Below the pieces are notes generated by a model. That model had not been told where the DNA came from. It did no database searches and worked only from the letters and a program-made list of their open reading frames with translations. Both the position numbers and the translations under genes were made by a program. DNA of 53,176 nucleotides from Lachnospiraceae bacterium. GTDB lineage: Bacteria; Bacillota; Clostridia; Lachnospirales; Lachnospiraceae. This document shows positions 1 to 53,176 of the stretch, in pieces. The stretch covers positions 1 to 53,176 of the forward strand of contig JAFZQN010000104.1 of NCBI GenBank assembly GCA_017620375.1, given 5' to 3'. The first letter of the stretch is position 1; each line of letters begins with the position of its first letter.

Positions 1-2
1 GA

Positions 3-395
3 TTGATCAGTATTAATTACAGGGATTCGAGACCTGTATATGAACAGATAGTGGACGGATTTAAAAAGCTGATCATGACAGGACTTATCAAAAAAGATGA
101 GAAAATGCCATCGGTTAGAGAACTTGCATCTCAATATGCCATTAATCCGAATACCATACAGCGTGCATACAGGGATCTTGAAAATGACGGATATATATAT
201 TCCGTGCCGGGCAAAGGTTCATTTGCGGTAGATGTTAATGAAATATCCGGAAAACATATCGCTGAGATATATGACAGGCTTGACACCGTGCTTAAGGATT
301 TTGATATAGCTGGAGAGAGCCGCGAGCATGTGGCTGATTATGTACTTTATAATAAGAAGAGTCTTCCTGATTTTGGAAGTATAGAGATGATATAG
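3..395 (+). CDS. GntR-family transcriptional regulator, YtrA type
   Basis: Short (130 aa) one-domain GntR regulator. A winged helix-turn-helix fills residues about 10-75, with the family hallmarks VYEQI near the N-terminus, PSVRELA in the recognition region and GKGSFV-like GKGSFA at the wing. Only about 55 residues follow, too few for a ligand-binding domain, which is the YtrA arrangement. The ABC exporter genes start 15 bp downstream, so it probably autoregulates and represses that operon; this is inferred from known ytr-type loci. The start used is TTG at 3, at the very edge of the window, so the true start or ribosome binding site could lie outside. Confidence 0.88.
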   Translation: MISINYRDSRPVYEQIVDGFKKLIMTGLIKKDEKMPSVRELASQYAINPNTIQRAYRDLENDGYIYSVPGKGSFAVDVNEISGKHIAEIYDRLDTVLKDFDIAGESREHVADYVLYNKKSLPDFGSIEMI

Positions 396-410
396 AAAGG
401 GGATAATATT

Positions 411-1325
411 TTGATCAGCGTAGATAAACTGACTAAAACATTTGAAGGTTTTACAGCACTCGATCAGCTTGACCTCCATGTGGATAAAGGATCGGTGTAC
501 GGGCTTGTAGGACCCAACGGTGCCGGTAAATCAACCATTATAAGGCATCTGACAGGTATATACAGGCAGGACAGCGGTAAAGTGACCATAGACGGGCAGG
601 AGGTATATGACAATGCTTATATAAAAAGCAGGATAGCCTATATACCTGACGATCTGTTTTTCTTCTTGAATTCGGATATAAAAGACATGATGAAATATTA
701 TAAAGGAATATATCCTAATTTCAATGTCGACAGGTATAACAAACTGCTTTCGGTACTTACATCCATCGATCCCAAGAAGACAATACGTAAGATGTCAAAA
801 GGTATGCAGAAGCAGGCAGCATTCATACTTGCCATGAGCACCATGGCAGATGTATTTATACTTGATGAGCCGGTAGACGGCCTCGATCCTGTTATGAGAA
901 GACAGATATGGAGCCTGCTAATGCAGGATGTAACGGAACGACAGGTAACCGTACTTGTGTCATCGCACAACTTAAGAGAGTTGGAGGATATTTGTGATAC
1001 AGTGGGTATCATGAATAAAGGGAAGATGTTGATAGAGAAATCACTGTTCTCGCTTCAGGAAGGCATATCCAAGATCCAGCTTGCATTCAGGGAAGGCAGT
1101 ATGCCGAATATCACCGAAAACAGTATCGATGACATACAGGCTTTATCTATTACAAAGAGCGGAAGCGTATATACGCTTATAGCCAAGTGTTCAGACAGTG
1201 AAGTCCGTGAAAAACTGAGTAAGTACGAGCCTCTTATCATGGACTTTATACCTTTGAATCTGGAAGAGATATTTATACATGAGCTGGGAGGTGAGCATTA
1301 TGGGATCAAAGAAATTATTCTTTAA
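411..1325 (+). CDS. ABC transporter ATP-binding protein (ABC-2 exporter type)
   Basis: ATPase subunit of an ABC exporter, 304 aa. Walker A is GPNGAGKST (about residues 34-42), the signature is the MSKGMQKQ stretch, Walker B is VFILDEPVDGLDP, and the switch His lies in SSHNLREL. A C-terminal tail of about 90 residues is typical for exporter ATPases of the YtrB/CcmA/NatA kind. The start is TTG at 411 after a GAAAGGGGAT ribosome binding site. Its last 26 bases overlap the permease gene, which suggests translational coupling. Substrate unknown; GntR-linked exporters of this shape often act in envelope stress or peptide-antibiotic responses. Confidence 0.93.
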   Translation: MISVDKLTKTFEGFTALDQLDLHVDKGSVYGLVGPNGAGKSTIIRHLTGIYRQDSGKVTIDGQEVYDNAYIKSRIAYIPDDLFFFLNSDIKDMMKYYKGIYPNFNVDRYNKLLSVLTSIDPKKTIRKMSKGMQKQAAFILAMSTMADVFILDEPVDGLDPVMRRQIWSLLMQDVTERQVTVLVSSHNLRELEDICDTVGIMNKGKMLIEKSLFSLQEGISKIQLAFREGSMPNITENSIDDIQALSITKSGSVYTLIAKCSDSEVREKLSKYEPLIMDFIPLNLEEIFIHELGGEHYGIKEIIL

Positions 1326-2826
1326 TTTCAATATGATATTACGTGATATCAAAATGCACTGGCCTATCTGGGTTATGGCACTCGCCGGATATACTCTTTC
1401 GTGTACCGCTGTTGTCGCAGTTGGTACGTTTAGAAGCCTTGATTATGATTATGATATAGTTATAGAAGTGGTAGAAATATTAGCCGATACTAATCATTTT
1501 TTTGCTGCGGTACTGGGGATAGTTATAGCGGTCGCATCATTCGGGTATCTGACTAAAAAAAGAAAACATTACTTTTTTGAATCACTTCCTTTTAACAGAC
1601 TGAGCCTGTTTGCCACCAGATATCTTTTCGGCGTGATAGTGTTCATGATCCCTTTGATCTCTATATATGTTATAGAGATCATACAGACAACAATGCACGG
1701 TTATTTTGGTATATGGGAGCTTACCCAGTGGCTGATCGTAGCTGCAACGGAGTGCCTGTTCTGGTTCTCAGTTGGGGTGATTGTACTTGTTATTTGCGGA
1801 AGAATAGGCATGGCCGGATTTTGCTATATAGCGCTGGCTACTGTCTGGATGTTATTTAAAACTGTGATTGAAGTATATTCGGAGATTTTATATGTAGGAG
1901 TAAAAAGCGGACTCGGCTGGTTTGAAACTTCTACTTATAATATATTATCGCCTATTGAGTTTTTTACAGATATGAGTCCTAAGATGTCGTTAGATATATC
2001 GGGCCCCGGAGATGTATATCCGGAAGGGACTTTTATCAAGGTACTTATGGCACTTGCAGTGGTGATGATCCTTACTGCCGGGGCAATGCTTCTTTATAAC
2101 AGAAGAAAATCCGAAAAAACCGATGATAACCTGGTATTCCCTGCAGTAAAGATAATATTCTCGTGGGCATTTGCATTCTTTTGCGCTCTTGGATTCGGTA
2201 TAATGTTTATAGCTTTGTTTATATCGGCCGAAAGCGGGCAGGCACATATGACGTCAAATAAGATCGGTATTATGGTCATTATCCTGATCATTGGTTTTGT
2301 AGGATATATGGCATCCTGTATGATAGTGGAAAAGAAATTCCGTGTCTTTAGCCAGAATATGGTTAAGTGCGGTATATTCCTTGCAGTACTTGCGGTGTTT
2401 ATGATAGGCATGTTCTGCGATGTATTTAATATAGAGAAATTTGTTCCGGATAAAAATGACTGTACATATGCAAATATATCGGGAGAGTACTCGTTAACAG
2501 GCGAATATACAAATTATAGAAGCTATAGCAAAGCCGGAATTGGTAAAACTGTTGAGCTGCTTCAGATTGTAATTGATAATTTTGATGATGTGTGTGTGGA
2601 TGAAGATGATTATTTCGGTCATAGCACCAAGCGTCTGCAGATACATTTAAACATGAAGGAAGGTTACTTAAACAGAACTTACTATATACCCGAATACAGT
2701 ACTTTGGATGAAAAAGTAACGGAATTCATGAGTAAAAATATCCACCTGTATACCGATGGATATGAAAGATATTATGATTATGACGGTAGGTATGAATACG
2801 AGGGTAGTTCTTATTATTATGATTAA
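1300..2826 (+). CDS. ABC-2 type transporter permease
   Basis: Membrane partner of the preceding ATPase, about 508 aa. Hydrophobic segments are visible near residues 20-40, 75-95, 110-130, 150-200, 250-265, 290-320, 335-350 and 365-385. An extracytoplasmic, Tyr/Asp-rich C-terminal tail of about 115 residues follows (YYDYDGRYEYEGSS). I prefer ATG 1300 because GGGAGGTGAG lies just upstream; an in-frame ATG at 1279 has no such site. The N-terminus (FNFNMILRDIKMHW) resembles other Firmicutes ABC-2 permeases. The acidic aromatic tail is unusual and unassigned. Confidence 0.88.
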   Translation: MGSKKLFFNFNMILRDIKMHWPIWVMALAGYTLSCTAVVAVGTFRSLDYDYDIVIEVVEILADTNHFFAAVLGIVIAVASFGYLTKKRKHYFFESLPFNRLSLFATRYLFGVIVFMIPLISIYVIEIIQTTMHGYFGIWELTQWLIVAATECLFWFSVGVIVLVICGRIGMAGFCYIALATVWMLFKTVIEVYSEILYVGVKSGLGWFETSTYNILSPIEFFTDMSPKMSLDISGPGDVYPEGTFIKVLMALAVVMILTAGAMLLYNRRKSEKTDDNLVFPAVKIIFSWAFAFFCALGFGIMFIALFISAESGQAHMTSNKIGIMVIILIIGFVGYMASCMIVEKKFRVFSQNMVKCGIFLAVLAVFMIGMFCDVFNIEKFVPDKNDCTYANISGEYSLTGEYTNYRSYSKAGIGKTVELLQIVIDNFDDVCVDEDDYFGHSTKRLQIHLNMKEGYLNRTYYIPEYSTLDEKVTEFMSKNIHLYTDGYERYYDYDGRYEYEGSSYYYD

Positions 2827-2896
2827 CATGCATTTTTGAGTTTTTATAAAAAGTGTATTTTTTTCAGCAAATAATGTCAAAAAAATAATGCTTACG

Positions 2897-2977
2897 TTCC
2901 CCCTTATTTGGTGTATTATAATATCACAAAATAATGTACAAAGATATTATTATCATAGATACACCAATGAGGGGGAA
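2897..2977 (+). promoter_or_regulatory. Promoter flanked by an inverted repeat, upstream of the TraG-like gene
   Basis: A TATAAT box lies at 2917-2922. It is bracketed by near-perfect complementary arms at 2897-2915 and 2960-2977 (TACACCAA and AGGGGGAA blocks), about 44 bp apart. The downstream arm contains the GAGGGGG ribosome binding site of the next gene. With transcription starting near 2929 only the second arm would be in the mRNA, so the repeat is more likely a DNA operator pair than an RNA hairpin. No convincing -35 box is seen. Confidence 0.5.
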
Positions 2978-2983
2978 AAGTTT

Positions 2984-4279
2984 ATGGCTAAACAAAGAGG
3001 TCTTGAAGATTTAAAGTGGGGGAATATAAAGGCTTTCAACAAAGCTTACTCACATCTCGCTGTAAAGCGTGAGCCTGAGGATAATGACTTTATTCTTTCA
3101 GAGAGTGTCAGACTGAGACTAACGAGATACAGAGAGAATAACAGCTATAATAATAATGTTATAGTAATGGGAGGAGCCGGAGCCGGTAAGACAAAGCTTT
3201 ATGTTAAGCCTAATATCCTTCAGCGTAACTGCAGTTATGTAGTAACCGATAAGGCCGGTCTTCTTTATAATGACCTTAATGCTCTGTTTAAGAGTTCCGG
3301 TTATCAGGTAAAGATCATTAACAGTCTGGATCCTGAGCGAAGCGATTATTACAATCCTTTCGTATATATCCATAATGAAGAAGATATCACCGATGTTGCA
3401 AATGCACTTCTTGCAGCAGATGAGAGTGATGTTGTTACATTAAGTGAAAAGAGGATGCTCCTCGAAGCTCTTATAAGCTATGTAAAGAACTTCGCAGATG
3501 ACTCCAACCGTAACTTCAAGATGGTTAAGCAGATGCTTAGTGAGATGGAGCACGGCGGATTCGGGGATTCCGGCGATAACTGGAAGATCAAGCCTGTGGA
3601 CGATCTTGACAGACGTTTCCTTGAGGTTGATACCACCAATCCCGATCATCCCTGCCTTTCCAAGTACGATAACTTCCGTATCATGGTAGGTACAGATAAG
3701 ATGGAGATAGCAGAATCCATCATTAAGATCATCAATGCGGTTACCGCAGGTGTTATCGATCGTTCAGGCGATCTTGACTCTGTAGAGCTTGATAAGCTTG
3801 GCGATTCCAAGAGGATCCTTTTCATCGTAAGACCTAATACCGGTGTTAACTCTGAGTTCCCGGCACTTATCTATTCACAGATATTTACCACACTTTTCAA
3901 GAAGGCGTCAGGTATGCCTCTTGATTATCCGGTACACTGCATGATGAGTGAGTTCGCAGAGAACGGAAAGATCTACGATTTCCCGAGAATCCTTATGAGC
4001 GCAAAGAAGTACGATATATCCTGTTCGCTCATCTTAAGATCCATCGATGACCTTAGGAATATGTACAAGGATTATCCTACTATAATCCGAAGCTGCTCAA
4101 TGCAGGTATATATGGGTACGAGGGATAGAAATACCATAGAATATGTGGCCCAGCAGGTAAATGAGACGAAGTCCAAGATAGCGGGTACGCTATACACGGA
4201 GATGCTTAACGAGATGGAGGATGACGAGTGCATTGTCATCGCCACCGGTGGTGAAGCTTATTACGACAATAAGTTCTGA
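2984..4279 (+). CDS. Orphan VirD4/TraG-like ATPase (type IV coupling protein family)
   Basis: Cytoplasmic P-loop ATPase, 431 aa from ATG 2984 (GAGGGGG site). Walker A is GGAGAGKT at residues 63-70. The region YVVTDKAGLLYNDL matches the VirD4/TraG block that follows it, and the C-terminus CIVIATGGEAYYDNKF matches the family end. Two things are odd. There is no N-terminal membrane anchor, and the Walker B block reads MMSEFAENGKI, with Ser322 where the family normally has Asp before the Glu. No relaxase, VirB4, VirB6 or mobilisation gene is nearby; hpt follows 33 bp later. It could be a remnant of a conjugative element or a domesticated DNA or protein pump. The family assignment is firm, the role is unknown. 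Confidence 0.85.
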   Translation: MAKQRGLEDLKWGNIKAFNKAYSHLAVKREPEDNDFILSESVRLRLTRYRENNSYNNNVIVMGGAGAGKTKLYVKPNILQRNCSYVVTDKAGLLYNDLNALFKSSGYQVKIINSLDPERSDYYNPFVYIHNEEDITDVANALLAADESDVVTLSEKRMLLEALISYVKNFADDSNRNFKMVKQMLSEMEHGGFGDSGDNWKIKPVDDLDRRFLEVDTTNPDHPCLSKYDNFRIMVGTDKMEIAESIIKIINAVTAGVIDRSGDLDSVELDKLGDSKRILFIVRPNTGVNSEFPALIYSQIFTTLFKKASGMPLDYPVHCMMSEFAENGKIYDFPRILMSAKKYDISCSLILRSIDDLRNMYKDYPTIIRSCSMQVYMGTRDRNTIEYVAQQVNETKSKIAGTLYTEMLNEMEDDECIVIATGGEAYYDNKF

Positions 4280-4312
4280 TGCCGGTTAAAATACTTATAT
4301 CGGGAGGATTAT

Positions 4313-4864
4313 ATGAGCGTTACATGCGAAAAAAATGATGTGGAGTATGTTCTCCTTACTGAGGATCAGATTAAGAAACGTGTAGAAGAGATGGGCAGAA
4401 AACTTTCCGAAATGTATGAGGATAAGTGCCCTATAGTAGCCGCAGTGCTTAAAGGCGGTTCGGTATTTTTTACCGACCTGGTCAGAAGTATGGACTGCCT
4501 TATGTTCTTCGATTTTATCAGTGTTTCAAGCTACGGCAATGACGTAAAATCCTCCGGACAGATCATTATGAGGAAAGATTTTGATAACGACATAGCCGGA
4601 AAAGACCTTATCATTGTAGAGGATATAGTTGATTCGGGACTGACCTTAAGCTACTTAAAGGATTTCTTATATGAGAGAAAGGCTAAATCAGTCATAACGG
4701 TAGCATTGCTTAACAAGTATAACTGCCATCCGAAGGACCTTAATCCCACAATGTACGGCTTCGATATCGAGGACAATTTCGTAGTAGGATATGGCCTTGA
4801 TTATGCCGGATATTACAGGAATCTCCCTTATGTCGGAGTGCTGAGACCTGAAGTGTACTCGTAA
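4313..4864 (+). CDS. hpt: Hypoxanthine phosphoribosyltransferase
   Basis: Purine salvage enzyme, 183 aa: converts hypoxanthine or guanine plus PRPP to IMP or GMP. The PRPP-binding loop is IIVEDIVDSGLTLSYL (about residues 101-116). The PPi loop is VLKGGSVFF (about 46-54), and a flexible loop contains SSYGND. The C-terminal VGYGLDYAGYYRNLPYVGVL is the standard HPRT ending. Length matches bacterial HPRTs. GGGAGGA precedes the ATG by a few bases. It probably shares a transcript with the upstream TraG-like gene, an unusual partner. Confidence 0.95.
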   Translation: MSVTCEKNDVEYVLLTEDQIKKRVEEMGRKLSEMYEDKCPIVAAVLKGGSVFFTDLVRSMDCLMFFDFISVSSYGNDVKSSGQIIMRKDFDNDIAGKDLIIVEDIVDSGLTLSYLKDFLYERKAKSVITVALLNKYNCHPKDLNPTMYGFDIEDNFVVGYGLDYAGYYRNLPYVGVLRPEVYS

Positions 4865-4910
4865 GAATAGCATAAAAGTGCTGTTTTTCTAAAAATATTT
4901 AAAAAATAAC

Positions 4911-4939
4911 TTGCATAAATAATTGAAATATGATATTTT
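4911..4939 (+). promoter_or_regulatory. Promoter of the rimP-nusA-infB operon
   Basis: TTGCAT at 4911-4916, a 17-bp spacer, and TATTTT at 4934-4939 preceded by an extended -10 TG at 4931-4932. The start of transcription should fall near 4946, giving a leader of about 70 nt that includes the hairpin at 4967-4990. It is the only clear promoter upstream of rimP. Confidence 0.65.
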
Positions 4940-4966
4940 ATGTATGTTGCTAATAGGTTAAAGAAA

Positions 4967-4990
4967 TTGAGTGGGCGAAAGTCCACTCAA
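4967..4990 (+). promoter_or_regulatory. rimP leader hairpin with GAAA tetraloop
   Basis: The stem TTGAGTGG/CCACTCAA (4967-4974 with 4983-4990) is extended by G-U and C-G pairs and capped by a GAAA tetraloop at 4977-4980. It sits about 25 nt before the rimP start and is followed by TCTTTATG, not a clean U-tract, so it is a weak terminator at best. A leader structure or protein-binding site in front of this operon is plausible. I did not match it to a named RNA family. Confidence 0.5.
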
Positions 4991-5014
4991 TCTTTATGTT
5001 AAGGAAAGGACTAC

Positions 5015-5482
5015 ATGGCTAACAAAGAAACTTACGAATCAAACACAGAACGGCTGCTTGAACCCATATTGCAAGAATTGGGATTTAAGCTGGTCGATGT
5101 CGAATATGTAAAAGAAGGTGCTGATTATTACTTAAGAGCATATATCGACAAAGAAGGCGGCATCATGATAAATGACTGCGAACTGGTAAGCAGGAGACTT
5201 GAAGAAAAGCTTGATGCAGAAGACTTCATTCCCAACGCATATATACTGGAAGTAAGCTCACCGGGACTCGGAAGACAACTTAAAAAGGAGAAGCATTTCC
5301 TGCAGAATATCGGTGAAAAAGTAGATGTCAGACTTTATAAAGCTCTTCCGGACAAACGAAAAGAATTTACCGGTGTTTTGAAATCTTATGAAAACGAGCA
5401 TTTCATTTTTGAAGTAGACGGTCAGGATATAGAACTTGATCTGGCGCAGATTTCTAAAATTAATTTGCACTTTGACTTCTGA
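5015..5482 (+). CDS. rimP: Ribosome maturation factor RimP
   Basis: Needed for 30S subunit maturation, 155 aa, the usual length. The N-terminal alpha/beta domain carries LGFKLVDVEYVKEGADYYLRAYID. The central block YILEVSSPGLGRQLKKEKHF is the RimP hallmark, and an Sm-like C-terminal domain runs to the end. The start ATG follows AAGGAAAGGA. First gene of the rimP-nusA-ylxR-ylxQ-infB run, 58 bp before nusA, and headed by its own promoter and leader hairpin. Confidence 0.95.
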   Translation: MANKETYESNTERLLEPILQELGFKLVDVEYVKEGADYYLRAYIDKEGGIMINDCELVSRRLEEKLDAEDFIPNAYILEVSSPGLGRQLKKEKHFLQNIGEKVDVRLYKALPDKRKEFTGVLKSYENEHFIFEVDGQDIELDLAQISKINLHFDF

Positions 5483-5540
5483 AGAAGTGTTTAGCATAAA
5501 AATATTACACATTAAAATATAAGGAGGATAATGGAAAAAA

Positions 5541-6623
5541 ATGAGTGGCAATAAGGAATTGATCGATGCATTAAATGAGATCGAGAAGGAGAAAGATATT
5601 AGTAAGGACATATTACTGGAGGCTATAGAGAATTCACTTCTTGCAGCCTGCAAGAATCAGTTCGGAAGAACTGATAACATAAAGGTTAATATCAACAGGG
5701 AAAACGGTGCGGTTAACGTATACGCTGAAAAGACCATCGTTGATGAGGTTGAGGATGACCTTGTTGAGATCACCTTAGAGGAAGCAAAGCAGAAGTTCCC
5801 CAGAAAGAAACTTGAAGTCGGTGATGTTGTTAATATCGAAGTTACACCTAAGAACTTCCTTCGTATTTCAGCACAGAAGGCTAAGCAGGCTGTAGTACAG
5901 AAGATCCGTGAGGAAGAAAGAAAGGTTATATATAACCAGTTCAGTTCACGTGAGCATGAGATCGTAACAGGTACAGTACAGCGTTACAACGGCAGAAACA
6001 TTGCCATCAACCTTGGAAAGACCGATGCTATCCTTCCCGAGAGCGAGCAGATACCTACAGAGCATTTCAGATTAAATGACAGAATTAAGGTATATGTTAT
6101 CGAAGTTAAGGATACCACACGCGGTCCCAAGATCACAGTATCAAGAAATCATAAGGAACTTGTAAAGCGTCTGTTTGAAGAGACCGTTACCGAAGTAAGC
6201 GACGGTATCGTTGAGATCAAGTCCATCGCCAGAGAAGCAGGACAGCGTACAAAAATGGCTGTATATTCATCAGACCCCGACGTTGATCCCGTAGGTGCAT
6301 GTGTAGGTCTTAACGGCGACAGAGTTAATGATATAGTAGAAGAACTCGGCGGAGAAAAGATCGATATAATCAACTGGAGCGACGATCCCGCAGTTCTTAT
6401 CGAAAATGCATTAAGTCCCGCAAAGGTTATCTCGGTAGACGCTTATCCCGATGAGAAATGGGCAAGAGTAATCGTTCCCGATTACCAGCTTTCTCTTGCA
6501 ATCGGTAAGGAAGGCCAGAATGCCAGACTTGCAGCAAGACTTACAGGATATAAGATCGATATCAAGCCTGAGTCACAGAGTACAGAGGATGAGGAAGAGT
6601 ATTACTACTACGAAGAGAACTAA
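5541..6623 (+). CDS. nusA: Transcription termination/antitermination protein NusA
   Basis: RNA polymerase-binding elongation factor, 360 aa. The N-terminal polymerase-binding domain is residues 1-125 and S1 about 133-200 (EIVTGTVQRYNGRNIAINLG). KH1 and KH2 follow, with GACVGLNGDRVNDIVEELGGEKIDII and AIGKEGQNARLAARLTGYKIDI. Like other Firmicutes NusA it lacks the C-terminal acidic repeats; it ends in an acidic, Tyr-rich tail. Start choice is interesting: AAGGAGG at 5521-5527 lies only 3 nt from an ATG at 5531, which would encode the 7-residue MEKNEWQ, and 13 nt from the true ATG 5541. A tiny out-of-frame overlapping ORF therefore competes for the site. Confidence 0.95.
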   Translation: MSGNKELIDALNEIEKEKDISKDILLEAIENSLLAACKNQFGRTDNIKVNINRENGAVNVYAEKTIVDEVEDDLVEITLEEAKQKFPRKKLEVGDVVNIEVTPKNFLRISAQKAKQAVVQKIREEERKVIYNQFSSREHEIVTGTVQRYNGRNIAINLGKTDAILPESEQIPTEHFRLNDRIKVYVIEVKDTTRGPKITVSRNHKELVKRLFEETVTEVSDGIVEIKSIAREAGQRTKMAVYSSDPDVDPVGACVGLNGDRVNDIVEELGGEKIDIINWSDDPAVLIENALSPAKVISVDAYPDEKWARVIVPDYQLSLAIGKEGQNARLAARLTGYKIDIKPESQSTEDEEEYYYYEEN

Positions 6624-6636
6624 AAAGGAGCGATAA

Positions 6637-6909
6637 ATGGCAGTAAAGGTCAGAAAGATCCCGCTTCGGAAGTGCACCGGCTGTGGTGAGATGAAGAGCA
6701 AAAAGGAACTGATAAGAGTCCTTTTGGAGCCGGACGGAAATGTATGTCTGGATGCCACCGGTAAAAAGAACGGAAGAGGCGCTTATATCTGCAATAAACT
6801 TGAATGTTTTGAAAAAGCAGTAAAAACCAAAGGTTTAGAGAGGTCGCTTAAAACTCAGATACCTCAGGAAATACTTGAGAAACTAAGGAATGAATATGAA
6901 TGGTCCTAA
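6637..6909 (+). CDS. rnpM: YlxR/RnpM, RNase P modulator (DUF448)
   Basis: Small RNA-binding protein, 90 aa, always found between nusA and infB in Firmicutes. It has the conserved PLRKCTGCGEMKSKKELIRV block, then KKNGRGAYICNKLECFEKAVK. In Bacillus the family is reported to bind RNase P and modulate it. Starts 13 bp after nusA with an AAAGGAG site and overlaps ylxQ by 20 bp, so the two are probably translationally coupled. Confidence 0.93.
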   Translation: MAVKVRKIPLRKCTGCGEMKSKKELIRVLLEPDGNVCLDATGKKNGRGAYICNKLECFEKAVKTKGLERSLKTQIPQEILEKLRNEYEWS

Positions 6910-7219
6910 AATCTATTCCCTTTTAGGCTTATGCAGAAGGGGCGGAAATATCGGCTCGGGGGAGTTCCAGACCGACAGGCACATAAAAACGGGACTTTCA
7001 AGTCTTGTGATAGTAGCCACAGATTCTTCGGATAATACAAAGAAGAAATTCAGAGATTCGGCAGCATATTATAAAGTGCCTTATGCAGAGTTCGGAAACA
7101 AGGAAGAACTCGGAAAAGCGATCGGTTATGAGTTTAGAGCATGTGTTTCCGTGAATAACGAAGGTCTTGCATTAAAGATCATTAATTTATTAAAAGAAGA
7201 TAATTATACTATTTGTTAA
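6890..7219 (+). CDS. ylxQ: YlxQ, L7Ae-family ribosomal protein-like RNA-binding protein
   Basis: 109-aa member of the L7Ae/L30e RNA-binding family. It opens with YSLLGLCRRGGNIGSGEFQT, followed by SSLVIVATDSSDNTKKKF, the usual kink-turn binding fold. Two starts six bases apart (ATG 6890 and 6896) are possible inside the end of ylxR. Its position between ylxR and infB is the standard one. The exact cellular role in this family is unsettled. Confidence 0.9.
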   Translation: MNMNGPKIYSLLGLCRRGGNIGSGEFQTDRHIKTGLSSLVIVATDSSDNTKKKFRDSAAYYKVPYAEFGNKEELGKAIGYEFRACVSVNNEGLALKIINLLKEDNYTIC

Positions 7220-7243
7220 TAACAATTGGAGGATTTTTACAGA

Positions 7244-10200
7244 ATGGCCAAAATGAGGATTTATGAACTGGCAAGAGAATTGGTAGAGAAAGGTCTGGCT
7301 AAGGATTCAAAGACCCTTAATACCGATATTATCAACCTGCTCGTTAAAAAAGGTGTGGAAGTAAAGAGCCATCAGAGCGGTGTATCGGATGAGGATGCGG
7401 ATTATGTCAGAGCTCATTACAGTAAGTCCAATAAAGATACAAAAAAGAGTGATACAAAGGCTGATAAGAAACCTGAAGTAAAGGCAGAGGAAAAGCCCGA
7501 GAAGAAGGTAGAGGAAAAGGTCGAAGTTAAGGCTGAAGCAAAGGCAGAAGAGAAAACTGAGGCTAAGCAGGAGGCTAAACAGCCCGCACCTGAGAAGACT
7601 GACAGACCTGCAAGACCTGAAGCAGCCGATCCTGCCAAGGCAGGAAAGAGACGTCCTCCCGCAGGTAAACTTATAGGTAAGGGCGGAAAGGAAACCCCTT
7701 ACTGGATCGGTAAGGAAGGAAGACTTATCGGAGCAGATGGAAAGCCGCTTCCTTTAAAACTTAATGAAAACGGAAAGATCGTTAAGCTGGACGGTTCTCC
7801 TTTACAGAAGAGACCCGCTCCTCCTGTACCCGGCGATAAGGATGTAAGCACCAAGATAGGTACAGATATATCTAAAAATACTGATAAGGCACCCGTAGCC
7901 AATGCAGCTGAAAACAAGGCTGTAAATGTAAATAATGAAGCTGTTAAGCCTGTCGAAGAAAAGGCATCAGAGCCCCAGAAGGCTGAAAGCAACGAGCCTC
8001 AGCCCAGGATCGTCGGCAATATCTTTGAAAGTCTTGCAGCTGCAAAGGATAAAGAACAGGCCATTAAGGAAAAGCGTGCCGCACAGCAGCAACAGGGAAG
8101 ACCTGAGAGAAACGGCGAAAAGCGTCCTTTTGATCCTAACAGACAGGGCGGAAGACCCGGTGAAGGCAGACCTGACAGACGTGACGGAAGACCCGGTGAA
8201 GGTAGACCCGACAGACGTGACGGAAGACCCGGCGAGGGCAGACCCGGTGAGCATCGTTCTCCTTTCAGAGACAGAAATGTACCCGGTGGTCAGGGACAAG
8301 GTCAGAGACCTTTCGGTGACAGAGACAAGTTCCAGGGCGGTAAGGCTCCTTTCGGTGACAGACGTGGCGGTATGGGCGGCCCCGCAGGCTTTGGCGATAA
8401 GGATAAGGATGATGACGGACGTAAGCCTTTTGCTACCAAGCGTCCTTCAAAGCCCAGTCCCGACGGCAAGTTAAAGAGTGAGCTTGGTGCACAGATCGAC
8501 AAGAACGACCGTGCAGGTAAGTATAAGAATAAAGGTAAAGATAAAAAAGACAAGCGTGATTATGATGACGAGAATGTAAATCTTAAGAAAGATCCCAACC
8601 GTAAGGGTGCATTCCAGAAGCCTGTTAAGCAGGTGGTTAAAGAGGAAGAGGATATCAAGGTTATCACCATCCCCGAGGTTATCACCATCAAAGAGCTTGC
8701 TGATAAGATGAAGCAGAATGCCGGTGCTATCGTTAAGAAACTTTTCTTAGCCGGCAAGATGATAAACCAGAACTCAGAGATCACATTTGAAGAGGCTGAG
8801 GAGATCGCACTTGATTATGAGATCATGTGTGAGAAGGAAGCTAAGGTTAACGTAGTAGAAGAACTCTTAAAGGAGACAGAGGAAGATCCCGCTACTCTTA
8901 TCAAGCGTCCTCCTGTTGTCTGCGTTATGGGTCACGTTGACCATGGTAAGACATCACTTCTTGATGCCATCCGTTCTACAAATGTTACTTCACACGAGGC
9001 AGGCGGTATCACACAGCATATCGGTGCTTACATGGTAGAGATCAACGGCGAGAAGATCACCTTCCTTGATACACCCGGTCATGAAGCATTTACTTCCATG
9101 CGTATGCGTGGTGCAAAGTCCACAGATATCGCTATCCTGGTAGTAGCTGCTGATGACGGTGTTATGCCTCAGACAGTTGAAGCTATCAACCATGCAAAGG
9201 CAGCTAACGTATCTATCATCGTAGCTGTAAACAAAATAGATAAGCCCGGCGCTAATGTAGAAAAGGTTAAGCAGGAGCTTACCGAGTACGGCTTAGTAGC
9301 TGAGGACTGGGGCGGAGATACAGTATTTGTACCTGTATCCGCTAAGACACATGACGGTATCGAGAACCTTCTTGAAATGGTACTTCTTACCGCAGATGTG
9401 CTTGAACTTAAAGCTAATCCCAACCGTAAGGCACGTGGTATCGTTATCGAGGCTGAGCGTGACAGAGGTAAGGGTTGTATTGCTACCGTACTTGTACAGA
9501 AGGGTACACTTAATGTAGGCGATTACGTAGCTATCGGTGCTTCACACGGACGTATCCGTGCTATGATCGACGATAAGGGCAGACGTGTTAAGGTGGCTAC
9601 TCCTTCAACACCTGTTGAGATCCAGGGTCTTGATGAAGTACCCAATGCAGGCGAGATCATGATGGCTGTAGCTGACGAGAAGGAAGCAAGGACCATCGCT
9701 GAGGCATTTATCGCTCAGAGCAAGGAGCAGAAGATCTCCGAGACTAAGGCCAGACTCAGTCTTGATGGTCTCTTCTCACAGATCGAAGCCGGTAATGTCA
9801 AAGAGCTTAATCTTATCATCAAGGCCGACGTTATGGGTTCGGTTGAGGCAGTTAAGCAGAGTCTTGTTAAGCTTTCTAACGAGGAAGTTGTGGTACGCGT
9901 TATCCACGGCGGTGTAGGTAATATCAACGAGTCAGACGTTAACCTTGCGGGTGCATCCAATGCGATCATTATCGGTTTCAACGTTAAGCCCGATAATACA
10001 GCAAAGGATATTGCTGAGCATGAAGGTGTTGAGATCAAGCTTTACAAGGTTATCTACAATGCTATAGATGATATTGAAGCAGCTATGAAGGGTATGCTTA
10101 AGCCTGTATACGAGGAGCGTATCATCGCTCATGCTGAGGTTCGTATGCTGTTCAAGGCTTCACAGATTGGTGTTATCGCAGGTTCATTCGTTCTTGATGG

Positions 10201-10408
10201 TAAGATCGAGCGTGGATGTTCAGCTAGGATCTCCCGTGAAGGTAAGCAGATCTATGACGGTCCTCTGTCATCGCTTAAGAGATTTAAGGATGATGTTAAG
10301 GAAGTAGCTGCAGGTTACGAATGCGGTCTTGTATTTGAGAAGTTCACCGATCTGGCTGAACTTGATCAGATCGAGTTCTACAAGATGGTTGAGGTACCGA
10401 GAACCTAA
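7244..10408 (+). CDS. infB: Translation initiation factor IF-2
   Basis: GTPase that delivers initiator tRNA to the ribosome, 1054 aa from ATG 7244 (TTGGAGGAT site at 7226; the open frame extends upstream of this but starting there would put the site inside the gene). The IF2_N helix bundle is residues 1-55. A very long low-complexity region follows to about 470, with KAEEKPE-type lysine/glutamate repeats, then arginine/glycine-rich repeats. A second IF2_N domain is at about 480-530. The GTPase domain begins with GHVDHGKT at 563-570 and contains DTPGHEAF and NKIDKPG. An internal segment [20 protein letters not shown] (about 145-185) looks like an inserted mini-domain. Longer than B. subtilis IF-2 (about 716 aa) only because of the N-terminus. 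Confidence 0.96.
8150..8250 (+). repeat. 36-bp tandem repeat inside infB
   Basis: Two full 36-bp units (8150-8185 and 8186-8221) and a partial third (8222-8250) encode [12 protein letters not shown], at about residues 303-335 of IF-2. The copies differ at only a few bases. It lies in the poorly conserved arginine/glycine-rich linker, so copy-number change would keep the frame. Confidence 0.85.
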
Positions 10409-10417
10409 TAACATTTA

Positions 10418-10772
10418 AAATATACGGCTGTGGGCGGTGTCATGTTGCCTCGTAATTTAAGTTACGATTGTGTAGTAACGACCTGTCCATAAGGAAACAT
10501 ATCATCGTTCGCATTGATGCACTTTACGATCTTATCCTGCATCTTCACTACGGACGTTTGCAATCGTGAGCCCGCTTGATACCGGGCTCACTTGTGCTAC
10601 ACTCAGAAATCGGTTTGGTTAACCGATTTCTGCCTTGTTTAGATGCGATAATATCGTAGTGCATCTAATGCTCACTTAAAGTTTCCTTATAGAACAGGTC
10701 GTTCCGACACAATCTGTTTATTCAGTTTGCTTGGTAAACCATGACACCGCACCACAGCATACGTAATATTTC
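10418..10772 (+). repeat. Long imperfect palindrome, copy 1 (structured RNA or palindromic repeat)
   Basis: This fills most of the 470-bp gap between infB and the next gene and contains no plausible ORF. The two halves are complementary over most of about 350 nt: for example CGGTGTCATG (10435-) with CATGACACCG (10740-), ACGACCTGT with ACAGGTCGT, and ATAAGGAAAC with GTTTCCTTAT. The centre holds hairpin A (10566-10574 with 10583-10591, 8-nt loop) and hairpin B (10605-10615 with 10621-10631, loop TGGTT). A 13-nt linker, TTGTGCTACACTC, joins them. A related copy lies at 42452-42775; hairpin stems differ between copies by compensating changes. Inside the operon it would also block or process the infB transcript. 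Confidence 0.85.
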
Positions 10773-10797
10773 AAATGAATAATAAAGTTGGGTAAGA

Positions 10798-10850
10798 ATA
10801 AAATGTAGTATACATTTTATGTTGAATGTTATATAATTATCATGTATAAA
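10798..10850 (+). promoter_or_regulatory. Internal promoter with adjoining palindrome, upstream of the mini-lipoprotein and rbfA
   Basis: TTGAAT at 10822-10827 and TATAAA at 10845-10850 are separated by 17 bp; an overlapping TATAAT lies at 10832-10837. Directly upstream of the -35 box is a perfect 10-bp inverted repeat, ATAAAATGTA/TACATTTTAT (10798-10807 with 10811-10820, 3-bp spacer), a good operator candidate. It would restart transcription of rbfA-nrnA after the large palindrome. Confidence 0.6.
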
Positions 10851-10878
10851 ATATCACTATATTAAAAGGTGAGGATAC

Positions 10879-10983
10879 ATGAAAAAAATAGCTTTTGTTT
10901 TATTGATCATATGTTTTTGTGTTACCGGATGCGGCAGTGAACCGGAGAAAAAAGTTGAAAGCATTAGATTAAGGAAAGACTAG
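10879..10983 (+). CDS. 34-residue putative lipoprotein (small ORF)
   Basis: ATG 10879 to TAG 10983 encodes a protein that begins MKKIAFVLLIICFCVTGCG: a lysine-rich start, a hydrophobic stretch and a lipobox (VTGC). Only about 16 charged residues follow the lipidated Cys. The ribosome binding site AAGGTGAGG is strong and a promoter lies just upstream. The stop codon is 3 nt before the rbfA ATG, and the rbfA ribosome binding site (AAGGAAAG) is inside its last codons, so translation is probably coupled. It could be a real tiny lipoprotein, a truncated remnant of a longer one, or a translational lead-in to rbfA. Confidence 0.6.
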   Translation: MKKIAFVLLIICFCVTGCGSEPEKKVESIRLRKD

Positions 10984-10986
10984 AAT

Positions 10987-11412
10987 ATGAGAAAAAACAG
11001 TATTAAAAATATAAGGATCAACCAGGAAGTTCAGAAGGAATTAAGTAATCTGATAAGGATGGAAGTTAAGGACCCCAGAGTGTCTCCCATGACTACCATC
11101 GTTAATGTTGAAGTAGCTCCCGATCTTAAGACCGCAAAAGTGTTTATCAGTGTCTTAGGTGATGAGAAGGCTCAGCAGGATACCATCAGAGGTCTTAAGA
11201 GTGCGGCTCCTTTCCTTAGAAGCCAGCTTGCTCATAACATGAATATGAGAAATACTCCCGAGCTTCGTTTTATATCGGATCAGTCCATCGAATACGGTGT
11301 TAATATGTCTCATCTTATCGATGAGATCACAGCCGATCTTCATGATGATGAAGAAAATGCTGAGGCAGATGATATCGATGATGTTGAATCCGATGATGAG
11401 GAAGAGATTTAA
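10987..11412 (+). CDS. rbfA: Ribosome-binding factor A
   Basis: Cold-shock and 30S maturation factor, 141 aa. The KH-like fold carries INQEVQKELSNLIRMEVKDPRV and VEVAPDLKTAKVFISVLG, ending with TPELRFISDQSIEYG. An acidic tail of about 25 residues (Asp/Glu-rich) extends beyond the usual family end. It starts 3 nt after the small lipoprotein ORF. The usual partner infB lies upstream but is separated by the long palindrome. Confidence 0.95.
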   Translation: MRKNSIKNIRINQEVQKELSNLIRMEVKDPRVSPMTTIVNVEVAPDLKTAKVFISVLGDEKAQQDTIRGLKSAAPFLRSQLAHNMNMRNTPELRFISDQSIEYGVNMSHLIDEITADLHDDEENAEADDIDDVESDDEEEI

Positions 11413-11459
11413 TTGAGGTGTGTTAAAGAGAACGGTTCTTTTGACATACCGGAGGTAAT

Positions 11460-12422
11460 ATGAATTTAGAAGGATTATGGAAGAGAATAGCAGATGCCAA
11501 AAGAATCGGTATCTGCGGACATGTAAGACCTGACGGTGATTGTATCGGGTCATGTCTTGGTTTTTACAATTATATTTTATACAGATTCGGCAAGGAAGCC
11601 GATGTTTATTTAGAGGAAGTATCGCCGGAATTTCTGTTTTTGAACGGAACTGACAAGGTGATCACCGGTTATCCGGATGCTGATAAGTATGATGTCTTTT
11701 TTGCATTGGACAGCGGTGATACAGAGAGACTAGGTGATGGATATAAGTATTTTAAGGATGCTGATTATACATATTGTTTTGACCATCATCCCACCAATAC
11801 AGGGTATGCAAACGAGAACATGATCGTACCCACAGATGCCGCTACCACAGAGCTTTTGGCTTCGGTATTCGGTGAAGAGTACATAGATGTTAATACCGCT
11901 AATTGTTTATATCTGGGTATAGTGCATGACACAGGAGTGTTTAAGCATTCCAATGTGACCAGAAAGACTATGGAGACTGCCGGTATGCTTATCGAAAAAG
12001 GTGTTATCCCCGGCGATATCATAGACAAGACTTTTTATGAGAAGACTTATGTACAGAACCAGATCTTAGGCAGATGCCTTATGGAAAGTATACTGCTCAT
12101 GGATGGGCAGGTTATCGTTTCCTATGTGCCTTGCGAGGTACAGAAGCTTTATGGTATTACCAACAACGATATGGGCGGTATCATAGACCAGCTCAGAGTC
12201 ACCAAGGGCGTAGAAGTAGCTATACTGCTTAAAGAAGGTAAGAAACGAGAGTGGAAGGTCAGTTTAAGGTCAAATTCTATAGTTGATGTCAGCAAGATTT
12301 CCGTTATGTTTAACGGAGGCGGCCATGTAAGAGCTGCAGGATGTACTATGTACGGATCAGTACATGACTGTATCAATTCGCTGACCAAAGAAATTTCCAA
12401 ACAATTAAACTCTGCTCAATAA
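11460..12422 (+). CDS. nrnA: DHH-family phosphoesterase, NrnA-type (nanoRNase / pAp phosphatase)
   Basis: 320 aa. In the family it degrades 2-5 nt RNAs and can remove phosphate from pAp. Motifs are visible: GHVRPDGDCIGS (motif I), ALDSGD (II), FDHHPTN (the DHH triad, III), and the DHHA1 motif FNGGGHVRAAGCTM near the end. The start ATG follows CCGGAGGTAAT. Follows rbfA by 47 bp, the standard rbfA-nrnA-truB order of Firmicutes, although truB here is 7 kb away. Confidence 0.94.
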   Translation: MNLEGLWKRIADAKRIGICGHVRPDGDCIGSCLGFYNYILYRFGKEADVYLEEVSPEFLFLNGTDKVITGYPDADKYDVFFALDSGDTERLGDGYKYFKDADYTYCFDHHPTNTGYANENMIVPTDAATTELLASVFGEEYIDVNTANCLYLGIVHDTGVFKHSNVTRKTMETAGMLIEKGVIPGDIIDKTFYEKTYVQNQILGRCLMESILLMDGQVIVSYVPCEVQKLYGITNNDMGGIIDQLRVTKGVEVAILLKEGKKREWKVSLRSNSIVDVSKISVMFNGGGHVRAAGCTMYGSVHDCINSLTKEISKQLNSAQ

Positions 12423-12441
12423 TTATTTAAATCGTATACAA

Positions 12442-12470
12442 AACATACAAATACAGAACATACAAGTACA
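12442..12470 (+). repeat. Two-copy 15-bp direct repeat before the sigma-factor gene
   Basis: AACATACAAATACA (12442-12455) is followed after one G by AACATACAAGTACA (12457-12470), between nrnA and the sigma gene. It ends beside the AAGGAGG site of the sigma factor. It could be a regulator-binding site or simple slippage; I see no clear promoter in this gap. Confidence 0.5.
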
Positions 12471-12480
12471 AGGAGGTCCC

Positions 12481-13032
12481 ATGAAAAGCGATGAAGAGCT
12501 TTACATGCTTTTTTTGCAAGGTCATACAGAATGTTATGATGAGCTCATGGTTCGCTATGGGGATGCTCTGACCGCGTATCTGAAGGGGTATCTGCAAAGT
12601 TTTGAAGATGCGGAAGATCTGATGATAGAGGCTTTTGCCAATATCATGGCGAAAAAGCCAAAGATAAAGCATGGATTTAAAGCTTATCTGTTTAGGACAG
12701 GTCACAACCTGGTATATCACCTGTATGTCAAGGAGAAAAGATTAAAGGTATTTAGTCTTGATGACCTTAATGAAGAATGCACATCCGATGGTGAAAACTT
12801 TGAAGATAAGCTGTGTAACGATGAACAGAAGAAAGCGTTGCACAGATGTATAGGAAGACTTGATCCGGATCTTCGTGAGGCTGTATGGCTGGTGTATTTT
12901 GAAAAGTTAAGTTATGATCAGACCGCGGATATCATGGATGTTTCAAAGAAAAAAGTAGATTATATGCTTACCAGGGCCAAGGTGGTCCTGAAACGAGAAC
13001 TGGAAAAGGAGGGATATTCAGGTTATGCTTAA
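12481..13032 (+). CDS. ECF-type sigma-70 family RNA polymerase sigma factor
   Basis: 183 aa, two-domain sigma factor. Region 2 is at about residues 20-60 (YDELMVRYGDALTAYLKGYL, then EDAEDLMIEAFANIMAK). Region 4 is at about 125-175: LDPDLREAVWLVYFEKLSYD, then an HTH ending KVDYMLTRAKVVLKREL. No region 1.1 or 3. It overlaps the following small membrane protein gene by 8 bp. With the downstream PrsW-like protease this makes a self-contained membrane-signalling module, inferred from the PrsW/RsiW/SigW precedent in Bacillus. Confidence 0.92.
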   Translation: MKSDEELYMLFLQGHTECYDELMVRYGDALTAYLKGYLQSFEDAEDLMIEAFANIMAKKPKIKHGFKAYLFRTGHNLVYHLYVKEKRLKVFSLDDLNEECTSDGENFEDKLCNDEQKKALHRCIGRLDPDLREAVWLVYFEKLSYDQTADIMDVSKKKVDYMLTRAKVVLKRELEKEGYSGYA

Positions 13033-13375
13033 ATCTAATGAACAAAGAATAGCGGAAATGCATAAAAGAGCAGCTATGACAGTGCATAATGAAAGAGAAG
13101 CAAAAGCAAAGATTTATTATGTATGTGCCGGCCTGGTTGCAGCTGCTGCCATGTTCTTTATCGTATTTATCCTTCCGGGTATCTCGGGTATCTCCGGTGT
13201 GGGTACAGTTAACGGATCTGCGGATGTTATGTTTGGAAGTATTTTCACTGACGGGGATGCACTTAACTACATAGTAGTCGGTATATGTGCTTTTGTACTC
13301 GGCGTGATACTTACCATATTCTGTTATCGTTTAAACAAGTGGAAAAAAGAAGAACCTAAAAAAGAGGATAAATAA
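13025..13375 (+). CDS. Small two-TM membrane protein, candidate anti-sigma factor (copy A)
   Basis: 116 aa. A cytoplasmic-looking N-terminus with NEQRIAEMHKRA is followed by TM helices at about residues 36-56 and 84-104, an extracytoplasmic loop between them, and a charged Lys/Glu tail. No known anti-sigma domain (zinc anti-sigma HxxxCxxC) is seen. Its place directly after the sigma gene (8-bp overlap) and before a PrsW-type protease makes it the likely anti-sigma partner. A paralogue at 14872-15186 shares the EQRIxxMH motif, the SADV loop motif and the second helix. Confidence 0.8.
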   Translation: MLKSNEQRIAEMHKRAAMTVHNEREAKAKIYYVCAGLVAAAAMFFIVFILPGISGISGVGTVNGSADVMFGSIFTDGDALNYIVVGICAFVLGVILTIFCYRLNKWKKEEPKKEDK

Positions 13376-14067
13376 TGGTAGTAATTATAGAAAGTTCTAT
13401 ATTTATAGCTATATTATTGATCTGTGTAATCATTGATACGTTAAGAGCAGTTAAAACCAAGAAAAGAGAGTGGATGCTGCTCTTTCTTTTTCATGTTCTG
13501 TACTTTTTCTCCGCGCTTTATTATGAATTATACTTCATAGTATTTGCAGATGAGCCCCTCAGCCATATATCAGAGATTGCATGGTATGTATCTTATCTGT
13601 TTTTAACATTGCTGCTGCAAAATATCAGAGATAAGGAAATGGATAAGAAGAAATATAAGATACTGTATATTATACCGGTATTTACTTTTGCGGTAGCTGT
13701 CGGATATATTATTTATTCCGAAGGAGATGTATTCAGTAATGTCATATGTGCACTGCTGATGTGGATATTACTGCGTGAGACGGCAAAAGGAGCGATGTTC
13801 TATAAGGAAAAGTACGGCAAGAATTATCCCGCCAAATGGCTGTATCGCAGTTCATTTATATTCTGTTCTCTAGAATATATCACATGGACCGTATCCTGTT
13901 TCTTCTTTGAAGAAAGCTGGAGTAATCCTTACTACTGGTGTGATCTGATGCTGGCATTATCGTTTTTCTTATTCATTCCTTCCGTAGAAAAAATAGTCGG
14001 TTCTCCGTTGACAAACGCAGATATGTCATCGGATGAAGCACAGTCTGCATCAAGGAGCGAAGGATGA
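13375..14067 (+). CDS. Seven-TM membrane protein of unknown function
   Basis: 230 aa, almost entirely hydrophobic. Likely helices lie near residues 3-20, 28-50, 60-76, 85-102, 112-128, 150-168 and 180-198, and a short Ser-rich tail follows. Overlaps the preceding gene by one base (TAATG) and the following PrsW-like gene by four (ATGA), so it belongs to the sigma module. The seven-helix layout could be a sensor for the pathway, but I recognise no family. Confidence 0.82.
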   Translation: MVVIIESSIFIAILLICVIIDTLRAVKTKKREWMLLFLFHVLYFFSALYYELYFIVFADEPLSHISEIAWYVSYLFLTLLLQNIRDKEMDKKKYKILYIIPVFTFAVAVGYIIYSEGDVFSNVICALLMWILLRETAKGAMFYKEKYGKNYPAKWLYRSSFIFCSLEYITWTVSCFFFEESWSNPYYWCDLMLALSFFLFIPSVEKIVGSPLTNADMSSDEAQSASRSEG

Positions 14068-14705
14068 ACTATATAGAAAATATTTATATATGTCTTGCGG
14101 CTCCTATGATCGTCGCTATTTTCTGCCTGGATTCTTACCGTAGAAGAATGATGGTATTTTTGCTTAGCGGGATGACTATGTGTCTGCTTTCTTCGTACAT
14201 AAATACTTTCATAGCCTATGCATACGGAATGGATACCATTATCGCATCTGTTGAGATATCTCCTACGGTTGAAGAGATAATGAAGCTGCTGCCGGTTATC
14301 TTTTATCTGTTGGTATTTGAACCTCCCAAGAACAGGATGATCGGTAACACCATAACGGTAGCGATAGGATTTGCAACATTTGAAAACGTATGTTATCTGC
14401 TTGGTAATGATACATCCAATATACAGCATCTGTTGATACGCGGATTTGGTACAGGTACGATGCATGTGGTGACCGGACTGGTTGTTATGTTCGGTATGCA
14501 GTCGGTATGGGAAAAACTGTGGCTGAGACTGGCCGGTACACTTGGACTTCTGACCATATCTATCATATTCCATGCTTCATTCAATATCATGGTATCTCAA
14601 CCTGGACTATTGGCAAATATAGGATATATGTTCCCCATAGTAACCGTAATATTTGTATTGATCATGAAAAAACGTATAGGACCGGTAATTAAAGCACGTA
14701 CATAA
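14064..14705 (+). CDS. PrsW-family intramembrane metalloprotease
   Basis: 213 aa, polytopic. It carries all family motifs in order: EE..K at E70-E71-K74 (SPTVEEIMK), FEN at 106-108 (ATFENVCYLL), His134 (GTGTMHVVTG) and His170 (IIFHASFN). In Bacillus PrsW makes the first cut in anti-sigma factor RsiW. Here the gene closes a sigma factor, small membrane protein and 7-TM protein operon with overlapping ends, so its substrate is probably the small membrane protein at 13025-13375 or its paralogue. Confidence 0.88.
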   Translation: MNYIENIYICLAAPMIVAIFCLDSYRRRMMVFLLSGMTMCLLSSYINTFIAYAYGMDTIIASVEISPTVEEIMKLLPVIFYLLVFEPPKNRMIGNTITVAIGFATFENVCYLLGNDTSNIQHLLIRGFGTGTMHVVTGLVVMFGMQSVWEKLWLRLAGTLGLLTISIIFHASFNIMVSQPGLLANIGYMFPIVTVIFVLIMKKRIGPVIKART

Positions 14706-14774
14706 TATAAGTTGTATGTATACATTTAAGCAAATTGTCAGAAAATAAAACAAAAAAAAATAAAAAGATTAACT

Positions 14775-14815
14775 TTTAAGTCCCGTCTGGATTTTATCCA
14801 AAACGGGACTCTTAA
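14775..14815 (+). terminator. Terminator-like hairpin after the sigma module
   Basis: AGTCCCGT (14779-14786) pairs with ACGGGACT (14803-14810), with an inner TGGAT/ATCCA helix. An AT-rich run precedes it and CTTAATTTAT follows. The U-tract is poor in one direction and an A-rich tract lies on the other side, so termination may be partial, leaving read-through into the paralogue at 14872. Confidence 0.6.
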
Positions 14816-14871
14816 TTTATGTAAGGGTATATTTGAACGTAATTCATATTTACATAAAGGTGGTAATTATA

Positions 14872-15186
14872 ATGAAAACGATAGAACAAAGGATTAGTAT
14901 GATGCATGATCTGGCGTTTAAGAAAAGGAGAAAAGCGGAAGAAGCGGTATTAAAAGCACTCGGAACTGTGTCTTTAGGCTTGCTGGCCTTTCTTATCGGC
15001 TGGATATATCTGATCGAGGGTGAACTGCATCCTGTTGCCGATGCCGGATTTACAGGAAACTCGATGCTGTCGGCGGATGTGGGTGGATATGTACTGGTAG
15101 CGGTACTGGCGTTTGTAGCAGCTGTAGTACTCACGGTAATATGTATTAAACTAAAGGATAAAAACAAAGGAACACCGGATGAATAA
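14872..15186 (+). CDS. Small two-TM membrane protein (copy B of the candidate anti-sigma factor)
   Basis: 104 aa from ATG 14872 with AAAGGTGG just upstream; an in-frame TTG at 14833 is less likely. The same plan as 13025-13375: N-terminal IEQRISMMHDLA, TM at about residues 30-48, a loop containing SADVGG, TM at about 72-92, and a Lys-rich tail. It lies beyond the hairpin at 14779 and before a strong terminator. A second copy beside one sigma factor suggests two inhibitors or an evolved decoy; the function is not proven. Confidence 0.78.
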   Translation: MKTIEQRISMMHDLAFKKRRKAEEAVLKALGTVSLGLLAFLIGWIYLIEGELHPVADAGFTGNSMLSADVGGYVLVAVLAFVAAVVLTVICIKLKDKNKGTPDE

Positions 15187-15198
15187 CTGCTTTTTAAG

Positions 15199-15236
15199 AA
15201 AACACGAAGGAGTGGAACCCTTCGTGTTTTTGTGTT
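15199..15236 (+). terminator. Intrinsic terminator after copy B
   Basis: AAACACGAAGG pairs with CCTTCGTGTTT (about 15200-15210 with 15219-15229) around the loop AGTGGAAC, and TTTGTGTTTT follows. A strong hairpin ends the sigma-module region. Confidence 0.85.
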
Positions 15237-15284
15237 TTCGGTATTTATATTTTATCGACAATAATCTTATATTAAATGAAGTAC

Positions 15285-15313
15285 TTGCCTTTGTTTGAAT
15301 AAACATATATAAT
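15285..15313 (+). promoter_or_regulatory. Promoter of the methyltransferase gene
   Basis: TTGCCT at 15285-15290, a 17-bp spacer and a perfect TATAAT at 15308-15313. The expected leader is about 35 nt before ATG 15356, which has an AAAGGAG site. Confidence 0.75.
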
Positions 15314-15355
15314 ACTGTGTAATCGTGTATTAGACATATATATAAAGGAGTATCT

Positions 15356-16108
15356 ATGGATACAACAAAGAAATTTGACGGGTATGCAGATGACTATACT
15401 GTAGGTAGGCCGGGGTATGCTGCGGAACTAATAGAATGCATGTATGGCATATATGGTATGGCGAAGGAGTCCGTCATAGCCGATATAGGTTCCGGCACAG
15501 GTAAGTTTGCGAAGCATCTGATGGATAAAGGTAGTACGGTATACTGTGTTGAGCCCAATGATGATATGCGGCGTGTGGCTGAAGAAGAGCTTGGTGGATA
15601 TGCCGGTTTCTGTTCGGTAAACGGAGGGGCTGAAAACACCACGTTGGATGATAACAGTGTGGATTTTATAACTACCGCCCAGGCATTTCACTGGTTTGAT
15701 GTACAGAAGTTCCATAATGAGTGCAAGCGTATCCTTAAACCGGACGGTAAGGTATTCCTGATCTGGAATGTCAGAGATATGGATGAAGCGCTGAATAAGG
15801 AACTATATCAGATCTACCGCAAGTTCTGCCCCGACTTTAAAGGCTTTAGCGGCGGTATAGAGAAGGATGATCAGCGTATACGTGATTTCTTTGATGACAA
15901 ATACGAGTATGTAGCTTTTGACAATCCGCTGTATCTTGATAGGGAAAGGTTTATAGCGAGGAGTCTGTCAGGGTCATATTCGCTAAAGGATGGCGATAAG
16001 GATTATACGAAGTATATTAATGCTATCGAAGTTACATTTGACAGATATGTCAATAAAGGGATAGTATCCATAGCTAACAGGTCTGTCGCATACATAGGCA
16101 GTGTTTAA
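15356..16108 (+). CDS. Class I SAM-dependent methyltransferase
   Basis: 250 aa with the Rossmann-type methyltransferase fold. Motif I is VIADIGSGTGKFAKHL (about residues 40-55), the acidic loop at strand 2 is VYCVEPND, and motif IV is ITTAQAFHWFD. This Methyltransf_11/25-like type, with the AFHWF sequence, is common in Clostridia and its substrate (small molecule or lipid) cannot be read from sequence. It has its own promoter and no operon partner. Confidence 0.88.
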   Translation: MDTTKKFDGYADDYTVGRPGYAAELIECMYGIYGMAKESVIADIGSGTGKFAKHLMDKGSTVYCVEPNDDMRRVAEEELGGYAGFCSVNGGAENTTLDDNSVDFITTAQAFHWFDVQKFHNECKRILKPDGKVFLIWNVRDMDEALNKELYQIYRKFCPDFKGFSGGIEKDDQRIRDFFDDKYEYVAFDNPLYLDRERFIARSLSGSYSLKDGDKDYTKYINAIEVTFDRYVNKGIVSIANRSVAYIGSV

Positions 16109-16190
16109 ATTTGATGGAACCGGTATAACTATATGTGCGTCAAATATATAGAAACAAAAAATACTGCTTTTATAAGAAAGGGTTAAGAAA

Positions 16191-17333
16191 ATGAAAAAGA
16201 AATTATTTAAGTTATTGGCTGTAATGCTGTGCCTTATACTTGTACTTACCGCATGTGGTAAGGATGAGCCTGAGGAGGATAATGACAGGCGTGGCGGCAG
16301 ACGTACCGTTACAGATACTCCCGATGAGGATAAGCCTGCCGATGCTATAACAGATGTTCCTACCGTAGCTGTTACAGATGTTCCTACAGCAGGTGTTGTT
16401 GGGGAAAATGATATAAATGGTAGCGGCAAAGAAGGTGATATTTCACTTCCTACGGTTGCACCTACTTTAGATCCTACTCCGGAGCCCACTACGGATCCTA
16501 CACCCGAACCTACCGTAGATCCGACACCTGAACCTACTGCTGATCCGACACCCGAACCTACTGCTGATCCGACACCCGAACCTACAGCCGAACCCACACC
16601 CGAGCCTGCAATAGATGACGATATCGATGATATGGATCTGTCCGGTATTCTTACGGATGGTAAAATTCTTTCAGATGATGAAATTTTAGATTTGGCCAAG
16701 GCAATATCAAATGCATCACATGGTAAAAAGAGATATCTGTATTTGGATTCGGAAATGAGTATGGATATTGGCGGGATGAACATGGATGTAATCTCGAATG
16801 AAACAATTCAGGTAAATGGTAAAATCCTGCATGTGATTTCATATACCGATATTTATGGCAGTAATACTAATATCGAATCTTATTCGGTGGGAAATGATGA
16901 TGGAACAACAGAGTCTTATACCAGCTATGACGGTGGAAATACATGGAAGAAGAGCAAAGATGATATAGTTACATTAGGCTCTCCTTTTGACAATGACTAT
17001 GAAGAATATGCTAAATTCCTTAAAGATGCATATATAGTAGAGACTACTTCCGGTTATACAGTAACCTGTAAGCTGTGTGTGGAAGAAGAGGGGCTTAAGT
17101 ACATACTTGATTGTGAGATATATCTTGATACAGAAGGTAGAGTTACAGGATATAAGATGCATCTCGATGCTCCTATGGAACAAGAAATAGATGGCATGAA
17201 TGTAGTAATGTCCAAGTATGATATAGAATTCGAAACAGACTGTCCCGAGATTGAGATACCTGCAGAAGCTCTTAACGCAACAGAATATGATATAAATGAT
17301 CTCTCAGGTTTATTAGACGGTCTTGATTATTGA
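16191..17333 (+). CDS. Lipoprotein with proline/threonine repeat linker
   Basis: 380 aa. The signal peptide ends with a lipobox at LTAC (about residues 19-22). Residues about 25-95 are polar. A TPEPTxDP repeat linker spans 96-140, and the C-terminal domain of about 220 residues follows. That domain has a beta-rich LppX/LolA-like feel (MSMDIGGMNMDVISNETI and later EMEQEIDGMNV), suggesting a LolA-fold lipoprotein. That is a weak inference. The linker probably spans the cell wall. Its promoter was not resolved, and a clear terminator follows. Confidence 0.85.
   Translation: MKKKLFKLLAVMLCLILVLTACGKDEPEEDNDRRGGRRTVTDTPDEDKPADAITDVPTVAVTDVPTAGVVGENDINGSGKEGDISLPTVAPTLDPTPEPTTDPTPEPTVDPTPEPTADPTPEPTADPTPEPTAEPTPEPAIDDDIDDMDLSGILTDGKILSDDEILDLAKAISNASHGKKRYLYLDSEMSMDIGGMNMDVISNETIQVNGKILHVISYTDIYGSNTNIESYSVGNDDGTTESYTSYDGGNTWKKSKDDIVTLGSPFDNDYEEYAKFLKDAYIVETTSGYTVTCKLCVEEEGLKYILDCEIYLDTEGRVTGYKMHLDAPMEQEIDGMNVVMSKYDIEFETDCPEIEIPAEALNATEYDINDLSGLLDGLDY
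16476..16610 (+). repeat. 24-bp tandem repeat encoding TPEPTxDP
   Basis: Five full 24-bp units and a partial sixth (16476-16610) encode TPEPTTDP, TPEPTVDP, TPEPTADP twice and TPEPTAEP. The units keep frame, so length variation between strains is likely. A protein linker, not an RNA feature. Confidence 0.9.
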
Positions 17334-17346
17334 TTTATGAATTTTG

Positions 17347-17383
17347 GCCTTTCCTATTTAGATGATAGGAAAGGCTTTTTTTT
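17347..17383 (+). terminator. Intrinsic terminator after the lipoprotein
   Basis: GCCTTTCCTAT (17347-17357) pairs with ATAGGAAAGGC (17365-17375) around TTAGATG, followed by eight T residues. A textbook rho-independent terminator. Confidence 0.93.
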
Positions 17384-17406
17384 ATTTAACGAATTAAATT
17401 TATAGT

Positions 17407-17434
17407 TTGAAATTTAAGGATATTATTGTATAAT
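17407..17434 (+). promoter_or_regulatory. Promoter of the DUF6273 protein and truB
   Basis: TTGAAA at 17407-17412 and TATAAT at 17429-17434 are separated by 16 bp. The ATG is at 17514 after AAGAGGAGG. As truB abuts this gene, this promoter probably drives truB as well. Confidence 0.65.
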
Positions 17435-17513
17435 TATTATGTATATGCGTAACTATAAACATGTTATCTGAAAAGAATAAGGGATATCATAAAGCAAATA
17501 AGAGGAGGCAGGT

Positions 17514-19592
17514 ATGAAAAAAAATAATAAGAAGAACGTCATTAAAAGAATTTTTGTTTCTTTAATTATAATTTCTGTATTTATGTCATTTTTACCTGCC
17601 GGTATATCCACAAAAGCCGCTCAGGATAGTGATAAGCTTATAAAATCTGTAGTGGCTGATGTTGACAAAAGTTTTAAGAAAGTAGATATCTCTTATAAGA
17701 TCAACAAGGTTATATGTCCTGCCAGATCAAGAAAATATGTGGCACAGCTATGTGTGATAGATTATAAGTACCAGATATTATACAGTAAGAATGGGAAAAA
17801 ACTGTATAAATGCGACGTAGAACAAAAGATCAGGGAAAAGCTTGACTTAAGCAAGAGCGCGGATATCAATTGCTATGATATGTCGCAATGGGATAACAGG
17901 TTTTATATCTGTTTTTATGCTAATGATTATTCTGATTACGGATATCAGAAAAATGTAGTATATTATATTGCTGAGACAAAGGATTTTAAATCATATAAAG
18001 TATATGAGATGTTCTCGGATACCATAGATACTTACAGTATTTTCAGTAACGGTGCATTACCGTGCCTCTCTAAAGCTAATGGCAAGTTTTACTATATGTA
18101 TAAGATGGTTTCTTTCGAGCTGAGTGATAAAGAAGGAGATAATAAAAACGGTCTCACCACTTTTAATGTTAAAAAGCCTATCGGTTACTATGGTAATTCG
18201 CTTGATTCATTGAAAGAATTATATTTTATCGACTCTCTGCAATATGATATGAGTGAATATGCTTATGGTTTTGATATCGACATGTATATGGTGGTAGAAA
18301 AGTCAGGCATAAGGTTATATGTGTTGCAGGATTTCGGAAATACCAGCACGTACAACAGAAAAACCAAATATATCACGGAATACTTCTTAAGTACCGGCTC
18401 AACTAAAGAATTCGGTAAACTTACTCAGATTGCAAAAAATGAATACAGGGATGCTTATATCGGCGGATATGAGCGTTTCTACACTTTTTGCTGGGCCGAT
18501 GATGATACTTATCATGCCACATATGGGGAAACAGGCAGTGAAAAAAGATATTATGTTGATTTCCCGATAGAAGGCGATATCAAAAGTGAGTTTAACAGAA
18601 CAGGCAAAATAGTATATGGAAGTGTTATCACTGCCAAGACAAGTATAAACGATCAGATAAAGGTAAAATACTGTCTGCTCAGTGCTGAAAGCAATTCCGG
18701 TTCTTACCTGATAAACAGTAAAGGTGAAAAAACAAGGATTTTACTTCCTTTTGTTACGGATATGTATAACCCGGGATATGCATGTGCCAATACCAATAAG
18801 GGCTGGTCAGTAGTTTTGGAGGGTGATTATTTTTACCTTTCTGCTGATGGATTTTCGTCCTGCAGGAAGATACAGCTTCCATGTACGAAGAATGAGATCT
18901 TGGATATAGAAATCTATGGTAATTATCTGTATGTATTGACTTACAATGCATTGTATAAGCTGCCTGTACAGGTATCCACACTTAGTGCTAAATCGATCAA
19001 AGCAGAAATAAAGAAGATGAATCAGTATGCGGATGTCAAAGTGGAGATGGGAACCTACGGCGGTAAGAAACTTCAATGGGATATAGTTGCTGTTGAGGAC
19101 GATAAAGTATTGCTCCTTTGTTCGGAAAAGGTAGATACCAGAACGTTTTTCAGTGATGACCAGCTTGGCAAGAACTTAAAAGAGCTTCCCGTATATGACT
19201 GGGGTCAGAGTGATATAAGAAAGTGGCTTAACGGAACCTTTTTAAAGAAATTCAGTGACATTGAGAAGGATGTGATCATACCTTATCATATAACGACTGA
19301 TACATCGGAATATGATGATATGATATTCCTTTTATCAGAGGAAGAATTTGAGAAATATAAAAAGAGTATTACAGATATTCCTGATGAATGGGTATTACGT
19401 GATGTAAATGGCTACCGCGGAAAAACAGTCATCATGAATAAGGCTCAAGATAACGTATTATATGTATACAGTGTGACAGAAGCGGTTTCCGATACGGACA
19501 GGATTGTGAGATATCATTGTGAATACAATGAAGAATATGCGATCAGGCCTGCAGTATGGATCAAGGCTTCGGCTGTTTTAGGTGGTAATTAA
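17514..19592 (+). CDS. Secreted protein with C-terminal DUF6273 domain
   Basis: 692 aa. The N-terminus is a signal peptide (Lys/Asn-rich start, then a hydrophobic run to about residue 36, STKAA). The middle is beta-rich and Tyr-rich, of beta-propeller style length, without a family I can name. The last 190 residues match DUF6273: VYDWGQSDIRKWLNGTFLKKF, MIFLLSEEEFEKY and YAIRPAVWIKAS. Proteins of this type are common on the surface of Lachnospiraceae. The stop codon is directly followed by the truB ATG with no gap. Confidence 0.85.
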   Translation: MKKNNKKNVIKRIFVSLIIISVFMSFLPAGISTKAAQDSDKLIKSVVADVDKSFKKVDISYKINKVICPARSRKYVAQLCVIDYKYQILYSKNGKKLYKCDVEQKIREKLDLSKSADINCYDMSQWDNRFYICFYANDYSDYGYQKNVVYYIAETKDFKSYKVYEMFSDTIDTYSIFSNGALPCLSKANGKFYYMYKMVSFELSDKEGDNKNGLTTFNVKKPIGYYGNSLDSLKELYFIDSLQYDMSEYAYGFDIDMYMVVEKSGIRLYVLQDFGNTSTYNRKTKYITEYFLSTGSTKEFGKLTQIAKNEYRDAYIGGYERFYTFCWADDDTYHATYGETGSEKRYYVDFPIEGDIKSEFNRTGKIVYGSVITAKTSINDQIKVKYCLLSAESNSGSYLINSKGEKTRILLPFVTDMYNPGYACANTNKGWSVVLEGDYFYLSADGFSSCRKIQLPCTKNEILDIEIYGNYLYVLTYNALYKLPVQVSTLSAKSIKAEIKKMNQYADVKVEMGTYGGKKLQWDIVAVEDDKVLLLCSEKVDTRTFFSDDQLGKNLKELPVYDWGQSDIRKWLNGTFLKKFSDIEKDVIIPYHITTDTSEYDDMIFLLSEEEFEKYKKSITDIPDEWVLRDVNGYRGKTVIMNKAQDNVLYVYSVTEAVSDTDRIVRYHCEYNEEYAIRPAVWIKASAVLGGN

Positions 19593-20681
19593 ATGGACGG
19601 AATTATTAATGTTTACAAAGAAAAAGGCTATACCTCGCATGATGTGGTGGCAAGACTGCGTGGTATAACCAAAGAAAAACATATAGGACATACAGGTACT
19701 CTGGATCCTGCTGCCGCAGGTGTATTACCCATGTGTCTGGGTGCTGTGACCAAGGCTTGTGAATTACTTACCGAAAAGGGTAAGGAGTACGAGACGATAC
19801 TTCTGCTCGGTATAGAGACCAATACAGAAGACGCTACGGGCGAGATCGTATCAAGCGGGGATGTATCGTGTATAACCGATGATATGATCATGGAAGCGGT
19901 AAAAAGCTTTGAAGGTGATATATCGCAGGTGCCTCCGATGTTTTCCGCTACCAGGATCAACGGACAAAGATATTACGACCTGGCCAGAAAAGGTGTGGAG
20001 ATAGATCGTGAGGCAAAGCAGGTACATGTATCAAATATAGAGATCATCTCTGACATTACGAGGTGTCTGCTCTCACAAAAGGAAGTATTTACACCTTACC
20101 CGGATACGAGTCTTGCAAAGTTTGCAGAAGAGCCCGATCCCGAGGAAGGAAGATGGCACTGGGAAAACAATGACATCCGAAAGGATGAGAACAAGGATAT
20201 ACCTGTGATACGTGTGGCATTAAGGATCGCATGTGAAAAGGGTACGTATATCAGGACCATATGTGCGGATATAGGAAGAAAGCTCGGCTGCGGAGGCTGT
20301 ATGGAAAGACTGCTTCGTACCAGGTCGGGAGCATTTACTATAGAGGACAGTCATAGTCTTGCAGAGCTGGAAGAGATATTTGCGAAAGCTAATTCCGGGG
20401 AAAACGATAACAATACATCTTGCGAAAAGATAAAGAATGTCCTCCTGTCCGCAGATACCTGCTTTATGGAGTATCCGGCACTGCATTGTAAGGAAAAGTA
20501 TGACAGTGTGCTTTTAAACGGCAATCTGATGCGTATGAGACATTTTAAGGAGTATATAGAGGTGGCTGATCCAATTAACCGAGTATATGACAGCCACAAT
20601 GATTTTAAGGCATTATATGAGTGGGTGGAAGAGCGTAAGCTGTACAGACCGCTCAAGGTATTTATTTCCACCAAAGAATGA
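19593..20681 (+). CDS. truB: tRNA pseudouridine(55) synthase TruB
   Basis: 362 aa; converts U55 of tRNA to pseudouridine. The catalytic Asp38 lies in GHTGTLDPAAAGVLP, then PPMFSATRINGQRYYDLARKG and CEKGTYIRTICADIGRKLG. It is about 60 residues longer than usual because an insert of about 45 residues follows the conserved core (after about residue 160: charged, with PDPEEGRWHWENNDIRKDEN). Start ATG 19593 follows AGGTGG inside the upstream gene, so it is probably translated by coupling. It is normally next to nrnA; here 7 kb separates them. Confidence 0.95.
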   Translation: MDGIINVYKEKGYTSHDVVARLRGITKEKHIGHTGTLDPAAAGVLPMCLGAVTKACELLTEKGKEYETILLLGIETNTEDATGEIVSSGDVSCITDDMIMEAVKSFEGDISQVPPMFSATRINGQRYYDLARKGVEIDREAKQVHVSNIEIISDITRCLLSQKEVFTPYPDTSLAKFAEEPDPEEGRWHWENNDIRKDENKDIPVIRVALRIACEKGTYIRTICADIGRKLGCGGCMERLLRTRSGAFTIEDSHSLAELEEIFAKANSGENDNNTSCEKIKNVLLSADTCFMEYPALHCKEKYDSVLLNGNLMRMRHFKEYIEVADPINRVYDSHNDFKALYEWVEERKLYRPLKVFISTKE

Positions 20682-20765
20682 TATCTTTTATTTGAAATTT
20701 GGGGTTTTACGGTTTTAACGGTTTAAGGATTGAAGGTTTATGTTTGAGGTTTTAAGGGGTGTAAT
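20682..20765 (+). other. T/G-rich repetitive leader between truB and the sugar-binding lipoprotein
   Basis: A short stretch with several near-copies of GGTTTTA or GGTTTA (GGGGTTTTA, CGGTTTTAA, CGGTTTAAGG, AGGTTTATG, AGGTTTTAAGG). It ends in AAGGGGTGTAAT just before ATG 20766. No clear promoter or stem-loop is seen. It could be a regulator site array or low complexity. Confidence 0.3.
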
Positions 20766-21737
20766 ATGAAAAGATTTTTCCTGATGTTATTTATTGCATT
20801 TGCAGTCACATGTTTTTCCGCATGTGGGAAGGAATCTGACGAGAAGGATGAACCGGGACTCTTACTTGGATTCAGCCAGATAGGTTCCGAGAGTGCATGG
20901 AGGATCGGTAATACTCAGGATATAGAGGATGCCGCTGAAAAGTCCGGCATTAATCTCATGTTTGAAAATGCAAACCAGAAGCAGGAAAACCAGATAGCAG
21001 CCATAAGAAAATTTATAGCTTATAAAGTTGATGTTATCGCGTTTTCACCCATAGTAGAAGACGGTTGGGATAACGTGTTAGAAGAAGCTAAAGATGCCGG
21101 TATACCTGTGATCCTGGTGGACAGGGATATAAGTACCGATAAAAAAGGCCTGACTACATGTCTGATCGGTGCCGACTTTTATCATGAAGGTTACATGGCA
21201 GGGGAATACCTTATAAGAAAGGTTGACGGTCTTGGCTTGGAGTATGTAAACATCGTTGAGATCACAGGTACTGTTAATTCCACTCCCATGAGACAGAGAC
21301 AGGCTGGCTTTATGGATGCGATATCAGGGGATACCCGTATGACGGTACTTGAAAGTATAGACGGTGATTTTCTTAAAAGCCGCGGTGCCGAAAACATGAG
21401 GTATCTGCTTCAGACGTACGGAGATACCATCGATGTGTTTTTTTCACATAATGATGAGATGACTTTGGGTGCAATACCCGAGATAGAAAAGGCAGGTTTC
21501 GTGCCGGGTAAGGACATGATCATCATATCTATAGACGGCGGTCAGGAAGCGATCGATGTGCTTAAACAGGGCAAGATCAATTGTATAGTCGAGTGTACAC
21601 CAAAGCTCGGCAAACTGCTTATGGAAACAGCACTGAAGCTTAAGAACGGTGAATCCGTAATGGATACGATACATCCTGAAGAACAGGTATTCAGTGATGA
21701 GATGGACACTTCACAGATAGCACCCAGAGGTTATTGA
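20766..21737 (+). CDS. YtfQ-like sugar-binding lipoprotein (sensor partner)
   Basis: 323 aa lipoprotein, lipobox at residues about 17-20 (FSAC). The periplasmic-binding fold begins LLGFSQIGSESAWRIGNTQD, followed by NQKQENQIAAIRKFIAYKVD, PVILVDRDIS and FFSHNDEMTLGAI. These closely resemble YtfQ, the galactofuranose-binding protein. It is followed directly by the sensor kinase and response regulator, not the ABC genes, so it may present sugar to the kinase; this is inferred from gene order. A second binding protein, at 24607, lies beside the importer. Confidence 0.87.
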   Translation: MKRFFLMLFIAFAVTCFSACGKESDEKDEPGLLLGFSQIGSESAWRIGNTQDIEDAAEKSGINLMFENANQKQENQIAAIRKFIAYKVDVIAFSPIVEDGWDNVLEEAKDAGIPVILVDRDISTDKKGLTTCLIGADFYHEGYMAGEYLIRKVDGLGLEYVNIVEITGTVNSTPMRQRQAGFMDAISGDTRMTVLESIDGDFLKSRGAENMRYLLQTYGDTIDVFFSHNDEMTLGAIPEIEKAGFVPGKDMIIISIDGGQEAIDVLKQGKINCIVECTPKLGKLLMETALKLKNGESVMDTIHPEEQVFSDEMDTSQIAPRGY

Positions 21738-21747
21738 GGATATAAGG

Positions 21748-23220
21748 ATGGAGACCAACAAGGTTATAAAGGAAAAGAGCATACTCGGACAGATAAACGA
21801 CCTCAGCCATAAGCTCGTTTTTATGCTTGTGATCCCTATAGTATTAAGCCTGGTACTGATGCTTATATATGCCGGCAAATATCACAGTTCCATCAAAAGG
21901 ATGGAAACCATAGCGAACCTTAAGTCTCCGGTAGTCAACGACATACCGGGAGCTGCATGGGATATAATAAGCGGACGTGACAGCATCGATAACAGCAAGA
22001 TATATTTAAAAATACACGAAGTAAATGATATTATAAACACGATCACAAATGAGACAGATTCGGAGAACAGGCTGTCACTGATAGTTGCAAGTCGTACCAT
22101 GCAGACACTTGAGAACTATGTGGACCGTCTGAAAGAAAACATCGCTTCTCAGGTACCTGTTATTAATAACGAGACTATATACGTTGAGATCAACCGTGTA
22201 TCCGCACTGGTTGACAGTATGCTGAACGAATATATAGCTCAGGAGATCGCTTTAGCCGGTACCATGAGCGTGAGCCTGCGTATCATTATTATCGTAACAG
22301 CCATAGCTGAGGTTATCATAGTACTTGTATGCTTGCTTGTCAGAAACAGGGCTGTTAAATCCACAGCCGCATTTGTCAGAAAACCCATAGAAAAGCTTGA
22401 GGAAGCTGCTGAAAAGCTTTCACAGGGTACTCTTGATGCAAGACTGGCCGATACTGATGTTACGGAGCTGAGAAACCTTACAACGCAGGTTAATACCATG
22501 GCCAAGAACCTTAATTCCATGATGGAAAAGAGTGTACTTGATGCAAAGAAACTGAGAAAAGCAGAGCTTCGTACCATGCAGGCACAGATCAATCCTCACT
22601 TTTTGTACAATACACTTGATGCCATAGTATGGAAAGCGGAAGCGGGAGAAAAGGATGAGGTAATACAGCTTACAAGCGCTTTAAGTGATTTCTTCCGTAT
22701 AAGTCTTTCTGCAGGTGCCGACTGGATACCCATCAGTCAGGAAAAGAAGCATATCGAAGGATATCTTAAGATTCAGCAGACAAGATACCGTGATATCATG
22801 AGCTACAGTATCGATATCCCCGATGAGATAGGTGACTACTATATATTAAAACTGCTTATACAGCCGCTGGTTGAAAATGCATTATACCATGGTGTAAAGA
22901 TAAAGAGAGGCGGCGGACATATCAGTGTCTCCGCCAGAGAAGAAAACGGTATGCTGACTTTCAAGGTAAGTGATACGGGCGTTGGCATGACACCCGAACA
23001 GCTGACTGCTCTTAACGACCGCATGAAAAAAGAGCAGCCCACCGTGGGTGGTGCAAGCGGAGGATTCGGCCTTGTAAATGTTAACTTAAGGATCAGACTC
23101 TATTACAATCAGACCGAAGGTCTTACCATAGAAAGCAGCGCTGCGGGTACGGATGTAAGCTTCTCTGTACCATGCAGAAAGAGAGAGGAGATTTTTGAAA
23201 ATGAAAGTGTTTCTGGCTGA
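21748..23220 (+). CDS. Sensor histidine kinase, YesM/LytS type
   Basis: 490 aa. Two TM helices (about residues 22-42 and 172-196) flank an extracytoplasmic domain. HAMP follows at about 200-255, then the His_kinase (PF06580) core with QAQINPHFLYNTLDAIVWKA as the phosphoacceptor block and an HATPase domain (PLVENALYHGVKIK, SDTGVGMTP, GFGLVNVNLRIRLYY). It overlaps the response regulator by 20 bp. With the preceding YtfQ-like lipoprotein it forms a sugar-sensing input. Confidence 0.93.
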   Translation: METNKVIKEKSILGQINDLSHKLVFMLVIPIVLSLVLMLIYAGKYHSSIKRMETIANLKSPVVNDIPGAAWDIISGRDSIDNSKIYLKIHEVNDIINTITNETDSENRLSLIVASRTMQTLENYVDRLKENIASQVPVINNETIYVEINRVSALVDSMLNEYIAQEIALAGTMSVSLRIIIIVTAIAEVIIVLVCLLVRNRAVKSTAAFVRKPIEKLEEAAEKLSQGTLDARLADTDVTELRNLTTQVNTMAKNLNSMMEKSVLDAKKLRKAELRTMQAQINPHFLYNTLDAIVWKAEAGEKDEVIQLTSALSDFFRISLSAGADWIPISQEKKHIEGYLKIQQTRYRDIMSYSIDIPDEIGDYYILKLLIQPLVENALYHGVKIKRGGGHISVSAREENGMLTFKVSDTGVGMTPEQLTALNDRMKKEQPTVGGASGGFGLVNVNLRIRLYYNQTEGLTIESSAAGTDVSFSVPCRKREEIFENESVSG

Positions 23221-24457
23221 TGACGAGATAGTTATAAGGGAAGGGATAAGAGAATCCTTTCCGTGGGATGAAACACCTTATACTTTGGTAGGTGAGGCTC
23301 CCGACGGAGAGATGGCTCTGCCCATCATCAGAGATACAAATCCGGATATAGTTATCACAGATATAAGAATGCCTTTTATGGACGGACTGGAGCTGTGCAG
23401 GACATTACGTTCACAGATGCCATGGATCGGTATAATTGTACTTAGCGGTTATGATGAGTTTGAATATGCCCGTCAGTGTATACAGCTCGGAGTACGTGAA
23501 TACCTGTTAAAACCGGTTACATCGGATAAGCTTAAAGAAGTACTTGATAAGGTAAGTGCACAGCTTTTAGAGGAAAGAAAAACTTTGGAGCATGCAGCAA
23601 GCTTAAGGGCACGTATGCAGTCGGACGATAAGTTCCTAAAGGAAAAGCTTATAGGTGTTTTCTATAATGAAGAATCCACAGAAGAGGATTCGAGAAATGT
23701 ATTAAAACAGTTAAGCTCCATGGGACACAACTTGGCATCACCTTTTTATTCTGTGATAGATGTAGCATTTACGCCATTGCAGACAGGACTTGAAGCTGCA
23801 TATAACTTAGCAGCCAACAGCGGCGGTATAGTATTTGCTACCTCAAGCAGAACGGGGGCAAGACTTCTGGTACTTGGTAAAACCGTAGCTGAAACCGAAG
23901 AAAGAGCATATGCTTTTGCAAGCTCCCTCGTACAGGAACTGGAAAGACTTGAATGTCAGGAGATAAGAGTAGGTATCGGTGATATAGTTGACCGGCCCGA
24001 AAGTATCTTTTCTAGTTTTAAGGCGGCACGTCATATCAGGCACCTTATAGTAGAGCGTAAGGATAAACGTTCCATAATCTTAGGTGTAAGGGAGATGGGT
24101 GATGTGGATCAGGATAGAAAGGAATCCGCTGTTATAAGCGATGCCAAACTTTTTATGCTTGATCATTTTTCTGATCCCAACCTTATGCTGCAGGATGTGG
24201 CAAAAGAAGTAAGCATGAGTAACTCCAGGTTTTCTACTGTGTTTTCACAGCAGAGCGGACAGACCTTTACGGAATATCTTATGTACTTACGTATAAATAA
24301 AGCAAAGGAATTACTCAGGACAACCGATGAAAAAGCATCACAGATAGCAAGTGAAGTCGGTTATAATGATTCACATTATTTCAGCTATATTTTTAAGAAA
24401 AATGTGGGTATAACACCCACCGATTACAGAAATCAGTATCAAAATCTACCTGAGTAA
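23201..24457 (+). CDS. Response regulator, YesN type (receiver plus AraC HTH)
   Basis: 419 aa. The receiver domain holds D54 as the phosphoacceptor in VITDIRMPFMDG, with the acidic pair D7-D8 and Lys in LLKPVT. A central linker domain follows, and the AraC HTH pair closes the protein from about 310 (VAKEVSMSNSRFSTVFSQQS and QIASEVGYNDSHYFSYIFKK). ATG 23201 is preferred over TTG 23195 because GAGAGGAG is 10 nt upstream. Its target is probably the importer operon starting 150 bp further on; see the repeat at 24475-24510. Confidence 0.93.
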   Translation: MKVFLADDEIVIREGIRESFPWDETPYTLVGEAPDGEMALPIIRDTNPDIVITDIRMPFMDGLELCRTLRSQMPWIGIIVLSGYDEFEYARQCIQLGVREYLLKPVTSDKLKEVLDKVSAQLLEERKTLEHAASLRARMQSDDKFLKEKLIGVFYNEESTEEDSRNVLKQLSSMGHNLASPFYSVIDVAFTPLQTGLEAAYNLAANSGGIVFATSSRTGARLLVLGKTVAETEERAYAFASSLVQELERLECQEIRVGIGDIVDRPESIFSSFKAARHIRHLIVERKDKRSIILGVREMGDVDQDRKESAVISDAKLFMLDHFSDPNLMLQDVAKEVSMSNSRFSTVFSQQSGQTFTEYLMYLRINKAKELLRTTDEKASQIASEVGYNDSHYFSYIFKKNVGITPTDYRNQYQNLPE

Positions 24458-24474
24458 AATGATATTTAACCGTT

Positions 24475-24510
24475 TTGAATATTACGGAAATATTACGAAA
24501 TAATATTCAA
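24475..24510 (+). promoter_or_regulatory. Candidate binding site for the AraC-type regulator
   Basis: AATATTACG occurs at 24478-24486 and again at 24489-24497, 11 bp apart, one helical turn. The outer bases also form a perfect 10-bp inverted repeat, TTGAATATTA with TAATATTCAA (24475-24484, 24501-24510). The site lies just upstream of a probable -35 box. Direct repeats spaced by a turn beside a promoter fit an AraC-type activator site. Inference only. Confidence 0.5.
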
Positions 24511-24527
24511 CCAAGACAAAATCTATA

Positions 24528-24555
24528 TTGATTTACCTCCTATATGAGATATGTT
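24528..24555 (+). promoter_or_regulatory. Probable promoter of the sugar importer operon
   Basis: TTGATT at 24528-24533 and TATGTT at 24550-24555 with a 16-bp spacer. The AATATTACG repeats end 18 bp upstream of the -35 box. The match is modest, as expected of an activator-dependent promoter. Confidence 0.45.
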
Positions 24556-24606
24556 AGAGTATGCTCATAAAGCCGCAAGGCTATATAAGAAGGAGGAAAA
24601 TCTTAA

Positions 24607-25629
24607 ATGAAAAGGGTTAAAACATTATTACTCGTTGCAACACTTGTACTGAGCATGGTTGTATGTGCAGCATGTTCAAAAGACTCGGGCGGAAGCTCTG
24701 ACAAGGGTGGAAGTTCAAACACAGGTACCACAAATTCAACAAATACTTCTAACAGCAAGATCAAGATCGGCGTTGTTAACAACCCCCCTTCAGAGTCCGG
24801 TTATCGTGAAGCTAACGTAAAGGACATGGAGACAGTTTTCTCTGAGGCAAACGGATATGATCTTAAGACCTTCTACAGCCAGAAGAATGATGATCAGCTT
24901 CAGGCAGCACAGGGCTTTATCACAGAGGGTGTTGATTACCTTCTTGTATCTGCAGCTGAGACAACAGGTTGGGATGATGTTTTAAAGAATGCTAAGGAAG
25001 CAGGCGTTAAGGTATTTATTTTCGACCGTATGCTTAATGTTGATGAAAGCCTTTACGAAGCAGCAGTTGTTTCTGATATGGCTATCGAAGGCGATACAGC
25101 AGTTAAGTGGTTATTAGACCAGAATCTTCCTGTATACAATGTAATCCATATTCAGGGTGCTATGGGTTCCGACGCTCAGATCGGACGTACAGGTGCTCTT
25201 GATGCTCAGTTTGCATCAGGCAAGATGAATAAGGTTGTTCAGCAGACCGCTACATGGGATGAAGCAGAAGCTAAGAAGATCGTTGAATCAGTTATCAACA
25301 GCAAGGCTGATTTCAATGTAATATATGCAGAGAATGACGGTATGGCAAAGGGTGCTGTAGCAGCACTCGATGAAAACGGTATCACTCACGGCGTTGACGG
25401 TAAGGTTATAGTTATGGGCTTTGACTGCAACAGATGGGCTCTTAGAGAACTTCTTGCAGGAAAGTGGAACTATGACGGACAGTGCAGTCCTTTCCAGGCT
25501 CAGGTTATCAGCGATATAATCCAGGGCAAGAGAACTGTTACTGACAAGATCATCTATAGCGTAGAAAAAGGATTTGACGCTAAGACTCTTACCCAGAGTG
25601 ACATCGATACCTATGGTTTAGGTGATTAA
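24607..25629 (+). CDS. ABC transporter sugar-binding lipoprotein
   Basis: 340 aa. Signal peptide with lipobox VCAAC (residues about 18-22), then a Ser/Gly/Thr-rich linker of about 25 residues. The periplasmic-binding-4 fold follows: KIGVVNNPPSESGYREANVK, then DYLLVSAAETTGWDDVLKNA and YAENDGMAKGAVAAL. GAAGGAGG precedes the ATG. As first gene of the importer operon, before an attenuator, it should be made in excess over the other subunits. Sugar unknown; the rest of the system is of the YtfQRT-YjfF class. Confidence 0.92.
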   Translation: MKRVKTLLLVATLVLSMVVCAACSKDSGGSSDKGGSSNTGTTNSTNTSNSKIKIGVVNNPPSESGYREANVKDMETVFSEANGYDLKTFYSQKNDDQLQAAQGFITEGVDYLLVSAAETTGWDDVLKNAKEAGVKVFIFDRMLNVDESLYEAAVVSDMAIEGDTAVKWLLDQNLPVYNVIHIQGAMGSDAQIGRTGALDAQFASGKMNKVVQQTATWDEAEAKKIVESVINSKADFNVIYAENDGMAKGAVAALDENGITHGVDGKVIVMGFDCNRWALRELLAGKWNYDGQCSPFQAQVISDIIQGKRTVTDKIIYSVEKGFDAKTLTQSDIDTYGLGD

Positions 25630-25647
25630 TATTTGATTATGCAGATG

Positions 25648-25690
25648 GCGCAGCTGGGCTGGTTATAACAGTCCAACTGCGCTTTTTATA
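25648..25690 (+). terminator. Attenuator-type hairpin between binding protein and ATPase genes
   Basis: GCGCAG/CTGCGC, TGG/CCA and CTG/CAG helices (25648-25661 with 25669-25682, loop GTTATAA; one C-A mismatch and one G-U pair) are followed by TTTTTATA. It is in the 108-bp gap after the binding-protein gene, so partial termination would give more binding protein than membrane subunits. Confidence 0.8.
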
Positions 25691-25737
25691 TCACGTGTCG
25701 ACCGGGAAATGGTTGACTAATACTAGGAGGAAAAGGT

Positions 25738-27237
25738 ATGGATGGCAAGGTTCTGCTTACCATGCGTCATATAAAGAAAGAATTTCCGGGCGTACTTGCA
25801 CTTAATAATGTAGATTTCACCTTAAGAAAAGGCGAGATCCATGCCCTTATGGGTGAAAACGGTGCAGGAAAATCAACTTTGATAAAAATCCTTACCGGCG
25901 TATATCAGATGGACGACGGTGAAGTAACTATAGACGATAACAAAGTTTTCATACATTCCCCTCAGGATGCCCAGAACAGCGGTATCAGTACTGTGTACCA
26001 GGAGATAACTCTGTGTCCTAATCTGACTGTGGCTGAAAATATGTATATAGGCCGTGAAGACAGTGCATGGATCAGGCGCAGGGAATACGAGAGAAGAGCT
26101 GACGAGATACTTACAAAGCTCGAGATTCCTGCCAGAAGTACACAGCAGCTGGGACGCTGTTCGCTGGCTATCCAGCAAATGGTGGCCATAGCACGTGCGG
26201 TGGATATGAAATGTAAGGTATTGATCCTTGATGAGCCTACTTCATCACTTGATGACAAAGAAGTAAATATGCTTTTTAAGCTTATGAGAGATCTTAAGGC
26301 ACAGGGAGTAGGCATCATATTCGTTACCCATTTCTTAGAGCAGGTATATGAGGTAAGTGACCGTATAACGGTACTGAGGAACGGTGAGTTAGTCGGAGAA
26401 TATCGTACCGAAGAACTGCCTCAGGTACAGCTTGTATCCAAGATGATCGGTAAAGATCTTGATGAACTTAGTTCCCTTAAAGAAAACACTGACAGTGAAA
26501 AAGAAGAGGGTGAAGTATTTTATGAAGCCTCGACACTGTCAAGTACTCAGACACATCCTTTTAATTTCAAGATACGTAAGGGTGAAGTTAACGGATTTAC
26601 CGGCCTGCTCGGTTCGGGACGAAGTGAGAGCGTAAGAGCCATATTCGGAGCGGACAGAATAACAGGCGGTATCGTGCACATAAAGGGTAAGCCTGCAAAG
26701 ATCACGAAACCTATAGATGCAATGAAACATGGTATAGGCTATCTTGCGGAAGACAGAAAACGTGACGGTATCATAGCTGAGCTTTCCGTAAGAGAAAATA
26801 TCATACTTGCATTGCAGGTAATGAACGGATTCTTTAAGCCCATAAGCAGGAGTGAATCGGAAGCTTTTGCTGATGAATATATCAAGGTATTACAGATAAA
26901 GACCGCAAACCGTGAAACTCCGGTAGGGTCACTTAGCGGCGGTAATCAGCAGAAGGTAATACTTGCGAGATGGCTCTTAACTCATCCTGATTATCTGATC
27001 CTTGATGAACCGACCCGTGGTATCGATGTCGGTACAAAACTGGAGATACAGAAGCTTGTACTTAAACTTGCCGAAGAAGGTGTAAGTGTTACTTTTATAT
27101 CTTCGGAAGTAGAAGAGATGTTACGTACATGCAGCCGTCTTATCGTCATGCGTGACAGGCATATAGTCGGAGAACTGAAGGGTGATGACCTTAATCAGGC
27201 AGAGGTAATGAAAACTATAGCGGGAGGCAAAGCATAA
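25738..27237 (+). CDS. Sugar ABC transporter ATP-binding protein (two-domain, RbsA/MglA/YtfR type)
   Basis: 499 aa with two ABC domains. The first has Walker A GENGAGKST (about 39-47), the signature-like CSLAIQQMVAIARA and Walker B LILDEPTSSLDD. The second has a degenerate Walker A GLLGSGRSE, as is usual in this family, the signature SLSGGNQQKVILAR and LILDEPTRGIDVG. The start follows TAGGAGG. It is two bases from the permease gene. Energises uptake of a monosaccharide or furanose; the specificity lies in the binding protein. Confidence 0.95.
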   Translation: MDGKVLLTMRHIKKEFPGVLALNNVDFTLRKGEIHALMGENGAGKSTLIKILTGVYQMDDGEVTIDDNKVFIHSPQDAQNSGISTVYQEITLCPNLTVAENMYIGREDSAWIRRREYERRADEILTKLEIPARSTQQLGRCSLAIQQMVAIARAVDMKCKVLILDEPTSSLDDKEVNMLFKLMRDLKAQGVGIIFVTHFLEQVYEVSDRITVLRNGELVGEYRTEELPQVQLVSKMIGKDLDELSSLKENTDSEKEEGEVFYEASTLSSTQTHPFNFKIRKGEVNGFTGLLGSGRSESVRAIFGADRITGGIVHIKGKPAKITKPIDAMKHGIGYLAEDRKRDGIIAELSVRENIILALQVMNGFFKPISRSESEAFADEYIKVLQIKTANRETPVGSLSGGNQQKVILARWLLTHPDYLILDEPTRGIDVGTKLEIQKLVLKLAEEGVSVTFISSEVEEMLRTCSRLIVMRDRHIVGELKGDDLNQAEVMKTIAGGKA

Positions 27238-27239
27238 AT

Positions 27240-28319
27240 ATGAAAAAGAGTTTTAAAAATATATTTAGCAACGGTCTCGGACAGCTTACGATCCCTATTA
27301 TAGCCATCATAATACTAGTAGTGTTTAACCTTTTCAGAGACCCATCATTTTTCAGTATCGAGATCACACAGAACAACGAAGGAAACAATGTATTTTCAGG
27401 TAACCTCATAAGTATCATAAACGGTGCAAGCGAACTTGCGATACTTGCCATGGGTATGACGTTGGTTACAGCAGCCTGCGGCGGACAGGATATCAGTGTA
27501 GGCGCAGCTGCCGCTATAGCCGGAAGTGCATTCGTTAAGGTATTAAAAGCGGGTGAGACCATATCCGGCGGAAGAGTTATACTTGCTTTTCTTTTCGCAT
27601 GTATCGTAGCTATGTGCTTCGGGGCATTTAACGGTACGTTGGTAGCTGTATTTAAGATACAGCCCATGATAGCGACACTGATCCTTTATACATGCGGACG
27701 TTCGATAGCTTATTGGATCAACGGCGGTGCCACACCCACATTCAGCAGTTCGATAGTAACTGCCATAGGCGGATTTATCCCCGGTGTACCGATACCGACG
27801 CCTGTTTTGATAGTTTTAGCTGTCGCGGTTATATTTAAGCTTGTATTTCATTTTACGTCATTGGAATTATTGACACAGTCGGTTGGTATCAACGGAAGTG
27901 CAGCAAGACTTAACGGTATCAATTCGACATTAATAAAATTGCTTTCGTTTATAATACTTGGATTGTGTGTAGCGACAGCAGGCTGTATCGGAGTAAGCCG
28001 TCTGGGACTGATCAACCATGAAACACTCTTGGTCGATATCGAGATGGATACGATCCTGGCAGTTGCTATAGGCGGTAACAATCTCGGAGGCGGAAAGTTT
28101 AAGGTGGGTGGAAGTATCATAGGTGCATATGTTATCCAGACACTTACCATTACGTTATATGCAATGAAAGTATCATCGACAGATGTCAAAGCCTACAAGG
28201 CAATCGTCATAATTCTCCTGGTGGTCATCGGTTCTCCTGTTGTAAAGGCAAGGTTTGGTAAGTTTATGACAAAACTTCGTGCAAAAAAAACAAACGCTTG
28301 CGTGAAAGGAGCTGAGTAA
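27240..28319 (+). CDS. Sugar ABC transporter permease, YtfT-like
   Basis: 359 aa polytopic permease of the BPD_transp_2 family, with about 8-10 helices. The loop motif MTLVTAACGGQDISVGAAA carries the family signature, and AVAIGGNNLGGGKFKVGGSI marks the second half. Followed 2 bp later by a second permease of the same family, the two-permease layout of the ytfQRT-yjfF galactofuranose importer. GGGAGG precedes the ATG. Confidence 0.94.
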   Translation: MKKSFKNIFSNGLGQLTIPIIAIIILVVFNLFRDPSFFSIEITQNNEGNNVFSGNLISIINGASELAILAMGMTLVTAACGGQDISVGAAAAIAGSAFVKVLKAGETISGGRVILAFLFACIVAMCFGAFNGTLVAVFKIQPMIATLILYTCGRSIAYWINGGATPTFSSSIVTAIGGFIPGVPIPTPVLIVLAVAVIFKLVFHFTSLELLTQSVGINGSAARLNGINSTLIKLLSFIILGLCVATAGCIGVSRLGLINHETLLVDIEMDTILAVAIGGNNLGGGKFKVGGSIIGAYVIQTLTITLYAMKVSSTDVKAYKAIVIILLVVIGSPVVKARFGKFMTKLRAKKTNACVKGAE

Positions 28320-28321
28320 GT

Positions 28322-29362
28322 ATGAGAAAGAATTTAATAAAAAGGGAGCCCTTTTCTGATACCCAGCTCCTGATGACCATCACTATCGGTATCTTCGTTA
28401 TCATGTATCTGTCAGCTATGGGATTTTTGGGAGGCGGTTTCTTACATTTTCAGCAGATATGTGATATGCTGAATGATAATGCGAGTCTGATCATCGTATC
28501 ATGCGGCCTGACCATAGTCATGATAGGCGGAGGTATTGATATCAGTGTCGGTGCTGTAACTTCACTTGTAGTAATGAGCTGTGTACTGTATCTCAATAAT
28601 GACGGAAATATCATAGTATCGATATTACTGGCTTTAGGTATCGGTCTTGCATTCGGCCTGGTACACGGATTCCTTATAAGTTATCTGGAGATACAGCCGT
28701 TCATCGTTACACTGGCAGGTATGTTCTTTGCCAGAGGTATGACAACGATACTTTCCAATAATCCTCAAAAAGTATCACATGAAAGCTTCGCCAAATTACG
28801 CAGTATAAAGATTGAGATCCCCTGGCTCGGATATACAGCAAATAACGGAAATCTTATCACTGCTAAAATGGAGCTTGGTGTAGTTATAGCTTTTGTCTGC
28901 CTGATAGCTATATTTATCTTACTAAAATATGTGCGTCTCGGCCGCTGCTTCTATGCAATGGGCGGTAATCAGCAAAGTGCACTCATGCTAGGTATCAATG
29001 TTAAGAGAACGCGTTTCTTAACATATGTGATAAGCGGACTCTTAAGCGGTATCTCAGGATTTGTATTCATGATGCATACCGGTGCCGGCAATTCCACCAA
29101 CGCTTTAGGTATGGAAATGAACGCCATAGCAGCATCCATCATAGGCGGTACACTTCTTACAGGTGGTGTAGGTAATGTGGCCGGTACTTTCTTTGGTGTA
29201 ATGACACTGACTACGATCAAGAAGATAGTTGTATCAAGCGGATTAAACGATCCCTGGTGGCAGGATATCACCAACGGCGGAATGCTCTGTTTCTTTATAC
29301 TTCTGCAGAGTATCGTACTTAGCAGGAGAAACAGAAATAAAAAGGCAAAGGTTAAAGTTTGA
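28322..29362 (+). CDS. Sugar ABC transporter permease, YjfF-like
   Basis: 346 aa, paralogous to the preceding permease. It has GLTIVMIGGGIDISVGAVTS in the first half and AIAASIIGGTLLTGGVGNVAGT in the second. N-terminal helix at about residues 18-38 and several further helices. Two permeases encoded next to each other probably form a heterodimer. The operon ends at the terminator at 29372-29410. Confidence 0.94.
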   Translation: MRKNLIKREPFSDTQLLMTITIGIFVIMYLSAMGFLGGGFLHFQQICDMLNDNASLIIVSCGLTIVMIGGGIDISVGAVTSLVVMSCVLYLNNDGNIIVSILLALGIGLAFGLVHGFLISYLEIQPFIVTLAGMFFARGMTTILSNNPQKVSHESFAKLRSIKIEIPWLGYTANNGNLITAKMELGVVIAFVCLIAIFILLKYVRLGRCFYAMGGNQQSALMLGINVKRTRFLTYVISGLLSGISGFVFMMHTGAGNSTNALGMEMNAIAASIIGGTLLTGGVGNVAGTFFGVMTLTTIKKIVVSSGLNDPWWQDITNGGMLCFFILLQSIVLSRRNRNKKAKVKV

Positions 29363-29371
29363 TATTGATAA

Positions 29372-29410
29372 AAAAGTCCAAGGTTTTAGAGCCTTGGACT
29401 TTTCTTTTTG
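29372..29410 (+). terminator. Intrinsic terminator of the sugar importer operon
   Basis: AAAAGTCCAAGG (29372-29383) pairs with CCTTGGACTTTT (29392-29403) around TTTTAGAG, followed by CTTTTT. A strong terminator. Confidence 0.93.
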
Positions 29411-29509
29411 CCGATCGGTAGTTTCAATTTAAGGTTAAAAGATATATAATGCATTTATGATAAAACTGTGTTAGAATAGAAAAGTAGTTTTAGAAAACCG
29501 GAGGTCTGT

Positions 29510-30052
29510 ATGGATATCATACAAGGGAAAAATTTTAAATATGAAAATACCTGTGTTACGATAGGTAAGTTTGACGGTATCCATATCGGACACAGGAAGA
29601 TACTGGATAAGGTCTTGGAGCTCTGTAAGGTTAACGGATATAAGAGTACCGTTTTTACTTTTGATTTTGATTACTTCAGTAACGAAACCGGAAAAAGACT
29701 TAACAGTAAAACAGAAAAGAGAGAACTGCTTAAAGGATTAGGTATCGATCTGCTCATCGATTATCCTTTTGACAGCGAAACTAAGAATCTGTCTCCGGAA
29801 GAGTTTGTTAAATTAGTTTTGATCGGTAAGTTAGGGATCAAAGCTATAGTGGTCGGAGATAATTTCCGTTTCGGAAAAGGAGCTGTAGGCGATATAAATA
29901 CTTTAACGACTCTGGGAAAAGAGTACAGCTTTGAAGTATATGTTATACCTATGGTGGAGTATGCCGGAGATGTGGTCAGCAGTTCACGTATCAGAGAAGA
30001 ACTGAGTGTGGGACATATTGATGAAGCTATGAAAATGTTATGTTCAAAGTGA
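29510..30052 (+). CDS. ribF: RibF-like FAD synthetase domain protein, riboflavin kinase domain absent
   Basis: 180 aa. It has the complete nucleotidyltransferase half of RibF: TIGKFDGIHIGHRKIL (GxFDGxHxGH motif), NFRFGKGAVGD and SSSRIREELSVG. Usual RibF is about 310 aa with a C-terminal riboflavin kinase domain that is missing here. The gap to the next gene is only 177 bp, too short to hold that domain, so it is a real single-domain form and not a frameshift. It would make FAD from FMN; the kinase must be elsewhere. Starts after CCGGAGG. It follows truB in the classical order. Confidence 0.9.
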   Translation: MDIIQGKNFKYENTCVTIGKFDGIHIGHRKILDKVLELCKVNGYKSTVFTFDFDYFSNETGKRLNSKTEKRELLKGLGIDLLIDYPFDSETKNLSPEEFVKLVLIGKLGIKAIVVGDNFRFGKGAVGDINTLTTLGKEYSFEVYVIPMVEYAGDVVSSSRIREELSVGHIDEAMKMLCSK

Positions 30053-30104
30053 GGATATAACCAGACCCGTAGCTCCAAATGAAGGGTTAAACGTTTTAGT
30101 AAAT

Positions 30105-30133
30105 TTGACATATTTCCTTATGTGTGATACTAT
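30105..30133 (+). promoter_or_regulatory. Promoter of the LRR surface protein
   Basis: Consensus TTGACA at 30105-30110, 17-bp spacer, TACTAT at 30128-30133. The leader is about 90 nt to ATG 30230, which has GGGGAGG. No strong hairpin seen in the leader. Confidence 0.8.
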
Positions 30134-30229
30134 TAAAACGTTATATTTTCATAAACGTATATTAGGGAGAAGAAGATTACTTTATTTGAGCTGTAGTTTT
30201 TGGCTTAATTAAGGGGAGGAAAAACAAAA

Positions 30230-32995
30230 ATGAAAAAGAGTAATGTTTTAAAGGTCATAGTCTGCCTTGCAGCTATGATCTTTGGCTGTATTTTTATGGC
30301 CGAAAACCGGGCTGATATCGCAAAAGCTGCTGAATACGAAGATATCAAGCCTGTAGCTATTAATTCAAGTACGTTCCCTGATCCTAACTTCAGAGCCTAC
30401 GTATCCGGAGAATTTGACAGGGACAAGGACGGCACACTTAGCCGTGACGAGATCATATATGCAAGAAATATCTGGGCTGACGGTCTTGGCATCAAATCTT
30501 TAAAGGGTATAGAATACCTTGTTGAATTACGTGGATTATATGCTTCTCATAACGAGCTTACCGAGCTTGACTTAAGCGGTAATCAGGAGATCACCGGAGT
30601 ATGGGTTGCATATAATAACTTCACATCTCTTGATTTTTCATCAACTCCGACACTGGAGTGGGTATATTGTTTTTATTGTCCTTATCTGACTAACCTCGAT
30701 GTTACGGGTAACCCCGAAATGTCTTATATCGAGTGTAATTCAAGTCCTGTAGGAAAACTTGATCTGAGCAAGAATCCCAAGTTAGAGCATCTGATGTGCG
30801 GTGACTGCGATATGTATGAACTTGATCTAAGTCACAACCCAAATATGCAGCATCTTGATGCATTCAGAAATCATTTTAAGAAACTTGATGTAACATGCTG
30901 TCCTTTGATGAAGCGTCTTGATATCTGGGATAATCCGGGACTCGGAAGTATTGATGTAAGTAAATGTCCGGGACTTCAGTATTATAATTGTTCAAACAAT
31001 GACGTTATAAAGATGGACGTAAGCCATAACCCCGAGCTTACCAAACTTATATGCAGTTACAACGAGGAATTAGAGGGTGTAGACGTTTCACATAATCCTA
31101 AGCTTGTATATCTTGACTGCGCTTACTGTTTTATAGACAAACTTGATATTTCAAACAATCCCAACCTTCAGTTTTTACAGGTATTTATCAATGACTTTAC
31201 CGAGCTTAATATCGGTAACAACCAGTTCCTTATAAAAACTTACAATGAAGGTGTTAAGGTTAAAGAGAACCCCGCTGTCTGTGGGCAGGCTCATTCCTGG
31301 ACTATAGACCTCGGTGGAGATACATCTACAGGCGGAGACAATATATATTTCATGGTTGTAGATGATAAGGTTACTCTTAAGTTTGATAAGACAAAAGATG
31401 TAGTAGTATCACATCCTGTAATGAATCTCGATGGCATTGATACATCCAAGCTTATAACCAGAGAAGCAGTAGTAGAGACTCTGTATGAGATGGCAGGAAA
31501 GCCTTCTGTCAGTGGATTAAAATCCAGATTTACCGATGTGGTACCCGAAACATCATATTATAATGCTTTACTTTGGGGCGAAAAAAATGCCGTATGCAAG
31601 GGCTATCCCAATTTCATCGATGATACCTTCGGCGTAGGCGAATATATCGATACTCAGGATATGCTGTATATGGTCATGAGTTTTGTTGAGTATGTCGGAT
31701 ATCGTCGTGAGATCGATTTCGGCCGAAGTGATGAATTCATAGATTATTATGATGTTGATCCGGCCCGCTGGGAGGCAGTATGCTGGGCAGCAACATGGCG
31801 TATATTCATGGGCAAGGGTGATCCTAACGCACCCAAATCCGAAAAGAAGATAGAGCCTTATGGCCCTGTTACAAAACAGGAATTTGTAAATGTTATCAAT
31901 AATACCTATGATGTTAATAAGGTAAATAAAGTTGCTTATATTAATTCCAACGGAACCATAAGCTTTAAGGCCGGCGATCCTATGACAGGTGTCATCTATG
32001 AAGGCACCACCGGAGGAAGCACAGGTGGTTCAACAGGCGGAAGTACCGGTGGCAGTACAGGTGGTACAACAGGCGGTAGTGTAAGCGGCGGCAACACCGG
32101 AGGAAGTACCGGAGGAAGCACAGGTGGTTCTACAGGCGGCAGTACAGGTGGTTCGACAGGCGGTAGTGTAAGCGGCGGCACCGGAGGAAGCACAGGCGGT
32201 AGTACAGGTGGTTCTACAGGCGGAAATGTAAGCGGCGGCAGTACCGGAGGAAGCACAGGCGGCAGTACAGGTGGTTCTACAGGCGGAAATGTAAGCGGCA
32301 GCACCGGAGGAAGCACAGGCGGCAGTACAGGTGGTTCGACAGGTGGTAGTGTAAGCGGTGGCACCACAGGAACAGGTACAGGTTCGGATACCTCAAACGG
32401 TCCTAAAGTAGGCGACATCATCTTTGATATTGCAAGTAACGCAAACTACCAGATTACCTCATTCAGCAGCAAGAAGCATAACGTTGAATATATATCATAC
32501 TTAGGAAAATCAGATACAGTAACCGTACCTTCAACCATTACGGTAAAGGGGGTTACTTACAAAGTTACGACACTTTCTTCATCAGCATTTAAGAAGAATA
32601 CTAAGATTACATCGATCACTCTCGGTGATAACCTGACCAAGATCGGTAAGGGTTCGTTTGCAGGATGTACCAAGTTAAAGAAAGTCATACTGGGAAAATC
32701 CATTACGACTATCGGTGAAAGTGCATTTAAGAAATGTAAATCACTTGAATCGATCACCATACCTGAGAAAGTTAAATACATCAGAAAGACCATATTTAAC
32801 GGATGTAAAAAGCTTAAAAAACTGGTTATACGTACCAAGCTTTTAACAAGCAAGACTGTATCCAAGGGTGCGTTTAAGAATGTACCTGCCACATGTAAAG
32901 TAAGTGTCAGTGCTGATAAGCTGAAAGCATACCAGACACTTCTGACATCCAAGGGCCTTTCATCAAAGATCACACTTTCAGCATTTAAGAAGTAA
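30230..32995 (+). CDS. Large LRR surface protein with EF-hand, SLH-like region and BspA-type LRR_5
   Basis: 921 aa, secreted (signal peptide to about residue 33, AKAAE). Residues 63-74 form a canonical calcium EF-hand loop (DRDKDGTLSRDE). Leucine-rich repeats with LDLSxNP units run from about 85 to 345. Residues about 405-580 resemble S-layer homology modules (ITREAVVETLYEMAGKPSV, YYNALLWGEKNAVCKGY). A Gly/Ser/Thr low-complexity linker follows at about 593-718. The C-terminus (about 740-880) holds BspA-like LRR_5 repeats such as ITSITLGDNLTKIGKGSFAG. An adhesin or wall-attached scaffold is likely; the SLH reading is tentative. Confidence 0.88.
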   Translation: MKKSNVLKVIVCLAAMIFGCIFMAENRADIAKAAEYEDIKPVAINSSTFPDPNFRAYVSGEFDRDKDGTLSRDEIIYARNIWADGLGIKSLKGIEYLVELRGLYASHNELTELDLSGNQEITGVWVAYNNFTSLDFSSTPTLEWVYCFYCPYLTNLDVTGNPEMSYIECNSSPVGKLDLSKNPKLEHLMCGDCDMYELDLSHNPNMQHLDAFRNHFKKLDVTCCPLMKRLDIWDNPGLGSIDVSKCPGLQYYNCSNNDVIKMDVSHNPELTKLICSYNEELEGVDVSHNPKLVYLDCAYCFIDKLDISNNPNLQFLQVFINDFTELNIGNNQFLIKTYNEGVKVKENPAVCGQAHSWTIDLGGDTSTGGDNIYFMVVDDKVTLKFDKTKDVVVSHPVMNLDGIDTSKLITREAVVETLYEMAGKPSVSGLKSRFTDVVPETSYYNALLWGEKNAVCKGYPNFIDDTFGVGEYIDTQDMLYMVMSFVEYVGYRREIDFGRSDEFIDYYDVDPARWEAVCWAATWRIFMGKGDPNAPKSEKKIEPYGPVTKQEFVNVINNTYDVNKVNKVAYINSNGTISFKAGDPMTGVIYEGTTGGSTGGSTGGSTGGSTGGTTGGSVSGGNTGGSTGGSTGGSTGGSTGGSTGGSVSGGTGGSTGGSTGGSTGGNVSGGSTGGSTGGSTGGSTGGNVSGSTGGSTGGSTGGSTGGSVSGGTTGTGTGSDTSNGPKVGDIIFDIASNANYQITSFSSKKHNVEYISYLGKSDTVTVPSTITVKGVTYKVTTLSSSAFKKNTKITSITLGDNLTKIGKGSFAGCTKLKKVILGKSITTIGESAFKKCKSLESITIPEKVKYIRKTIFNGCKKLKKLVIRTKLLTSKTVSKGAFKNVPATCKVSVSADKLKAYQTLLTSKGLSSKITLSAFKK
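32006..32370 (+). repeat. Short tandem repeats encoding GGSTGGSTGG/VSGG
   Basis: About 360 bp of 9- and 12-bp units (GGCAGTACAGGT, GGTTCTACAGGC and variants) with interspersed VSGG blocks, encoding the linker of the LRR protein. All units are multiples of three, so expansions would keep frame. The opposite strand is fully open in one frame (proline-rich) only because of the repeat. Confidence 0.9.
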
Positions 32996-33041
32996 TAACA
33001 TATTTATTCAATATATTACTGTTTTATTGTATTGATAATAC

Positions 33042-33096
33042 AAAACCTTCTGTGATAACATATCATCATAAAGATATTTCACAGGAGGTTTTAATT
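33042..33096 (+). terminator. Terminator hairpin that overlaps a ribosome binding site
   Basis: AAAACCTTCTGTGA (33042-33055) pairs with TCACAGGAGGTTTT (33079-33092), 14 bp with one G-U pair, and TTAATTATG follows. It ends the LRR gene transcript as a rho-independent terminator. Its 3-prime arm contains AGGAGG, the ribosome binding site of the small ORF at 33097. An adjacent TTGTATT/AATACAA repeat at 33027-33043 could compete with it. Confidence 0.65.
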
Positions 33097-33225
33097 ATGG
33101 GTGACAGATTAAAGGTGCTTATACTTAACGACATGGTATTCCTTATGAAGAGTATAGCTGCCGGAAAAGAGAATATAGGTCTGCCCGATACTGAACAGCG
33201 TGTATGGACAAATTTCACTAGATAG
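33097..33225 (+). CDS. 42-residue hypothetical protein with hairpin-buried ribosome binding site
   Basis: ATG 33097 to TAG 33225, encoding MGDRLKVLILNDMVFLMKSI and about 22 further residues, with CAGGAGGTTTT 7 nt upstream. The site is base-paired in the preceding hairpin, so translation would be low unless the hairpin opens. No family recognised. The frame is short, and the hairpin may simply be the LRR gene terminator, so expression is uncertain. Confidence 0.4.
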   Translation: MGDRLKVLILNDMVFLMKSIAAGKENIGLPDTEQRVWTNFTR

Positions 33226-33263
33226 TGTAAAATCTTACCGATGAATGATCGGGAGAGATAAAG

Positions 33264-33857
33264 ATGAGAATATATGTTGATTTTGATGACTGTATATGCG
33301 AGACGGCCAGAGCCTTTACAGGTATAGTGGAAAGGATGTTTGGGATAACCGTTCCTTACGAAAAGGTACGTTTCTTTAATCTTAAAGATTCCTTCGGACT
33401 TACGGATCGTGAGTATGAACAACTGATGATAGAAGGACACCGCCCGGAAGTGTTATGGTCTTTTGAAGAGACACCGGGAGCGTCAAAAGTACTTAATGAA
33501 CTGATAGATATGGGACATGAGGTGGATGTCATAACCGGGAGGCCTTTCAGCTCATATGAGGACTCAAGAAAGTGGCTTGACGAGCACGGACTTAATCGTA
33601 TCAAGTTATATTGTCTTGATAAATATGACAGGAACAAGACGTTTGTAAAGAGTGAATATAATCTAAGCCTGGATGATTATTACCGGATGAAGTTTGATTA
33701 TGCCATAGAGGATTCACCGCTTGCATTTAGGTTTTTTGAACATATGCCGGAACTAAAGGTCATGATTTTTGACCGTCCATGGAATCGCGATTGTGAGATC
33801 ACTAATTGTAACTATATGCACTGTCCTGATTGGGAGTTTATCAAGTCAAAAATATAA
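33264..33857 (+). CDS. HAD-family 5-prime nucleotidase (NT5C-like)
   Basis: 197 aa. The N-terminal YVDFDDCICET gives the DxD catalytic motif of HAD hydrolases. The next motif is VITGRPFSS, and FDYAIEDSPLAF is motif IV. The size and DFDDCI start resemble the 5-prime(3-prime)-deoxyribonucleotidase family, so it is probably a nucleotide phosphatase; other small phosphatases are possible. GGGAGAG precedes the ATG. It is followed 27 bp later by the MBL-fold gene. Confidence 0.82.
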   Translation: MRIYVDFDDCICETARAFTGIVERMFGITVPYEKVRFFNLKDSFGLTDREYEQLMIEGHRPEVLWSFEETPGASKVLNELIDMGHEVDVITGRPFSSYEDSRKWLDEHGLNRIKLYCLDKYDRNKTFVKSEYNLSLDDYYRMKFDYAIEDSPLAFRFFEHMPELKVMIFDRPWNRDCEITNCNYMHCPDWEFIKSKI

Positions 33858-33884
33858 AGAAACAGAAACGGGATTCAAAGATCA

Positions 33885-34988
33885 ATGAAAAAGATATATA
33901 AGAAACTGATCACAATATTTGGTATAGCGGCCGGTATAGAAGCGTTTTTCAGGCTGTATCCTGCATTTGGCGGGAAAGTTACGGACGAAGACAGAGAAAG
34001 CTATAAGTCCAGATGCAGATACATGAAGGGTAAGAAATTCGTATATCCCGATGAGTGGAAAACGGACGGAATGCCGGCAAATGAAAAGGTGTCAACTAAC
34101 GGGGGTAGACCTGAGGTTAAGCTGCCTGTATATACACCTGATTTTGATATGCCGGAAAAAGGGAAATTGAAATTCACTTGGTTCGGGCATTCATCGATAC
34201 TGCTTCAGGTATCGGGAAAGAATATATTGATAGATCCTGTATTGTTTAAGAGATTTTTCCCCATCCCTAAAATGGGGCCTAAGCGTTTTTCGGATAATCC
34301 GGTGAGTATTGATGATCTGCCGCATATCGATATCGTACTTATCACGCATGATCATCATGATCACCTGGAACCCCGTACCATCAAGAAGCTTGACCATAAA
34401 GTGGACAGATATATAGTTCCCATCGGTGTTGAAAAACACCTTAAAAAATGGGGCATAGATGCTAAGAAGATCAAGAGTCTTTCGTGGTGGGAAAGTACAA
34501 TAGTGGATGATATCGAGAACTCGGAAGACAGTATTGAGTTTACCTGCACACCTTCAAGACATTTCTCTGGCAGAAGGCTTACCGGACAGAACCAGACAGA
34601 GTATTGCTCCTGGGTTATAAAGACTCCGAACAATAAGATATTTGACAGCGGCGACGGAAGTATCGGTAAGCATTTTGAAAAGATACATAATTGCTTCGGT
34701 GACTTTGATCTGGCCTTCATGGAATGCGGTCAGTACAGCGATAAGTGGCATTACAGTCATATGTATCCCGAAGAGTCTGTGGAGATGGCAGAAACAGTCG
34801 GTGCTAAGGCTGTGGTACCGATACACTGGGGTGCATTTTGCATAGCCGATCATGCATGGGATGACTCTATCAGAAGATTTACTGATAAAGCGGATGAAAA
34901 AGAATTAAATGTACTGACACCTCATATTTCGGAGACGGTAGAGTATGACCAACCGGAAAAATATAAGGATAAATGGTGGATTAACTAA
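33885..34988 (+). CDS. MBL-fold metallohydrolase, NAPE-PLD/UlaG-like
   Basis: 367 aa. A basic, hydrophobic N-terminus could anchor it in the membrane. The metallo-beta-lactamase fold has the HxHxDH motif in THDHHDHLE (about residues 152-160). Upstream GHSSILLQVSGKNILIDPVL and downstream FSGR..., IFDSGDGSIG and IHWGAF complete the fold. This is the family of N-acyl-phosphatidylethanolamine phospholipase D and of L-ascorbate-6-phosphate lactonase. A lipid or lactone hydrolase is likely; the substrate is open. Terminator follows at 34995. Confidence 0.88.
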   Translation: MKKIYKKLITIFGIAAGIEAFFRLYPAFGGKVTDEDRESYKSRCRYMKGKKFVYPDEWKTDGMPANEKVSTNGGRPEVKLPVYTPDFDMPEKGKLKFTWFGHSSILLQVSGKNILIDPVLFKRFFPIPKMGPKRFSDNPVSIDDLPHIDIVLITHDHHDHLEPRTIKKLDHKVDRYIVPIGVEKHLKKWGIDAKKIKSLSWWESTIVDDIENSEDSIEFTCTPSRHFSGRRLTGQNQTEYCSWVIKTPNNKIFDSGDGSIGKHFEKIHNCFGDFDLAFMECGQYSDKWHYSHMYPEESVEMAETVGAKAVVPIHWGAFCIADHAWDDSIRRFTDKADEKELNVLTPHISETVEYDQPEKYKDKWWIN

Positions 34989-34994
34989 GAATAA

Positions 34995-35033
34995 ACAATG
35001 GGTTTGACGAATATCAGGCCCATTGTTTTTTTG
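34995..35033 (+). terminator. Intrinsic terminator after the MBL-fold gene
   Basis: ACAATGGG (34995-35002) pairs with CCCATTGT (35019-35026), with a 16-nt loop that can itself pair weakly, followed by a run of T. It separates the MBL gene from the GH94 gene. Confidence 0.88.
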
Positions 35034-35077
35034 TATTATCTTGTACTTTTTATTATGAAAGATTGCAAAAAATCACA

Positions 35078-35106
35078 TTGTAATAATTGAGGATAGATTG
35101 TATAAT
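35078..35106 (+). promoter_or_regulatory. Promoter of the GH94 phosphorylase gene
   Basis: TTGTAA at 35078-35083, 17-bp spacer, perfect TATAAT at 35101-35106. Leader about 35 nt before ATG 35147. No inverted repeat operator was noticed near it. Confidence 0.75.
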
Positions 35107-35146
35107 GTATATAGTTTTTATTATATCATTTCACGGAGGAAATCAC

Positions 35147-37543
35147 ATGCAGTACGGATATTTTGATCTGGAAAACAAAGAGTACGTAATCACAAGGCCT
35201 GACACGCCTGCACCCTGGTGTAATTACCTTGGTTCGCCCGCTTACGGTGCCATTATTTCGAATAATGCCGGCGGTTACAGCTTTGTAAAGAGCGGAGCAA
35301 ACGGACGTATCACAAGATATCGTTTCAATTCTATGATGGCTCTGCCCGGACGTTACATCTATTTAAGAGATAAGGCAACAGGTGACTACTGGACCACATC
35401 TTGGCAGCCTGTAGGGAAGCCTTTGGACACATATAAGAACGAGGTACGTCACGGTACCGGTTATTCAGTATTTACATCGGAGTACTCAGATATCAAGTCT
35501 GAGGTTACATATTATGTACCGAAGGATGCTGAGTACGAAGTTTGGTCGGCTTTAGTAACCAATAATTCTGCATCGGCACGTGACCTTTCCGTATTCGGTT
35601 TTGTAGAGTTTACCAATGAAAACAACTACGAGCAGGATGGTGTAAACCTCCAGTATACACTTTTCATCTCCAGGACCGAGCTTATGGGTAAGAAGCTGGT
35701 ACAGCATATCAACGAGCTTATCGGCAGGGATGAGAACGGCGAGAACGGACATGAGAGATTTTTAGGTCTTGCTAATCAGCCTATATCAGGTGCTATGGGT
35801 GATTATGAGAAGTTTATCGGACCTTACAGAACATTTTCAAATCCTATAGCTGTTGAAAAGGGCGCTTGTGACGGCTCTATGAATTACAACAGCAATTCCT
35901 GCGGCGCACTTCAGAGTGATGTTACACTTGCTCCCGGTGAGACCAAGCAGTTTGTATTTATCCTTGGTTCTAAGAAGCCTCATGAGGCTGATACTATTAT
36001 AGCTAAATATGCTGACGGCAGCATCGTTGAAAAGGAAGTTGAAGAACTTAAGGCTTACTGGCATGCAAAGCTTAATAACTTTGCAGTTGAGACTCCTTCG
36101 GTTGAATTCAACAACATGATCAATGTATGGAATGCATATCAGTGCTTCATCACATTTACTTGGTCAAGAGCTGCATCACTTATTTACTGCGGATTACGTA
36201 ACGGATACGGCTATCGTGATACCGTACAGGATATCCAGGGTATCATCCACCTTGATCCCGAGATGGCATGCGACAAGATCCGTTTCATGCTTTCCGCACA
36301 GGTTGATAACGGCGGCGGACTTCCTCTGGTTAAGTTTAATCATAATGCCGGCCATGAGAATACACCTGATGATCCTGAGTATGTTAGAGAGACAGGTCAT
36401 CCTTCATACCGTGCGGATGATGCTCTGTGGCTTTTCCCTACCGTATACAAGTATGTAGGCGAAACAGGAAACAAGGCTTTCTATGATGAAGTTATCGTAT
36501 ATGCTAACGGCGGCGAGGCTTCAGTATACGATCACTTAAAGAAGGCTATTGACTTCTCTATGAACAGACTTGGCGACCACGATATGCCCGCAGGCTTACA
36601 TGCCGACTGGAATGACTGCTTAAGACTCGGTGCAAAGGGCGAATCCACATTCGTAGCTTTCCAGCTTTACTACGCTATGAACATGATGGAAGAGGTTGCA
36701 ACACTTAAGGGTGATAATGAATACATTGCATATATCAAGGATGTAAGAGCTAAGCTTGCTGCTTCACTTGAGAAATGCTGGGATGAGGACCGCTTCATCC
36801 GCGGTATCCGTGAAAACGGCGTTATCGTAGGTGCAAAGAAGGATCCCGAGGCTAATATGTGGCTGAATCCTCAGAGCTGGTCAGTTATTTCCAAGTTTGC
36901 TTCCAAAGAGCAGGGTCAGACAGCTATGGGTAAGGTAGAAGAGATCCTCAACACTCCTTACGGCGTTAAGATTATGGAGCCTCCTTACAGATTCCACTGG
37001 TTTGAGGATGCACTCATGAAGGTATTTAACCCCGATACTAAGGAAAACGGCGGTATCTTCTCACAGTCACAGGGCTGGGCAATACTTGCGGAGTCACTGC
37101 TTGGCAATGGTAACAGAGCGTTTAAGTATTTCTTGGAGAGCTCACCCGCATCCATGAATGATAAGGCTGAGATCCGCTGCATAGAGCCTTATGTACACGG
37201 ACAGTTTACAGAGTCGAAGGCATCACCTTTCGAGGGCAGGTCACATGTACACTGGCTTACCGGTACAGCTTCAACCGTTATGGTTGGCTGCGTAGAGGGT
37301 ATCTTAGGTATGAGACCTGATGCTGACGGCCTCGTTATCGATCCCGCTATCCCTTCTGATTGGGAGAGCTACAAGATAGAGAAGAATTTCAGAGGCACAC
37401 ATCTTTCCATGAAGTTCGAGAATCCCGATCATGTTCAGAGCGGCGTTAAGGAACTTTATCTTAACGGCGAGAAGCTTGCAGGCAACAAGATCGACGGCAA
37501 CATGCTTAAGGCTCAGAATGATGTAAGAGTAGTACTTGGATAA
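35147..37543 (+). CDS. GH94 glycoside phosphorylase (cellobiose or chitobiose phosphorylase-like)
   Basis: 798 aa from ATG 35147 (CGGAGGA site). No signal peptide, so it acts in the cytoplasm. N-terminal block: YFDLENKEYVITRPDTPAPW. The catalytic domain contains GLRNGYGYRDTVQDIQGI and HADWNDCLRLG, whose Asp487 should be the general acid, matching the position reported in cellobiose phosphorylase. It uses phosphate to split a beta-linked disaccharide to a sugar-1-phosphate. The start (YVITRPDTPAPW) is closest in my memory to N,N-diacetylchitobiose phosphorylases, but cellobiose is not excluded. Monocistronic, between two terminators. Confidence 0.9.
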   Translation: MQYGYFDLENKEYVITRPDTPAPWCNYLGSPAYGAIISNNAGGYSFVKSGANGRITRYRFNSMMALPGRYIYLRDKATGDYWTTSWQPVGKPLDTYKNEVRHGTGYSVFTSEYSDIKSEVTYYVPKDAEYEVWSALVTNNSASARDLSVFGFVEFTNENNYEQDGVNLQYTLFISRTELMGKKLVQHINELIGRDENGENGHERFLGLANQPISGAMGDYEKFIGPYRTFSNPIAVEKGACDGSMNYNSNSCGALQSDVTLAPGETKQFVFILGSKKPHEADTIIAKYADGSIVEKEVEELKAYWHAKLNNFAVETPSVEFNNMINVWNAYQCFITFTWSRAASLIYCGLRNGYGYRDTVQDIQGIIHLDPEMACDKIRFMLSAQVDNGGGLPLVKFNHNAGHENTPDDPEYVRETGHPSYRADDALWLFPTVYKYVGETGNKAFYDEVIVYANGGEASVYDHLKKAIDFSMNRLGDHDMPAGLHADWNDCLRLGAKGESTFVAFQLYYAMNMMEEVATLKGDNEYIAYIKDVRAKLAASLEKCWDEDRFIRGIRENGVIVGAKKDPEANMWLNPQSWSVISKFASKEQGQTAMGKVEEILNTPYGVKIMEPPYRFHWFEDALMKVFNPDTKENGGIFSQSQGWAILAESLLGNGNRAFKYFLESSPASMNDKAEIRCIEPYVHGQFTESKASPFEGRSHVHWLTGTASTVMVGCVEGILGMRPDADGLVIDPAIPSDWESYKIEKNFRGTHLSMKFENPDHVQSGVKELYLNGEKLAGNKIDGNMLKAQNDVRVVLG

Positions 37544-37555
37544 TATTGTTATACT

Positions 37556-37596
37556 AGGTGCCAATGGGACAGTTCCTGTTGGCACCTTTGTTTTTT
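37556..37596 (+). terminator. Intrinsic terminator after the GH94 gene
   Basis: AGGTGCCAA (37556-37564) pairs with TTGGCACCT (37579-37587), with an inner partly paired loop, followed by TTGTTTTTT. A strong terminator. Confidence 0.9.
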
Positions 37597-37753
37597 GTGC
37601 AATATAGCGACTTGTTACGTTTTTTTTTCGAATTTATTTAATAATTTTGCTATTGAAAAACCTTGAAAAATGTAGTATCCTTTTATTCTGTGATGGTATA
37701 AACTTTTATAATACAACAGTTTGCATGACTTTTACAGTCAGAAGGATATATAG

Positions 37754-39487
37754 ATGAAAAACGATAAAGGAAACAGTAAGATACTGATCATAGGTGTTCT
37801 TTCAATAGTTCTGGGACTTGTGGCGCTCGGAGTTATACTGAAGACCGTTATATTCCCAGGCGATAAGGACGAGCCTTCGATGCTTACAGAGGTTTCAGGA
37901 GCTGAAAATACCGGAGAAAAAACCGATACAAATGATAACGATCAGACCGATAAAGATGATCCCGCCAAATCAAATGCATTTAGTGAAGGCGTAACTATAG
38001 ACGGTGTTGATGTATCAGGTAAGTCAAAAGAAGAAGTTAAAGAGCTCTTTGCTTCAAAGAATGAAGCAGCAGAAAATAAAGATCTTAATATCAGTTTTAA
38101 GCTTGATGAAGAGACAGTAGCATTAGACAGCAATGATGTAGTATTTGAAAATAACCTTGATGAAATCATCGAGGAAGCATTTAAGATCGGACGTGAAGCA
38201 GGCAGTTCCGATAAGGTATTTAAGCTTGACGAGAAGGTATCAAAAGAAAGTATTGCTGAAGCAGTACACAATGCTCTTGATAAGTACAATAAAGAGCCTG
38301 TGGAAGCCGAAGTTACAGGCTTCGATACCGAGACACTTACATTTATCATTACCGAGTCTGAGAACGGACTTAAGGTAAATACAGATAAGGTTATAGAGGA
38401 ACTTACAAAGGCATTTGAGACCGGTGATTTTTCAAAAGAGATCACTGTTGAGACCGAAGTGATCGAGCCTGAGAATTCCACTGAGTTCCTTAGCGGGTAT
38501 CTCGGACTTGTTTCATCAACCACTTCGACAACCACAAGCGTTGCAAACAGAAATACCAACATCGACCTTGTATGTCAGAAGTTGAACGGACTTGTACTTA
38601 TGCCCGGTGAACAGTTTGATTTTAACAAATATATCGGACAACGTACTGCTGAGGCAGGATTTAAAGAGGCCGGCGGTATATATGACGGAAAACTTATCCA
38701 GGAGCTTGGCGGCGGTATCTGCCAGGCAAATGCGATGATATATCACAGTGTTACCAAGGCAGACCTTCAGGTTGACTCCAGATCCGCACATACCTGGCCC
38801 AGTGACTATGTTCCTACAGGTACAGATGCTACGGTATCATGGGGCGGTCCCGAGTTCAGGTTCACCAACAGTTCTGATTATCCTATAGCTTTACATGCTT
38901 ATTATAAGAGCCAGAAGGTTACCGTTGAAGTATACGGACGTCCTGTTGCTGACGGACTGACCATTAAGCTCATCGGTGTGGTAGAGAGTAGCGTTGCTCC
39001 CGAAAAGGTTGAATATGTAGCGGACAGCTCTTTGGCAGTTGGCAAGACTGTTACAGAGAGAAGTGCACATAATGCTATCAAGGCAAGCTCATATAAAGTA
39101 TATTATGATGCAGATGGCAATGAGGTAAAGCGTGAAAAGTATTTCTCAAGCAGTTATCCTATGATCAATAAAAAGGTCAGAGTCGGTACTTTGGCTGAGG
39201 ATGGTGTTACCATATTTAAGCTCGATAAGACCACAGGTGAGGTTACTCCTCCCGAAGGTTATGTAGAGCCCACACCTACACCGGATCCCAATGCGGAGAT
39301 TACGGATACACCCGAGCCTACAAAGAAGCCTAAAAAAGACAAGAAAGACAAGAATAAGACCGAAACAGGCGAGACAGGTAACGGCGAGAGCGGAAATGAA
39401 GAATCCGGTACAGGCAGAACCGTTATCATAAACGGTAAAGAAGTTGAGCTTGGAACTCTTACTCCGGCACCCGGTCCTGTAGGCTGA
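37754..39487 (+). CDS. VanW-family cell wall protein
   Basis: 577 aa. The TM anchor is at about residues 9-30. A peptidoglycan-binding-4-like segment follows (GVDVSGKSKEEVKELF), then the VanW domain from about 255 (LMPGEQFDFNKYIGQRTAEA and QELGGGICQANAMIYHS). A G5-like domain follows at about 410-475, ending in a Pro/Thr/Lys-rich tail. The usual GGGICQVSTTLYNA is changed to ANAMIYHS, a minor variation. Probably linked to wall assembly; no vancomycin-resistance genes are near. The rpsO promoter begins just after its stop codon. Confidence 0.88.
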   Translation: MKNDKGNSKILIIGVLSIVLGLVALGVILKTVIFPGDKDEPSMLTEVSGAENTGEKTDTNDNDQTDKDDPAKSNAFSEGVTIDGVDVSGKSKEEVKELFASKNEAAENKDLNISFKLDEETVALDSNDVVFENNLDEIIEEAFKIGREAGSSDKVFKLDEKVSKESIAEAVHNALDKYNKEPVEAEVTGFDTETLTFIITESENGLKVNTDKVIEELTKAFETGDFSKEITVETEVIEPENSTEFLSGYLGLVSSTTSTTTSVANRNTNIDLVCQKLNGLVLMPGEQFDFNKYIGQRTAEAGFKEAGGIYDGKLIQELGGGICQANAMIYHSVTKADLQVDSRSAHTWPSDYVPTGTDATVSWGGPEFRFTNSSDYPIALHAYYKSQKVTVEVYGRPVADGLTIKLIGVVESSVAPEKVEYVADSSLAVGKTVTERSAHNAIKASSYKVYYDADGNEVKREKYFSSSYPMINKKVRVGTLAEDGVTIFKLDKTTGEVTPPEGYVEPTPTPDPNAEITDTPEPTKKPKKDKKDKNKTETGETGNGESGNEESGTGRTVIINGKEVELGTLTPAPGPVG

Positions 39488-39497
39488 TAAAAAAATC

Positions 39498-39526
39498 TTG
39501 ACAATGTCTTGCATTTACTATATAAT
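39498..39526 (+). promoter_or_regulatory. Consensus promoter of rpsO
   Basis: TTGACA at 39498-39503, exactly 17 bp, TATAAT at 39521-39526: full consensus at both boxes, the strongest promoter in the window. Expected start near 39533, with a leader of about 85 nt to ATG 39619. Confidence 0.92.
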
Positions 39527-39540
39527 ACGTTTGTTTTAAA

Positions 39541-39576
39541 GGACTTTGACTCAGTTTTCGGAGTCTCCAACCGGTT
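39541..39576 (+). promoter_or_regulatory. rpsO: rpsO leader structure, candidate S15 autoregulation site
   Basis: GACTC/GAGTC (39548-39552, 39561-39565), with GGA/TCC outside it, forms a bulged hairpin, and AACCGGTT (39569-39576) is a self-complementary block. S15 autoregulates through leader structures in several bacteria, so a binding site is likely here. I did not match it to a known S15 leader class. Confidence 0.45.
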
Positions 39577-39618
39577 ACTTAGTCATAGTCGACAATATAA
39601 TAAAAGGAGGTAATCGAC

Positions 39619-39885
39619 ATGATTACAAAAGAAAAGAAAGCAGCTATTATCGCTGAGTATGGTAAGACACCTGAGGATACCGGTTCTACACAGGTACAGG
39701 TTGCTATCCTTACCGCAAGGATCAATGAACTTACAGAGCATTTAAAGGTTCATAAGAAGGATCATCATTCAAGACGTGGTCTTCTTATGATGGTAGGTCA
39801 GAGACGTGGTCTCCTTGAGTACCTTAAGAAGACAGATATCAATGAATATCGTGCTCTTATCGAGAAGCTTGGTCTTAGAAAATAA
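39619..39885 (+). CDS. rpsO: 30S ribosomal protein S15
   Basis: 88 aa, standard length. The family block [20 protein letters not shown] is followed by [20 protein letters not shown] and [23 protein letters not shown]. The ribosome binding site is a full AAAAGGAGGT. It binds 16S rRNA directly in early 30S assembly. Terminator follows at 39893. It usually follows ribF, here 9.6 kb away. Confidence 0.98.
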
Positions 39886-39892
39886 TCACATT

Positions 39893-39925
39893 ACGCCTGC
39901 CTTTATGACAGGCGTTTTGATTTCT
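39893..39925 (+). terminator. Intrinsic terminator after rpsO
   Basis: ACGCCTG (39893-39899) pairs with CAGGCGT (39909-39915), then TTTGATTTCTT. A moderately strong terminator. Confidence 0.85.
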
Positions 39926-39965
39926 TAAGATCTTTTTATGGGAATGTGGAAACAGGTTGGTATAT

Positions 39966-41393
39966 ATGACTTATGATGATGTTCAAAACTTTATAAGTAA
40001 AGAGTGTACATCCGGTTCGGTATATGGACTCGACAGGATTAAAGAGCTTGTAAAACGTCTCGGTAATCCTGAAAAGGATATGAAGATCATCCATATAGCC
40101 GGTACCAACGGTAAAGGCTCCATATCACGGATGATAATGAGCGTACTGGCCTGTTCCGGATATAAGGTCGGTATATTTAATTCTCCTTTTTTGGACAGCA
40201 GAAGAGAGTATCTCTGTATCAACGGTGAGAATGCCACTGATGAGGGATATGCCCTAACCGGTAAAAAGGTGATCGAAGCTATAAAAGGGATAGATATACC
40301 CGGTAAAAAGAAGAATGAAATGTCGGAATATCCTACCGAGTTCGAGTTCTCATTTGCTATGGCGTTGAAGTATTTCGCGGATAATGAATGTGATTTCGCT
40401 ATAGTGGAATGCGGTCTCGGCGGACTGACTGATGCTACCAATATATTTGAAGATAAGGTGCTTAGCATTATAGCAAATATAGGACTTGATCATACAAAAC
40501 TGCTTGGGAACAGTATCAAAGAAATAACGGAACAGAAATGTGGTATCATTATTAAAAACGATATCGTGGTTGCATATCCTTCCGATAAAGAAGCAATGAG
40601 TGTGATAAAGAAGGTGTGCAGGAAAAACAGAGCCTGGCTTATAACTCCGGATTATAAGGTCTTTAACAATATGAATTATTATGATCCGGGTTTGGCAGAT
40701 AATATTAAGAAATCGGATTATAAGTATCTTCCCGATGCCGAAAAAGCATATGCTGATACTGTTGATAGTTTAAATAAGTTTATGTGCTCAAGCAGGGTGG
40801 AAAAGGTATGGCTTTCCATGCCGTATCTGCTTGACAGGCTAAACCTAAAAGGAGCATTCCAGAAGAAGAATGCTATGGTGGCCCTGGCGTCTGTTATGGC
40901 GTTAAAGTATAAAGGGTATCTGAAAAAGGTTAGCTTCACATCTATAGAAAAAGGGTTTAAAAACGTTACCTGGCCCGGAAGATTTGAGACCTTACTTAAA
41001 AAGCCGCTTGTTATAGCAGACGGCGGTCATAATATGCAGTGTACCAAGGCACTTATCGAATCGCTGGATGAAGAGGATATTAAAAAAGCTATATTTGTAA
41101 TAGGTATCATGGCAGATAAGGATTATAAAGAAGTATTCAAACTACTTACACCTTATATGGAGCAGGTGATAACTACGGAACCCTCTAATCCGAGAAGACT
41201 TGATGCGGAAGATATATGTGAATGTATACGGACGAATAAAGAGAGTATATCAGGGTTCACTATAGAAAAAGATCCCTGTAAGGCCGTAAAAAAAGCGATC
41301 GAAATAAGTAATAAGGATTATTCATGTAAGATGCCGGTGATCGTGACCGGTTCATTATATATGATGGCCGATATCAGAAAAGCTGTCAAATGA
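39966..41393 (+). CDS. folC: Folylpolyglutamate synthase / dihydrofolate synthase
   Basis: 475 aa, Mur-ligase fold. The ATP loop is IAGTNGKGSISRMI (about residues 46-58). Next is FVVECGLGG-type FAIVECGLGGLTDATN, then WPGRFE and IADGGHNMQC, all in FolC order. It adds glutamate residues to folate. ATG 39966 is chosen; an in-frame TTG at 39957 has the same weak upstream AGGTTGG. It is 19 bp from the polysaccharide deacetylase and probably in the same transcript, an unusual pairing. Confidence 0.94.
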   Translation: MTYDDVQNFISKECTSGSVYGLDRIKELVKRLGNPEKDMKIIHIAGTNGKGSISRMIMSVLACSGYKVGIFNSPFLDSRREYLCINGENATDEGYALTGKKVIEAIKGIDIPGKKKNEMSEYPTEFEFSFAMALKYFADNECDFAIVECGLGGLTDATNIFEDKVLSIIANIGLDHTKLLGNSIKEITEQKCGIIIKNDIVVAYPSDKEAMSVIKKVCRKNRAWLITPDYKVFNNMNYYDPGLADNIKKSDYKYLPDAEKAYADTVDSLNKFMCSSRVEKVWLSMPYLLDRLNLKGAFQKKNAMVALASVMALKYKGYLKKVSFTSIEKGFKNVTWPGRFETLLKKPLVIADGGHNMQCTKALIESLDEEDIKKAIFVIGIMADKDYKEVFKLLTPYMEQVITTEPSNPRRLDAEDICECIRTNKESISGFTIEKDPCKAVKKAIEISNKDYSCKMPVIVTGSLYMMADIRKAVK

Positions 41394-41412
41394 TAGTTTT
41401 GGAGGAATTGTA

Positions 41413-42438
41413 ATGAAGAAACAGATCATTAAAGCATTAAGCTTTATAGCTGTGTTTGCACTTTGTGTTTCCATGCTCGTACCTTTAGGTTACAGCGAAG
41501 CAAAAGCAGCTGAAAAGAAAGTTAAGCTTAATAGGAAAAAGATCACACTTACTACAGGTGACTGGAAAAAGTTAAAGCTCAAAAACCTGGATTATGAAAT
41601 TGATGATATCGAGTGGTCCACCACTGATAAGGCAGTAGCCAAGGTATCACGTAAGGGCTGGGTGGTAGCACTGGTAAAAGGTGAGTGTACCATTAAAGCT
41701 AAAGTAAAAGCTACCGGTAAGACATATAAGTGTAAGGTTACCGTAAATGCTCCCGATATGAGTAAGAGAGTAATAGATCCGGAAAAGCCCATCGTAGCAC
41801 TTACTTTTGATGACGGTCCCGGACCTAATACAACAGGACTTTTGGAAACACTTAAGACTTACGGTGTTACAGCTACATTTTTCATGTGCTATTCTAACGG
41901 CAGCGGATTTAAGGTATACAGCGATGTAGTACGTGAAGTATATAATTCAGGATGTGAAGTAGCAAATCATACACAGAATCATCCTCAGCTCACCAAGTGC
42001 TCGGTAGCAAAGATCGACGAAGAAGTAAATGGTAACGCCGATAAGCTTGCCGATCTGGTAGGCAGAGGACAGAAGTTCTTATTAAGACCTCCTTACGGAG
42101 CTGTTAACGACAAAGTAAGGCAGAATGTTAATGTTCCTATGATCCTCTGGTCGGTTGATTCACTTGACTGGAAATATAAGACACAGGCCAACTGTACCGA
42201 TCTTATCATGAAGGAAGTAAAAGCTCAGGTAAGAGACGGCGGTATAATCCTTATGCATGATATCCATAAGACATCATGCGAAGCTGTAAAGACAGTTCTT
42301 CCATGGCTGATCCAACAGGGCTACCAGGTATGTTCAGTCAGCGAGATGTTCGAAGCAAGAGGCGTAGAACTTGAAGACGGTGTTACCTACAGTAAATGTA
42401 TCACCGCCGCAGAATATAAGGCTAACAAAACCAAATGA
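41413..42438 (+). CDS. Polysaccharide deacetylase with N-terminal Big_2 domain
   Basis: 341 aa, secreted (signal peptide to about residue 32, SEAKAAE). Big_2 Ig-like domain about 35-115 (KKITLTTGDWKKLKL, WSTTDKAVAKVS). NodB catalytic domain from about 128: LTFDDGPGPNTT carries the metal Asp, HTQNHPQL the metal-binding His pair, and LRPPYGAVN and MHDIHKTSCEAVK the later motifs. Likely removes N- or O-acetyl groups from peptidoglycan or another wall polymer. TTTTGGAGGA precedes the start. The downstream palindrome probably ends the transcript. Confidence 0.93.
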   Translation: MKKQIIKALSFIAVFALCVSMLVPLGYSEAKAAEKKVKLNRKKITLTTGDWKKLKLKNLDYEIDDIEWSTTDKAVAKVSRKGWVVALVKGECTIKAKVKATGKTYKCKVTVNAPDMSKRVIDPEKPIVALTFDDGPGPNTTGLLETLKTYGVTATFFMCYSNGSGFKVYSDVVREVYNSGCEVANHTQNHPQLTKCSVAKIDEEVNGNADKLADLVGRGQKFLLRPPYGAVNDKVRQNVNVPMILWSVDSLDWKYKTQANCTDLIMKEVKAQVRDGGIILMHDIHKTSCEAVKTVLPWLIQQGYQVCSVSEMFEARGVELEDGVTYSKCITAAEYKANKTK

Positions 42439-42451
42439 TGACTTTTTAGAA

Positions 42452-42775
42452 GACAATGGGGACGGTTCCGTTTGTCACCAATTATCTGACGGACTCGTAT
42501 GATCCGACCATGTAAGAACCATCATCGCTACGCAGGGATATTTATATGCGGGCTTATTCATATCTGCACTTCGGACGCTTGCAAGCGTCCGTCCGCCCGA
42601 TGCCGGACGGACTTGTGCTACGCTCAAAAACCGGTTTGGATAACCGGTTTTTGCCTTGTTACGATATGATAATACCGCAAAATATCCACTGCTAGCTTTA
42701 AGTTCTTACATGGAACGGATCACACGAGTCCTGTTCATGTAAAAAAAAGCAAATGGAAACCGTCCCTTTGAAATC
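42452..42775 (+). repeat. Long imperfect palindrome, copy 2 (REP-like ends)
   Basis: About 320 bp of self-complementary DNA in the gap between convergent genes; no plausible ORF. Outer arms: GGGGACGGTTCC (42458-) with GGAAACCGTCCC (42755-). Next GGACTCGT with ACGAGTCC and CATGTAAGAAC with GTTCTTACATG. Centre: hairpin A (42587-42595 with 42604-42612) and hairpin B (42626-42636 with 42642-42652), joined by TTGTGCTACGCTC. A further perfect palindrome, GGACGCTTGCAAGCGTCC, lies at 42573-42590. Compare copy 1 at 10418-10772. The GGGGACGGTTC end resembles REP-type sequences associated in some Clostridia with RAYT-type transposases, though none is here. Confidence 0.87.
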
Positions 42776-42784
42776 TTTTAAATA

Positions 42785-43852
42785 TCAAGACAAGTCATAC
42801 GCGTCGAAATACAGAAGATTACCTCTCTTTAATGTGATCCTTACATGGTAATTACCTTTTTCGCCGTAATACTGGTTTTCGTTATCGTCATAATTGCCTG
42901 TAAAGCCGGCTTCTTTAAGTTCTTCTATATATTTCATAAAATAATCTTTTGTAACTGTACCTACAGTAAGACGGACAGAAGAGTTGGAGAGTGATTCCAC
43001 GTTTATCTTGTCGGCTTCGGGGGCAGGTACATCCTGCAGACCACCGGATCTGGGCCAGTAAAAGTCGGTGAATTCCAAGGCTTTTTCAAGTGTTACGTTA
43101 ACCTCGCTGTCATAATAGAAGGACAGCTCAAGTTCATCACCGTTTTCGTTATATGCAACGTATTTGTAATCCTTATAGAACGGATCGATATCGTATCCGG
43201 CTTTTTTACAGGCTTTAATATAATTTTCAAAGCCTGATTTATCTGTATCAAGTAGTCTTGCATGGAAATATTTATCCGTGTTGTAGACATCTTTAGTTGT
43301 CTGTTCAGGCTCGGGCAGATCGCTTCCCATACCGATGGTAGGCCAGGGATCAGGCTCTTTATTGTCACGTCTGTTTTTACTGCTCGGTGTTTCTATCATA
43401 AGAGCTATAAACCAGACGATAACGAGTGACAGGGTAATACCTGCTAGTATGCTCGATACTATTGACAGTTTCGGTTTATTCTGTGATTTTCCGGCTACTT
43501 TGAATATTATGGCAAATAGTATGCAGGCAAACTGAAGCAGACTAACGGTACCTAACATATAAGAGCCGGAATCAAACCCGTAACAGGCGAATATGATAAA
43601 TATAAGTGCCGCAATGGAAAAGAATACAAGCGAAAGTGCATATTTTATGGATGAATCGGTCTGATTGCCTTTAAGGGTCTCTTTAATCTGCCTGGTGTCA
43701 GCCCTGACGCCGCTTAAAGCATCGTCCAGCATTTCCTGGAGTTCATCCTTTGATAAACTGTCAAAAGGTTCGATAGTACCGCAGAATGGACATATAAAAA
43801 GCTCACGTTCTTTATCTACGGCCATAATTCCGCCGCATTGTTTACATGTCAT
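42785..43852 (-). CDS. Zinc-ribbon membrane protein
   Basis: 355 aa. The N-terminal zinc ribbon is MTCKQCGGIMAVDKERELFI then CPFCG (two CxxC pairs, about residues 3-22). Three TM helices lie at about 68-88, 95-115 and 128-152. A C-terminal domain of about 190 residues has repeated alpha-beta blocks such as YIEELKEAGFTGNYDD and YHVRITLKRGN; a DUF6591-like domain is possible. GGAGAAATGAGG precedes the start. Convergent with the deacetylase gene across the palindrome. Function unknown. Confidence 0.85.
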   Translation of the reverse strand: MTCKQCGGIMAVDKERELFICPFCGTIEPFDSLSKDELQEMLDDALSGVRADTRQIKETLKGNQTDSSIKYALSLVFFSIAALIFIIFACYGFDSGSYMLGTVSLLQFACILFAIIFKVAGKSQNKPKLSIVSSILAGITLSLVIVWFIALMIETPSSKNRRDNKEPDPWPTIGMGSDLPEPEQTTKDVYNTDKYFHARLLDTDKSGFENYIKACKKAGYDIDPFYKDYKYVAYNENGDELELSFYYDSEVNVTLEKALEFTDFYWPRSGGLQDVPAPEADKINVESLSNSSVRLTVGTVTKDYFMKYIEELKEAGFTGNYDDNENQYYGEKGNYHVRITLKRGNLLYFDAYDLS

Positions 43853-43925
43853 ATTATCCTCATTTCTCCGTGTAAGACCACGGCTAAGGTATTTTGATCA
43901 TCGTATTGGATAACAATCGTGTGAT

Positions 43926-43954
43926 ATTTTATCATATATTGGGATTTTAATCAA
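43926..43954 (-). promoter_or_regulatory. Promoter of the zinc-ribbon membrane protein
   Basis: On the minus strand, TTGATT (43949-43954) and TAAAAT (43926-43931) are separated by exactly 17 bp. Expected leader about 65 nt to the ATG at 43852. Confidence 0.7.
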
Positions 43955-44009
43955 GTTTAGCATTATATACAGTATAACATAGCACTATATGTGGAAATTT
44001 GTTTAATAT

Positions 44010-44038
44010 TTGACTTGTTCACGAAAACGATTTATGTT
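44010..44038 (+). promoter_or_regulatory. Promoter of the lipoprotein leader
   Basis: TTGACT at 44010-44015, 17-bp spacer, TATGTT at 44033-44038. It initiates a leader of about 130 nt that contains the two hairpins at 44058-44108. Confidence 0.6.
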
Positions 44039-44057
44039 AATATATTACGTAGCATTT

Positions 44058-44108
44058 ACGGAAAAAGTTCCGTTTAAACCGCTCATGATAACGGTTTATT
44101 ATTTTTTT
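44058..44108 (+). promoter_or_regulatory. Candidate leader attenuator: two hairpins and a U-tract
   Basis: ACGGAA/TTCCGT (44058-44063, 44068-44073) forms a first hairpin. It is followed at once by TAAACCG/CGGTTTA (44075-44081, 44092-44098) with TTATTTTTTT after it, which looks like a terminator. Both lie between a promoter and the lipoprotein gene. A short, unclassified regulatory leader, or a small RNA ending there, is possible. No known riboswitch consensus was recognised. Confidence 0.5.
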
Positions 44109-44175
44109 AAAAGTGCGATAATGGGGCTATGAAGTAGTGTAGTTGATTATTCACTAAGAAAGGAATATCGAGAGT

Positions 44176-45465
44176 ATGACAAACTTGATCAAAGCCTTTT
44201 TGGGCTTATTGTTAAGCGTTATCCTTCTTACAGGATGCAGCAAATCGGATGATAACGCAAATGATGGAGGAAAGGATAATAACGCGACTGTAACAAATGC
44301 TGTTACACAAGGCGGACAGAAGACAGGAGATATCACTCCTCAGATTGGTAAGGATGTTGATATTTCAAATCTTGATGAAGCAACACTTAAGATCTATCCC
44401 GAAGAGAAAAAGTATTCGATGTATTTTTATAACGCTAAGGAGATATCTGATGAGGTATTTTACAAGGAGCCTGAAGAGGAGATAGGCGGAGATCCTTTTA
44501 TCATCAAGGGTATCATCCTTGAAGATATGGATAATATTGATTTTGCACTTGATCTTACCGAGCATGGTCAGTTATTAAAGGGCATGGATGTTACTACTAA
44601 GGCATTTAAGATCCAGACTGACAGGGGTCAGGTGATCTTGGCCGATGTGCTTCCTTACAACGCTCAGTTTTTGAGAGAAGATGCAGGAAAGGACGTTTAC
44701 CAGTTTCAGTATTACAACTGCTTATTTAACAATCTTTCATTATATAAGACTTACCCTGAAGTAGGAGATGCCGGAAAGTTTTACGGTTTCTACATGGGCT
44801 ATGATGAGGCAAATGCCTGCCCTGTATTTACATATGGTGTGTCTGCTCTTGCCAGAGCAGCTTTTTTCCAAGCCGATTATGTAAAATACCATTCAGACGT
44901 AACAAAGCATTACAAATACAGGAATTATATAGAATTTGATTATCCTGTAGGTTGGTCAGAGCCTTTTGAAGCTGGAAGCGAAAAAGATTTTTATTTCGGC
45001 GGTAACCTCGGTGTATTTGGTATCATGGATTACGAAATGGAAGATATGTCACTTGATGATGCCGTAGATATGATGATAGCACAATATACGGGAGAAGGCT
45101 TTGAAGATTACCTGCCTGATGATTTTGACGAAGATTTAAGTGAAATGACTGCTGAATTCGTTCAAGCACCGATGTTTAAACTTTATGATCATGAATACAT
45201 AACAGTTGGCCAAAACAATGATATCCGCGGTCATGTATTCAGAATATCCAGATTCGTTAATGATTCATATTGGGAGGATGAAGACGTATATATCATCCAG
45301 TCAAAGAAAGTACTTGTTGCAATCTACAAGATTTATTTCATAAGACGAAGCTTAGATGAGCCGGATGCACCTATACCTGCAGATTCCGAATATGTTGATG
45401 TATATAACTTAAACGAAGAAGAATTTGAAAAGGTATTAAAGACTATTACACTGTGTGGTTATTGA
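44176..45465 (+). CDS. Lipoprotein of unknown function
   Basis: 429 aa. Signal peptide with lipobox LTGC (residues about 18-21), followed by a short Asn/Asp-rich linker. The mature part is about 400 residues, with a beta-rich, acidic and Tyr-rich composition and no recognised domain; it contains EYITVGQNNDIRGHVFRISR and WEDEDVYIIQSKKVLVAIYK. The start is preceded by AAAGGAA, a moderate site. Ends at the bidirectional terminator at 45520. Related proteins are probably limited to this bacterial family. Confidence 0.82.
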   Translation: MTNLIKAFLGLLLSVILLTGCSKSDDNANDGGKDNNATVTNAVTQGGQKTGDITPQIGKDVDISNLDEATLKIYPEEKKYSMYFYNAKEISDEVFYKEPEEEIGGDPFIIKGIILEDMDNIDFALDLTEHGQLLKGMDVTTKAFKIQTDRGQVILADVLPYNAQFLREDAGKDVYQFQYYNCLFNNLSLYKTYPEVGDAGKFYGFYMGYDEANACPVFTYGVSALARAAFFQADYVKYHSDVTKHYKYRNYIEFDYPVGWSEPFEAGSEKDFYFGGNLGVFGIMDYEMEDMSLDDAVDMMIAQYTGEGFEDYLPDDFDEDLSEMTAEFVQAPMFKLYDHEYITVGQNNDIRGHVFRISRFVNDSYWEDEDVYIIQSKKVLVAIYKIYFIRRSLDEPDAPIPADSEYVDVYNLNEEEFEKVLKTITLCGY

Positions 45466-45519
45466 TGACAGATTAAAGATAAAGGATCAATAAGTTTATA
45501 TTTATAAAGGAATGCAAAG

Positions 45520-45550
45520 TAAAACGGGTCGAGTTGATCGGCCCGTTTTA
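45520..45550 (+). terminator. Bidirectional terminator between convergent genes
   Basis: TAAAACGGGTCGA (45520-45532) pairs with TCGGCCCGTTTTA (45538-45550) around the loop GTTGA. A/T-rich flanks lie on both sides, so it can stop both the lipoprotein gene and the minus-strand operon. Confidence 0.9.
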
Positions 45551-45616
45551 TTAATAAATATAGCCTGGGAAATCCAAGGGGAGAGCAATATTATCCTTCC
45601 CGATTTCAAATATACA

Positions 45617-46621
45617 TTATTTCGCTAAATCAAGGTTTAACGAAATAATACCTTGGTTTTTGACCGAAAACAGGCTTTTGGCCCTTTCTAAGCTATAGCC
45701 CGGGTATTTCTCCTTAAAATACTTTTCCTTAGCTAAGGCATCTGTATAATATCTTAAACCAAGTTCAAAACATATTTTATTAAATACATCGCCTATATTA
45801 TTAATTTCATTCCGGATATCTTCACACATCTTATCATTATCCGATATACTCAGATATCCGTTGATCAATTGTTTTGCTTTTGATATGTTTAACTCACCGT
45901 CATCTATACAACACGACCTGATACAGTCAGCTACATCTTCAAGCCATGAACCGTTCATTATCGTATCAAAATCTATAAAGCCGATTACCTTATCGTCTTT
46001 AAATAAAATGTTCGCCAGCTTAGCGTCTCCATGCACCACAGAATCCTTTACCGGATCTATGCTTAACATTTTATCTATATTATCGTCTATCGCTTTATCA
46101 ATCGTCTTATCGATGTTTTCTTTGCACAGTTCATCGCTGTTACGCAGTTTAACGTACGTATCATAATAATACTTTAAGTCATGCAGATGCGGATATACGG
46201 CCCTGGGACTTTCCTTTATCTCTCTTAATGTCATATGCAGCTTAGACAGCCCCTGTCCCACAAAGAACAATTGTTCGATTTTTAACGGTACGCTTTTTAT
46301 TTCGCTGTCTATATATTTGTACATACGCCAGCGACAGCTGTTTTCATCGGTAAAAAAGCGTTTTCCGGACGTGTTTTTAAGCCATACCGGGTAATAAATC
46401 CCGTTTTTATCGAGTATATCAGCATATAGCTCGTAATTATAATCAAATTTGGCAGTATCCAGCTTGTCACCCACACGTTGGACCACGTATTTACCTTCTG
46501 CGGTGTCTGCCAGAAACGTGTCGTTTATATGACCGTCACCTAACGGAAATGCCGATAAAACGGGGCTTTCCGTGTAATTACGGCATATATTTGTAAGTAA
46601 ATCCTTATAATCCTTGGACAT
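45617..46621 (-). CDS. Phosphotransferase family protein (NahK-like)
   Basis: 334 aa from ATG at 46621, with GTGGTGG six bases upstream; a GTG at 46633 would add four residues. Motifs: GDGHIND near the start, VVHGDAKLANILF as the catalytic loop, and DFDTIMNGSWLEDVADCIR as the metal-binding segment. The C-terminal block is CFELGLRYYTDALA. This layout resembles N-acetylhexosamine 1-kinase (NahK), so the substrate is probably an aminosugar. Last gene of the minus-strand operon, before the terminator. Confidence 0.8.
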   Translation of the reverse strand: MSKDYKDLLTNICRNYTESPVLSAFPLGDGHINDTFLADTAEGKYVVQRVGDKLDTAKFDYNYELYADILDKNGIYYPVWLKNTSGKRFFTDENSCRWRMYKYIDSEIKSVPLKIEQLFFVGQGLSKLHMTLREIKESPRAVYPHLHDLKYYYDTYVKLRNSDELCKENIDKTIDKAIDDNIDKMLSIDPVKDSVVHGDAKLANILFKDDKVIGFIDFDTIMNGSWLEDVADCIRSCCIDDGELNISKAKQLINGYLSISDNDKMCEDIRNEINNIGDVFNKICFELGLRYYTDALAKEKYFKEKYPGYSLERAKSLFSVKNQGIISLNLDLAK

Positions 46622-46635
46622 ATTATCCACCACGT

Positions 46636-47613
46636 TTACCTATATCCTATTTCTTTTAACACACGGTCGATCAGCTCGGCGTTCTTGATCGAAAATGCAG
46701 GTGTTACATACGGTTTCTCGCTATATAATATGCAGCGGCTCATGTTTTCTATCTCTAACGAATAATTCTGCGGTACAGAGATCTTTCTTTCAGTAACGCC
46801 TTTATTTGTATATATCTTATATGATACTTCGCCGGCCTGATTGTATTCAACATCGGATCTGATGGAGCCTTTGGTTCCGTGGATATATAATCTGTCAAAT
46901 CTGGAATTGGTATTCTCGCCCAGTATCATACCTACGTTAAATGATGCTCGGGCACCGTTCTCAAAACGGATTATACCGGCTGTGTTACTGTCCACTCCCA
47001 GATCGGTAAATTCAGCTACAGCCTTAACATATTCGGGTTCGGAATCGATAAGTGACAGGATCATCGTGGTACAATAGCATCCAAGGTCATACATGGCTCC
47101 TCCGCCGAACTCCTTATGCAGACGGAAATCCTCCTTGTAGCCCTGTGTGATAAATGCAGATTCTACGTAATCCACATCGCCGATCAGACCGCTTTCTATA
47201 TCTGCCTTAAGGCTTTTTACATAAGGACTGTGCAGATATGCGTATGCTTCCATAAGGTGTACGCCGCATTCTGATGCTGTAGCAAACATTTCGGTGACTT
47301 CATCCGCATTAAGTGCCAGGGGCTTTTCACAGAGCACGTGTTTACCTGCCTGCAGACATGCCTTAACCCATTTTAAATGTATGTCATTGGGTAAAGGAAT
47401 ATACACCGCCTGAATATCTTTATCACCAATTAATTCATCATAGCTGTTATATGCTACTTCAAATCCGTATTTATCCTTAAACATCTGAACTTTTTCGGGA
47501 TTTCTGCCGGCTATGGCATACATATCGCAGCTTTCCGAAAGCTTCATGCCCGGTATAGTTCCGTAAGTGCAGATATTTGCTGTTCCGAGTATTCCCCATT
47601 TAACTTTTCCCAT
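46636..47613 (-). CDS. Gfo/Idh/MocA family oxidoreductase
   Basis: 325 aa NAD(P)-dependent sugar dehydrogenase. N-terminal Rossmann fold: KWGILGTANICTYGTIPGMK. Next AVYIPLPNDIHLKWVKACLQ and HVLCEKPLAL, the family signature with its Lys. The C-terminal alpha/beta domain includes GGAMYDLGCYC. AAAGAGGAGAAAAC precedes the start. It lies in one operon with the SDR protein and the NahK-like kinase, suggesting sugar modification. Confidence 0.93.
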   Translation of the reverse strand: MGKVKWGILGTANICTYGTIPGMKLSESCDMYAIAGRNPEKVQMFKDKYGFEVAYNSYDELIGDKDIQAVYIPLPNDIHLKWVKACLQAGKHVLCEKPLALNADEVTEMFATASECGVHLMEAYAYLHSPYVKSLKADIESGLIGDVDYVESAFITQGYKEDFRLHKEFGGGAMYDLGCYCTTMILSLIDSEPEYVKAVAEFTDLGVDSNTAGIIRFENGARASFNVGMILGENTNSRFDRLYIHGTKGSIRSDVEYNQAGEVSYKIYTNKGVTERKISVPQNYSLEIENMSRCILYSEKPYVTPAFSIKNAELIDRVLKEIGYR

Positions 47614-47666
47614 GTTTTCTCCTCTTTATACGTAGGCTATTTATAGTAAAGATTACTCTCTCACTT

Positions 47667-48416
47667 TTATTTGTTATAAGGTGAGGCGTAGCCTTCAGCC
47701 TTCTTTACGGCATCCTCTAAACTCATACCCTTAAAGTCCTGTGCTCCGAACAGTCTGCCGGATTTACCGTCATTGACAAATGCACCGACTACGATACCGG
47801 GTATGGTGGATTCGGGTGCGTTAGGTGCGTTGGGACCACCCAGATCGGTACGGCACCAGCCGGGATCTGCAAGTGAAATAATGACATCAGAGCCGTTAAG
47901 CTTATAGCCAAGATCTATAGTTACTTTGTTGAGTGCAGCCTTACTTGCCGAATATCCTGCCTGTTCAGCTTCCAAAGCAATACCGCTTGTGGTATTGACT
48001 ATTCTTCCGAAACCGCGTTCTATCATCTTAGGCAGATAATGATAACATATCTTCATGGGAGCCATGGTATTGATAAGAAAACTCTTATCGTAGTCCTCAA
48101 TAGGTGTAGCCAGATAATCTGTTCTGTATGCTATCTGCAGACCTGCGTTGTTAAGTACTACATCAACTACTGCCCCACAATCGTCAATGTATTTAAGCAT
48201 GGCATCAACTTCAGCCATATTTGACAGCTCAGCTGATACGCTGAAAGCATTTACTCCTTTTGCCAGAACCTCTTCGAGCACTCTCTTTGTGCCTTCCTTG
48301 GTCCTTGAATGCAGGATAAGGTTACAGCCCTGATCGGCCATAAAAAGAGCCGAAAGTCTGCCTATACCCCTGCTTGCCCCTGTGATCAACACCCATTTTT
48401 CTTTTAATTCAAGCAT
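47667..48416 (-). CDS. Short-chain dehydrogenase/reductase
   Basis: 249 aa SDR. The cofactor motif TGASRGIG is at about residues 12-19, NNAG at about 89-92, and the active site Ser-Tyr-Lys is in TTSGIALEAEQAGYSASKAA (YSASK). The substrate is unknown. The start follows ACCGGAGGT, but this site is base-paired with the end of the upstream gene; see the hairpin at 48424-48461. It is 53 bp from the Gfo/Idh/MocA gene. Confidence 0.92.
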   Translation of the reverse strand: MLELKEKWVLITGASRGIGRLSALFMADQGCNLILHSRTKEGTKRVLEEVLAKGVNAFSVSAELSNMAEVDAMLKYIDDCGAVVDVVLNNAGLQIAYRTDYLATPIEDYDKSFLINTMAPMKICYHYLPKMIERGFGRIVNTTSGIALEAEQAGYSASKAALNKVTIDLGYKLNGSDVIISLADPGWCRTDLGGPNAPNAPESTIPGIVVGAFVNDGKSGRLFGAQDFKGMSLEDAVKKAEGYASPYNK

Positions 48417-48423
48417 AAAAATA

Positions 48424-48461
48424 CCTCCGGTAATAATTTTATACCATTATAACACCGGAGG
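48424..48461 (-). promoter_or_regulatory. Hairpin pairing the SDR ribosome binding site with the upstream stop region
   Basis: On the minus-strand mRNA, CCTCCGGT (48454-48461) pairs with ACCGGAGG (48424-48431), 8 bp across a 22-nt loop. It takes in the codons just before the upstream stop and the SDR Shine-Dalgarno. TATTTTTATG follows, so it can also act as a terminator. Ribosomes finishing the upstream gene would open it. Confidence 0.45.
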
Positions 48462-49670
48462 GTCTGTATTTTCAATATCTTTTGCGGGTATTATCTTGTT
48501 GTCTTTTGGTGTATCTTTTTGATCGTCTTTTTTCTTGATCATTTCACGCCATGATGCGGTCTTCCATACAGGATCTTTATATGTATCTTTAAAAGAATGA
48601 TCATAATTTGTGTTTTTGTCTTTGCTTTTGGAATTGTGATTAAGTACTCCCACGGCGATAACAATATTGGTCACTACCATATTGGGAATACGGTCTTTTA
48701 TCAGTTCTTTTATCCGATCCCTTATCTGGGATTTGTACAGACCGATCCTGGCTTTGGGCTTATCTTCATCTTTAGCTATAAAATGAAGACCTCTTATCTG
48801 CTTTTCGATACTTAAAAGTTCCGGATAATCGGGAAAGCATGGTTCGTACTTTATCTCTACAAAGAATCTGAAAACACCGTAATCAGGAAATCTACAATCA
48901 AACGGTTCAAGCCTGAAAAATGTATCAGTGATGAAATCATGGGATGAAACTTTCCATTCGAGTTCAATATTGTTTTTATATCTCCTGTAATTGGAATCGA
49001 TCCTTTTGGTCGGATAGTCAAGCTGAACTCTGTATGACGGAATAAATAACAGTTCACTTGCCATCTGATAATATGGGTTTGTTTCAATAAGTTTTTTGGC
49101 TCTGTGTTTCGGTCTGTATTTATTATACATTTTAATGACAATAAATACTATGAGAGCTTCAACGATTAAGATTAAAAACCATTTTGCAAGAGTAGAATTA
49201 TGCTTTGAAATCTGTATGAATAATTCTACAAGATATGCTAAGACTACGAAACCTACAAGACCGAAAATTACTATCCCGCCCAATAATAAAGATCTGTCAA
49301 TTTGTTTGTTTAACTTTTTTTGGTTATCCACCATATCTGATTCAAGCTTGATAGCCCAATTGGTATGATAAGCTATGGGTTTATGCATCCGTGATCCGGA
49401 TGAATTGTATAATGATGAATATTCGTATGTCCCACTTTTCTTTGCAGCGGCAAGTCTTTCTTTAAATGTGGTAAATGTGGGATTGCTTTTTTCCGGTGTC
49501 AGCAGCTCATTATATGCTTTATAAAAATCAGGATTATGTATCTCCGGGGAGCCGTAAGCAAAGAACGTCTTCTCGCTGTGTGCAGCAGGTTCTTCTACAT
49601 ACACGGAAAGCTTAGTATCGGTTTTTATATTCTGTTTACGATCGTTCTTTTTATTGTTCTTTTTCGCCAT
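48447..49670 (-). CDS. Two-TM membrane protein of unknown function
   Basis: 407 aa. Very Lys/Asn-rich N-terminus (MAKKNNKKNDRKQN), TM helices at about 131-152 and 163-181, and a large cytoplasmic C-terminal part of about 220 residues with EIKYEPCFPDYPELLSIEKQ and RDRIKELIKDR, followed by a Lys/Asp-rich tail. No family recognised. Its start overlaps the M15 peptidase gene end by 20 bp, so the two are probably translationally coupled; a link to envelope function is only suggested by that. Confidence 0.82.
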   Translation of the reverse strand: MAKKNNKKNDRKQNIKTDTKLSVYVEEPAAHSEKTFFAYGSPEIHNPDFYKAYNELLTPEKSNPTFTTFKERLAAAKKSGTYEYSSLYNSSGSRMHKPIAYHTNWAIKLESDMVDNQKKLNKQIDRSLLLGGIVIFGLVGFVVLAYLVELFIQISKHNSTLAKWFLILIVEALIVFIVIKMYNKYRPKHRAKKLIETNPYYQMASELLFIPSYRVQLDYPTKRIDSNYRRYKNNIELEWKVSSHDFITDTFFRLEPFDCRFPDYGVFRFFVEIKYEPCFPDYPELLSIEKQIRGLHFIAKDEDKPKARIGLYKSQIRDRIKELIKDRIPNMVVTNIVIAVGVLNHNSKSKDKNTNYDHSFKDTYKDPVWKTASWREMIKKKDDQKDTPKDNKIIPAKDIENTDPPVL

Positions 49671-50649
49671 CTAAGCTCCATACGTATTTTTCGTAGTATT
49701 CTTCCAGACACAGTCCTTCCAGATAACAGGTTGTGGCAATGGCTTTTCCTACATATGTATAATGACAGTCTTCATCCATTACGCCGGTCTTTTCGGTCTT
49801 ATTACCTTCGTAGCGATGGATAAAACCGTATTTATAACAATTCTCCTTAAGCCATTTAAAGCCGTTTGCGGATGCTTCAAAATCTATGGCATACCCAGTG
49901 CGGTGCTCACTGCAGACAGCAGGTACACATATTACGCCGCCATTATGATACGGGTCGTCACCATAACCGGGATACATGTTCTCACGTCTGCGCCAATAAC
50001 GCTCCTGCGTGCTGTATTCCCTGTATCCGCCTCCTGTTTCAATAGTGTAAGTATATCCGCCTACATTGTAAGCTTCTTCGATCATCTGGCTTAAAGGTGA
50101 TATCACTTCGGCCTGAAGCCTGCAGTTTGAATCGTGGTATTTAAGTTTACTTGATACTTTGGACTTACTTAAATATATGAGGCCCTCAGGTGTACCCTGG
50201 GTATATAGCATATTAGTAAAATTGATCAAAGTACCGGGCACTACGGAAAAGGATTTGTTAGGTACATCTTCCTGTTTCACTGCCGCGGTAGCTTTACTGC
50301 TTTCGCTTTTTGTGGTGATAGGATCTTTAAAACGTACGGTATCGTATACGTAGATCTTACAGGAGTATTTCTTACCGTTTTCTCCCAAGATTACAAGTTT
50401 GGTCTTGCCCGCTCTTTTTGTTTTCACTTTACCTTTTTCGGATACTTTAGCTACAGTTTCGTCCTTTATAGTATAGCTTACGGCTTTTGTGCCTTTGAGT
50501 TTTACATAGAACTTATCTCCCACTTCGCAGACCTTTTCTTTGGCTGTGATGTAAGGCTTTGCTGCCTGTGTTTTTACAGGAAGTAAGATTATGATAAACA
50601 TCAGTGTTAGGCACAATGCCGTTACTTTTTTTACTGTGGTTTTAATCAT
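49651..50649 (-). CDS. M15 family D-alanyl-D-alanine carboxypeptidase (VanY-like) with Big_2 domain
   Basis: 332 aa, secreted: signal peptide ends about residue 29 (VKTQAAK). Big_2-like domain at about 30-110 (SYTIKDETVAKVSEKGKVKT). The M15 peptidase core has the zinc motif SEHRTGYAIDF (His and Asp ligands) and the second motif EDCHYTYVG, where the usual Trp before His is Cys. It should trim D-Ala from wall peptides. Fourteen bp from glpK on the same strand. Same Big_2 architecture as the deacetylase at 41413. Confidence 0.9.
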   Translation of the reverse strand: MIKTTVKKVTALCLTLMFIIILLPVKTQAAKPYITAKEKVCEVGDKFYVKLKGTKAVSYTIKDETVAKVSEKGKVKTKRAGKTKLVILGENGKKYSCKIYVYDTVRFKDPITTKSESSKATAAVKQEDVPNKSFSVVPGTLINFTNMLYTQGTPEGLIYLSKSKVSSKLKYHDSNCRLQAEVISPLSQMIEEAYNVGGYTYTIETGGGYREYSTQERYWRRRENMYPGYGDDPYHNGGVICVPAVCSEHRTGYAIDFEASANGFKWLKENCYKYGFIHRYEGNKTEKTGVMDEDCHYTYVGKAIATTCYLEGLCLEEYYEKYVWSLDGEKEQ

Positions 50650-50663
50650 TGATCAAATCCTCT

Positions 50664-52139
50664 TTATAGAAGCTTGGATATAGCATCCTTCCATCCGGCA
50701 AGAAGTGCCGCTCTCTTATCTTTATTCATATCAGGTCTGAAGGCGGTATAGTCCTTTGAAGAACTCTCTATATCGTCCTCATCCTGCCAGTAGCCTACAG
50801 CCAGTCCTGCAAGATATGCGGCACCCAGTGCTGTAGTCTCAACACATGCTGGACGTATAACAACGGTGTTACTGATATCCGCCTGTGCCTGACAAAGATA
50901 GTTGTTATTGCTGGCACCGCCGTCCACCTTTAATGCACCTACTTTACATCCGGCATCCTGTTCCATGGCGGCAACTATGTCATTTACCTGATATACTATG
51001 GCGTCCAGCGCAGCTCTTACGATATGGTTTCTGCCTACACCACGGGTAAGTCCGCATATTATACCCTGTGCGTCGGGCTTCCAGTACGGAGCACCAAGAC
51101 CGGTAAAGGCAGGTACTATGTAGCAACCGTTGGTATCGTTTACTTTTAGTGCTATCTCTTCGGTCTCGGCAGCAGTATCTATCATATGCAGTTCGTCTCT
51201 AAGCCATTGCACTATGGCACCGCCCATAAATACCGAGCCTTCCAGTGCATATGTGAGTTTGCCGTTTTTGCCCCATCCTATCGTGGTTACAAGTCCGTTC
51301 TTTGAAAAAGTGGGCTCGTTTCCGGTATTCATAAGTAAGAAGCAGCCGGTACCGTAAGTATTTTTCAGGTCACCTTTTTTGAAACACTTCTGTCCGAAAA
51401 GTGCAGCCTGCTGGTCTCCCGCTGCGCCGCTTATCTTAATGCTACCGCCTAAAAATTCCGAAGCAGACTCGCCGTATATCTCTGAGTTAGATACCGATGT
51501 GGGCAGCATGTTCATCGGGATATCGAGTATCTTGCAGATATCCTCGTCCCACTGCAGAGTTTCTATATTGAACAACATGGTACGTGAAGCGTTACTGTAA
51601 TCGGTCACATGCTTTGCACCCTTAGTAAGCTTCCAGATAAGCCATGTCTCTACGGTACCGAATAAAAGCTCGCCATTTTTTGCTCTTTCACGGGCACCTT
51701 TAACATTATCCAGTATCCATTTAAGTTTTGTGGCAGAAAAATATGGGTCGATCACCAGACCGGTCTTATGCTTTATCATAGCCTCATATTCTATAGCCAG
51801 TCTGTCACAATACTCCGTGGTCCTTCGACATTGCCATACAATGGCATTGTATATGGGAAGTCCTGTGGCCTTGTCCCATACAATAGTGGTCTCACGCTGG
51901 TTGGTAATACCTATGGCTTCAATCTGCTCCGCAGAAATACCTGCTTTAGCCATGGCCTCTACAGCCACGCTGACCTGAGCCGACCATATCTCCATCGGGT
52001 TATGCTCTACCCAGCCCGGATTCGGATATATCTGGGATATCTCCTTCTGGGCCACACTTACTATCTCACTGCTTTTGTTGAATATTATCGCACGCTCGGA
52101 AGTGGTTCCGGCGTCGAATGACATGATATATTTTTCCAT
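50664..52139 (-). CDS. glpK: Glycerol kinase
   Basis: 491 aa; phosphorylates glycerol to glycerol-3-phosphate. Family blocks: [57 protein letters not shown] and [18 protein letters not shown]. The C-terminal ATPase region contains [15 protein letters not shown]. Length is standard. The upstream lipase gene on the same strand is 61 bp away, suggesting use of glycerol from lipids. The ribosome binding site is weak (GGAACTAAT). Confidence 0.96.
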
Positions 52140-52200
52140 ATATTAGTTCCGTATTGTTTATTATTTTTGAAGATTATATTCTGATCCATCTCAGGATATA

Positions 52201-53145
52201 TTATTCTTGTATAAAATCCAGGATATCCTTATATACTCTCTCGTGCTCCGGCTCGTTCAAGATCTCGTGACGCATACCCTTGTACATCTTACCTGAAACA
52301 TTCTGATATCCGCTGTGCTTTAATAAAAGCATTGCGTTTCTTAAATCCTTATAGGATATGGCACACGGATCGTCCTTACCCGAGAAGAATTTGATCTTAA
52401 GATCGGGATTGTTGAGGGCGTAGCCGCCTTGTTCGTAGGTGTATAGCGTAAGCTTGATCAGGTTTTCATAACCGTTGAGTGTAAAACGGAATCCGCATCC
52501 GGGATCTGCAATATACTGAGCTACCTTATCCGGATCGGAATTAAGCCACATACCTTTACCTTCGGCCTTAAATCTCTTACCGAGTCTGGAATCCATTACC
52601 AGATAATCAGCGGTTTTGGAAAGACTCTTCCCGCCCTTGGCTTTTATCATAGCTTCGATCAGTTTTAATCCGGCTTTTGCACCTTTCTGTTCTGAAGGAC
52701 ATCCGAGTACACAAAGTTTATCGATCTCATCATCGTACTTCTTGATATAGCACCTTACAGCAAGTGAACCCATACTGTGTCCAAGCAGGATATAAGGACG
52801 GTCATTCAGTCCCAGTTCTTCTTTAACGTATTCCTTTGTCTCTAGAGTGATCTCATGGATATCCTCAATCAGAGCTTCATATCCGCCTTCATACAGATAT
52901 CCAAGGTCATCCTTTTCCTTTATACTCTCACCGTGACCTCTGTGATCATGTATTACCGTGATATATCCGTTCTCAGCCAGATATTTCATGAAGTCCACAT
53001 ATCTTTCTTTATACTCTGACATACCGTGTACCAGCTGTACTATACCCTTTATCGGCCTTGACAGATCAGGCTCTATCCTTAACACGGAAAGTGCTAATCC
53101 ATCCGAGCCTGAAATATGTTCGTATCTGTATTCGTTGAATATCAT
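52201..53145 (-). CDS. Alpha/beta hydrolase, monoacylglycerol lipase-like
   Basis: 314 aa. The lid and oxyanion block QLVHGMSEYKERY and DHRGHGES precede the nucleophile motif GHSMGS (Ser about residue 122). The acid and His follow (FSGKDDPCAI, MRHEIL). No signal peptide, so it is cytoplasmic. The neighbouring glpK makes release of glycerol from monoacylglycerol the likely role. The start has a GAGGT site. The operon's promoter is outside the window. Confidence 0.9.
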   Translation of the reverse strand: MIFNEYRYEHISGSDGLALSVLRIEPDLSRPIKGIVQLVHGMSEYKERYVDFMKYLAENGYITVIHDHRGHGESIKEKDDLGYLYEGGYEALIEDIHEITLETKEYVKEELGLNDRPYILLGHSMGSLAVRCYIKKYDDEIDKLCVLGCPSEQKGAKAGLKLIEAMIKAKGGKSLSKTADYLVMDSRLGKRFKAEGKGMWLNSDPDKVAQYIADPGCGFRFTLNGYENLIKLTLYTYEQGGYALNNPDLKIKFFSGKDDPCAISYKDLRNAMLLLKHSGYQNVSGKMYKGMRHEILNEPEHERVYKDILDFIQE

Positions 53146-53176
53146 ATCGTTACCTCTTTCTATTTATATAATGATA

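Follow-up and report, generated by a model that had tools for sequence, protein, structure and literature searches.

T-elements: dispersed palindromic repeats of a Lachnospiraceae genus, probably maintained as DNA by template switching between their arms

The described systems closest to the repeats considered here are REPINs, bacterial MITEs, hairpins altered by template switching, and integron attC sites. In the available text on REPIN/REP-BIME elements and RAYTs, REPINs are non-coding extragenic palindromes with inverted REP pairs that fold as single-stranded DNA; compensatory changes in the spacer are reported, and REPs lie mainly downstream of genes (PMC3116915; PMC3733652). Bacterial MITEs such as ERIC, NEMIS, Bcr1, and RUP are likewise non-coding, palindromic, intergenic, and dispersed, as far as the available part of the source describes them (PMC3733652). 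Template switching homogenises the arms of a hairpin through multi-base two-sided changes and inverts its spacer or loop; the cases in the accessible portions of the publications concern hairpins of rRNA together with short inverted repeats of yeast genes (PMC8604942; PMC8794818).

T-elements are dispersed, non-coding DNA palindromes of ~245 bp, probably REPIN/MITE-like in kind and kept by template switching between their arms; they are best read as a variant, not seen before, of a known kind of element, and none of the entries listed by searches of open-licence literature describes it. The GI REPIN, in the text available, has 71 bp between 16-mers, whereas the T-element combines conserved motifs in its internal loop with two hairpins at the apex, places its conserved sequence centrally and not terminally, is matched 1 to 30 times in each genome that bears it, mostly lacks REPs, and was not found beside a Y1 gene. 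T-elements agree with MITEs in size and in being dispersed, non-coding, and short; unlike MITEs, they have arms that vary from copy to copy, no terminal inverted repeat common to all copies, no clear target-site duplication, and no parent transposon that was found. From the template-switch hairpins in the accessible text they differ in being multicopy, in length, and in offering an orthologous series.

The palindromes and their family

The window, the whole 53,176-nucleotide stretch of Lachnospiraceae DNA that was analysed, contains two T-elements (Table 1), at the positions given for two palindromes in a preliminary description. Their shared core consists of apical hairpins A and B and the linker between them. 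Hairpin A has the reported 8-nt loop in both copies; changes of both partners were confirmed for three pairs in A and two in B, as were outer arms that pair inside each copy and are unlike between copies. The 5-nt loop of hairpin B (TGGTT/TGGAT) also stands, with a stem of 12 bp in place of the 11 bp counted earlier, and the linker, which has the single reported difference, measures 12 nt and not 13. The limits first given for copy 2 were wider than the repeated unit (~42488-42733), the excess being a REP-like palindrome pair. The arms of copy 1 are longer, and by eye its ends, GGCTRTG...CAYAGC (here ~10426-10758), are common to the five species that bear this copy. Compared with dinucleotide shuffles, each region folds far better (z of -13.9 and -13.7; 0 of 100 shuffles as good for each), and the two were also listed as direct repeats of 160 nt that are 74% alike.

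Table 1. Positions of the T-elements and adjoining features within the window.
Feature	Position	Strand	Remarks
Copy 1 of T-element	10426..10758	+	infB-rbfA gap; outermost arms GGCTGTG...CACAGC; R1 match 10537-10645, E 3.3e-29
Copy 1, 5' internal-loop motif	10493..10520	+	GGAAACATATCATCGTTCGCATTGATGC
Copy 1, hairpin A	10566..10591	+	9 bp; covariation
Copy 1, conserved A-B linker	10592..10603	+	
Copy 1, hairpin B	10604..10632	+	12 bp; covariation
Copy 1, 3' internal-loop motif	10659..10686	+	
RAYT-type REP palindrome left of copy 2	42452..42477	+	GACAATGGGGACGGTTCCGTTTGTCA
Copy 2 of T-element	42488..42733	+	unit GAC|GGACTCG...CGAGTCC|TG; R1 match 42558-42666, E 1.7e-28
Copy 2, 5' internal-loop motif	42514..42542	+	
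Copy 2, hairpin A	42587..42612	+	9 bp
Copy 2, conserved A-B linker	42613..42624	+	
Copy 2, hairpin B	42625..42653	+	12 bp
Copy 2, 3' internal-loop motif	42679..42707	+	
Degenerate inverted REP right of copy 2	42755..42770	-	

A model search of 24 genomes of one Lachnospiraceae genus, in which at most 150 candidates were scored per genome, gave 129 matches in nine genomes; 22 of them, including the two window palindromes, are in the genome from which the window comes. Aligned copies define a unit of ~245 nt. Three copies in the window's own genome (L005, L011, L013) are ~97% alike, have common ends, and occupy different loci, which together with the spread of matches supports the mobile repeat family proposed in the preliminary description; copies are neither lacking in related genomes nor variable without compensation, the two outcomes named there as refuting the observation. 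T-elements also persist at orthologous sites between species, where they form 27 orthologous groups. Phage, plasmid, and viral collections held no match. When one genome per genus of the bacterial family was searched with the exact hairpin B pattern, three of 299 matched: the window's own genome, G027, and G197. The palindromes of the last two are built similarly and have unrelated arms; they are a lead, not family members.

Copies lie directly downstream of genes. Where both neighbours are within 500 nt, 27 of 90 copies stand between convergent genes, as does copy 2 (polysaccharide deacetylase and DUF6591). Orientation relative to genes is uneven among copies (44:15) and less clearly so among loci once orthologs are collapsed (16:7, p 0.09). 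The infB-rbfA site of copy 1 is occupied in five species. Where the site lacks the element, as in G009, in which infB and rbfA overlap, no intergenic sequence remains from which an empty site could be defined.

Concerted arm change, base-pair types and folding polarity

Among ortholog pairs above 90% identity, 24 of 1739 base pairs show two-sided Watson-Crick changes, counted in both directions, against ~0.8 expected by our own arithmetic if the sides changed independently. At orthologous loci the core is also found inverted in place, with three clear cases: L002 versus L059 and L193, L043 versus L006 and L052, and L073 versus L205. Arm homogenisation and spacer inversion together match the signature of template switching given in the accessible text (PMC8604942; PMC8794818). 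Of the readings in the preliminary description, the best supported is that of a DNA hairpin which template switching maintains. Close orthologs contain a fair number of mismatches (78 of the 1739 pairs), so correction of the arms is not instantaneous. With ~130 matches in nine species, several inversions in place, and 27 orthologous groups, T-elements make template switching traceable event by event.

Covariation in stems is usually counted as proof of a functional RNA. The T-element is a natural, replicated counter-example, in which strong covariation, conserved loops, and low folding energy occur and yet the types of base pair point to DNA. Stem cells of hairpins A and B were counted in 94 full copies (92 distinct, the identical cores being from different genomes) out of 126 unique matches; in the 92 distinct copies 1903 of 1931 cells are Watson-Crick, 261 of them two-sided, with G-T in 5, A-C in 7, and other mismatches in 16. 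A set of 48 copies has 101 two-sided cells, where shuffling yields 14.7 on average. As an RNA control, RNase P from relatives gave 289 G-T and 12 A-C. The first filter applied to this control favours G-U because G-U was counted as pairing; Watson-Crick-only filters on 11 genus sequences gave G-T:A-C ratios of 37:3 to 6:0. The control sequences came from an RF00011 search in which 0 of 61 genomes exceeded the gathering score; three rows carry the motif GAGGAAAGTCCGGGCT, which we take to be typical of RNase P.

Arm comparison, mismatch counting, and strand folding used the 105 copies with flank enough to fold. Within the element, these have 48 G-T and 116 A-C mismatches in the arms and 11 and 15 in the core; this count was taken as the result over an earlier one on 50 copies with long flanks (arms 46 and 49; core 4 and 18). 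In the 97 of the 105 copies with all landmarks, A-C exceeds G-T on the plus strand in the outer arm (68:37) and the inner arm (33:9), and this excess, scattered across many positions, amounts to a mild preference for wobble on the minus strand. Copies between tandem genes separate this preference from transcription: with the plus strand as transcript, G-T numbers 28 and A-C 60, and with the minus strand as transcript, G-T numbers 8 and A-C 27. Wobble on the transcript strand is thus rarer in forward copies (28 versus 60) and commoner in reversed ones (27 versus 8), and over both kinds it is not enriched (55 versus 68 A-C). The mismatch bias follows the element, not the transcript. In the gene-reversed copies, however, minus-strand wobble coincides with the transcript strand. 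Because the arms change together at the DNA level, the T-element looks like a repeat of the mobile-DNA type rather than an RNA gene.

Folding has a polarity as well. With DNA parameters, the minus strand is the more stable in 105 of 105 copies, which share ancestry and so are not 105 independent events, compared with 62 of 189 control flank stretches; for the outer arms alone, in 78 copies, the minus strand is better in 57 and the plus strand in 18. This polarity is fixed to the element and not to the genes, and the modelled bias suggests a strand-specific single-stranded DNA hairpin. The fold predicted for such a strand is a long stem, interrupted by a conserved asymmetric internal loop and topped by two apical hairpins. 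The strand exposed at replication would fold in this way, the polymerase would switch template between its arms, and the switch would copy one arm onto the other and at times flip the apex; arms re-copied in this manner could drift freely yet stay matched. More tentatively, a strand-specific single-stranded-DNA protein might recognise the unpaired motifs and apical hairpins and might have dispersed the element, sometimes beside RAYT-type REP pairs. A new class, namely a minus-strand single-stranded DNA hairpin with arms re-copied by template switching and a putative host protein that reads the unpaired motifs and apex, is conceivable, at about one chance in four in our estimate; if so, each copy keeps its shape, loses its sequence, persists at its site across species, and flips in place.

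Mobilisers and competing readings

One rival reading invokes RAYTs: a RAYT would move a REP pair, with the T-element inside as mere cargo of a REPIN spacer. REP motifs with at most one mismatch lie within 220 nt of 15 of 117 copies, against ~2.7 expected, and 7 of the 13 REPs in the window's own genome adjoin a T-element or what remains of one. REPs of the TGACAATGGGGACGGTTCT type stand inverted on either side of some copies (L003, L007, L008, and L020 among them), and they also flank three of nine RAYT-like loci (L177, L185, L186) and 0 of 11 IS200-like loci. Aligned T-element units nevertheless end inside the REPs, sister copies have differing REP sequences, and 102 of the 117 copies lack a REP motif over that distance; inverted REPs do not form the unit ends. 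The cargo reading is unlikely.

The RAYT and Y1 transposases that the preliminary description had associated with mobility were not found in the window's own genome, which is 86% complete, and Y1 genes do occur in 12 of the 24 genus genomes. RAYT-like Y1 genes, sorted by score and length, are present in 6 of 9 bearing and 4 of 15 other genomes (Fisher p 0.09), and IS200-like genes in 5 of 9 and 1 of 15 (p 0.015). Similarity to the T-element was found in none of 20 Y1 loci, 11 of them IS200-like, and a Y1 transposase was rejected as linked mobiliser; the lack of similarity in the 11 IS200-like loci also speaks against an IS200/IS605 derivative (PATE), which would share ends or hairpins with a resident Y1 element. 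With no Y1 gene found in its own genome and no T-element in the 20 loci, no mobiliser has been linked to the element, and this counts against the main reading. The left flank prefers T (26), T (29), A (35), and C (47), each of 71 units, the C being at -1, and T stands at +1 in 47 of 71; these are preferences only. IS608 has a TTAC-type target. A target of this type, considered from the left flank, was dropped and is not claimed, because the flank preference is weak.

A two-way RNA hairpin, for example one that terminates transcription bidirectionally or stabilises mRNA 3' ends, would be selected in either strand; G-U on one of them would then be purged as A-C on the other. The A and T runs of hairpin B read alike on either strand, the 27 of 90 copies noted above lie between convergent genes, and inversion would do no harm. 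Between tandem genes, however, selection should act on a single strand, and there the transcript strand shows no enrichment of wobble; a strong terminator in the infB-rbfA gap would presumably cut off rbfA in five species, and folding polarity is tied to the element, not to genes. We regard this reading as rather improbable.

About as improbable is a folded-strand recombination site resembling attC, with the minus strand as substrate of a candidate site-specific recombinase. The consistent minus-strand stability, the variable arms with conserved unpaired motifs, and the dispersal of copies suit it, and integrons too use one folded strand: attC sites recombine as a folded single strand, bottom strand only, in the available text (PMC11023631), so that the likeness is one strand that consistently folds better. 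In attC sites that strand is recorded on the leading-strand template. None of the 24 genus genomes, however, has a match to the integron integrase model TIGR02249 above the model's cut-off, and an integron integrase was rejected as mobiliser; the weaker matches in 22 of the 24 are those expected of other tyrosine recombinases. No cassettes or cassette array were noticed between copies, save a single 4-kb contig bounded by inverted halves. The attC site is further characterised by R' and R'' boxes, which were not seen by eye in the T-element.

A structured RNA family, trans-acting or in 3'-UTRs with stems selected in the transcript of one strand, was the other reading of the preliminary description and is very unlikely: strong covariation, conserved unpaired motifs, positions downstream of genes, and mild minus-strand wobble would suit it, but Rfam gave no match, whether at gathering score in the window or up to E 1 in three loci, orthologous loci hold inverted cores, transcript-strand wobble is unenriched, and G-T is nearly absent beside the many two-sided changes and relative to RNase P. 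Counts of G-U against A-C by strand offer a simple check before covarying palindromic repeats are named RNAs.

Architecture and extent of the family

The T-element, a dispersed DNA palindrome of about 245 bp, is best read as a new repeat family of REPIN- or MITE-like DNA, with an unusual T-shaped build that is preserved because its two arms change in concert. The two palindromes of the preliminary description (copies 1 and 2) are real, related, and located where it had placed them; the fold z-scores of the two regions (-13.9 and -13.7) are reached by 0 of 100 shuffles each. Hairpin A has the proposed 9-bp stem and 8-nt loop in both copies; hairpin B has the proposed 5-nt loop, with a stem of 12 bp rather than 11, and the linker, which differs at a single base as described, is 12 nt long rather than 13. 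As claimed, hairpin A has three pairs, and hairpin B two, in which both partners are altered between copies. From the outside inward, the T-element consists of variable arms of ~24 bp, a conserved pair (AAAACC/GGTTTT), a conserved asymmetric internal loop (TCATCGCT.. versus ..CGCTTTA), a conserved stretch (GGATATGC/GCATATC), a second set of variable arms, and hairpins A and B at the apex.

The core, 192-196 nt long in the first 50 full-length matches examined, lies ~70 nt inside the unit. The folded stem often stops sharply ~70 nt either side of it (71 of 105 foldable copies); among these 71, C precedes the left end in 47 and T follows the right end in 47. When sister copies from separate loci are aligned, their limits agree with those from the fold, in support of the proposed mobile repeat family: L005, L011, and L013 align to the unit GAC/GAATGTC...GACATTC/TG (slashes mark limits), and L003, L007, L008, and L035 to GAC/GGACTCG...CGAGTCC/TGT; the limits of L020 are slightly unlike those of the first group.

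A covariance model, as the preliminary description had suggested, was built on the central 109 positions of 48 copies (A3); with up to 150 candidates scored per genome, it gives at least 129 matches, the weakest being fragments, in 9 of 24 genomes of one Lachnospiraceae genus (at least 22 in the genome holding the window, and at least 30, 20, 19, 14, 12, 6, 5, and 1 in the others). DNA search of the window's own genome (2.53 Mb, 86% complete) gives 18 matches, the last one weak. Under stricter filters, the covariance model matched 2 of 299 genomes in a family-wide sample of one per genus: that of the window and, weakly, a second one. An exact pattern occurs in 24 stretches of GTDB genomes, of which 23 carry Lachnospiraceae in the record title and one carries Ruminococcus sp.; the titles give rumen or omasum samples, or RUG/RUI labels, which we take to denote rumen genomes. 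The viral contigs, phages, and plasmids searched contain no match. Palindromes of like size and T-shaped build are present in other genera (L027, L036, L045, L063, and L064 in genome G027; L105 in G197), where the sequence likeness noticed is hairpin B, CTCAAAAATCG...CGATTTTTG.

Coordinates of features in the window and in two other contigs
Feature	Location	Remarks
Copy 1	window ~10426-10758 (+)	between infB (IF-2) and rbfA
Copy 2	window 42488-42733 (+)	between polysaccharide deacetylase gene and DUF6591 gene
Small ORF	window 10879-10983	between copy 1 and rbfA; lipoprotein-like, 34 codons, MKKIAFVLLIICFCVTGCGSE...
Short tandem repeats	window 8135-8242, 16448-16615, 31934-32362	within ORFs
L015	G000:C14 1316-1591	~80-nt insert adjoining hairpin A, with its own hairpin; absent from L081
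L246	G005:C63 1-3998	4-kb contig edged by inverted T-element halves, identical over 141 nt
ORF of L246	470-1477	DNA cytosine methyltransferase-like
Second ORF of L246	1420-2460	

The two ORFs of L246, judged by eye, are probably a restriction-modification pair, and its inverted halves are possibly an assembly effect of the palindrome. Inverted T-element pairs ~365-385 nt apart occur in three genomes, at L051 (G002:C26), L055 (G005:C70), and L219 (G007:C185).

Pair types in the stems

Counted over 92 distinct full copies, stems A and B comprise 1931 cells: 1903 are Watson-Crick, among which 261 are two-sided changes, and the remainder are G-T (5), A-C (7), and other types (16). Two-sided-change cells in the 48-copy alignment number 101 against a shuffle mean of 14.7, and the signal is lost when partners are slid. 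The structured-RNA reading of the preliminary description is not supported, as these stems have no G-T excess over A-C, unlike RNase P RNA from related genomes, which served as the RNA control. Thirty RNase P sequences give 485 two-sided, 289 G-T, 12 A-C, and 50 other cells under a filter that favours G-U; Watson-Crick-only filters on 11 sequences from the genus give G-T:A-C of 37:3, 29:0, 9:0, and 6:0. Because these ratios stay high under all filters, the G-U excess over A-C is independent of the filter, although the G-U rate is not.

Where the plus strand of the T-element is the transcript, mismatches are 28 G-T and 60 A-C; where the minus strand is, they are 8 and 27. Sorted in this way by gene context, the bias tracks the T-element, not the transcript; with both contexts pooled, the transcript strand has 55 wobble pairs to 68 A-C. 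On the arm plus strand of 97 copies, A-C exceeds G-T ~2:1 (outer 68:37, inner 33:9), spread over positions, and C-T is far above G-A, partly clustered at fixed positions.

Arm change, inversion, and strand polarity

Orthologous copies of >90% identity yield 1739 pairs when every comparison is made in both directions; 24 of these are two-sided Watson-Crick changes, and 78 no longer match. By our arithmetic, independent change of the sides at that rate predicts ~0.8 two-sided pairs. This implies that mismatches appear and are matched at a later time, a pattern explained by inter-arm copying. L015 and L081 (5' flanks with 98% identity across 1019 nt) have three mirrored changes in their outer arms by our reading of the alignment.

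Five orthologous groups contain opposite orientations. Two include adjacent inverted double copies (L051, L219), and L223, also in the L051 group, is ambiguous owing to the double copy. The three clear inversions are L002 versus L059 and L193, L043 versus L006 and L052, and L073 versus L205; base alignments of the first two have unchanged neighbours and a reversed core, and the third comes from flank comparison alone. Two reports describe template switching between inverted repeats as homogenising arms and inverting the spacer (PMC8604942; PMC8794818), the same effects as in the T-element.

The minus strand is the better folder in 105 of 105 copies with DNA parameters (mean -75.8 versus -67.3 kcal/mol), a figure that ignores kinship, and in 99 of 105 with RNA parameters; control flank stretches lean the opposite way (minus better in 62 of 189). 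By part (n=103), the advantage holds for hairpin A in 97, hairpin B in 101, the apex in 100, and the arms in 92; outer arms alone lean to the minus strand 57 versus 18 of 78. Because copies share ancestry, the polarity counts as a single conserved trait, for which the freely varying arms give partly independent evidence. It suggests that what matters, or once did, is the minus strand of the DNA in its folded state, a one-strand logic like that described for integron attC sites (PMC11023631). No integron integrase exceeds the cut-off in the 24 genus genomes.

Genomic places and REPs

T-elements occupy short gaps, in which the upstream gene commonly ends 76-135 nt before the core. Neighbouring genes lie within 500 nt on both sides of 90 copies; 44 of these copies have both genes in their own direction, 27 lie between convergent genes, 15 have both against, and 4 lie between divergent genes. 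An orientation preference is only suggested, because 44:15 falls to 16:7 when collapsed to orthologous loci (7 mixed; p 0.09). By flank comparison, 76 copies fall into 27 orthologous groups that match on both sides. The infB-rbfA survey covers 12 genomes, the stretches of G019 and G012 not being judgeable: the copy is found in G000, G002, G005, G007, and G022, its arms different among species and paired within each, and infB and rbfA are without it in G006, G009, G013, G015, G016, G018, and G023.

Copy 2 has outside it a palindrome pair of the REP TGACAATGGGGACGGTTCTNTTTGTCA, a RAYT-type palindrome with 13 occurrences in the own genome (up to 3 mismatches), 7 of which adjoin a T-element or its remnant by coordinates. 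Across all loci, this REP lies within 220 nt of 15 of 117 copies, where the remaining sequence of those loci predicts ~2.7. Because the aligned mobile unit ends inside the REPs, the T-element, rather than being a REP itself, may insert close to REPs or in the space between them. Inverted REP pairs flank RAYT-like genes at 3 of 9 loci (L177, L185, L186) and 0 of 11 IS200-like loci; these three are a REP-RAYT system in the genus. The inverted palindromes flanking the RAYT-like Y1 genes there are GGGGACGGTTC. Among the short tandem repeats of the window are three 36-nt units in infB.
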